In this document: positions 1-64,000 of the stretch, one piece after another
Numbering within the stretch: position 1 is the stretch's first letter
How the letters are laid out: every line of letters begins with the position of its first letter
Origin: Macrocystis pyrifera
Taxonomy: Eukaryota > Sar > Phaeophyceae > Laminariales > Laminariaceae
Length of the DNA stretch: 64,000 nt
NCBI GenBank assembly: GCA_031763025.1
Contig: JASSKH010000023.1
Span: forward strand, 6,971,501 to 7,035,500
Direction of reading: 5' to 3'
Position numbers and translations under genes: made by a program
The notes under the pieces: model-generated
What the model was told of the DNA's origin: nothing
The model's database searches: none
What the model saw: only the letters and a program-made list of their open reading frames with translations

Positions 1-118
1 AAGTTAGTGGTCAAGTATGCGATGCATCTTGAACCGGCACGAACGAACACCAACTGCTGTACGTATTCTACTGCTGTACCAGTCTGTGGTTCGTACAGCA
101 GTATACGTGGCTAATTTG

Positions 119-590
119 TAGGGCTGGACATTGATTGCACAGCATGTACTGGCAGTATTACGGGGGAACATAGTAATAGTAATCAGGACCAAATACGCTT
201 ATGACAACACTGGATTATATAGTTTTTTTGTCAGCATGACGGGTCCTGATTACTATAGGTCCACCGCATTTCACTTGTTTTACCTGTTCATTTGCGATTA
301 TGTTTGTCTCGGTTTTCCTCTGTCTCACAGCAGTCTGTGACCGCATAATTAGTATGACAACACACACGTCGTAGTAGCCTACTGATTGACCTGGCCAGTA
401 TATTCGCCAGCACTTTTGATCGGACGTACGCCCGAGAAACGTTCCATTATTATAGTACGGAAACCCACCAATTGCGTCCCCGGGGGAGAGGGGAGAGAGG
501 ACGGGCACTACACTGCTGCACTGATTTTGACGACATCAGTATAATCGCTACTGACTGAATCAGCCAGTGCCCATCCCTGTTCACCCTGGC
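119..590. mobile_element. MITE-C copy with internal insertion
   Basis: Left end TAGGGCTGGACATTGATTGC and right end CAGCCAGTGCCCATCCCTG; internal blocks ACTGATTGACCTGGCCAGTA and GATTTTGACGACATCAGTAT are shared with the other copies. MITE-A (157-262) plus about 120 bp of other sequence interrupts it. Confidence 0.6.
157..262. mobile_element. MITE-A copy (diverged), nested in MITE-C
   Basis: TATTACGGGGGAACATAGTA at the left and GGTCCTGATTACTATAGGTC at the right form a degraded palindrome; it interrupts the MITE-C copy at 119-590. Confidence 0.5.
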
Positions 591-610
591 TATTAATAGT
601 TTGCCGTTTC

Positions 611-705
611 AACCCTTTTAGTACCGCAGTCCCGTTTTGGGGACAAATCACTTGGAATTAGAATGGTTCGTCCCCAAATCGGGACTGCGGTACTAAAGGG
701 GTTAA
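611..705. mobile_element. MITE-B copy (palindromic)
   Basis: AACCCTTTTAGTACCGCAGT at the left and ACTGCGGTACTAAAGGGGTT at the right fold on each other, with CCCGTTTTGGGGACAAA / TCCCCAAATCGGG arms and a short centre. Family of ~95 bp hairpin elements. Confidence 0.75.
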
Positions 706-1189
706 ATAAACAAAATGCCGTTACGAGTGATATTGGACTACCGATGTATACGTTCCAATTTTTTCAAGAAACATGCCCCAGCCATGCCTACCGAAACACA
801 CGTTGTCGCACCTGACTCGACCAAAATCTCAAAGATTTACTCGCATGTACAACGAAACAGCACGATAAGGGTTCGTTATTATGCGTGCGTGCAGAGAACC
901 CGTCGGGGCTGGCGTTGGTGCCGTGTGCGTTGAGCGCGGTCGACGAAAGCCGAAGATAATGTTGATTTACACTTGCACATAATTTACACGTCCACAAACG
1001 CTCAACTATGGCCCGCTATATAATATACGCGCTACGAGTAGTATATCATGTATGACCCGCCATCAAGAGGATTTTTTGTCTTTTCTTGAATTACCCAAGG
1101 GAAAAAAAAAAAAAAAAGCCCTCGCCTCATTGTGACACTGCGGCTGGATTTTTGAGCCGATTTTCTCCAAACAAAGAGGACAGACACGA

Positions 1190-1195
1190 TATAAA
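1190..1195 (+). promoter_or_regulatory. Candidate TATA box of the glycosyltransferase/WSC gene
   Basis: TATAAA lies about 310 bp before the chosen ATG. A GTATGT donor at 1322 and a strong pyrimidine tract with acceptor at 1476-1477 would fit a short untranslated first exon. This is inference from motif and position only. Confidence 0.3.
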
Positions 1196-1501
1196 GGGTG
1201 GTTCTGGGAAAGTTGTCGTCGAGATTTTCCCATAGGCGCACCTCTCGGCGTTTGCCCAAATTCCGATTGTCCGAACGTGTGTTTGTTTTCTTGCATGTTA
1301 TATACCTGGTACCAGTACTCGGTATGTTTACACTTCTGCTCGATCAAGAGTGCTTTGTATGTACTACCGTATACCTACCTCGTATAGATCAGCCGGGGCA
1401 GAAAGGCCGGTCGGTCCCCTGCGATATTCATACGCACGTACAACTTTTTTATTTTATTTTGTTCTCCACCCTTGCAGGAGCGCAACCCTCGAGGCCTGCT
1501 G

Positions 1502-23753
<22,252 letters not shown>

Positions 23754-23869
23754 GTACATAAGAGTATGCTTTTTGTTGTTGTTGGATATCGTGTCGGAAG
23801 TTTTGATACGTCGAAGTATCGAGTTTCGGATATCGTTCGGGGTATTAAATATAAGGTGACTTTTTTTCG

Positions 23870-24285
23870 CTTGTTCGGTTCGGTTCGGTCGGTTCGGTTT
23901 GTTGTTGTCCTTTGTTTGTCTCGTGTTTCGCTCGCTTTCTTTGATGTCTTTAGTTTTTGTTTGGCCTCGCTTTGTTTCTTTTGTTTGTTCTTGTTTTTGT
24001 TTTGTTTTGCGTTGTTTCGTTGGTTCTCATTTTTCGTTTGGTCTCTTTTCGTTTCGTTCCGTTTCGTTACGATAGAAACATGTTTCGGTTCGGTTTTGTT
24101 TCGTTTCGTTCCGATACATGTACTGTTTTTTCGTTGTTGCGTCATTTCTTTTTTGTTTTAGTTTGTTTCGTTCGTTTTTTTTTGTTTCGTATAATTTCGT
24201 TTGGTTTTGTTATATTTCGTTTCATTTCTGTTTTTTTTTTTTCGTATCGGCTCGATCCGTTTCGGCTCGGTTTCGTTTCGTGAAT
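23870..24285. repeat. TTCGG/TTTCG pentanucleotide array
   Basis: GGTTCGGTTCGGTCGGTTCG then decayed TTTCG/TTTTG repeats, 115 bp after the glycosyltransferase stop codon. Confidence 0.75.
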
Positions 24286-24289
24286 GGTG

Positions 24290-25010
24290 CTGCGGGCTGT
24301 AGAATTAGTCTCATTACGTCGCCCTCTCTCGCTTTGTCGCGAACGGAGGCGTTTTTATCTTCTCTTTCGCAACTGGATTTAGTATTATTAATAGATAAAA
24401 AAGAGGTTTCGCAAGCCTGGTTGTCCTGGCGGATGTACTAACGCCGTAAAGTAAAACCTGCGACGGAAACCAGCGATGCGGGCTCTGGGGAAGGCTATTA
24501 AATAGATGGCATCTATCTGTGTTGTGTTTTTTTGTTTATATATGGCAAACATACGTGGGCAGCGTGCGGGCTCGTCTCTAGTTTTTTATTCTAAGTATAT
24601 GCTGGTTTCTATCGCGTAAATGCCTGGTGCCTGGAGCGAGTTTTCTTTCTAATGCTTATATGCGAGGCTCTGTTTCTGCGCTGTATGAGTGTGTCCCAGC
24701 TTCCAGGCAGCACTGTCTGTTCGTTTGCTGTACGAGTGTGTCCCAGCTCCAAGGCAGCAATACCTCGGTTCCGAGGTTGGCTGGGTTGTGAACTTGATTG
24801 GTTGCATTGGTTAAGCAATAGGTGGGGGGCTTAGGTGGTCATACGCATTTGATACCGCATCGTGGTTTGTCTGGCTTCGTATCTTGAGGGGGCGTGTTTG
24901 GGGTGGGCCGGGGGGGGGGGGGGGGGGGGGCTTGGGTGGTCTGCGTGATACTGCGGCGCACTTCTGTCTGGTTAGTTAGTGCGCACCGCCACTCGGGTAG
25001 TTTTGACAAG
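24290..25010. other. Intergenic, no gene seen
   Basis: A short direct repeat GTGTGTCCCAGCT...AAGGCAGCA occurs twice at 24690-24760, and a G21-class run at 24910-24930. No coding exon recognised. Confidence 0.5.
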
Positions 25011-25014
25011 GTTA

Positions 25015-25372
25015 TAGATAAAAGAGTGGAGTATACCGGAGGTAAAGTATACCGGAAGTATACTCGGGGCGAAGCGAGTGTACCTGAGGAACGCTCACAA
25101 CTGTTTGAGAGCATACCGGAGGGATGCTTAGGGTTCTATGGTAGTCCACAGCAGGTACCTGGCATACCGGGAGATATCCATTCTCGTAGGGTTAGGAGAG
25201 TATGCCGGAGGTGTACCTCGGGGTTTGTAAGAGTATACATACCAGAGGTGTTATCACCGGTAGGGTTTAGGGAGTATGCCGGAGGCATAGCATACTCGGG
25301 TTTTATGAGTACATATACCGGAGGAGGTATACGTACTCGTGGCATTAAGGGAGCATACCGGAGGTACACGTA
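25015..25372. repeat. TACCGGAGG minisatellite
   Basis: TATACCGGAGGTA-type cores recur about ten times with 25-60 bp spacers such as GGGTTTAGGGAGTATGCCGG. Degenerate. Confidence 0.65.
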
Positions 25373-25379
25373 GGATTCG

Positions 25380-26880
25380 TTGCTGTTCGCGGGGGAACGG
25401 GGGCATAACGTTTCGTTGCGGGGCGATACAACACGTACTTGTGTCGTAGCAGGGTGGAGGTGGTGGTGGTGGTGGTGGCGGTGGGTACGCTTTGTATGCT
25501 GAGCCGAGCGGTTTTGACCTTGTTTTGGTCGTGGGAGCGGTTTCAAGCGAGGAGGTATGGGTGTGCGGCCGGAAGTATTCATCGTTCGGTGCCAAGGTGG
25601 TGGTGATAAGAGAGGAGGAGGACGGGGTGAAGGAGAAGCACTAAAATTGTACCGTTTTTTTTTTTTCGGTGCAGGCTTACAGGGAAGAAAGAGTGAACCA
25701 TTCCTGTTTTGTTTTTTTTTTTTCCTGTTTTCAATGCAAGGGTATTGAAGCGGGGGGGAATAGTGATGCGGTATGTTTTTCAATGTTGTTACTGCTCTGT
25801 CCTGTGTCTTGCAGTTTGAAGCGCATGAGGAAACGTTTTTTTTCTTGTTGTTTACTCGTTTTCAGAAGGACGGTTTTGGTGTAAGTGCACGTACACGTAT
25901 ATATATATATACGTACCAGGTATTTGTACGTAGGCATTTTTGTTTCCGCAGCGGTTTTAGTGTGAACGCAAGGGTCGATTGGTCGATTCATCGTTGTTGG
26001 TCCTTCCTTGCTTTCTTTTTCTTCTTTTCTCAGGTTCACGGCGGTAGGAAAAGCGCGCGTAGTCAGAGCGAGTTAGTTACCTGTATAGCGGTTGCTCAAA
26101 CGAGTTATTAGTCAGTGCTTCCTTCCCCCTGGGACATGCTAGGGTTTAGGGCTACGGTTTAAACTATAGCCCGTATGGAATGGTCAGTCATGTGTGTGCA
26201 TTTTTTTTCTCGCGGTCATGGGCTGAACGAACCTGTTGCCACTGCTCGCTGTTTCTCTATCCTTCCCTGTGACGCTCAAAGGCAGCTTGTTGACCACGCT
26301 GCCAAGTGTCACTCTGTGGGGAACTGTAACGGCCATCTGGGCACCTGTTTGTGTAACCCGAGCGTCCAAGCGGGACCACGTACGGAGTACGAGTGATTTC
26401 ATGGGGTGGGGTGGGGGAGTGGGGAGGTGTCTCTCAAGTTTTTATTTTTTATTTTTTTGTGGACTCTGTACATCCCCCACCCCCGACCTCCCACCCCCCA
26501 GCCTTGCTGCTACCCCTCCGCATCGTCTTCACGAAAAGGCGTTGGTTGCTTCTGTTCTATCGTGGGCACTTCGGTACCTACGGGTACAATGCCACTACGT
26601 GCTGGAATATAGGAACTGTTTGCTTCTTAATATTCTGTCCGATCGGTCCTCATGATTGCGGTAGAGAGGGGTATGAGGGTTGTTTCGGTTTTTGATTCGC
26701 TGGACATCGGGGGGTGTTTGTTACTCCATCATCCCGTTTGGCTTTCGTTTTTACGGCGCACGCGAGGACTAAAACACGAAACGAAACGTGTGCTTATTTC
26801 ACATAGACGGGGGTGTGCTGGTTGCCTGCCAGAGTTTAAGCTTCCCGGTTTAACAACAATACCATACCAACTGAACGGTC
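25380..26880. other. Intergenic, no gene supported
   Basis: Low-complexity stretches and T-runs. A short reading at 26275-26390 (LVDHAAKCHSVGNCNGHLGTCLC) is Cys-rich and EGF-like in spacing but has no matching neighbour exon. Confidence 0.4.
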
Positions 26881-26882
26881 TA

Positions 26883-26965
26883 CCGGATGGGTGGGGTGGT
26901 GGGTGGGTGGGTGGGTGGGTGGGTGGTGGTGTTGGTGGTGGGTGGTGGGTGGTGGTGTTAGTGGT
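26883..26965. repeat. (GGGT)n/(GGT)n G-quadruplex-prone tract
   Basis: GGTGGGTGGGTGGGTGGGTG and following GGTGGTGG repeats meet the four-tract G3+ pattern on the plus strand. Confidence 0.7.
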
Positions 26966-26969
26966 GGTG

Positions 26970-29580
26970 GTCATGGAGTTGGAGCAGGAAAAAGGGGGGG
27001 GAAGGGGGGAAAGGGGGAGGGCTGCAAGCATTTGATTTCCCGCAGCAATAGTTAGTAACCACGTAGACTAGCAATAGTTCGGTGCGGTGTTGGTCGGAGC
27101 ATGTTTCACATTTGTTTGTTCGGAAGAGAGGAATTTAGATGGGGCGTAAAAAGTAATTAACTACCGGTAGTGATTTTGCAAGTAACCCTCCCCCGAACGT
27201 ACACATGCTCACCCTGCCTGGGTGTTCGGCCAATGGCAGGGGTGGAAGAGTTGCAGAGAAAAAATTCGTATGTATACAGCACCTACCCGTGTTTGGGGAA
27301 CCAAGTACAGCATAATGATGTTTGCATTTGATTCAGACTTGGGAAAAGGTTCCTTCTCAGCCTGAACGGTAGGAGTATTTTAGTAGCAGTAGCGATAGGA
27401 GTGGTTGAGAGTGGTTCAGGAAGGCTACATCGCCGCCGATGCTTTGCTTCGAAAAAATAATACACTCTTTTTGTCATCAACGAATGGTGGGTTGGAGTAC
27501 TATTTTATCATCAATGACGGATGGTGGGGCTGGTTATAATACTGTTGTAGCATCGCATCGTAGGTTAATTCGTACATCGTTTGGGATCAACGAGGCCTCT
27601 CTCTGCTGCGGCATGAGATAACACCCATACTTGTTGACCCTTCTCTTATCTCAGTGCCGTCGCTCGTTTGACTCGTATCCTTTCTGCGGGTCCTTTCCTT
27701 CTCTTCCTTACTGTCCCCCCAACTTCTAGCCTACTGGTAGTTAGTTGATGAGGGGTTCTGTTACCGTTGCTTGTCCCGTGGGAACGTCGTGTACGTTTTC
27801 CCAAACCCCTACGGCAGTGATAAGGCGCTTAGGTATGCGGTTGCGGTGTGAGGCACCTTGAACGAACGCGTCTGCCTGGTAGTCGGTACGCAGCCTTTCG
27901 TGGCGTGTCTCCATTAAGGTTCTTCCGGAACTAACATAAGCTCACGTCGTGCTTGAGGGGCGATAAACGCGGAGCTTTTATGTGGGTGGTCCCCCGACAC
28001 TTCCTTTTCCCAGATGCCGCAGCCCGCAACACACTGTAGTACAGTAGTTACCATATGCTTTCGCCTAACGAATCACGCATAACGTCTGCCACAGCAATCG
28101 GCATGTTCTCTGCGTTTCGCTTGGTCCTCGCCCGCCCCCCCGTCCCATTCGTTCCTCGACGTTCAGAGTTGGGGAAGATGGGAACGAAATGCTACTTCTC
28201 GGTGCCTCCGTGTCAGGGTCACGTGCCATACGTTGGCGGGTCCTACCACGTTTGATACGGTACACGGTATACAAATAAATGTATTCGGTAGAGCAAGCTA
28301 TTGCGGGCATCTGAGTTGCGGTGCACTACTCAACACCGTGTGTCGCTATGTACTTGAAGCTGGTGTAGTTTCGATGCGACTGTGACCAGACGAACCCGGC
28401 GAGAGACATGGCAGGCGGAAGGGCAATCAATCGCAACGACGCTTCGGATTGACGGCCTGTCCGTAGTATATACACTCCGTACGGTTTCTACTAGTACCAT
28501 GCGGGTACAAACGTGAAACGGCTGTCGATTCGATGTGATACAGATTTTGATTGGTCAAGATAAGTGTCATGGATGCGTAGGATAGATGCTGGTTCGTGGT
28601 GGCGAAACGTGCGCTTGCTGCTTGTCTGCGCGTGTGCCAACGTGTTCGTGTGTGCGCTCGAGAGCTCTCATGTGCACGATGTAGTTCTTATATGTTGTTT
28701 GGCCACTATCAGTTGTAACCGTACACACTGCACATAAAAGTGGGATTGCGCCTGTCTCGTCATAGTAGTCGCCAGGTGCGTGGCCCGTGCACCTTCCTCC
28801 CTACCCTTGTGTCAACGACAACACGTCACTCTCCCCGCTGTCCTCATTTGCCCAATAAACCTGCATGCGATATGTGTATCGCATATTATTATTATTACTA
28901 TTATTATCCTATTTGCCATCTAACAATGTGAAGCTCTTATTCCAGTCGTATGCTCTACATCAGACGTATAAAAGGGTAACTGTTGTAGAATCCGACGACA
29001 TAAAACACGGAAAAGTGGCCATCAATCGAACCTGAATACTTGACGAAATTAATTCCAAATAATAAATGTAGTCCCCCTGGGTTGATTCATTTGCCTTCCG
29101 ACAATGGTGCAGGGCACTACATTCATTTCTGAAGGAAAAATATTTCAACAAAATTCGTCGAATTCCACCGATCTCATCCAGCCGACTTTCCTTCCCTACG
29201 GACGCTCAATTTTCAATACGCACTTACATACAACAGTACCGCCCTTCACCCGAACATTGTACCCGCTATGATGTCATCATCGGGTTAAACATTGATTGCT
29301 CTATGTTACGTGTTATTATTTGAGTCAGGCTACGGGATAGAGAGGTAGCGCCTGACCTTTCTAAGATTCCTCATTCGACCTTAAGGGAGCTCCATACCTC
29401 AGCCCAAAAACCGTTGGTGAGAAATGATTTTGTAATTTTATGAATTACGTCAGCTGTGAGTTCGACTGATGAGAAATGATTTTTAAGAAAAAAGGTGTGA
29501 CCCGTGTTGGGAAATCCCAAAGCGCCCTAAGTTCATCACGAAAAATAAACGCGACAAAACCCTTGGTATTTGCCAATGTG
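26970..29580. other. Intergenic, no gene supported
   Basis: Mostly unique-looking sequence. 27565-27665 (ACGAGGCCTCT, CTGCTGCGGCATGAGAT) recurs at 50890-50975. No exon with family similarity was recognised. Confidence 0.4.
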
Positions 29581-29584
29581 AAGG

Positions 29585-29880
29585 CGTTGAACGTTTGACG
29601 TCATCGAAGACACGGGCTCGAAACTCATTTCGAACGTTTCTTTTATGGGAACGCATGCATGCGCAGGGTCCCTAGAAACGTGTCTCCCTGGTTCCCCAGG
29701 TATTGAAACGAAGCGGGTAGGTCTGTGTGCGGCCGTATACGGTACCGACGCCCCAAATATCCCGCCGTTCAGAGGGGGGGAGAGTGTTAGAAGGATTGCC
29801 CGGGGCTGGGTAATCGATTGGTCTTTTACCCCTATAGCTCAGTAGGTAACACCTTCACACGAACCAGACAGAGACCGAGA
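29585..29880 (+). mobile_element. tRNA-like SINE unit
   Basis: GACACGGGCTCGAAACTCAT, CCGTATACGGTACCGACGCC, CTGGGTAATCGATTGG and TATAGCTCAGTAGGTAACAC match the 61.7-62.1 kb unit in order and strand. Confidence 0.5.
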
Positions 29881-29974
29881 GACGGGCAGATATAATTTTG
29901 GCCAAAATTTTGCCGAAAGGTGCTGGCGTACGCCGTTTTCCTGGACTTTGGGGGGCGGTCTTCCACTTTTTGAC

Positions 29975-30300
29975 GTTTTCCGAGTTTTCGGGTCGGGGTT
30001 TTTTATGCTCGGTAACTTCCTGACTTTTTTTTTCTTGGGCCGGGTTGGGGATGGTTTATTGCGTATTTTGTCCTGCCTACCAGTGTCGGGGCGGGTCTGG
30101 GTAATCGGGCCACTCGTTTGTGGCACAGGACACGCTTTCGGAGTTGTGGACTGTGTTTAGGTGGTTTTTGGCGTATTCCGTGTTATTTTGCTTCTCGTCC
30201 TACCGATCCCCCCCGCTTGGGAGCCGGGGGCGATCTGGATAAAATTGACTACACCTACTGGAGCACAGGCCCACCATGATTTTTGTGTCTACTTTTCGCT
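29975..30300 (+). repeat. Dispersed repeat shared with 61.5-62.3 kb
   Basis: Two related ~140 bp units: GGCCGGGTTGGGGATGGTTT ... GTCTGGGTAATCGGGCCACT, then GCGTATTCCGTGTTATTTTG ... GGGGCGATCTGGATAAAATT. Both recur on the minus strand near 62.1-62.34 kb and 61.55-61.7 kb. It always occurs beside the tRNA-like unit. Confidence 0.5.
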
Positions 30301-30693
30301 TTTCCGTAGACACTTTCTCGCCCTACCCCCGTCGCCGGTGGCATGGCGATGGCTTTCGTTGACGGTTTATTCAGATCCCTTAAGGTTAGGCCCTCCTTTC
30401 TTTCGCTTTTTTGACGTACCTTGCCGTTCAGAGGCGTGGGAGCGGTTTTTGAGGAGCCGCATCTTCGACTCATGCTCTAGCTCGTGGAATCGGGGTTTCC
30501 ATGAATTTCCCATAATTCTGCATATACGGCTCGTCAGAGTGGGCTAGCGTTATGGTACTGCTTTGAATGAGGCTGAAAGCCCGGTAATTACCCAGGGATC
30601 CCGACCTTGATCATAACATAGCGAGCAGCTTTGTCGTGGCCCGCGTCATTTTCGCAAAACCCATTAAAATTTGCTGGTGTATCGGGACTTTTA

Positions 30694-30804
30694 CTATTAC
30701 GGGGAACCATAGTAAATAGGACCAAATATTGTTAGTAAAAATAGGTCAATATATAGTTTTTTATGTATACCATAGGTCCTATTTACTAGGGATCCCCGTA
30801 ATAA
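30694..30804. mobile_element. MITE-A copy
   Basis: TATTACGGGGAACCATAGTA and TTTACTAGGGATCCCCGTAA ends. Confidence 0.75.
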
Positions 30805-31462
30805 TATCTTACAGGAGTCTCTAAAAAAAGTCGGTTGTTGTGTACGGTACAGGACGCGATCCACGATAGAGGCAGCACATTTCGGCTGATTTTTTTTTCT
30901 GAATGTGACGGGATTCCTAAACCCAAAATCGTCGGAATGCATATCTTGTTCCGAAAAATGACGTTTTTGTATACTTGGGGCCATGGGATTATTTTATCGG
31001 GACTAAATTCGGTTTTTGCTGAAGTCAGGTTTTAGGGTGAGGTGTGGAGCGGAGCCTCAGAAACTTTAGCGTGAACCTCTGTCGCAGAACGCCTCAGAGA
31101 GTTGCTCCCTCCAGGCAACAAACGATCACAAAAAAAGTGACACTCGCAAACCTATCTATCCGGCACATGCGGTGCAAATGCGAGCAGAATACCTAAAATC
31201 AATACCAGGTAATACTTACCAGGTCACTTGGTACACCTATGGTGGTACTAATAATAGCAAATATACCTTCCTGTGATGACAGAGTGCTTGCCCCCCCCCC
31301 CGGTACACGTAGGGAAAAGCTAACAGCCAGCCCGTCGTAAGTTAACGACCAGGTCATGAAAACACAAGGACCAGCCCATCATGAGTGAGCTAACGACCGG
31401 CCTGTGAGAATCCAACGAAACAGACGGTCATACAGGAACAACCAGTAAGTACGCGTACCGTA

Positions 31463-31572
31463 TTACTACGGGGGTCCATACTTAACAGGACCTATGGTGT
31501 ACATAAAACCCATATATTCACCTATTTTTACAAGCAATATTTGGTCCTATTTACTATGGTCCCCCGTAATAG
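31463..31572. mobile_element. MITE-A copy
   Basis: TTACTACGGGGGTCCATACT and TTTACTATGGTCCCCCGTAA ends. Confidence 0.75.
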
Positions 31573-31886
31573 TACGACCAGTAATATTTTTTACTACACG
31601 AGTCTACACGTAGACTAAATACGTTGAACCCAGTCAACAAGTTGCCCGCACGTATTCGTGGCGACGTATGTTGTGACACGAGCTCATTTCCGTAGAAACT
31701 AGACCGTGGTCACCAAACAGGCTGAAGCAAAAGGCGTCTCGATGGGTAACAACAAAACCGGTACCAGGCACAAAAATAGTTCGTGCACAGTACCACGAAA
31801 GGGAACATTAACATTCACCAATGAGCTGTGGTGTGAAATGTACCATCTCTAGTCGTGATAGGAGGTAACGCACACCACGTACAACC

Positions 31887-31955
31887 TATTAATAGATACG
31901 TTATCATTTATTAATAGATACGTTATCATTTATTAATAGATACGTTATCATTGTT
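31887..31955. repeat. 26-bp tandem repeat, three units
   Basis: TATTAATAGATACGTTATCA followed by TT is repeated three times with no visible differences, so it is young. Confidence 0.85.
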
Positions 31956-32439
31956 CTTGCCGTCATTTCTGTGCCAGTGGAGTGATCGCGCATCTCTCGT
32001 CCTGACCCCCCACCCACACGGAATGCGACAATTACCTGATTTCACTCGCCCCTACTCCATCATGGCCCTGAATTGCGAAAATAATTAGCTGCAACCAACG
32101 CTTACATACATCGGGTACAGCGGTGTTGATACCGGTACCTCATCATGCTCGAGTTGTTCTTTCCATTCCTTGCGCTCTTCTTTTCTTTTCTTTTTTCTTT
32201 TTTGGAGTCACGTGCTTTGCGACGTACATAATATTCATCAGAGACCAGGAAAGTTCGTATTATCCTTGTCCCTTTGTTTCGTCATTTCTCATCCCTTCCT
32301 CCTCTTCCTCAGCATGTATGTGTATCCCCAAAACTTGCGTCACGGCACACTCTCACCGCCTCAACCAAAACGAAGAGCAACAGACCGACCACCGCATCCA
32401 TCAGTAAAACACGAAACGCGGGTGCACGTCCGTCCATGC

Positions 32440-32741
32440 TTATCAATCAATCAATCAGCCAATCCACCAAAAGATCGATCGACCCATCGATCGATAAAAA
32501 ATCAGTCAATCAATCAACTAATCAATCAACTAATCAATCAACCCATCAATCAACCAATCAGTCAATCAACAATCAACCGATCGATCAAAATCAACCAATC
32601 AAGCAACCAATCGATTAATCGAATCAATCAAGCAACCGATGGATGGACGAAAAATCAACCAATCGATCAGTCAACCAACTTTATTCAACTAATCAACCAA
32701 TTAGTCAATCGATCAACCAGTTAATCAACCAACCAATCAGC

Positions 32742-32773
<32 letters not shown>

Positions 32774-32790
32774 TGATCAACCAATCGCAA
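32440..32790. repeat. (CAAT)n tetranucleotide array
   Basis: CAATCAATCAAC/CGATCGAT variants over ~350 bp, opening as ATCAATCAATCAATCAGCC. Confidence 0.8.
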
Positions 32791-32799
32791 CATTAAACT

Positions 32800-33400
32800 A
32801 GACAGCAAAAAAAAACTAATCACTCGCTTACGTCAAGCTTTCGGCCACTAATACTCCTACATACGCACGCACAACAGGAGCATCTCCTTCTACGCACCGG
32901 TAAACACGCAAAAGTGAATCGACATAAAAAAAACTTGCGTGGTGCATCAAGCACAATCACACAAAAGTCCGACGGAGGCTCCAATGCACAATCTCATGCC
33001 AAGTGCACAAGCGCGTGTAAAAAGAAAAGAATGCTGCTGCCGCCGCCGCTGCTACTACACAGTTTCCTTGTCATATTCTTCGTGCCGACCTGTCTCCCCT
33101 CCTATGTGCTCCATCCCGCCCCGCCCTCCCCCGACCCCCCCCTCCGCCCACAGTCTTGCTAACACCAAAACCTCCACAACTATTCCCTCCAAACCCCGTT
33201 GATCTCTCAGAGGGCCTTGAGAGACGTCATAGTTTTTGCGTGGAGAACCTGCTACGAAAAGCCCGCAGATCGGTTAGGGAAGACCTCCCTCTCCCCCTCC
33301 CGCCTCCCGCCTCCCCCCCCCTCCCCCTCGCCCCCCCGCCCTTTGGCCACAATCACAATCTCTTACCCGCACACATAAAAAAAATCTGCCCTATAGTACG
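32800..33400. other. Intergenic, no gene supported
   Basis: A- and C-rich sequence with pyrimidine runs at 33100-33190 and 33280-33345. No exon recognised. Confidence 0.4.
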
Positions 33401-33414
33401 TAACTGAATCAAAT

Positions 33415-33482
33415 TTCATCACCATCACTATCACCATCACCATCACCATCACCACCACCACCACCACCACCACCACCACTAC
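33415..33482. repeat. (CACCAT)n/(CACCAC)n array
   Basis: CATCACCATCACCATCACCA then CACCACCACC, starting about 20 bp beyond the stop codon of the Nudix gene, in its probable 3' UTR. Confidence 0.75.
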
Positions 33483-33502
33483 TAGAAAATGTTCTACCCA
33501 TC

Positions 33503-36500
33503 TCAACGCCTAATCTTTCCAAGGGCCAACGCCACCGCTGTCGCCGCCGCCGCCACCGCGGTAACAGCAACAGCCGACGACGCCACCAAAGCCCCCCACC
33601 CCCTCCACCCTTCAAGCACCCCCCGTCGATAATAGGCACCAACCCCATCCCCGTCCTTCCCCTCCCGACCCCCCCCACCGCCTGCAGCGGCAGCATCGGC
33701 CCCGAGCGTGTAGCCCAAGGCCATCGCATAGAGACGGGCGTCGACTTGGAACCCAGATTTGGCGAACGCATCGAGACCGCTCTGCAGCGACTTCGCCGGC
33801 AGCCTCCGAAGGGTGATGAATTCGCTGGATGGTTGGGTTTGCGGAGCGGGGGGGGGGGGGGGGGCGGGCGTACTCATTTGTTGCTTGCCTTAGTCATTTG
33901 ACCATTGACCACGCATCCCTTTCGAGACGGAGCACCGTTCCTACTCCTAATAGAGACACCTCCAACAATTGGGCGCTCATTACGTTGTTTCCATAAATTA
34001 CATAGAAACTTTTTGCTAATCTTATCCCCTTCCTGTTTGGCGGAGCGGGGGGGGGGGGGGGATGGAGGGGTGATGGGGTGCGAGGGGGGGAATTCATCGT
34101 CATGCATAGCCGTAGTCGTATGACCATAAACCCTCGGATCCCTACGATGCCGGGACGGAGCATGGGGGTGAGTAACGGGAGGGTGGATAAGGGGGGGGGG
34201 GGTGTACTCATTATCATGCATGGTCGTAGTCGTATGACCATAAACCCTCCTCGCATCCCTGCAAGGCCGGGACGGAGCACGTCGGGTTTTCACCGACCAG
34301 GCAGACATTGCTTGCACCAAGCGCGAAGCGCCGTGAGGTGTTGGGCGAGTCGCATGAAGGGTGAGCTGCATCCTACTAAGCACCGCTTTAGAGGCGGATT
34401 TACTTGCATATGGATAACAGCATCAATGAATTGATTTAATTTCTGGTGTGGCCACTTCCAGAGACAGCAATGGTTTAACTATGTAACTGCCTCGTGGGTG
34501 CCTCACCATATACACACTACGTGATACGACCATCCCCCTTGTGCGGAGTAAAGGTTCTCCCCGCACAAAAAAATGATCTAACTTGGCCGCCAGCCGTGGG
34601 AACCGCCAAAAAAAACAAAAACAAAAACAAAAACAAAAACGGTACCCTGGCTGTCTAGCTCACGCAGTGAGAGGCGTGTTTTACAGCGTCGTCGCCAACC
34701 GACGCCAACCCAACCTATATATACCAGGTATATAATATAGGGGGGGGGGGGGGGGGGGGGGGGGTAGGAAGGGGTGGGTGAGGGGGTGTACTCGATAGGA
34801 GAGATGTACTCGATCTCATGCATGGCCGTAGCCGAATGACCTGAGGGGGGGGGGGAAGAAGAGCGAAGGGAGGGTGAGAGAGGAAGGCGTGTGGGGAGAC
34901 GGGGTTGGGTGGGCGGGGGGAAGAGGAGGACGGGGGTGGTGTGGCGTGAGGAGGGGGGGGGGGGTGGGTGCTGGGCAACGACCGCAACCACCGGTCAGGG
35001 GCACTGTTGAGTACTTCACATTGTCGGAAACATTCTCCGAACCCCGGGTTACGGACTGAACTCGCGTTGCGGGGACGAAAATATTGAAATTGAGAGCCAG
35101 GATTAAGGTTGTTGTACAGTACAGCGGTGAAAGGGTTAACGTCTCCTCTACAACCACATCCAAGTTTAGGGGGACAGCCTTAGTCTTGCTTGAATTCAGA
35201 ATCGGATAATTCTTGCAGTACTATTAGTTCGAAGGGAAAACTCGTCAGCAGAATGATGCCCGCCGATCGATCGATCTACCCTTTCGACAACGAACAGGCA
35301 AACAACACATTCTACAACTTTGAATACCACCGTGCTAGGACATTAAAATATTGCTATCCTTCCTCGCACCCTTTTCCTCTCCCCCCCTCCCCCCACCCCT
35401 TCCCCCTCCTCCCCCCCCTCGCGCCGCGATCTCCGCTCCCCCCAAAAATAAAGCGCACCCCCTCCCCCCCCCCCTTTCCCCTCCCGCCTTCTAGTCCGCT
35501 CTCCTTCCCAAAAAAGCGGAATCATCTAGAGGACAAGAATGAAGGCACACAACAAAGGGAGAAAACTAGCACAACCACAACCACAACGACAATATACCAG
35601 TACACACAAAATTCACACGAACACACTCCAACACAGACACAACTACCTGGTACAACACAAATACACACACCAACACACAGAATACACACACCAACAAAAA
35701 AAAAAAAAAAAACTGTACACACAAAAAATACACACATACTCCTACAAGCACGTACACTATTAATAGTAGATAGACTCACAAAAAACACCCACAAAATTCA
35801 CACACAAACACACCGAAAAAAACTTCTTTTTTTTTCTCACCCGTCTTCCGGGTTGGCTTTCGCGTTCTGGTTCTCCTCCGAGTCGCCGTTCACCTCGACC
35901 GTAACAAACCTGAAAAACAAGATAAAAACATGGGCGGTTGAAGTTATATCAGCATTCCCGGCGCTTCGCCAGTACCAGTGTACACTGGCAGTATATTTCA
36001 GAGTACGTACACCCGGCACCCAGTACCTCCCAATGTGCACTATGCAGGTATACGTACACGTTCCAGTGCTCCACTATCGCAGCAGTCTAAGCGGTACCAG
36101 GTACCAGGTGCCAGGTATGATTTTGGAGTGCGGGCACTGGTGGTGGAGGAAATGGATGCGTATACAGAAGAAACAAGAAGAGAGGGAGGGGGGGGGGGGG
36201 GGGGGGAGGGAGGGAGGACGGGACACGATGACGACAAAAGGGAGAACAACAACAACAACAGCGGCAACGGCGACGACGACAAAAATAACAACAGCCGAGA
36301 CCTTCCAACCCACTCCCTGTACCCCCCTTTTCCTCCCCCTGCTCATCCACCACCCGATCACTCATCCATCACCCCCCCCCCTTACCCCTCTCGCCTGTAT
36401 TATATACCTGGTATATATATATACGGGTTGGGTTGGCGTCGGTTGGCGACGACGCTGTAAAACACGCCTCTCGCTCTGTGAGCTAGACAGCCAGGGTACC

Positions 36501-38381
36501 GTTTTTTTTGTTCTTGTTTTTTTTTGGCGGTTATCACGGCTGGCGGTCAAGTTAAATCATTTTTTGTGCGCGGAGAACCTTTACTCCGCACAAGGGGGGT
36601 GATCGTATCACGTAGTGTGTACATGGTGAGGCACCCACGAGGCAGTTACATAGTAAACCCATCGCTGTCTCTGGAAGTGGTCACGCCAGAAACTGAATCA
36701 ATTAATTGATGCTGTCATCCATGCGCAAGATAATCCGCCTCTAAAGCGGTTCTTGGTAGGATACAGCTCACCCTTCATGCGACTCGCCCGACACCTCACG
36801 GCGCTTCGTGCTTGGTGCAAGCAATGTCTGCCTGGTCCGTGAAAACCCGACGTCCTCCGTCCCGGCATTGTACGTATGCGAGGGTCTATGGTCATACGAC
36901 TACCGCCATGCATGATAATGAGTACACTCCCACCCCCTCCATCCTTCACACCATCCCTCCCCCTCTCATTGATAACTCACCGCATGTTAGCATCGGTCAT
37001 TCCAGGGTCGCACGGCACAATCGGCGACACGCCCGTCACCCTCCCAGAGAAACCCGTCTCCTCTAGCAACTCCCGTACGGCCGCCGTGGTGGCATCCTCT
37101 CCCGCGTCCACCAGCCCCGCGGGGGATTCCACTACCTGGTAGGGGGGGGGGGAGGGGGCATGAACGACACGCGCAGGGTGTTTTCAGGTGGCGGTTGAGG
37201 GGGGGGGGGGTGTACTCATTATCATGCATGGCCGTAGTCGTGTGACCATAGACCGTCGCATCCCTACAATGCCGGGACGGAGCACGTCGGGTTTTCACCT
37301 ACCAGGCAGACATTGCTTGCACCAAGCGCGAAGCGCCGTGATGTGTTGGGCGAGTCGCATGAAGGGTTAGCTGCATTCTACTATTAATAAGAACCGCTTT
37401 CAAGGCGGATTTTCTTGCACATGGATGACAGCATCAATGCATTGATTTAATTTCTGGTGTGGCCACTTCCAGAGACAGCAATGGGTTCACTATGTAACTG
37501 CCTCGTGGGTTGAGGGGGGGGGGGGTGTACTCGATAGGAGAGATGTACTCGATCTCATGAATGGCCGTAGTCGTATGACCATAGACCCTCGCATCCCTAC
37601 AATGCCGGGACGGGTTGAGGGGGGGGGGGGGGGGGGGGGTACTTATGTCATGCATGGCCGTAGTCGTTTGATCATAGACCCTCCTCGCATCCCTACAATG
37701 CCGGGACGGAGCGCGTCGGGTTTTCACTGACCGGGCAGACATTGCTTGCACCAAGCGCGAAGCGCCGTGATGTGTTGGGCGAGTCACATGAAGGGTGAGT
37801 TGCATCCTACTAAGAATCGCTTCAGAGGTGGATTTTCTTGCACACAAGGGTGACAGCTTCGAACGAATGTATATATTTTTTGGTGTGGCCAGTTCCAGAG
37901 ACAGCAATGGGTTTACTACGTAACTGCCTCGTGGGTGCCTCACCATATACACACTACGTGATACGACCATTCCCCTTGTGCGGAGTAAAGGTTCTCCCCG
38001 CACAAAATGATCCAACTTGACCGCCAGCCGTGGTAACCGCCAAAAAAAAAACAAGAACAGAAACAACGGTACCCTTGTCGTCTAGCTCACGGAGTGAGAG
38101 GCGTGTTTCATGGTTGAGGGGTTGATGTTTCATGGTTGTGTTGAATGTGGTGGTGGTTAGTGTTGGTATTGATGGTTGCGATTGGTGTCGGTGATGCAGC
38201 TGCTGCCGCTGCCAGGCTCCACCCGAGCAGCGAGCGGGGAAACCAGATCAGTGGAGAGACGCACCGATTGGGTTCTTCAGGTACTCCTACCGCGACTCTT
38301 GACGATACTATTGTTGTACTGCTGCTGCTGCTATTGCTGCCTCTGCCGCCGCTGCCGCTGCTGCTAGTCCTGCTGCTACTG

Positions 38382-38414
<33 letters not shown>

Positions 38415-41400
38415 AATTGGTGCCACTACACGCCTGGTATATGGACGGCTCAATTTGTTTTTCAGGCGAACTCAAAGCGCGGCATACCTATCCGTTCCGT
38501 TTCCCGCACCCACCCAGAGTACCTAGTAGTAGTGTACGACTTGGTCCGGAATTGTCAAGGACCGTTTTCCTGCTCACGTGAAGAACCAAACGATCCTTAC
38601 TTTTCCGGACAGAGTGGTGTCCACTATGTAATCATGGCACGTATTATGCAACCATGGCACAGGCAGCAGTAATTGCTGAAGGTAGGTGACCGCCGATACT
38701 TCCCCAAGCCATGCGTAAAACTACTTTCACAGCTTCACCCACGCTGTGGGGACAATTCCTGTAATGCATAATTGAATTTCAGCGCTTTGTGTTTTTTCTG
38801 TAGCAACGCTAGCAATCGGGCTACCAGATATACCAAGGATGTTTCTAGTTTTTAGCCCCCGACTAAGGCTACGATAGGGAGATGGTCACTCCAACCCTTT
38901 TCGGACTGCAGTCTCGTTTAGGGGACAAACCATTCAAACTGTAAGTAGTCTGTCCGCAAAACGGGACTGCAGCCTTAAGGGGAAAAAAGTTCATTTTTTT
39001 TTTTAGCAAATCAGAGCTCAGAGCCACTCCCTACTCCTCCGCCCAGTACGTACATACCCCATTGTTTTGTGGTATTAACCCCCCCCCCTCAAGGACCGCT
39101 GGGATGGCGTAGTTGAGAAAGTATGGAAGGATCTAGGGGGAAACCAAGTAGAGATGATGTCCGCCGGGAAGTTTGGGAGGTACAAGGCAGAAGTAGAAGA
39201 AAGGATAGAAAGAAGGGAAAGGCTAGCGCTAAGAAACAGGGTGGAATCGGAAAAACACTTAGAGATATACGGGGGATTGAGGGAAGGAATAGGAATGAAA
39301 ACGCATTTGCATGGCCCAATGGACTTCGCGAAAACGCTGAAACTGCGCTTTCGTGTAGGGGACCTGGACCTGCCAGAAAGAAGAAAGAGGTAGACCAGTA
39401 GCCGGGAAGAGGAGGAAGTAGACGCACAGATGTGCCCGTGTGGCAAAGCAATAGAGTAGAACTCACATAGTAGGAGAATGTGAAATATACAAGGAGGAAC
39501 GGGATGTGTTAGAAGAGAAGATGAGGAAAGTAGACGAATGTGACATGGAGGAGTTTGATACGATGAATAGCAGCGAGAAAACGATCGATATCCTAGGAGA
39601 TAGATGGTGGCCACAGGATGCCAAACAGGAAGGGGATAAGATTAGCAAAAAGTTTCTATGTAATTTATGGAAACAACGTAATGAGCGCCCAATTGTTGGA
39701 GGTGTCTCTATTAGGAGTAGGAACGGTGCTCCGTCTCGAAAGGGATGCGTGGTCAATGGTCAAATGACTAAGGCAAGCAACAAATGAGTACGCCCCCCCC
39801 CCCCCCCTCCCCTCAAGGACCGCTTCCCGGTTTTGGGGACAGACTGCTCGGAAGTACAGTCAGATTCAACTTTATGTATAGCAGTGCAGTACTATGTTTT
39901 TTATGGTTTCGGGATTTTGCACCGCCACGTTTGTTTTTTTTTGGTCACGCTGCCGTAAAAAAAAACGGTTTATCCAATCCCGAGTGAGGTATAGAGCCGC
40001 TCGCCCGAGTGGCCTAACCGCGGTAGCGCCAATATCGGCATCATACCGCAGCCCCCCCCCCCCCCCCCCTCGATGCTCTCGAAAGGGATGCGTGGTCAAT
40101 GGTCTACTGACTAAGGCAAGCAACCAATAAGTACGCCCCCTCTCCCCCCCCCCCCCCCCCCCCCCGCTTTCCCTCCTGTTGAGAGAACTGCGCAAACAAA
40201 AAACAAATCCGAGCGTCAGAAAAGAGAAATGTCTTTGTTGTTCCCATTACTTCGTGGTTGGTTTCTTTTTTGTACCAGCCACTGGAACTTCAATATCACC
40301 ACACGACACAGAAAAACTCTGATCCTAGCGAACGCCAACAGTCTCGATGGAAACCCTTCCCTCGCGCACCTCGGCTCCCACCGGCGGCCTGTACTGCGAG
40401 ATGAGGAGCACCTCGTCCTCCTTGCGCGAGACGGGGTACCTGACGAACACGACCACCGCCACTCCGTCGCACTCCGACCGACGCGTGGTGCGGAAGGCGC
40501 ACTCCCACTCCCTGCTGTTACCCTTGGGGTCCTGGCAAAAAATGCGGTGTATTTCGAGGCAAAATCGTTTTTGGGTTGATTTAAGAAGAGGATACCTGCG
40601 AATACTATTAATATCAAATCCTGGCTGAAGGATGCAAGAAATTTGAGAGCCGTTATACTCAAGTTAGTGTACTCGTAGACGAATTTCCTGCTGTACTTTT
40701 AGGGAGGTTTCTGTTCGAAGAAACTGAAAGCTTGACAAGCCCAGTCCTACTTGGATGTCTCAAAAGACTGCTGCCCTGCTCTCGATGCTACGAGTACCCC
40801 AGAGGCTACTCACTCCTTCTGTGAGTATGCAGCAGTGCCGAGCTGCTGCTTCATATATACATATGAATAGTGTTCCGTCACACATGAGGCTTTTTGTTGC
40901 TGCTGCTGTGTGGACTATGTACTACTACTGTAGCTTACACGATGACCCTGTTGTCGAGCACCGACTGATGAGTAAATTCGCGCCAAGTTCTCACGCTGCA
41001 GCAACGGCGGACACCCGAGCCCATGATACATCGTAATCCCAGGAGATCTCCGACCCCCGCAGCATGACACTACAGCAGTAATGGTCCCTCTATACCTGCT
41101 AGTAGTGCCGATATGCGCCAGCCAACAACACCGGCAGACACTATAGCGGCAATCGGCACTAATTGCTCCGCACACTGCCATCCTCGGTAATCCCATATGT
41201 GCCAAGGGATTCCACAGCCACCTCCTGATACCTGGTATGTCGTAGCGGGCAGCCGGTACTACTTAACCGGCACTATAGAGGGACCACTACGACTGCATGT
41301 ATTGATCATTAACGGTCATCTGCTGCGCGCTCCGACTTCTACTACTACTGCTGCTGCTGTATGCCTGGTACACTGCTGTACAAGTAGACGGTTGACAAAA

Positions 41401-43115
41401 CTACAGCCGTGTCCGGCTGGCATTGATGTTGTTGCTGTTGTACCTGGGCCCAGAGTCTCTAGAACCGGAAAACAGCAAGGCGCGAGGCCAAACGTGTAGG
41501 ATTAGGTTTTATCTATGATCAGTAGGGCTGTGAGTTGGCTGACTGTAAGTCGCCCACTAGTTACCGGCAGTAGTTGACTATATATGTACCAGGCGCTTTG
41601 CTCCGCGGGCGGCATTCACCGCCAGCTACGCTAGCTCAGGAAAGAAAAAAAGAGCGAAATGCACGTGAAGTGGACAGAGGTTCATGATTGTAGGTGCAAA
41701 CTTGGGACTTGCAAATGTCAAAAGACCCGCCAACGTACTCCAGGATAACAACTCTGACGCCACATGCATGAGTATGCACAGGCTTAAATACTTTCCAATA
41801 TAACACTGGAATTTCCCAGTCTCAGAGGGCTCTGTCGGTATATTCTCCCACCTCACAGCCCGTCAAGCTGCGCGATAGTTCTTGAATAGCTCCTATTGGT
41901 AGAGCATAAAATAGCTGTCGTTATATGTTTTCACAATAAATTACGAAGTTCAGCGCAGAACAACGAAAAAAAAGGAAACAGGGAAAGAGGAGAAACTCTG
42001 CTGTAGTACTGCTGTACGATCAATCCTGAAAATCAATCGTTCGAAATGCCCATGCATAGAACAACAACAAAGGAGAAACAATAAAAAAAATAAACATACT
42101 CTTACATGGCGGTCCTCGCCAACACCTACTCTTGTCTGCTTGCTTGCGTTGTCGCACTCTGATCGGCACGAACGTACTGTATGTACTTCGCTGCTCTATG
42201 TGTAGGGCTAATTGCAGGCTGTGCTGCTGCGCTTGCGGTACGGAGGTATACTGCTTTCACGTGGCAATTGGGTTGTGCCTCAACCCTTCTACTGCTGCTG
42301 TAGGACTGCAGTCCCAATTTGGGGAAACAGTACTTGAGAGTTTTGAGAGGTTTAGATTTGTCCCCAAAACGGGACCGCAGTTGTAAAAAAACCGAAAATA
42401 AAACGACCAAAAGAACGCGAAGAACAGCGGAAAAGGCAAAGAAAGCAAAGAAGTTCAGGATGGTTCCCCCAAAATGCCGGTAGTACTCTCGTCGGCTATT
42501 CAGGCTGAGAAGGGCTGTGCAGAGGTCGAAGAACATACCACCAACGGAGCCTTCTGAGAGGGAGGACTTGTAAGTAAGAAAGTCTATATAAAAAAAAATC
42601 GCCCACATGTCAATGACCAGCCGCCGAGGTTATTCCTACCCGAGTGTTTACGTTGTGGTGCATGCAGCAAGCAGCTGGTGGTGCGATGCAGCTGCTCAAC
42701 AGTTCAACGGGAGCACAGCAGACGTTACCGTTGCACTAACATAGTCCAGCAGCGGCATGCAGTGCAAGTCAGCGGCGGTGCTGACTGGACGTGAGATATT
42801 TTGATCGCTCTCGATCCCCATTTCCCGTTCCCAGTACCCTACGTCGACTGTTCGTATGATACGTCCCACGGGTAGAGTAGGTGCTATCCACTACCAGGAG
42901 GTATTTAGTATAGTGTACGAAGCACCCAGCGACTGCTGATTACTACAGAAGAGCGCCAAGATCCACAGCGAGAACCAGCGCGCTGGACCCACCTGCCACG
43001 TGAGCTTCTTCAGACCGACCCATCGAAACTCCGGAGTCTTCAGGGTGGTTGTGGATAGGATTGAGCAGCGGCCCTCTGGCGCATCATCAGCGGTTGAAGT
43101 GCCAAAGACCTGCAT
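33503..43115 (-). CDS. NUDT5-like ADP-sugar pyrophosphatase with hydrophobic C-tail
   Basis: Five exons on the minus strand: 43115-42993, 40531-40370, 37135-36981, 35909-35841, 33824-33503; 276 residues, all junction phases agree. Family landmarks in order: RWVGLKKLTWQDPKGNSREW, RTTRRSECDGVAVVV, LLISQYRPP, then a complete Nudix box at residues 102-124 (G-x5-E-x7-REL-LEETGF), PGMTDANMRFVTVEVNGD, and the C-terminal LQSGLDAF...VDARLYAMALG. These align by eye through the whole of human NUDT5, which hydrolyses ADP-ribose and related ADP-sugars to AMP plus sugar phosphate with Mg2+. Unlike human NUDT5, a Gly-rich linker and a stretch of about 23 small hydrophobic residues follow, ending GKIRR, which suggests tail anchoring in a membrane. 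It is divergent to the amidase gene. Introns hold many poly(C)-tailed retroposons. Confidence 0.9.
33848..34041 (-). mobile_element. Short LINE 3' copy in the acceptor tract of the last Nudix exon
   Basis: The reverse complement matches the last ~170 bp of the LINE at 39.1-39.8 kb almost base for base (CAAACAGGAAGGGGATAAG to CAAATGAGTACG), with a C tail. GCTCCGC preceded by a C-run occurs on both sides (33841-33847 and 34040-34046, read on minus), so the insertion duplicated a C-run target. The tail ends about 20 bp before the acceptor of the last Nudix exon, in sense orientation. Confidence 0.7.
34088..34170 (-). mobile_element. SINE-like 3'-end fragment
   Basis: GTCATGCATAGCCGTAGTCG to GCCGGGACGGAGC, between the LINE copy at 33.85-34.04 kb and SINE copy B; part of a stack of poly(C) elements in Nudix intron 4. 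Confidence 0.55.
34191..34739 (-). mobile_element. poly(C)-tailed SINE-like element, copy B (near full length)
   Basis: Full ~545 bp unit on minus. The 5' end is TATATACCTGGTATATATAGG, GTTGGCGTCGGTTGGCGACG and CACGCAGTGAGAGGCGTG read on either strand; then a T-rich block, the body shared with copies A, C, E and F, and ATGATAATGAGTACAC plus C tail. C-runs (as G) bracket both ends, including a 24-base run at 34741-34764. Intron 4 of the Nudix gene, sense. Confidence 0.75.
34783..34845 (-). mobile_element. SINE-like 3'-end fragment
   Basis: GTGTACTCGATAGGAGAGAT and ATGCATGGCCGTAGCC, directly beyond the 5' end of copy B and its G-run. Copy B may have landed in the tail of this one. Confidence 0.5.
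36400..36945 (+). mobile_element. poly(C)-tailed SINE-like element, copy C (near full length)
   Basis: Same layout as copy B on the plus strand, ending ATGATAATGAGTACACTCCC. Antisense to the Nudix gene; its C-rich end comes within about 30 bp of the donor of the Nudix-box exon (36975-36980). A C-run lies about 20 bp before the 5' end. Confidence 0.75.
37199..37510 (-). mobile_element. poly(C)-tailed SINE-like element, copy D (5'-truncated)
   Basis: 3' half of the family on minus, tail at 37199-37210, about 60 bp before the acceptor of the Nudix-box exon (37135) and in sense. First of three head-to-tail copies separated by CCCCTCAACC. Confidence 0.7.
37511..37612 (-). mobile_element. poly(C)-tailed SINE-like fragment, second of three
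   Basis: Only the last ~100 bp of the element, with an extra GAGTACATCTCTCCTATC block before the GAGTACAC and C tail. The same extra block occurs at 34787-34815 and 16617-16640, marking a subfamily. Confidence 0.65.
37615..38109 (-). mobile_element. poly(C)-tailed SINE-like element, copy E
   Basis: Nearly complete copy on minus, lacking the first part of the 5' end. Third of the head-to-tail cluster; the CCCCTCAACC motif also stands beyond its 5' end (plus GGTTGAGGGG at 38112). Confidence 0.7.
38290..38415. repeat. CTG/CCG triplet array
   Basis: CTGCTGCTGCTGCTGCTGCT with interruptions, in intron 2 of the Nudix gene. Confidence 0.75.
38893..38985. mobile_element. MITE-B copy
   Basis: AACCCTTTTCGGACTGCAGT and AAAACGGGACTGCAGCCTTA arms. 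Confidence 0.7.
39101..39806 (+). mobile_element. 5'-truncated LINE with poly(C) tail and target-site duplication
   Basis: Coding remnants of the end of a non-LTR reverse-transcriptase protein: MCPCGKAIE followed by HIVGECEIYKEERD (the CxC...H...C knuckle typical of LINE ORF ends), then ILGDRWWPQ and a tail ending KGCVVNGQMTKASNK. At least one stop (after ERRKR, about 39391) and a second after CGKAIE break the reading. The 3' end is CAAATGAGTACG followed by a C run. The 15 bp CCCTCAAGGACCGCT stands at both 39086-39100 and 39810-39824, a clear target-site duplication that includes the C-run. The target appears to be a MITE-B copy. Lies in intron 2 of the Nudix gene, antisense to it. Confidence 0.75.
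40070..40165 (+). mobile_element. LINE 3'-end fragment with poly(C) tail
   Basis: CTCGAAAGGGATGCGTGGTC through GGCAAGCAACCAATAAGTACG matches the LINE terminus, followed by C-runs. A C-run also stands directly before it (40053-40069), so the copy is bracketed by poly(C). Confidence 0.65.
41068..41298. mobile_element. Foldback element, single copy seen
   Basis: CAGTAATGGTCCCTCTATAC at 41073 and ACTATAGAGGGACCACTACG at 41271 form inverted ends about 200 bp apart. No second copy noticed in the window. Confidence 0.4.
41640..41735 (+). repeat. ~95 bp repeat shared with 43.94 kb
   Basis: AAATGCACGTGAAGTGGACA, ATGATTGTAGGTGCAAACTT, GACTTGCAAATGTCAAAAG match 43950-44015 (CGCGTGAAGCGGATAGAGTG, GCAGATGCAAACTGACG, ACTTGCAAATGCCAATAG). 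One is in Nudix intron 1, the other in amidase intron 1. Confidence 0.5.
42280..42393. mobile_element. MITE-B copy
   Basis: GACTGCAGTCCCAATTTGGG and GTCCCCAAAACGGGACCGCA arms, with a CTGCTGCTG insertion in the left end. Confidence 0.65.
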
Positions 43116-43515
43116 CGTACAAGGATTAAGATTTGATCGGTTTCAAGTACAAAGTTCTCGTTCCACACATAGGCTCCTGTGTCCGTCGCACGCTGCTTGT
43201 GCGAGTATCTCTGCGTATCTACCCCGGTAAAGGCCTGCGCGTCTCGATCTGTCCAGGGGGCGCGTTTCCGACTTCGGATGATGAGGCCAGTTCGCATGTA
43301 CCAGAGAAAGTTTGTGCATGCGAACGCCTCGAGAACCAATCCACTACAAACCCTTCTTCAAAATTTGAACGTGGTTCATATAAAGTTGGGTGGCGTTTAT
43401 CGTTATAGAACACGATGCGGGGGAGTGCGGAGTTGGAGTGCTGGCCTGCCTGTGCAGCGTGGTGCGCGGCTACCAAACACATCTGTCTGCCTCGCCAGCA
43501 GCTTCTCCCTATTAG
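43116..43515. promoter_or_regulatory. Shared divergent promoter region
   Basis: The 400 bp between the start codons of the Nudix gene (minus) and the amidase gene (plus) must hold both promoters and 5' UTRs unless undetected upstream exons exist. A TATAAA occurs at 43379-43384, 137 bp before the amidase ATG. No mobile element is recognised in this stretch, in contrast to the flanking introns. Confidence 0.5.
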
Positions 43516-46500
43516 ATGGCGACCCCTCGGCTCGTCACCGTAGCGGCCACGCAGCGATCGTGCTCGTCCAGTTCCAGCGAGAACGTAGACGCTGCTGAGG
43601 TTCTTATTCGGGCGGCCGCGGCGGCGGGAGCGCAGGTGATCTTGCTGCAAGAGTTATTCGCGACGCAGTACTTCTGCCAGGAGCAGCGCCAGGAGCACTT
43701 TCTCCTCGCCGAGAGCGAAAGCGACAGCCCCCTGCTGAAACGGTTCCAGGCACTCGCGAAGGAGCTGGAAGTGGTGAGTCACTGGCACAATAATTTGACA
43801 GGCTGTTGCTGTTTCTGCTGCTGTTCCTGCTCTTGCTGCCGTTGCTCTGCTGTTCCTGCTGCTGCTGCTGCATTCATGATGCATACCCGTACGTATTACA
43901 GCGCGCTTCGCCCGCCCGGTCTCTCGCTCGCAAGGAATAGAACAAACTGCGCGTGAAGCGGATAGAGTGGTCCATCATTGCAGATGCAAACTGACGACTT
44001 GCAAATGCCAATAGCTCCTACGGGTACGAAAAATTACGGGCAATCGGCTTCTTGTTAAGCACGGCTGTTACGGCAAAAGCCGGGGATAGCAAATAACCAT
44101 CCCCGGGTTCCCAATGTATCCATGATGAACTCTTAAAACTATACGACACAATAATTGCACAACAAAAAAAGGCGTGCACGCTTTTGGGACCAGGGACTGC
44201 AATCCTGTTTTGGGGACAAACTACTTGTATTTGACTGTACTGTCCCGAAACATGACAGCAGTTCTAAAAGGGTTAACTATTAATATCTGTTACATCAATC
44301 TTCATGTGAGCACGATGGTCATGTATCTGATCAGGTATATTAACACCGGGTACACACGTGGCCAATCGGCTACCCCCAAGCACCCTCTGGACGGCAATAC
44401 ATCTTTCCCTCTGGAAGGTGCCCAGAATTAGGGGACAGCATCGCGTGGTAAAAATCGGACACACCACACCGATGCGCAGAGTGGTCGGCCGCGCACGCTC
44501 GGGTCGCCGACGTCATAGTAGGAACCCTATGGAGGGTATGGAATCGTTTCCTCTTGAGGGTGACCGAAATTTCGCGGCCCGATCGTGTGGTGAAACATGA
44601 CCCGCCACACCGACGTCCAGATTGTTCGGGCGCGCACCCTGTGGAGGCTGACGACATCCCCCAAAACTCTCTGGGGGGTAAAGAACTGTACCCGCTAGAG
44701 GGTGCACAAAAAAGGCCGACCCTCGTAATGCAGTCAGAAGAGCACCCACCATATGTATACCGATACCCAGTGAGTTTGAACGGTGAACCGCCACAGGACG
44801 CAGACAGTAAGACGCGCCTCCTATATGTACACATGCGGGAAAAGTAAACATTATTGCTTTAATTTGTCTCTACTACAGTACACGTTTGCACAACTGACCC
44901 TCTGGGGACATTTTCCTACACACGATGTTCTATTTCTGCCACGCCTTTAGAGCCTTTACTGCGTCATATAGACACCCCTTGCGAGCATATAATGTAGAAC
45001 TGTTATAATAGTACAGCGGTACGCCGTGGTGGCCGCCTCCCCCATCGCTTGCGCCTCTTTCTCTCTTCTTTAGTTTTGGAACCCCGCTCGATAAATCTAC
45101 CGGTATGTGCGTGTGCTTCGAGGAAGCCTTTGCCTCTCGTTGAATAGTTCTGCTATTGCGGTGGGACCATAGTAAATAGGACCAAATATTGCCAGTAAGA
45201 ATTGGTAAATATATAGGTTTTTATGCATACCATAGGTCCTATAAACTGTGGTCCCCCGTAATACTGCTGTGCGCCACAACGAGGCAACAACACAACAACT
45301 TCCCACATGTCGCGGTTGACCGAGCATCATCTGTCATTAAGATATTATCCACCGACATGTCTTTGGCTTTCGGCCAACGAAGGTTAGCAATACAGGCCGC
45401 AGCTAGACACACAGACGAGGATATTAAAATTCACAGCGTCAACTATTAATAGCCAAAATAAAGAAATGAAGACGGTCTCTGATCAGTCGAACAGAGGAGG
45501 GGGGATCACATTGGCAACCTGTGTCAGCCAAACATACAGTTTGAACGACACACCCTGCGGGCACTGTAACTGAACACAGATGGCACAGTCACTACGCATT
45601 ACAACAGCAACGTCTTCTTTGGCATTGGGCTCCGGGTAATCGGTGGTTGTGTCGTCACCCGAATCCACGTCCTCAGCGTGGTTTGCCAGATCGTATACTC
45701 GGACCACGAAAAAAATCACCGATTAAGCGGAGCCCGATGTCGGAAAAAGACAGGGATGATTTTGGCCGGCGCAGCAAGCCGACCAACGACGAGTACGACA
45801 GTTCCTCCGATGCCCAGTCGACTGGCCCCCACCTTGACTTCACCGACCTCGTTTTTTTCTTGTAGTCTACCTCTCTACCAATTCGTTCGACGCTGCATCC
45901 AATCAGTGCAAGAAGGTCCGCCTCACAAGCTGTTCTTAGTAGGCTCGCCCACCCTTCATGCGACTCGCCCAACAACTCACGGCGCTTCGCGCTTGGTGCA
46001 AGCAGTGTCTGCCTTGTCTGTGGAAACCCGGCGTACTCCGTCCCGGCATTGTAGGCTCGTGAGGGTGCTATGTTCATACGACTATGGCCACGCATGACAT
46101 GAGTATACCCACCTACGACTACGTGGCGGAACGTGTGTCCAAACCGCGCATAAAGAGCACTGAATTGCCTGCATTTCGGACGTCCTCATTGTTTACGAGC
46201 TCGGCATCGGACTCGTCACGGTCGATCATGGTGACCTCGTCGTCGTCTGGTCGGGAGACACCCGAGCCGCCCACGACCTCAGAGTGGGACTCACCGCACG
46301 TGCTGGTGGCTTCGCGAAGTACACAAGAAGACCTCACTCGGAACCAAGAAATATATGCGCTTTCCCTTCCTCCGCCCCCCCCCCTGATGACTGGCAGAGT
46401 TTATGCCCAACTGAGTTGACTATTTTTTGTGCTCTTTTTGGACACGTCCCGCCGAATAACAGTCCGCAGGGAGGCAGAGTTGTTTTGAGAAAAAAATAGG

Positions 46501-49500
46501 TCGGGGAAAGCCTAAATATAAAGATCATTTTTATCTGATACCATATAAATATATACAGCACAGGCAAGGTACAGGAGATTTGTGTCCACAGGTAATTTTT
46601 AATTATTTATTTCCCGAACTCGGGGAGAACAAATCAAGGGGAGACCAAGTGGGGAAAATCGTCGTACTCGCCGGTGTTTGGCGTTCTGTCGACCGAGTCA
46701 TCCGTGTCTTCGATATCGGGCTCCGCGTATTCGGTTATCGTCCCTGCGTCCGAATCCGAATCCACGTCCTCAGCGTCTCTACGTGAACTTCCGTAGCGCC
46801 CCTACTCGCGACGAGCAGGACCGGAAGGCTCTTGGGTAGTAGATATCGGACTCCGCATGTTAGGTTATTACCTCTGCGTCTTGATCCACGCCCTCATTTT
46901 CCGTACGTGAATTTCCGTATCGCCCCTACTCGCGATGATTAGCAGGACCCGAAGTCTCTTGGGCATTACCAAGAGCCTTCCGGTCCTGCTTGCCGCGAGT
47001 ACGGGTGTTACGGAAGTTGACGTGCAGACGCTGAGCACGTGGATCCAGACGCAGAGGTGACAACAGAACACGCGGAGTCCGATGTCGAAGAATGAATGGA
47101 TGACTTGGCCGACAGTACGCCGAACAACGACGAGTACGACCATTCCTCCGTCACCCAACCGACTGGGGCTGCCCTTGGCTACGTCGATGCATGTTTTCTT
47201 CTACTCTTACTCCGTTCACCTCCGTTCGTACGAGTTCTCGGCCCTTGACTTCGTCGACACATGTTTTTCTTGTACTCTTACCTCCATTCGTACGAATACT
47301 CGGCGTAGCGCGTAGGTAGGGTGAATGGAAAATATAGGTCAGCGAAGTCAAGGGGAGGCCCAGCCGGCTGGGTGTTGAAGGAATCCTCGTAGGATGTTGA
47401 TGTTCATATTGATATCGATACTTAAACTTTGATACTCACACTGATGCTGCCATTGACATGAATGCTAATGATACTGACATTGGCATTGATTTTGACATTT
47501 GATGTCGACGTTGAAATTGGTGTTGATACTGATACTGATGTTCATACTGACACCGATATTGAAATAGACAATACATCGATATTAAAATTGTTTTTGATAC
47601 TGATACTGATATCAGTACTGATACCGACATTGATACTGACAATACATCGGTATTGAAATTGATTTTGGTTCTGATATTCATACTGACACCGATATTGATA
47701 TTGACAATACATCGATATTGAAATTCTATTGATACTGATACTGATATTCATACTGACACCGATATCGATGTTGACAATACATCGATATTGAAATTTCTAT
47801 TGATACTGATCCTGATATTGATACTGTCACCGATATTGATATTGACCATACATCGATATTGAAATTTGCTGTTGATACTGATACTGATAGTTATGCTGAC
47901 ACCGATATTGATATTGACATTGCATCGATATTGAAATTGCTATGGATACTGATACTGACATTCATAATGACACCAATAATGATATTGACTGTACATCGAT
48001 ATTGAAATTGATATTGGTATTGATAATAGTACTGACATTGATATTGATATTTTGACCATATAGGTACTGCCGGTGAGCTTCTTCGAGCGCGCCAACAACG
48101 CCTTCTTCAACTCCGTCGTGGTTTTCGATGCGGACGGAAGCCGTTTGGGGCTCTACCGCAAAAGTCACATACCGGACGGACCGGGCTACCAGGTGCGGAG
48201 CGTGTATGGTTGCGCCGCGTGGGGCCGCGGAAGAGACATTGACGATAAGCCGTTTTCGGTTTTCGGTTTTCAAAGTGTAATACGTACCCGTATTTTTTGC
48301 AAGCAAAAAACTATCTGCATATGTCTTTGTGCCCGTCTGCGGCGTGCCTTAACCCCTCACGGGAATTCAGACGCAAGTGTAAACGACCCAAAACAATTGG
48401 CGATGAAAAAAAAAATCCGCTTCAAAACCACTCTAGTAGACAGACATGTAACAGGCTTTGAGATATAAAAAATGATCGAAGTATCACATTAGACTCAGCT
48501 TGCAAATATGAGCTTGGACAAAATCCTCGATGTGACAGGGGTGTGTGTGTGTGTTTTTTTTTTCATATACCAGGTATATAACATGAAGACAATACGGTCC
48601 TTTTTTTTCTTTTTTCTGTCTAGAGTGGTTTACACTGGTCCACGAAGCAGCCCGGCCTTTTTTGCTGGAGTATAAAGGGGAGTTGTAAAGGTTAGTGTCT
48701 TAAGTATGTACACAACGCGAGGGGTTTTCGTGACTAAGCTCGCGGCGTGACATACTTGACACTGCTGCACGGTTGCATTTGGCGGTTACGGGGGGCGATA
48801 GTAGCCAGAACCCCCGGTGGCCCCGCCCAAAACCGTGCACTGTGTTGTATCCCCCCTATGCTCACACGCCGTATTTGGTTTCGATCACAACAGCATGCTC
48901 CCCCGTAGTATTTCGAAAAAAAAAAAACGACAAAAAAAACAGCTAGCTGTGAGATCGACAATTTCGTCGAAACTCATCATCTTTGCAAGCTGTGTGTCAT
49001 ACTAATACGGGGGTCCATAGTTAATAGGACCTATGGTATACATAAAAACCTATATATTTACGTACCTATTTTTACTAACAATATTTGGTCCTATTCACTA
49101 TGGTCCCCCGTAATAGTGATACTAGTGATTCTAGTGATACTACAGTAGTGATACTAGTGATACTAGTGATACCTGTGATAATAGTGATATTAGTGATACT
49201 AGTGATACTAGTGATTCTAGTGACACTAGTGATACTAGTGATTCTAGTGATACTAGTGATACTATACTAGTGATCATAGTGATACTAGTGATACTAGTGA
49301 TTCTAGTGATACTATACTAGTGATACTATACTAGTGATAATAGTGATAATAGTGATACTAGTGATACTAGTGATTCTAGTGATACAAGTGATACAAGTGA
49401 TACTAGTGATACTTCAATCGCGCGTACTACGGGTTTCAAATGGCCTAATAATATGTGTATTGCAAGACGGTTCGTGAGATCGTGCTTTCTCGTTCAGTTG

Positions 49501-52500
49501 GTCCCTGTATTGCTCTGAGAGTCCCGACGCAGCTTGCAAAGGTGAGTGTCGAGCACTAAATCGGTCGTACTTTTGGCTGACGTATTTGTAAGTTTTTTTT
49601 GTTTTGGAAAGGGTTGAAAGGCGAGGTCTGGTGTTGCGCCGCGTGCGGCCGGAGAAAAGAGGGGCCGACGACCGAGGAGGATACACCTTGTTTTGTTTTT
49701 TTGGTTGCGTACATCCCTTTTGGTAGTGACATGAGAAAGGAACTATTCAAGAATTTTTCCTCGAGTGCTTTGTCCTTTCGCTTTGTACTGGAAGAAACGA
49801 CTCAGCTCAAGTTTTCAAGTGATTTGTCCTATCACTTGCGTACTGGAAGGAACGATTCAACTCTTCTCCTGCAGTTTGTTCAGTTGCTGCTCGAAAAGTA
49901 GACTGTCCTTCGGCTACTGAAGGAAACGGTTCGATTATTTTTCCAAATTTGTCCTTTTGGCTCTGGAACAGACGACATCGCTATAATTCCAGGTATGTAG
50001 TGTGTCCTTGTTCTGCTTGAAGAAACTACCCCACTCTATTCCTGTAGTTTGTCATTTAGCTGCTGGAAAAGTAGTCTGTCCTTTGGCTACTGGAAGAAGC
50101 GATTCAACTCGTTTTCCAATATGGCGCCCTTTTGCTACTGGAGCACACGATCCAGCTCTATTTCCAAGTTGTTCGTCCTTGTCCTGCTGGAAGAAAGGAT
50201 CCAACTCCATTCCAATTGTGTGTTGTTTTGCTGCTCGGAAAGTAGATTGTCCTTTAGCTACCGAAAAAGACGATTCGACTATTTTTCAAGTAGTTTGTCC
50301 TCTGGCTACTGGAAATAAACGACCCAGCTCTAATTCCAGGTGGTGCGCCTTTTTTTTTTACTGGAAGAAACGATCCAACTCTACTCCTCGTAGTTGGTAT
50401 TGTTGCTACTCCAAAAGTTGTTTGGCCTGCGGTTACATTTCGTCGTCGCTTCAACTCGTACCAGGTATACAGTTTGGGAGTAACGAGGCCTCCTGCTGCG
50501 ATCAGTTCGAGACTCCCACCCAGGGCTACTGCCCCCGTGTTTGATTCGACCGAAATCAACGCGGTACCTCGTCGCAGAAAGTAGTTGCTCCTGTAGAATA
50601 GACACTACAAGCAAACAAACAGAAACCGATGTCTTTTGTCGGCGTATCTGGCGCACATCGATGGGTTGGCGGGATGGCCTGTTTCCCCTGACCGTTACCT
50701 ACTTCGTCGTGCTGTCGCAGACCGCTGGGGGAGCAATTGCCTTTCGTTTTCCCCCACTTTGCTTCCGGCAGGCTTTCTCCCTATCCGGGGATGCTATCGA
50801 TGCATCCCCGGATTTTTTTTTCGAAAGTTTCAGCAGTAGCATTTCGTCGTCGCTTTTGCACTATTGATAGTATCTAGTTTGGGAGTGATGAAGCCTCTCT
50901 GCTGCGGCATGAGATCACTCACACCCATCCTTGTTGTCCCTTTTCTCTTCCCTCAATGCCGCAGTTTATGTTTATCGTATTTCCCTTCCGGTGGGTTTCC
51001 CTGTGTCCTTTTTCTACCTAGACGAGTATCTTGGCCTCTACTGGGTTCGGCTGCGGTTGGCCCTCCTTTTCCGAGTAGCTTTTGTCACTTTTGCTACTGG
51101 AACAAATCATGTACCGGTAGTTCTTATTCCAAGCAGTGTGTGCTTGTCCTGCTGGAAGAAACGAGCCAACACTTATCATTTCGAAGTTTTGTCATTTTGG
51201 TATTGCTCGGAAAGGATTTTGTCCTTTGGCTACCGGAAGAAACGATTCCACTCTTGTTCCGAGTAGTTTGTCCTTCCGCTACTGGAAAACAACGATATCC
51301 CTCTAATTCCAAGTGGTGTGTCCTCGTCCTACTATTACGGGGGACCATAATAAATAGGACCAAACATTGTTAGTAAAAATAGGGAAATATATAGGTTTTT
51401 GTATGTACCGTAGGTCCTATTAACTATGGCCCCCGGTAATAGAAAAAATCAGGGCTTTTCACGGGTCAGGTCAAATCTCACCGGTCGGGTCGGGTCGGGT
51501 CAGCTGACCCGACCCGACCCGCGAGATTTTGAAAGCCTCTTGACCCGACCCGACCCGACCCGCGAGATTTAAAAAGTTCTTGACCCGACCCGACCCGACC
51601 CGTGAGATTTGAAAATATCCTGACCCGACCCGACCCGACCCGCGAGATTTAAAAACCTCCTGACCCGACCCGACCCGACCCGCCACCTTTGGATTGACCC
51701 GTGCTTTTGGTAAAAGAGCGGGAAGTGTTTTGAGTGTCGGATCCGCGGGCCGGATGCGCGGGTCCGACCCGCGGGTCAGCAAAAAAGAACTCGCGGGTCA
51801 CGCTGGTCCGACCCGCGAGTGAACCGTTTCTCGCGGGTCATGACCTGTGACCCGATCCATGAGCTTTTCATCATCTCTTGACCCGACCCGACCCGACCCG
51901 TGATATTTGAAAAACTGTTGACCCGACCCGACCCGACCCGTAAGATTAGAAAACCTCTTGACCCGACCCGACCCGTGAGATTTTGAACACTTCTTGACCC
52001 GACCCGACCCGACCCGTTACATTTTGAACACCCCGTGACCCGACCCGCGGATCGGGTCATGACCCGCGAAAAGCCCTGGAAAAAACGATCCAACTGCATT
52101 CCAAGTAGTATATCCTTGTCTTCTTGAAGGGAATATGCAATTTTTTTCCAAGTGGTTTGTCTTTTTTCCACGGGAAGAATTACTTCATTGTTTTTCCCCA
52201 GTAGTTTGTCTCTTTGTTACCGGAACAAACTATATCGCTCGAATTGCAAGTAGTCTGTTCTTGTTTGTCCCTTCGTTACCGGAACAAACGATGTCGCTCT
52301 AATTCCAAGTAGTCTGTCCTGTCCGACTGGAAGAAACGATCCAAGTCTAGGCCATGTACTGTAGTTTGTCCTTTTACATATGGACTCGAAAAATACATTA
52401 GCTTGTCCTTGTCCTACTGGAAGAAACGATTCAACCCTACAGTAATTCCAAGTAGTTTGTCCCCAAATTTCAGGCACAGTTTGCCTACCCGTAACTGTCA

Positions 52501-55500
52501 TGTCCCTTGTACCGACAAGCCTACTCATATGCAGGAGTCCCCTTCGTAGAGTTTGAACGCTTCTCGAAGAGCGCCACCTGTCCACTCCCTCGTGGGAGCT
52601 TGTCTACAACCCGCGGGGTCTTGTTTTCCCTCGCGAGGCTTCTGTGATTTCCCCCACGGGTCGTTGTGTCCCCCCTGGGTGGACACCTCGTCGAGATCGC
52701 GAGGATGCGAGGTCTCCCCTCTCTTCTTCCTCTTGTCTCCTTTGTATTGTCTTGTCTGGTGAGAACGCCGCACGGCGTTCACCCCCATTTTTGTGCTGTG
52801 TTTTCACGTGAAAGCCTTGCCGCTTCCCGCCAAGGCCGTACCGCTCGTAGCACTCCCACAGCACAACGGTAGGCGAAAAACAGTCAAAATTGTTTCCTAT
52901 TTTTGCTTCGTAAGGCTCGCGGCTTGTTGTAATGTCAATGTTGAGCACATAGGCTATGAACCGTTTTAGAACTGCACTCCCGTTTTGGGAACAAACCGGC
53001 GAACCACTAAAATTATTAGTAATCTATCCCCTGAACGGGACTGCGGTCCTAGTAGGCATACAGGCTCTTGAAAGCTGTTGTACAGTATTTAAACTGGCGT
53101 TCTTTGCCGAGCACAAATTATGACTAAAGTCGTAGACGTAAATTTACAAATTTGAGACAAGTTCTCGGCATCAAGTTCTTCTAACCCTGAATTTTTTCAA
53201 GCGCATGTCGTGTACTGTACGAGAGCAATCCCCTCTATAGCGATCCCCTCTATTATTAGGCGTGTGCTCTACAATAAGGCATGCGTCATAGATATAGCAT
53301 GTTTTGGCCGAAATGTTGCTGACTTGCCTTGCAGCACATTTTTGCGGAACTATTTGTCGCTGGGACGGAGTTCCTAATTGCCACTGGGACGGGGCTCCTT
53401 GACTGATGAGAAGTACCCGGCAGCATCCCATTTGTGTGTTTCGCACAACCAAAATTATGTTGCACCTAAGGTTATGGAATGGTTTCATCGGGTATAAAAC
53501 CTCTTTTTTTTCGTCTAAAGTCAGTTTTGGGTGACGCACGGAGCTATAGCTCCCTCCTCAAAAGTTAGGAGCCCCAGAAAAATCCCAGAAGAAAATGGTG
53601 CTTCGTATCCCTATCGTTGAACCCTTCTTTTTTTTTATACAACATACTCGTATATGTATACTTCGTATACATTTTTTTTCTTTCTTCCCGTTTATTGTCT
53701 CGGGCCTTATTTTATCTCTCCCTGCTAGCCGTAACTCAGGTGCGGGTTCAGAAAGTAGGCTCTCTCTCTTTCCCCCCCCCCCCCCACCACGGTTCGTCCC
53801 TTCATTTCGACCGCGAGAAGACTTAAGCCTTTTCGTCTTCCCGAAATCAGAAAAGTTAATATTACAGGGGACCATAGTAAATAGGACCTACGGTACACAC
53901 AAAAAACCTAAATATTTACGTGTTTTTACTAACAATATTTGGTCCTATTTACTATGGTCCCCCGTAATCGTTACCAAGTACATACTATCAATATGATCAT
54001 TCACACCACAGTCACACAGGCAATATATTGTTCCCTCTCGTCGACTCGCGTCGAATTTATTAGTATGAAATTGTTACGAAGTATTAACGCAGAGGGTGGG
54101 CGATGCTACTGCGCGGGTAGTCAAATAGTAGCCACAGTGTGGACGGAAATGTAAAGACCGTTTAAATACATGTATACGGTACTTGGAAGTATGAAGACCA
54201 ATCGGTCCTTATTACATTTTCCGTCCAGAAGGGTTTTAATATGACGTTTTTTTTTTTACCTGTTGCGTACCAGGTATGCACGTGCAGTATAATGAACACC
54301 CGTGATTTCCGTCCGCTTGTTTGTTTTGGCGTTTTGTTTGTGGGTGTTGGTTTGAAATCCGACCGTTGCATGTAACAAATGTGTCGCGGCGGTTACGTGT
54401 TTATGGGGTTTATTTCCCATGTACTACGTTGAACGGAAATGTAAGGACCGTTTGGTATCCATGTTAGTGTTGAAACGATTCTTATATTTCCGTCGAGACG
54501 GGTTGAGGTTTTAGGGTTCTTGACGTCTAATGCGCAGCATGTGTGTATTTTTTTTTCCTACCGCGTAATTCATGTACAAGGTATACCAGTGGGTGCTACT
54601 CGAAACCAGGCCCTGATGCTGCCCGACCTACGGTCTCCCGAACGCTGGCACGCTGGCCCGTATGGCCGTGTATACGTGTAAATAGTTCGATCGAAGGTGT
54701 CATAAATAATGTTTTGTGTGTGTTGTGTGTTCCTTCACATTTGTACGTACACGCCATTTCTACCCACCACCATCCAAAGCATATTTCATTCTCCGCGCTG
54801 ATTGGTCATCCTGCTGTAGAGAGATGCCAGCTCTGTCGTCACAAACTCCGGACACGGTAAAGATCATCCATGGCACTTGATTGAAGGTGGCTTCCACCGT
54901 CCGCACGTACTACTTGTCCTACACGTCTCGGACAAATCACGGGCCCCGTCTTTGGACTACGGTCCCGTTGTGGGGACGAAACAGTTAGAGTTTTACTGTT
55001 TTTTTCCCCGAAACGAGACCGCCTTCGTGAAAGGGTTAGTGATCCGAATGTTTGTGGGTGAAGTATGCAGTTGTGATATGCACGATCTATGATTTATATA
55101 GGAACGGCATCTACGCTATTTTTTGTCAGAAGGCAAGCGTGATAATAATAATGATATAGCTCATTTTTCCATGATGTAGCTCATTTTTCCACCGGGTGGA
55201 AGCCGTCCAATCGGCGTGGTCTAGTGGTACGCAGCACCATGTTGCCCGTGGGTTGGATATGCATGTATTTCTTATTTACAGATGGTGCACACCGACTCAC
55301 AACGGCAAGTACAGCAGCAGTAGGTCAGGAGCTACACGCAGTAGATGCTTTCGTAGATCGTGATCGTCCGATGTGTGTACGTACGTACTATTCATATTTG
55401 TTTTCTTTTCGCCCTCCAGACTCATTAGAAAAAGAAAAACTGGGAGAAAAAAAACAAAAAAATGGGAAAAAAAAAAAAAAATCCGAGATGGAAAGTTTCC

Positions 55501-56055
55501 TCAAAACTCCTAGTTGCAAGCTTGCAATACTTCTATTGAGATCAAACCGTGCTACGGAGTGTCTACGAGTTGGTTCTAGAGTGGTCTGAAAAAACTTTTT
55601 ACTGTACGTCGTCACTATGTCGCAACACGCCGCGCAGGAAAAATTCTACTTTAGCCCGGGAGACACGGGCTTCAAGGTTTTCGATTCCCGTTACGGAAAA
55701 ATCGGAGTGGCCATCTGCTGGGACCAGTGGTTCCCAGAGGCCGCTCGGGCGATGGCCTTACAAGGAGCGGAGGTGAGGGTTTTTGACGACGACAATGAGG
55801 ATTGTTGTTGATGTTTGTTTTGTGCTTGTTGTGTGGCTGTTATTGCTGTAGAAACTACCCGTACGTTTTGTGATTGTCTTCGCTGCTGTGGTTTGTTGTT
55901 GTGCTTGCCATCCGACGACAATGTGCGGCAGGAACGTTCGATATCGTTCACCCATTGATGATACGTGAACGTTCGCCGAAAGAAGAGGAAAATCGAGGTA
56001 ACCCCAAAAAGGAAACCCGTGTACCGATGTAACCCATGTATATCTATATATGTTA

Positions 56056-56086
<31 letters not shown>

Positions 56087-58367
56087 CATAGCCCAAGTCC
56101 TACTGCAATTCCTTTCGTGTTTCGCGTTTGCGCAGATCCTGTTCTACCCCACCGCCATCGGGTCGGAGCCTCAGGACCCCACCCTCAACTCCAGCGCGCA
56201 CTGGAGGAGAGTCATGCAGGGACACGCTGCGGTGGGTTTGAGGATGTATTTATGTTTGCAGCACGTCTGACACGTGTTTTTTTTTTGTCGTGGTTGAACA
56301 ACTTTCGGTCGTCGGACCGGCTGCCATCCTCCGGTGTATGTGCCCAGAGTCCTTCCGTCTTTGTCGTGACCATGGACCAGATTGTGCTGCGACAGGGGTA
56401 TACGATTATTAGTAGGGCTGGGCACTGACACGGCATGTACTGGCAGTAGTGATACACTGATTGACGCAGCCAGTACAGTCGCCAGTAGTTTTATCTTACG
56501 TACGCCCCCAAGAAACACGCCGTATTATAGTACGGAAACCCACTGTTAATAGATACGTTTCGGGAGCAGAGAGCAGAGACAGTATACTGCTGCAATCCAG
56601 TGTACTGATTGATTTTGACGACATTTCACTGAGTCAGCCAGTGCCCAGCCCTAACTAATGCCAGGTACCGTACCTGGTAGCATATTTTGGCCAAGACATC
56701 TCTGACGGGGGTTCCCTCGCTGACGAGCTACCCAATATCATCGTTGATCCCTTTTTCGTTTTTTCCCGTGTAATGATTCGAAACTATCTACAGTACGAGA
56801 GGCCGAGCTTAAGGTGTCCTTTTTTTTATTCAAAATCAAAATCAGATTTTGGGGGACGCACAAGTATTACAAAGTAGGAATAGAGCTCCACAAGTTGAAG
56901 GGGGCTCAGATTGCTACCCACGCCGTAGCACGTTTACTCGTATAAATAGGGCATTGAACTAGGGTGAGGTCAACGTCAACATGACGTACAGGGGAATTGA
57001 TGGACGAAGTAACACACACAGCTTGCAAAATATGGGTTTTGCAGGAATTTTTCGATTCTCGCGATGCTAAGAGAGGTCTTGGTAGCCTTTGTGAATACAG
57101 TAGTTGGTACGTACATACAGTCAGTAAACCTACGAACAAGCGTCAGTCCCGTGCGAAGACGTTTACTGAAAAAAAAGCCAGGCTGGGAATTGCCTGACGA
57201 TACCATGGTGATGCAGTTACACTGAAGATGTTGTAGATTTTTCACCTAATCAGAAATCCAGCCGGCTTGGGCCGGCACTCAGTCCTGTTTCTGGGTGTCC
57301 TGTGTTCTGTGATAGTTGCCGTGAAAATCCCTGAACTTTGAGCGTTACACACCGTTGTCTTGATTTTTTTTTTTTTAACGTATTGCACAACCCCCCCCCC
57401 CCCCCCCCCCCCCCCCACCCCCTATAGTATATACCTGGTATATATATAGGTTGGGTTGGTGTCGGATGGCGACGACGCTGTAAAACACGCCTCTCACTGC
57501 GTGAGCTAGACAGCCAGGGTACCGTTTTTTTTTTTTTTTTTTTTTTGCTGTTACCACGGCTGGCGTTCAAGTTAGATCCTTTTTGTGCGGGTGGAGAACC
57601 TTAAATCCTCACAAGGGGAGTGCTCGTGTCACGTCGTGTGTATATGGTGAGGCACCCACGAGGCAATTACATAGTAAACCCATTGCGGTCTCTGGAAGTG
57701 GCCACACCAGAAATTAAATCAATTCATTGATGCTGTCATCCATATGCAAGAAAATCCGCCTTTAAAGCGGTTCTTAGTAGGATGCAGCTCACCCTTCATG
57801 CGACTCGCCCAACACCTCACGGCGCTTCGCGCTTGGTGCAAACAATGTCTGCCTGGTCGGTGAAAACCCGACGCGCTCCATCCCGGCATTGCAGGGATGC
57901 GAGGGTCTATGGTCATACGACTACGACCATGCATGATAATGAGTACACCCCCCCCCCCCCCCCCTCATCCTCCCCCTGCAAACGTTCCCGCAAACCCTTT
58001 TTTGCTTCCCATGATGAAGGCGAACTTGGTCCCCGTGGTCGCCTCGAACCGCATTGGCCGTGAGGAATTTTCCGGCACCCACATAACTTTCTACGGTAGC
58101 TCCTTCATCGCAGACCAAACCGGGGAAATTGTTTCGCGGTGCGCCTTCGTTCCGAGCCTCGGCCACGAGGACGGTGGGGCAGGGACGGGACCGGCGGCGG
58201 CGGTTGGTGTGTCCGAGGGGGCGAAGAGGGGTGACGGCGAGTTTACCATGCACACGTTCGACCTCGAAAGCATCCGACTGCAACGGGCCGAGTGGGGTTT
58301 GTTTCGAGACCGACGGCCACCTCTCTACCGACCGCTCTTGTCGTTGGATGGGCGATCGACCGCATGA
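43516..58367 (+). CDS. N-carbamoylputrescine amidase (nitrilase superfamily)
   Basis: Exons 43516-43773, 48064-48192, 55638-55772, 56136-56231, 58020-58367 join in phase 0 at every junction to give 321 residues. The enzyme converts N-carbamoylputrescine to putrescine, CO2 and ammonia, the last step of the agmatine route to polyamines. The nitrilase catalytic triad is intact: Glu46 in ILLQELFATQYFCQ, Lys119 in LYRKSHIPDGPGYQ, Cys156 in GVAICWDQWFPEAARAM. Other family signatures are EKFYFSPGDTGFKVF, ILFYPTAIGSEPQD, HWRRVMQGHAAAN, VPVVASNRIG, ITFYGSSFI and WGLFRDRRPPLY. Length fits plant CPA (about 300) apart from a roughly 30-residue Gly/Ala-rich insert between GEIVSR and TFDLESIR. No targeting peptide is obvious, so it is probably cytosolic. 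Introns are 4.3, 7.4, 0.4 and 1.8 kb and repeat-filled. Confidence 0.95.
43940..44020 (+). repeat. ~80 bp repeat shared with 41.65 kb
   Basis: Second copy of the repeat at 41640-41735, same strand. Confidence 0.5.
44181..44277. mobile_element. MITE-B copy
   Basis: GGGACTGCAATCCTGTTTTG and CAGCAGTTCTAAAAGGGTTA arms; diverged. Confidence 0.6.
44383..44725 (+). repeat. Three-unit ~140 bp coding-like tandem repeat
   Basis: Units start near 44383, 44526 and 44661 and each can be read as a PLDGNTSFPLEGAQ / PMEGMESFPLEGDR / LGGKELYPLEGAQ peptide, though in different frames. Origin unknown. Confidence 0.5.
45154..45263. mobile_element. MITE-A copy
   Basis: TATTGCGGTGGGACCATAGT and ATAAACTGTGGTCCCCCGTA ends, intron 1 of the amidase gene. 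Confidence 0.75.
45590..47190. repeat. Inverted relics of an element with acidic C-tail
   Basis: Minus 46780-46635 reads DVDSDSDAGTITEYAEPDIE ... GEYDDFPHLVSP and stop; related sequence lies on plus at 47000-47180 and on minus at 45600-45690 (DVDSGDDTTTDYPEPN). The motif TTAATTATTTAT with CCGA-TTCGGGGAG beyond the stop recurs at 60450-60480, so it is a dispersed family. Family not identified; it looks broken. Confidence 0.35.
45893..46115 (+). mobile_element. SINE-like 3' fragment without clear poly(C)
   Basis: Matches the family from GTCCGCCTCACAAGC through ACGACTATGGCCACGCATGA and ATGAGTATACCC; more diverged than the others and lacking the long C tail, so probably an older copy. Intron 1 of the amidase gene. 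Confidence 0.6.
47395..48060. repeat. GATATT/GATACT hexamer array with ~75 bp higher-order unit
   Basis: Units close with GACAATACATCGATATTGAA, seen about six times (47566, 47637, 47702, 47772 and on), interspersed with GATACTGATACTGATATTCA. It ends at the acceptor of amidase exon 2 (48063). Confidence 0.8.
49003..49115. mobile_element. MITE-A copy abutting a 9-bp satellite
   Basis: TAATACGGGGGTCCATAGTT and TTCACTATGGTCCCCCGTAA ends; the ACTAGTGAT array starts right after it. Confidence 0.75.
49116..49415. repeat. 9-bp satellite GATACTAGT
   Basis: About 33 units of GTGATACTA with GATTCTAGT and GATAATAGT variants; each contains the palindrome ACTAGT. Confidence 0.85.
49740..51330. repeat. 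~50 bp TTTGTCC minisatellite, left block
   Basis: Units of the form TTTGTCCTTTTGCTACTGGA, AGAAACGATTCAACTCTATT, CCAAGTAG. Interrupted at 50540-51060 by unrelated sequence and at the right by MITE-A. In intron 2 of the amidase gene. Confidence 0.75.
51333..51442. mobile_element. MITE-A copy inside a minisatellite
   Basis: TATTACGGGGGACCATAATA and TTAACTATGGCCCCCGGTAA ends; it interrupts the ~50 bp TTTGTCC minisatellite just before the GACCC array. Confidence 0.75.
51465..52075. repeat. (GACCC)n array with 40-bp units and a palindromic start
   Basis: Units are TGACCCGACCCGACCCGACC then CGCGAGATTTAAAAAGTTCT. At 51486-51521 the array opens with a perfect palindrome: GGGTC repeats, CAGCTG, GACCC repeats. 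Orientation is constant afterwards. Confidence 0.8.
52080..52470. repeat. ~50 bp TTTGTCC minisatellite, right block
   Basis: Same units as 49.74-51.33 kb (AAACGATCCAACTGCATTCC, AGTAGTTTGTCTCTTTGTTA), so the GACCC array and MITE-A lie inside one minisatellite. Confidence 0.7.
52960..53053. mobile_element. MITE-B copy
   Basis: CGTTTTAGAACTGCACTCCC and GAACGGGACTGCGGTCCTAG arms. Confidence 0.65.
53860..53969. mobile_element. MITE-A copy
   Basis: TATTACAGGGGACCATAGTA and TTTACTATGGTCCCCCGTAA ends. Confidence 0.75.
54947..55040. mobile_element. MITE-B copy
   Basis: GGACTACGGTCCCGTTGTGG and CGAAACGAGACCGCCTTCGT arms. Confidence 0.6.
55090..55160 (+). mobile_element. Retroposon 3' end with short (TAA)n tail
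   Basis: ATTTATATAGGAACGGCATC, GTCAGAAGGCAAGCGTGATA then AATAATAATG; 5'-truncated copy in intron 2 of the amidase gene. Confidence 0.6.
56412..56653. mobile_element. MITE-C copy (shortest, cleanest ends)
   Basis: TAGGGCTGGGCACTGACACG and GTCAGCCAGTGCCCAGCCCT are near-perfect inverted ends around ~240 bp. It lies in intron 4 of the amidase gene. Confidence 0.75.
57423..57964 (+). mobile_element. poly(C)-tailed SINE-like element, copy F (near full length)
   Basis: Complete layout: TATACCTGGTATATATAGG start, T-run, body, ATGATAATGAGTACAC, C-run tail. A long C-run (57391-57416) stands just before the 5' end as well. It lies in intron 4 of the amidase gene, sense, and its tail ends about 55 bp before the acceptor at 58019. 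Confidence 0.75.
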
Positions 58368-59867
58368 CCGCGGGTCGAAACCGTGACCCGACGAGGGTTT
58401 TTTACGATTAGCTTGAGCGTTGGCTGCGTGAGCAGTTTGTGGCAGTGTCGACTTGTCGACGGACTCTCCTTGCGTGACCGGCTCGTGGTATAGGGGCTGC
58501 AAGAGGAGGCGGTAGCGGTTCGGGTGTGTATTTTATTTCGACTCTTGATGATTAATTACACTTTTTACTTTTTTCATGTTTCTTGATATATATATTGTGG
58601 GATATTGTGCCGTATGGGTTGATTTGGGAAATCATCGAAGTGTCGGTTTGAAGCTGTCTTTTGTCAGTTTCACTTCACGGGTTTACAGGTGCTGAGCCAT
58701 GCTGTTGATGGATATCGGGCGCGTGCTGCGGGAGGGGTACTGCTGCAGCGATGTGTGCTACGATAGAGGTGTTTATTTTACCTTCCAAGGGAAATATTCC
58801 TGATTGACCGAGCCGCTCCTTAACCCAATTATCGCTGGAATGCCATTAGCGTTTTACAATACTGTTCATGTTACACCTAGGCTGCGGGGTTGTTCATCTG
58901 GTTTAGCCTACATGTCTTCTCAGAAAAAAAATCTTGGGCGAGGTACGCAGCGCTCCTCAAGTGAAAAACCTGAGAAAACGTAAAGGTGCATGCACCGCTA
59001 TGGTGTCAGGCGTCAGAAAACTATTTTTTCGGAAGCTCCTTTTGTAAGGAGCTGTGTATCCCCATCCGACAACCGACCTTCGAGGAATATTGTAGGCTAT
59101 AAAGCCCGACACACGATCAAATGGGCCTGCAACTAATTGGATGCAATACGTGTATCCACGTCGGGTGCGAAGAGTTGGGCTAATGCCCGACACACAATCG
59201 AATGGTCTTGCACGTACTTGGATGCAATACAAATCGGATGCACATAATTTGGGTGGGTAGTTTGTGAGAGGTGAGGAGAGCCCCCCCCCCGCTTCAGCAC
59301 GAAATGTTTCGGGGCTACCAGGTATACAATAAACACGTAAAACCCTACCGCGGCACGGCTCTTGGCGTACAAGCGACGTATGATAGGCGCCACAGGTCAA
59401 GAGGCGCACAGCGGTAGGCCCAACCAAGCGGTGCGACTGAAGAAGTAGGTATATGTGTCAGCCGATTTTCTGTGTTTTGAGAATGACTTTTCCGATGAGA
59501 ATGAGAGTCGGAATTTTTCGTTGCTTTTGTTTTTTAACTCTTTTAGGGCTGCAGCCCCGTTTTGGGGACAAACTGCTCACAATTTCTCAGTGGTTTGTCC
59601 CTACAATGAGACCACTGAAAAGAAAAAGAGAATATATACCTGAACGGGCTCGATAAACAGAGGATTTGAGACACAGGTCGCGATTTCGCGCAGATTACAC
59701 AGGTATAAACTAGCCCTGAGGGACCGCCAGGCCGCTAGGGGAAGGGAGGAAGAAGCCGGAGGAATGCGGCCAATGACCTGGGGATGGAACGTTGATGAGG
59801 AATAGGATATATTATACTGGTAGCTAAAATGAAATGATGTGGGGAATGGAAATTTGGAAACGACTGG
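58368..59867. other. Downstream of the amidase gene, no gene supported
   Basis: Contains a MITE-B (59.54 kb) and a diverged ~80 bp direct repeat (GCCCGACACACGATCAAATG at 59105, GCCCGACACACAATCGAATG at 59185). No poly(A) signal was identified with confidence. Confidence 0.4.
59536..59623. mobile_element. MITE-B copy
   Basis: AACTCTTTTAGGGCTGCAGC and GTCCCTACAATGAGACCACT arms. Confidence 0.6.
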
Positions 59868-59972
59868 CAGAGAAGTGTATGAGGGATACTACTGATTTAC
59901 GCAAGGATATTTGGTTTATATAGGAACGGCATCTACGCTATGTTGTCGGAAGGCAAGTATAATAATAATAAT
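59868..59972 (+). mobile_element. Retroposon 3' end with short (TAA)n tail
   Basis: GCAGAGAAGTGTATGAGGGA, ATATAGGAACGGCATCTACG, GGAAGGCAAGTATAATAATA; matches the copy at 20.1 kb over about 95 bp. Confidence 0.65.
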
Positions 59973-59974
59973 TT

Positions 59975-61540
59975 GAGAAGCTTTCGATTTATAGGGGGGA
60001 GGCGCCTCTCCCATGGATACCTGCCACGAATGCCAGTATTTTAAAGTGTAATTTTGTTTTCTGTGAGGGAAACCGGCCCTCACGTGTCGATCTGCTGTTT
60101 CAGTGCGCGAAATGGTACTGGCCGAAATCAATTGGAAATCGAACCAGCTGTAAGTATTATCGTCTCGTCGACCCTGGTGGCATCCAGGGGAGTCTCTGGC
60201 CAGTAGTCAATCGCGAGGGAAATAATGGAAAACGCGCGCGGTTCATGCAGCTTGCAAAGTTGGGTATCGACCGGTCTGCCGATCGGTTGAACTAACAGCT
60301 GACTGACGTGCTTTCTTAGTTTTTTATAAAATTATGGAAAATAAAACATCGATACCCTGCCTAACCGAAATACATAGCAAATATCAAATATGCATACAAC
60401 AGGAGTAGTGATTTCATTAGGGATGTATATCGACAGGTAAAAGTATTTAATTATTTATTTTCCGAATTCGGGGAGAAAGATGTCTTGAGATCAAAAGTAC
60501 ATGGCCCTTCTCACCGGAATTACAGCCATTCTCAATTAGGAAAATCGGCTGTTTACAGGGTGCACATGGTGATCAGCGCAAACGAGGCATTTGTTTCTCC
60601 CTTTTTTGTTGAAGAGCACACCAACAAGTGAAACATCCACCACTGACTGACTCAGAAAGAAGAGAGCGCACACTGTCAAGCGCGCCCGCCTTGTTCTACT
60701 ATATATTTTTTACTGGGGAACATTGTAAGCAGAACCAAAAATGGGTATGTAAAGACAGGGGGACACATGCTTTGTTTGTGTCCGTGGGTTGTGATGAAAT
60801 ACGAAAATAATATAATAATAACCAGGATTAGGTCAAAATATCATTGTTCATCGAGCGGGTTTAGCCTCGGCAAGCGCACGCAAGCACGCGACCATCTGCG
60901 ATATGCTCCAAGCGAGACGCAGAGTATCCCTTGCCAGGTCTGCCTATTGAGCAAAGGGTACTCGTTGTTACTCACACACGTTTGTGTTGATTGTTTAGGG
61001 ATAGTAGAAGAACAACTTTACTCCTTTTCGAGCACGATGACAGACTACAAGGCAACAAGGGCTTACCGTAGCCCCGTTGCCTCTCGCTTGGAAATCCCTG
61101 GTTCCATCTAAGATATGCTTCCCAAGTACTACGGATAAGGTCCCGATATCTGTACCCCGGCAAATACCGGCCCAATGACGATGACCTTACTTACAGCAGT
61201 ACTAAGGTCATCATTGTACCGGCCTTCCCACGCCCTTCCAAGCCCTACGGTACCATATCACTAGCCCACTCTTCTGAGTTGTATATTATACAGAAATGAG
61301 GAAATTAATGAAAACCCGATTCCACGATGCGTCGAAGATGCGGCTAATCAAAACCCACTCCCACACCTCTGAGCGCCAAGGCTACGAAGCCAACAAGGAA
61401 CGCCAGGAAAAAGAAAGAAGGCCAACTTGTACCAGTAGGACAGAAAATGGTACGTCATCACCGAGAACCACGGCCACACTACAACCACCCACAAGGGGGG
61501 TGTGGGGCGAGAATTTGCCGACGGAAACGCGAAAGGGTAC
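59975..61540. other. Intergenic, no gene supported
   Basis: Unique-looking sequence with one relic of the acidic-tail element family end (60430-60480) and a hairpin at 61170-61226 (AATGACGATGACCTTA / TAAGGTCATCATTG). Confidence 0.4.
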
Positions 61541-61544
61541 GGTT

Positions 61545-61680
61545 GGAACCAAAAGTCATGCAGTCCTGTGCCACATATGAGTAGTCAATTTACCCTGATC
61601 GCCCCCGGCTCCCGAGCGAGGGGGGATCGGCCGGACGGAGAAAAAAAGAGCACGAAATACTGTGTGAAGGCGTTGCCTAT
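61545..61680 (-). repeat. Dispersed repeat shared with 30.2 kb (inverted)
   Basis: The reverse complement carries CGATCCCCCCTCGCTCGGGA and GCGATCAGGGTAAATTGACT, matching 30180-30255. Confidence 0.45.
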
Positions 61681-62095
61681 ACTGAGCTGTTGTAAAAAAA
61701 AGCAAAAAAAACGATCGATTACCCAGTGGAGAGTGTTGTAAGGGTCACCCTGGGCTGGGTCATCGCGATCGATCGTTTGCCCCTATATGTAGCTCACTAT
61801 TGATAGGTAACATCTTCACATTACACGTCGTCGAGGACACGGGTTCGAATCTCACTTCGAACGTCTCTGTTATCTAAAAACGCTTGCGCGTTTGTCCCTA
61901 AAAACATATGTTTCCCTGGTTCCTCAGGTTTTGAAAACGAAGCGGGTAGGTCAGCGTATACGGCCGTATACGGTACCGACGCCCCAAAAATCTCGCCGTT
62001 CAGAAGGTGGGAAAGTGTTATAAGGATTACCCTGGGCTGGGTAATCGATCGATCGTTTACCCCTATAGCTCAGTAGGTAACACCGTCACCATACG
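61680..62095 (+). mobile_element. tRNA-like SINE, partial dimer
   Basis: Box-A-like TAGCTCACTATTGATAGGTA and box-B-like ACGGGTTCGAATCTCACTTC lie in order at 61795-61865. The unit then runs through CGGCCGTATACGGTACCGAC to a second head, CTGGGTAATCGATCGATCGT then TATAGCTCAGTAGGTAACAC at 62067. The internal promoter boxes suggest Pol III transcription. Confidence 0.5.
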
Positions 62096-62104
62096 TACGC
62101 AAAA

Positions 62105-62340
62105 AAAAAGTTAAAACCCGGCCCAAAAACTCAGAAAACGTGTCCTGTGCCACAAAGGAGTGGCCCGATTACCCAGACCAGCCCCGGCACCGAGCGCGGG
62201 GGAGGCAGGACGAAATACGCAAGAACCATCCCAAACCCGGCCCAGACAAAAGCAGAAAACGTCAAGGGAAAAGTCATAGCGAACTCGAACGCGAAGCCGG
62301 AAGCCGGCGTAACGTCGAAACGCTTAACTTTGGTGGCTAA
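62105..62340 (-). repeat. Dispersed repeat shared with 30.0 kb (inverted)
   Basis: The reverse complement carries GGCCGGGTTTGGGATGGTTC, GCGTATTTCGTCCTGCC and GGTAATCGGGCCACTCCTTT, matching 30035-30130. Confidence 0.5.
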
Positions 62341-62499
62341 ACTTGAAACTGTCGATATTTTATCCCGCTCCCCGCATAATAATTGTTCATGTATCTCTCC
62401 ACGAACTCTCGACACGTGTTAGTTTTTGACGAAAACACACACCCGGACGTTTTAGGAGAGCTCTGCTGTTGTCGCCCTTCCACCACCACCACACTAGTC

Positions 62500-62640
62500 A
62501 TGAAGGTCACCGCTGCTATCACCGCTGCCGCCGCGCTCTGTGCGCCGGCACAGGCGTTTGTCGTCCCCACCTCGAGCTTCTTGGGTGCCCAGCAGGCGGT
62601 CCGAGCCAGCGCTCCTTCCACCTCTCGGCCACAGCAGCAG
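62500..62640 (+). CDS. First exon of a plastid-targeted protein (gene runs off the window)
   Basis: An ATG opens 47 codons that end exactly at a GTGAGA donor (62641). The peptide starts MKVTAAITAAAALCAPAQAF, a hydrophobic signal peptide whose predicted cleavage site is followed by FVVPTSSFLG. Phe right after the signal-peptide cleavage site, followed by a Ser/Thr/Arg-rich stretch, is the known bipartite plastid-import signal (ASAFAP motif) of stramenopile algae. Many light-harvesting and Calvin-cycle proteins begin this way. The mature protein is not seen: I found no convincing second exon in 62641-64000. Confidence 0.7.
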
Positions 62641-62644
62641 GTGA

Positions 62645-63375
62645 GAGAAGAGCATCGAGCAGAACCCACCTCACTCACCAACCGCCGCTAAGAGGCACAA
62701 CAGCACGCAGTCTGCATATGCCAGTGTATGTGCTGCTTCTGCTGCTGCCGTGTCGCTTGAGCGCTGTCTCTGGGTTTGAGGCGTCAGAGAGAGAGAGACG
62801 GACCCAGAAGACGCAGACATGCCGGGAAATGACAGTTTTCTTGTCGGCCGCAGGTTTCCCCCTTGTTTATGAACATCAATCATGTAGATTGTGTGAGAGT
62901 TGTTGAGAGTTGCCGTGTTGCAGACATGATACCGTGTACGAAAATTCGAAGTCCTCCTATCAATAATAACCAACTCACAACACGGCACTCGCAAGAACTG
63001 CTGTCTGGTGCCTCCTGGTTACCGTATGCCTCCTGCACGTTGCCATATACCCGTACTGCTGTAGTACCCGGAGGTATACCGCCGTGCGATACAAGCCAGT
63101 AGACCTATGGCATGATGCGTACGTACAACAACAGGGCCTGTGGGGTAGGCAACAGGATCAGCACAAGACATGCTGCAGCTGTGGCGTGGTGTGCAGCAGT
63201 AGTGTGACCAACCCACTACTGCTTGTACAGCTTGTGCAGCTTGTACAGCTTGTACATCTTGTACAGCTATTAATGGTAGGTATACACCAGGCAGATGGCG
63301 TGTCGAAGGCTGTATAAAAGGTCAGAGGGTGTCCCCGGGTCATTTCCTTTGAATCGCCACTTTCTGTCTCAATAT
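62645..63375. other. Start of intron 1 of the plastid-protein gene
   Basis: CTG-rich stretches, GAGAGAGA at 62790 and a short TTGTACAGC tandem at 63225-63265 (CTTGTACAGCTTGTGCAGCT). No second exon recognised. Confidence 0.4.
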
Positions 63376-63379
63376 TTTC

Positions 63380-63605
63380 TGAGGGGTCTCGTACAGTAAG
63401 TAGATCATCGATTTTTTACTGTAAGTTCCTCACGTGCAGAATGATTCCCAGAAAACGCGTGTTACTACTATTAATACAGCTGTAGCACGTCAGATCGTAC
63501 AGATTATACAGCTCCCACCCGGCAACATGAGCTACAGCAGTAGATCATAGTACTGTAAAGTACAGATCAGATCAGGAACTTACCTGCCCTGAAAGGTCTT
63601 GGTCC
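63380..63605 (+). repeat. GATC-rich dispersed repeat, copy 5
   Basis: CTCCCACCCGGCAACATGAG, AGATCAGATCAGGAACTTAC and CTGCCCTGAAAGGTCTTGG match the family; part of it recurs at 63830-63900. Confidence 0.5.
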
Positions 63606-63609
63606 TTTT

Positions 63610-63830
63610 ATTAAATAGGGCAAACTGCAGTCAGTCCCGTTTCAGGGGACAAACCAGTCAAAATACTATTAGTAAGTATTGCGGGGGACCATAGTAAATA
63701 GGACCAAATATTGTCAGTAAAAATAGGGAAATAGATAGGTTTTTGTGTGTACCGTAGGTCCTATTTACTATGGTCCCCCCGTAATAGTGTGTCCCCAAAA
63801 CGGGACTGACTGCAGTTTGCCCTTAAAAGG
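63610..63830. mobile_element. MITE-B copy split by MITE-A
   Basis: Left arm GCAGTCAGTCCCGTTTCAGG (63630-63650) and right arm CCAAAACGGGACTGACTGCA (63793-63815) pair across the MITE-A at 63678-63787. Confidence 0.75.
63678..63787. mobile_element. MITE-A copy inside a MITE-B copy
   Basis: TATTGCGGGGGACCATAGTA and TTTACTATGGTCCCCCCGTA ends; the halves of a MITE-B lie on each side. Confidence 0.8.
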
Positions 63831-64000
63831 TCAAGTGGATCATCGAGTACGTGTGCAGGAATCAGGAACCTATCTGCCCTCAAAAGGTCTTGTTGACGCT
63901 TTTCGGACCGCAGTCCCGTCAAAGTAGGGTGTCTTAAGAGGACAAACAAGTCAAATACTACAGCAGTAAGTACGTACTACTCTGACCCAACATGTAAAGA

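Follow-up and report, generated by a model that had tools for sequence, protein, structure and literature searches.

Dong, Kibi and Koshi are microsatellite-specific non-LTR retrotransposons. L1 and Alu carry a homopolymer tail, a poly(A)/T tail made by polyadenylation, which is believed to anneal to a homopolymer primer where the DNA is nicked. Further microsatellite-specific elements are Togen, whose named repeat is (TG)n, and some HERO elements (PMC4640811). For the RTE clade of Lepidoptera, an endonuclease and a reverse transcriptase, no RNase H, a very short 3' UTR, many 3' partial copies and a simple repeat directly after the stop codon have been described (PMC2887409). RTE/Bov-B and Sauria SINEs are a LINE/SINE pair with the insertion signature Tn-TA (PMC13295347). 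In Ectocarpus, where LINEs are common in introns, RTE-X LINEs occur together with RTEX-N1_Ec32, an abundant non-autonomous element of about 600 bp that has its 3' end in common with autonomous LINEs and a 5' part described as of unknown origin (PMC12477816).

We analysed a window of 64,000 nucleotides from Macrocystis pyrifera (contig JASSKH010000023.1, positions 6,971,501 to 7,035,500). The window holds two families: a LINE with an EEP endonuclease and a reverse transcriptase, and a non-autonomous partner of about 530 bp. Both terminate in ATGAGTAC(A/G) followed by poly(C), and the 3' end that they have in common extends over about 52 nt (local score 42; largest score in 500 shuffles 22). When one mismatch is allowed, the short end motif by itself is found 16 times in the window (shuffles: mean 5.8, largest 13). 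With at most two mismatches, the 537-Mb genome contains 10,614 LINE 3' ends (5284 and 5330 by strand) and 13,260 partner 3' ends (6613 and 6647 by strand); the reversed-pattern controls gave 0 and 11 matches. Genome size, CTG tracts and genes rich in introns are in keeping with a brown alga.

The protein domains of the LINE were read from one copy (L079, L001) of about 4.1 kb, which is broken by frameshifts. Two of its fragments match endonuclease families, PF14529 (4e-5) and PF03372 (3.6e-4), both under the Pfam cut-off. The reverse transcriptase matches RVT_1 above the cut-off (4.4e-12), with a second fragment below it (0.0015), and the C-terminal part has no Pfam match. No RNase H domain was found in seven fragments of this broken copy, each scanned separately. 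The ORF ends in SNK-TGA inside ATGAGTACGC, followed by C(n). Because the ORF stops only within ten bases of the tail, the 3' UTR is almost absent. We call the LINE RTE-like, a clade assignment that follows from its architecture and the Ectocarpus paper and not from a tree.

For the partner, we looked for a Pol III-type head and found no tRNA in the window and no Rfam match. An internal T22 tract on its sense strand (57525-57546) is odd for a Pol III transcript and speaks against Pol III. Hence we dropped the default label of a Pol III SINE and use the name non-autonomous partner. One partner subfamily has a duplicated end, GATCGAGTACATCTCTCCTATCGAGTACACC, and is found at 16626-16724, 34805-34841 and 37544-37613 of the window and in the copies L002 and L024. 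Elsewhere in the genome, eleven partner copies with similar composite tails lie mostly about 11 kb apart (C125:1487554-1610872, L025-L035). This is a tandem array that carries a partner element.

How does this pair compare to the described systems? Like L1 and Alu it has a homopolymer tail, but the tail is poly(C)/G instead of poly(A)/T. The Dong and Kibi types may serve as analogies to the RTE-like LINE. As they are described, Togen, HERO, Dong, Kibi and Koshi also insert into simple repeats and choose their target by the repeat, but they belong to other clades and in part use a restriction-like endonuclease; the description of Togen names (TG)n, not poly(C), and mentions no exon-edge bias (PMC4640811). 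With the Lepidoptera RTE clade the LINE of the window shares the endonuclease and reverse transcriptase, the very short 3' UTR, the simple repeat after the stop codon and the many 3' partial copies, and no RNase H was found in its seven fragments either. In that clade, however, the tail repeats are of several kinds, and in the one empty/filled pair described the duplicated site is not a microsatellite (PMC2887409), whereas tail and target of the LINE and partner in the window are the same homopolymer. With RTE/Bov-B and Sauria SINEs our families share the LINE/SINE pairing and a first duplicated base that accords with the tail, but the T stretch about 10 nt upstream that is reported there (PMC13295347) is absent. 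In the 50 bp ahead of 92 solo copies, profiled from the element start and not from mapped duplications, T stays at 0.15-0.22 and C rises to 0.62; the Tn-TA signature is reported for some RTEs and does not define the clade. Ectocarpus, described for RTE-X and RTEX-N1, is probably a host of like kind, and there too an abundant partner shares its 3' end with a LINE. In this comparison by description only, the parts of that paper on these elements mention neither poly(C) tails nor C-runs as targets, and say nothing of nearby splice sites (PMC12477816). The target of the LINE/partner pair is a simple repeat that matches the tail, as in other microsatellite-specific elements. Thus it is a case of microsatellite-targeted non-LTR retrotransposition, here with a homopolymer poly(C) tail identical to the target. 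Among the matches listed in the open PMC literature, no paper describes a poly(C)-targeted LINE.

The copies of the window, of which those named in the earlier note were found where it had put them, illustrate the pattern. A 5'-truncated LINE on the plus strand (39100-39795) is 94% identical to L001 over 700 bp, and its C-terminal ORF stops at the TGA in ATGAGTAC. It is preceded by the target-site duplication CCCCTCAAGGACCGC (39085-39099, plus strand), which is continuous with a C10 run from 39079, and the downstream copy of this 15-bp duplication (39809-39823, plus strand) lies beyond the poly(C) tail. This is the clearest duplication that we found and reads C10-TCAAGGACCGC, LINE, C15-T-CCCC-TCAAGGACCGC. 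Three other 5'-truncated LINEs lie at 33866-34041 (minus strand, sense to a NUDIX gene and 100% identical to part of LINE 39100-39795), 14675-14744 (minus strand, with the duplication CCTCCTCA) and 40077-40138 (plus strand, between C18 and C22). The LINE stretches 33866-34041 and 39620-39795, 100% identical over 176 bp, stand about 6 kb apart in opposite orientation in one inferred gene.

Near-complete partners have poly(C) beyond both ends, as previously noted: the copy at 57422-57950 (plus strand) has C26 ahead and C17 behind, and the copy at 34200-34740 (minus strand) has C-runs of 25 (34740-34764) and 12 (34191-34202). A third near-complete partner lies at 36395-36927 (plus strand), antisense to the NUDIX gene, with its tail towards the donor of an exon that ends near 36977. 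The 5'-truncated partners at 14480-14566 and 16626-16724 (both minus strand) have C-runs on both sides, the one at 34086-34161 (minus strand) lies between C-runs, and a short partner fragment (15248-15284, plus strand) is flanked by C29 and C17. Another 5'-truncated partner occupies 15423-15831 (plus strand). Three partners form a tail-to-head array on the minus strand (37208-38108: 37208-37510, 37544-37613 and 37635-38108), with tails that end in C(n)TCAACC; CCCCTCAACC (38112-38121) stands ahead of the first of them. The exception is a partner at 45879-46110 (plus strand), with no C-run ahead and no clear poly(C) tail.

C-run targeting by the LINE/partner pair is strongly supported by the flanks of the copies. 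In the 30 bp before the element, at least six consecutive C occur in 83 of 127 non-redundant copies and at least six G in none (0/127), compared to 3.8% of random 30-mers of the same loci. At least four C occur in 108 of the 127. The run precedes the element in 59 of 92 solo copies, which have no other family tail upstream, and all 15 solo full-length partners have at least five C before them. Copies truncated at the 5' end also have a preceding C-run (27/48 partners and 18/29 LINEs). Since solo and 5'-truncated copies behave alike, the C-run is not part of the element. For these flank counts 25 of 152 copies were removed. Near copies (L005, L007, L008, L015, L026-L035) were dropped from flank and exon counts, and L059-L062, the same places as L022, L023, L036 and L038, were left out of both; the target duplication count (109 copies) and the 3'-tail count (152 copies) precede the removal of redundant rows.

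The choice of strand is equally consistent. Of 630 partner 5' cores on the reverse strand of the whole genome, 319 have C8 at a distance of 10-40 nt ahead and 1 has G8, counted once per partner core among the matches listed; we use the reverse count because the forward count (1633) takes every shift of a C-run. A single partner with G8 just upstream (C191:8123730-8123771) is the sole exception to the strand choice in the whole-genome pattern search. The window contains 54 C- or G-runs of at least 8. For 24 of these a family copy is no more than 40 bp away, and each time the letter of the run matches the strand of the copy, C by plus and G by minus; two of the 24 also touch a secondary match of 24-30 nt on the opposite strand. 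Of the 127 copies, 35 have another family tail on their own strand no more than 60 bp upstream, and one has such a tail on the opposite strand. Element tails are hence reused as insertion targets.

Among the copies of a MITE-like family that served as controls, a C- or G-run of at least six occurs on either side in 2 of 17. This family has 17 places in the window (for example 10030-10142, 30693-30803 and 51331-51442) and has ends that read close to CTATTACGGGGGACCATAGTAAATAGGACC. Two further repeats of the window are a tandem repeat of about 40 bp built on GACCCGACCCGACCCGCGAGATTT (51505-52065) and a degenerate tandem array of a 5-base unit with 23 overlapping copies spaced 10 or 15 (3674-4076). 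Against C-run targeting stand 44 of the 127 copies, about a third, that lack six or more C in the 30 bp before the element, and 28 of 152 that lack four or more C within 25 nt past the aligned 3' end. Decay is a likely cause of both.

A search of 109 solo copies for target duplications gave 9 (1.6 on average and at most 7 in shuffled pairs), and 7 of the 9 duplicated words start with CC or more. That few copies show duplications speaks against our explanation. A high-copy repeat offers a view of the target before insertion. It includes the window stretch 8700-8900 and has 977 exact copies of a 21-base core in the genome; 40 scored copies are 97-100% identical over 201 bp. The same repeat (7000-9525) holds CTG tracts, a C23 run and an ORF that reads CYNCRLTDSTIKDGD and has no Pfam match. 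Its C-run is whole (C22-23) in six copies that were read, the window copy (8760-8782, plus strand; L095) and five others. In the copy L052 a LINE sits inside this C-run with TCTT at both junctions, and three more copies have an ACAC-type tail in the same run, of which only the tails were seen. Thus 4 of 977 copies have a family tail in the run, compared to a random expectation of about 0.7 for 23,874 ends. The prediction that empty sites hold C-runs is supported by these six copies, at paralogous and not orthologous sites. Insertion into C-runs, as the earlier note proposed, is borne out by the 5' flanks, the target duplications, the tail-to-head arrays and the empty repeat sites.

The most probable explanation, which we hold with considerable confidence, is that the RTE-like LINE and its partner insert at C-runs, with their sense strand on the C strand, probably by annealing. 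In this scheme the LINE protein would bind the 3' end of about 52 nt that LINE and partner have in common, and so would mobilise the partner as well. The endonuclease would nick the G strand. The exposed ...GGGG-3' end would then pair with the poly(C) at the 3' end of the RNA and prime cDNA synthesis. Target-primed reverse transcription, with the G-run at the nick paired to the RNA poly(C), is the simplest reading. Repair would leave duplications that adjoin the C-run or start inside it. Tail-to-head arrays follow because insertions leave new C-runs. Long runs are not required, since CCCCTCAACC, which we take for the site of the array before insertion, contains no more than four C; the array tails (37199-38108) measure C12, C12 and C21. 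This suggests, for one locus and with run lengths that change by slippage, that the RNA carries the tail along and that as few as four bases can be enough.

Alternatively, the endonuclease itself recognises C/G-rich strands, so that the tail merely mirrors the target and the annealing of RNA and DNA does not select the site. The 5' flanks (83 of 127) fit this too, and RTE endonucleases have been proposed to read the stretch upstream of the nick (PMC13295347). Against it, tail and target agree in both base and strand, and the array tails exceed the C4 of CCCCTCAACC, which fits a tail carried on the RNA. Recognition by the endonuclease alone is a possibility that we take seriously but would not bet on. 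An endonuclease preference for G-rich strands could still do part of the work.

Do the insertions gather at exon edges? In the window, four tail/acceptor pairs can be read from the sequence, all four in sense as had been claimed. On the plus strand, the tail C-run of the partner at 15423-15831 ends at 15836, 70 nt before the inferred acceptor AG at 15905-15906, and that of the partner at 57422-57950 ends at 57964, 55 nt before the acceptor AG of an N-carbamoylputrescine amidase exon (58018-58019). On the minus strand, the 17-nt tail of LINE 33866-34041 (33848-33864, G on the plus strand) ends at 33848, 22 nt before the acceptor 33825-33826, and the tail of the partner array (37199-37210) ends at 37199, 62 nt before the NUDIX acceptor 37136-37137. 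All but the acceptor at 15906 have homology support: the joined exons of the NUDIX gene, on the minus strand, match PF00293 (7.5e-12), and those of the plus-strand amidase match 5h8k (6.2e-41), with CN_hydrolase (7.2e-7) across the junction at 58019. The acceptor at 15906 has only a coding score of 9.6, and the joined peptide has no Pfam match. Three copies had also been placed beside donors. Two of them, at 36945 and 14470, do face a donor, the former that of an exon ending near 36977, but in each case the gene next to the copy runs on the other strand. The third, the fragment at 15248-15284, has a sense donor upstream of it.

For a wider view, we scored exon-like edges 5-115 nt past the tail of sampled copies with a splice-aware score. 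The underlying codon model was trained on 15 kinase-exon loci and the exons of the window and separates coding from other stop-free 90-nt stretches with an AUC of 0.956. Sample A was inspected while the score was built, sample B was fresh, and random sites were drawn from the window and the sample A loci. Sample A lost 1 of 59 tails and sample B lost 5 of 40 because their sequence was too short, and 93 tails were scored. L052 was excluded, because its downstream exon-like stretch sits in the repeat. The splice-aware score replaced a first coding-window test (13/42 clusters near the tail, 2/35 on the 5' side; discordant pairs 10 vs 2, p 0.039), because random sites scored 73/369 in that test.

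Either kind of exon-like edge follows the tail in 41 of 93 copies, compared to 19.9% of random sites. At a score above 5, a sense acceptor with exon follows 28 of 93 tails (13.5% of random sites; rank test 2.0e-8) and an antisense exon with its donor in range follows 29 of 93 (12.0%; 1.4e-11). Antisense copies that face donors are thus about as frequent as sense copies that face acceptors, and the claim of insertion in sense only does not hold. In sample B (n=35) the rank tests give 1.8e-4 for acceptors and 1.4e-4 for donors, but the fixed cut-off above 8 gives a weak signal (acceptors 6/35, p 0.052; donors 5/35, p 0.073). Antisense donors show no excess at a score above 12 (5/93 vs 3.5%, p 0.24). 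On the 5' side, 6 of 28 clusters have an exon-like edge. In the kinase loci, which were chosen for exons, the score exceeds 8 in 20/30 on the 3' side vs 12/30 on the 5' side. Six of 22 candidate exon peptides have Pfam matches below 1e-4. Exons with Pfam support past sense tails are VPS11 at 18 nt (L041), COPA/B at 84 nt (L003), sulfatase at 12 nt (L042), a TRAF zinc finger at 20 nt, below its Pfam cut-off (L069), and CLPTM1 at 71 nt (L118). IGPD, also supported by Pfam, has its antisense donor 31 nt past the tail (L108). Hence the tail tends to face an exon, whichever strand carries the gene. The score may be inflated by C-rich sequence, which has fewer stops; the C-run control suggests that this effect is small.

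That control consists of copy-free C-runs of at least seven. Of 66 such runs, 16 have an edge above 8 on the 3' side and 8 have one on the 5' side, compared to 12.1% of random sites; family copies, with 27 of 93, show no clear excess over these runs. By rank, copy-free runs have an excess at donors (p 0.018) and, in this small control, none at acceptors (p 0.45), and the 28 copy-free runs of the window alone show no bias. The proposal that C-runs are intron polypyrimidine tracts thus holds for a part of them only, as the majority of the copy-free runs examined lie away from splice sites. Of the 22 tails followed by a sense acceptor that scores above 8, six come within 30 nt of the AG, among them L108, for which an antisense donor is the better reading. 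Without L108 and with the window copy at 33848, there are six cases in which no other long pyrimidine tract is closer to the acceptor than the tail. The remaining C-runs and copies lie elsewhere. Gathering at exon edges, as the earlier note expected, is real but partial and indirect. It follows from C-runs that tend to face exons, from either strand.

A different account holds that insertion is only loosely C-rich and that selection keeps those copies whose C-run, sense or antisense, is harmless at an intron end. The 5' side points in this direction, since an edge above 8 is found there in only 1 of 28 clusters, below the 12.1% of random sites. Copies behind family tails and in the run of the high-copy repeat, however, show a choice of C-runs that host exon edges do not explain, and we regard selection as an unlikely main cause. 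Guidance in which a splicing factor or chromatin leads the element to splice sites or exon edges themselves, with C-runs only incidental, would account for the 41 of 93 edges and the Pfam-supported exons 12-84 nt past sense tails. Yet copy-free C-runs are similarly biased, insertions also occur in the repeat's C-run and behind the tails of other copies, and donors ahead of antisense copies are as common as acceptors ahead of sense copies. We rejected splice-site recognition as the primary rule on the copy-free control and think guidance of this kind very improbable. Because copy-free C-runs show a similar, weaker edge bias, splice-site recognition need not be invoked: passive targeting of exon-facing C-runs is enough, on a small control whose acceptor part has no rank excess. 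That insertion makes the C-runs, with poly(C) carried at each end of the element or with bases added at the 5' junction without a template, as in the 5' homopolymers described for some L1 insertions (PMC2837659), is scarcely credible and was rejected, because empty repeat copies already hold the run (C22-23), 5' C-runs precede copies truncated at many points, and at 39079-39099 the run stands both before and inside the duplicated word.

This would be a homopolymer-targeted LINE/partner pair that has 23,874 counted 3' ends in one genome and a built-in feedback, as the tail becomes a target. More speculatively, the pair might be a self-seeding homopolymer parasite: its poly(C) could anneal to any short run on the G strand, the fresh C-runs could be the next targets, and tails that now work as polypyrimidine tracts could allow a life at exon edges without breaking genes. 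In the high-copy repeat, nature provides a before/after test of how targets are chosen. The polarity of tails that face exons ties the choice of targets by a retrotransposon to intron ends and to the evolution of splice sites, in a way that can be tested. It also comes with a warning: a C-run at the end of an intron in such a genome may be the tail of a transposon.
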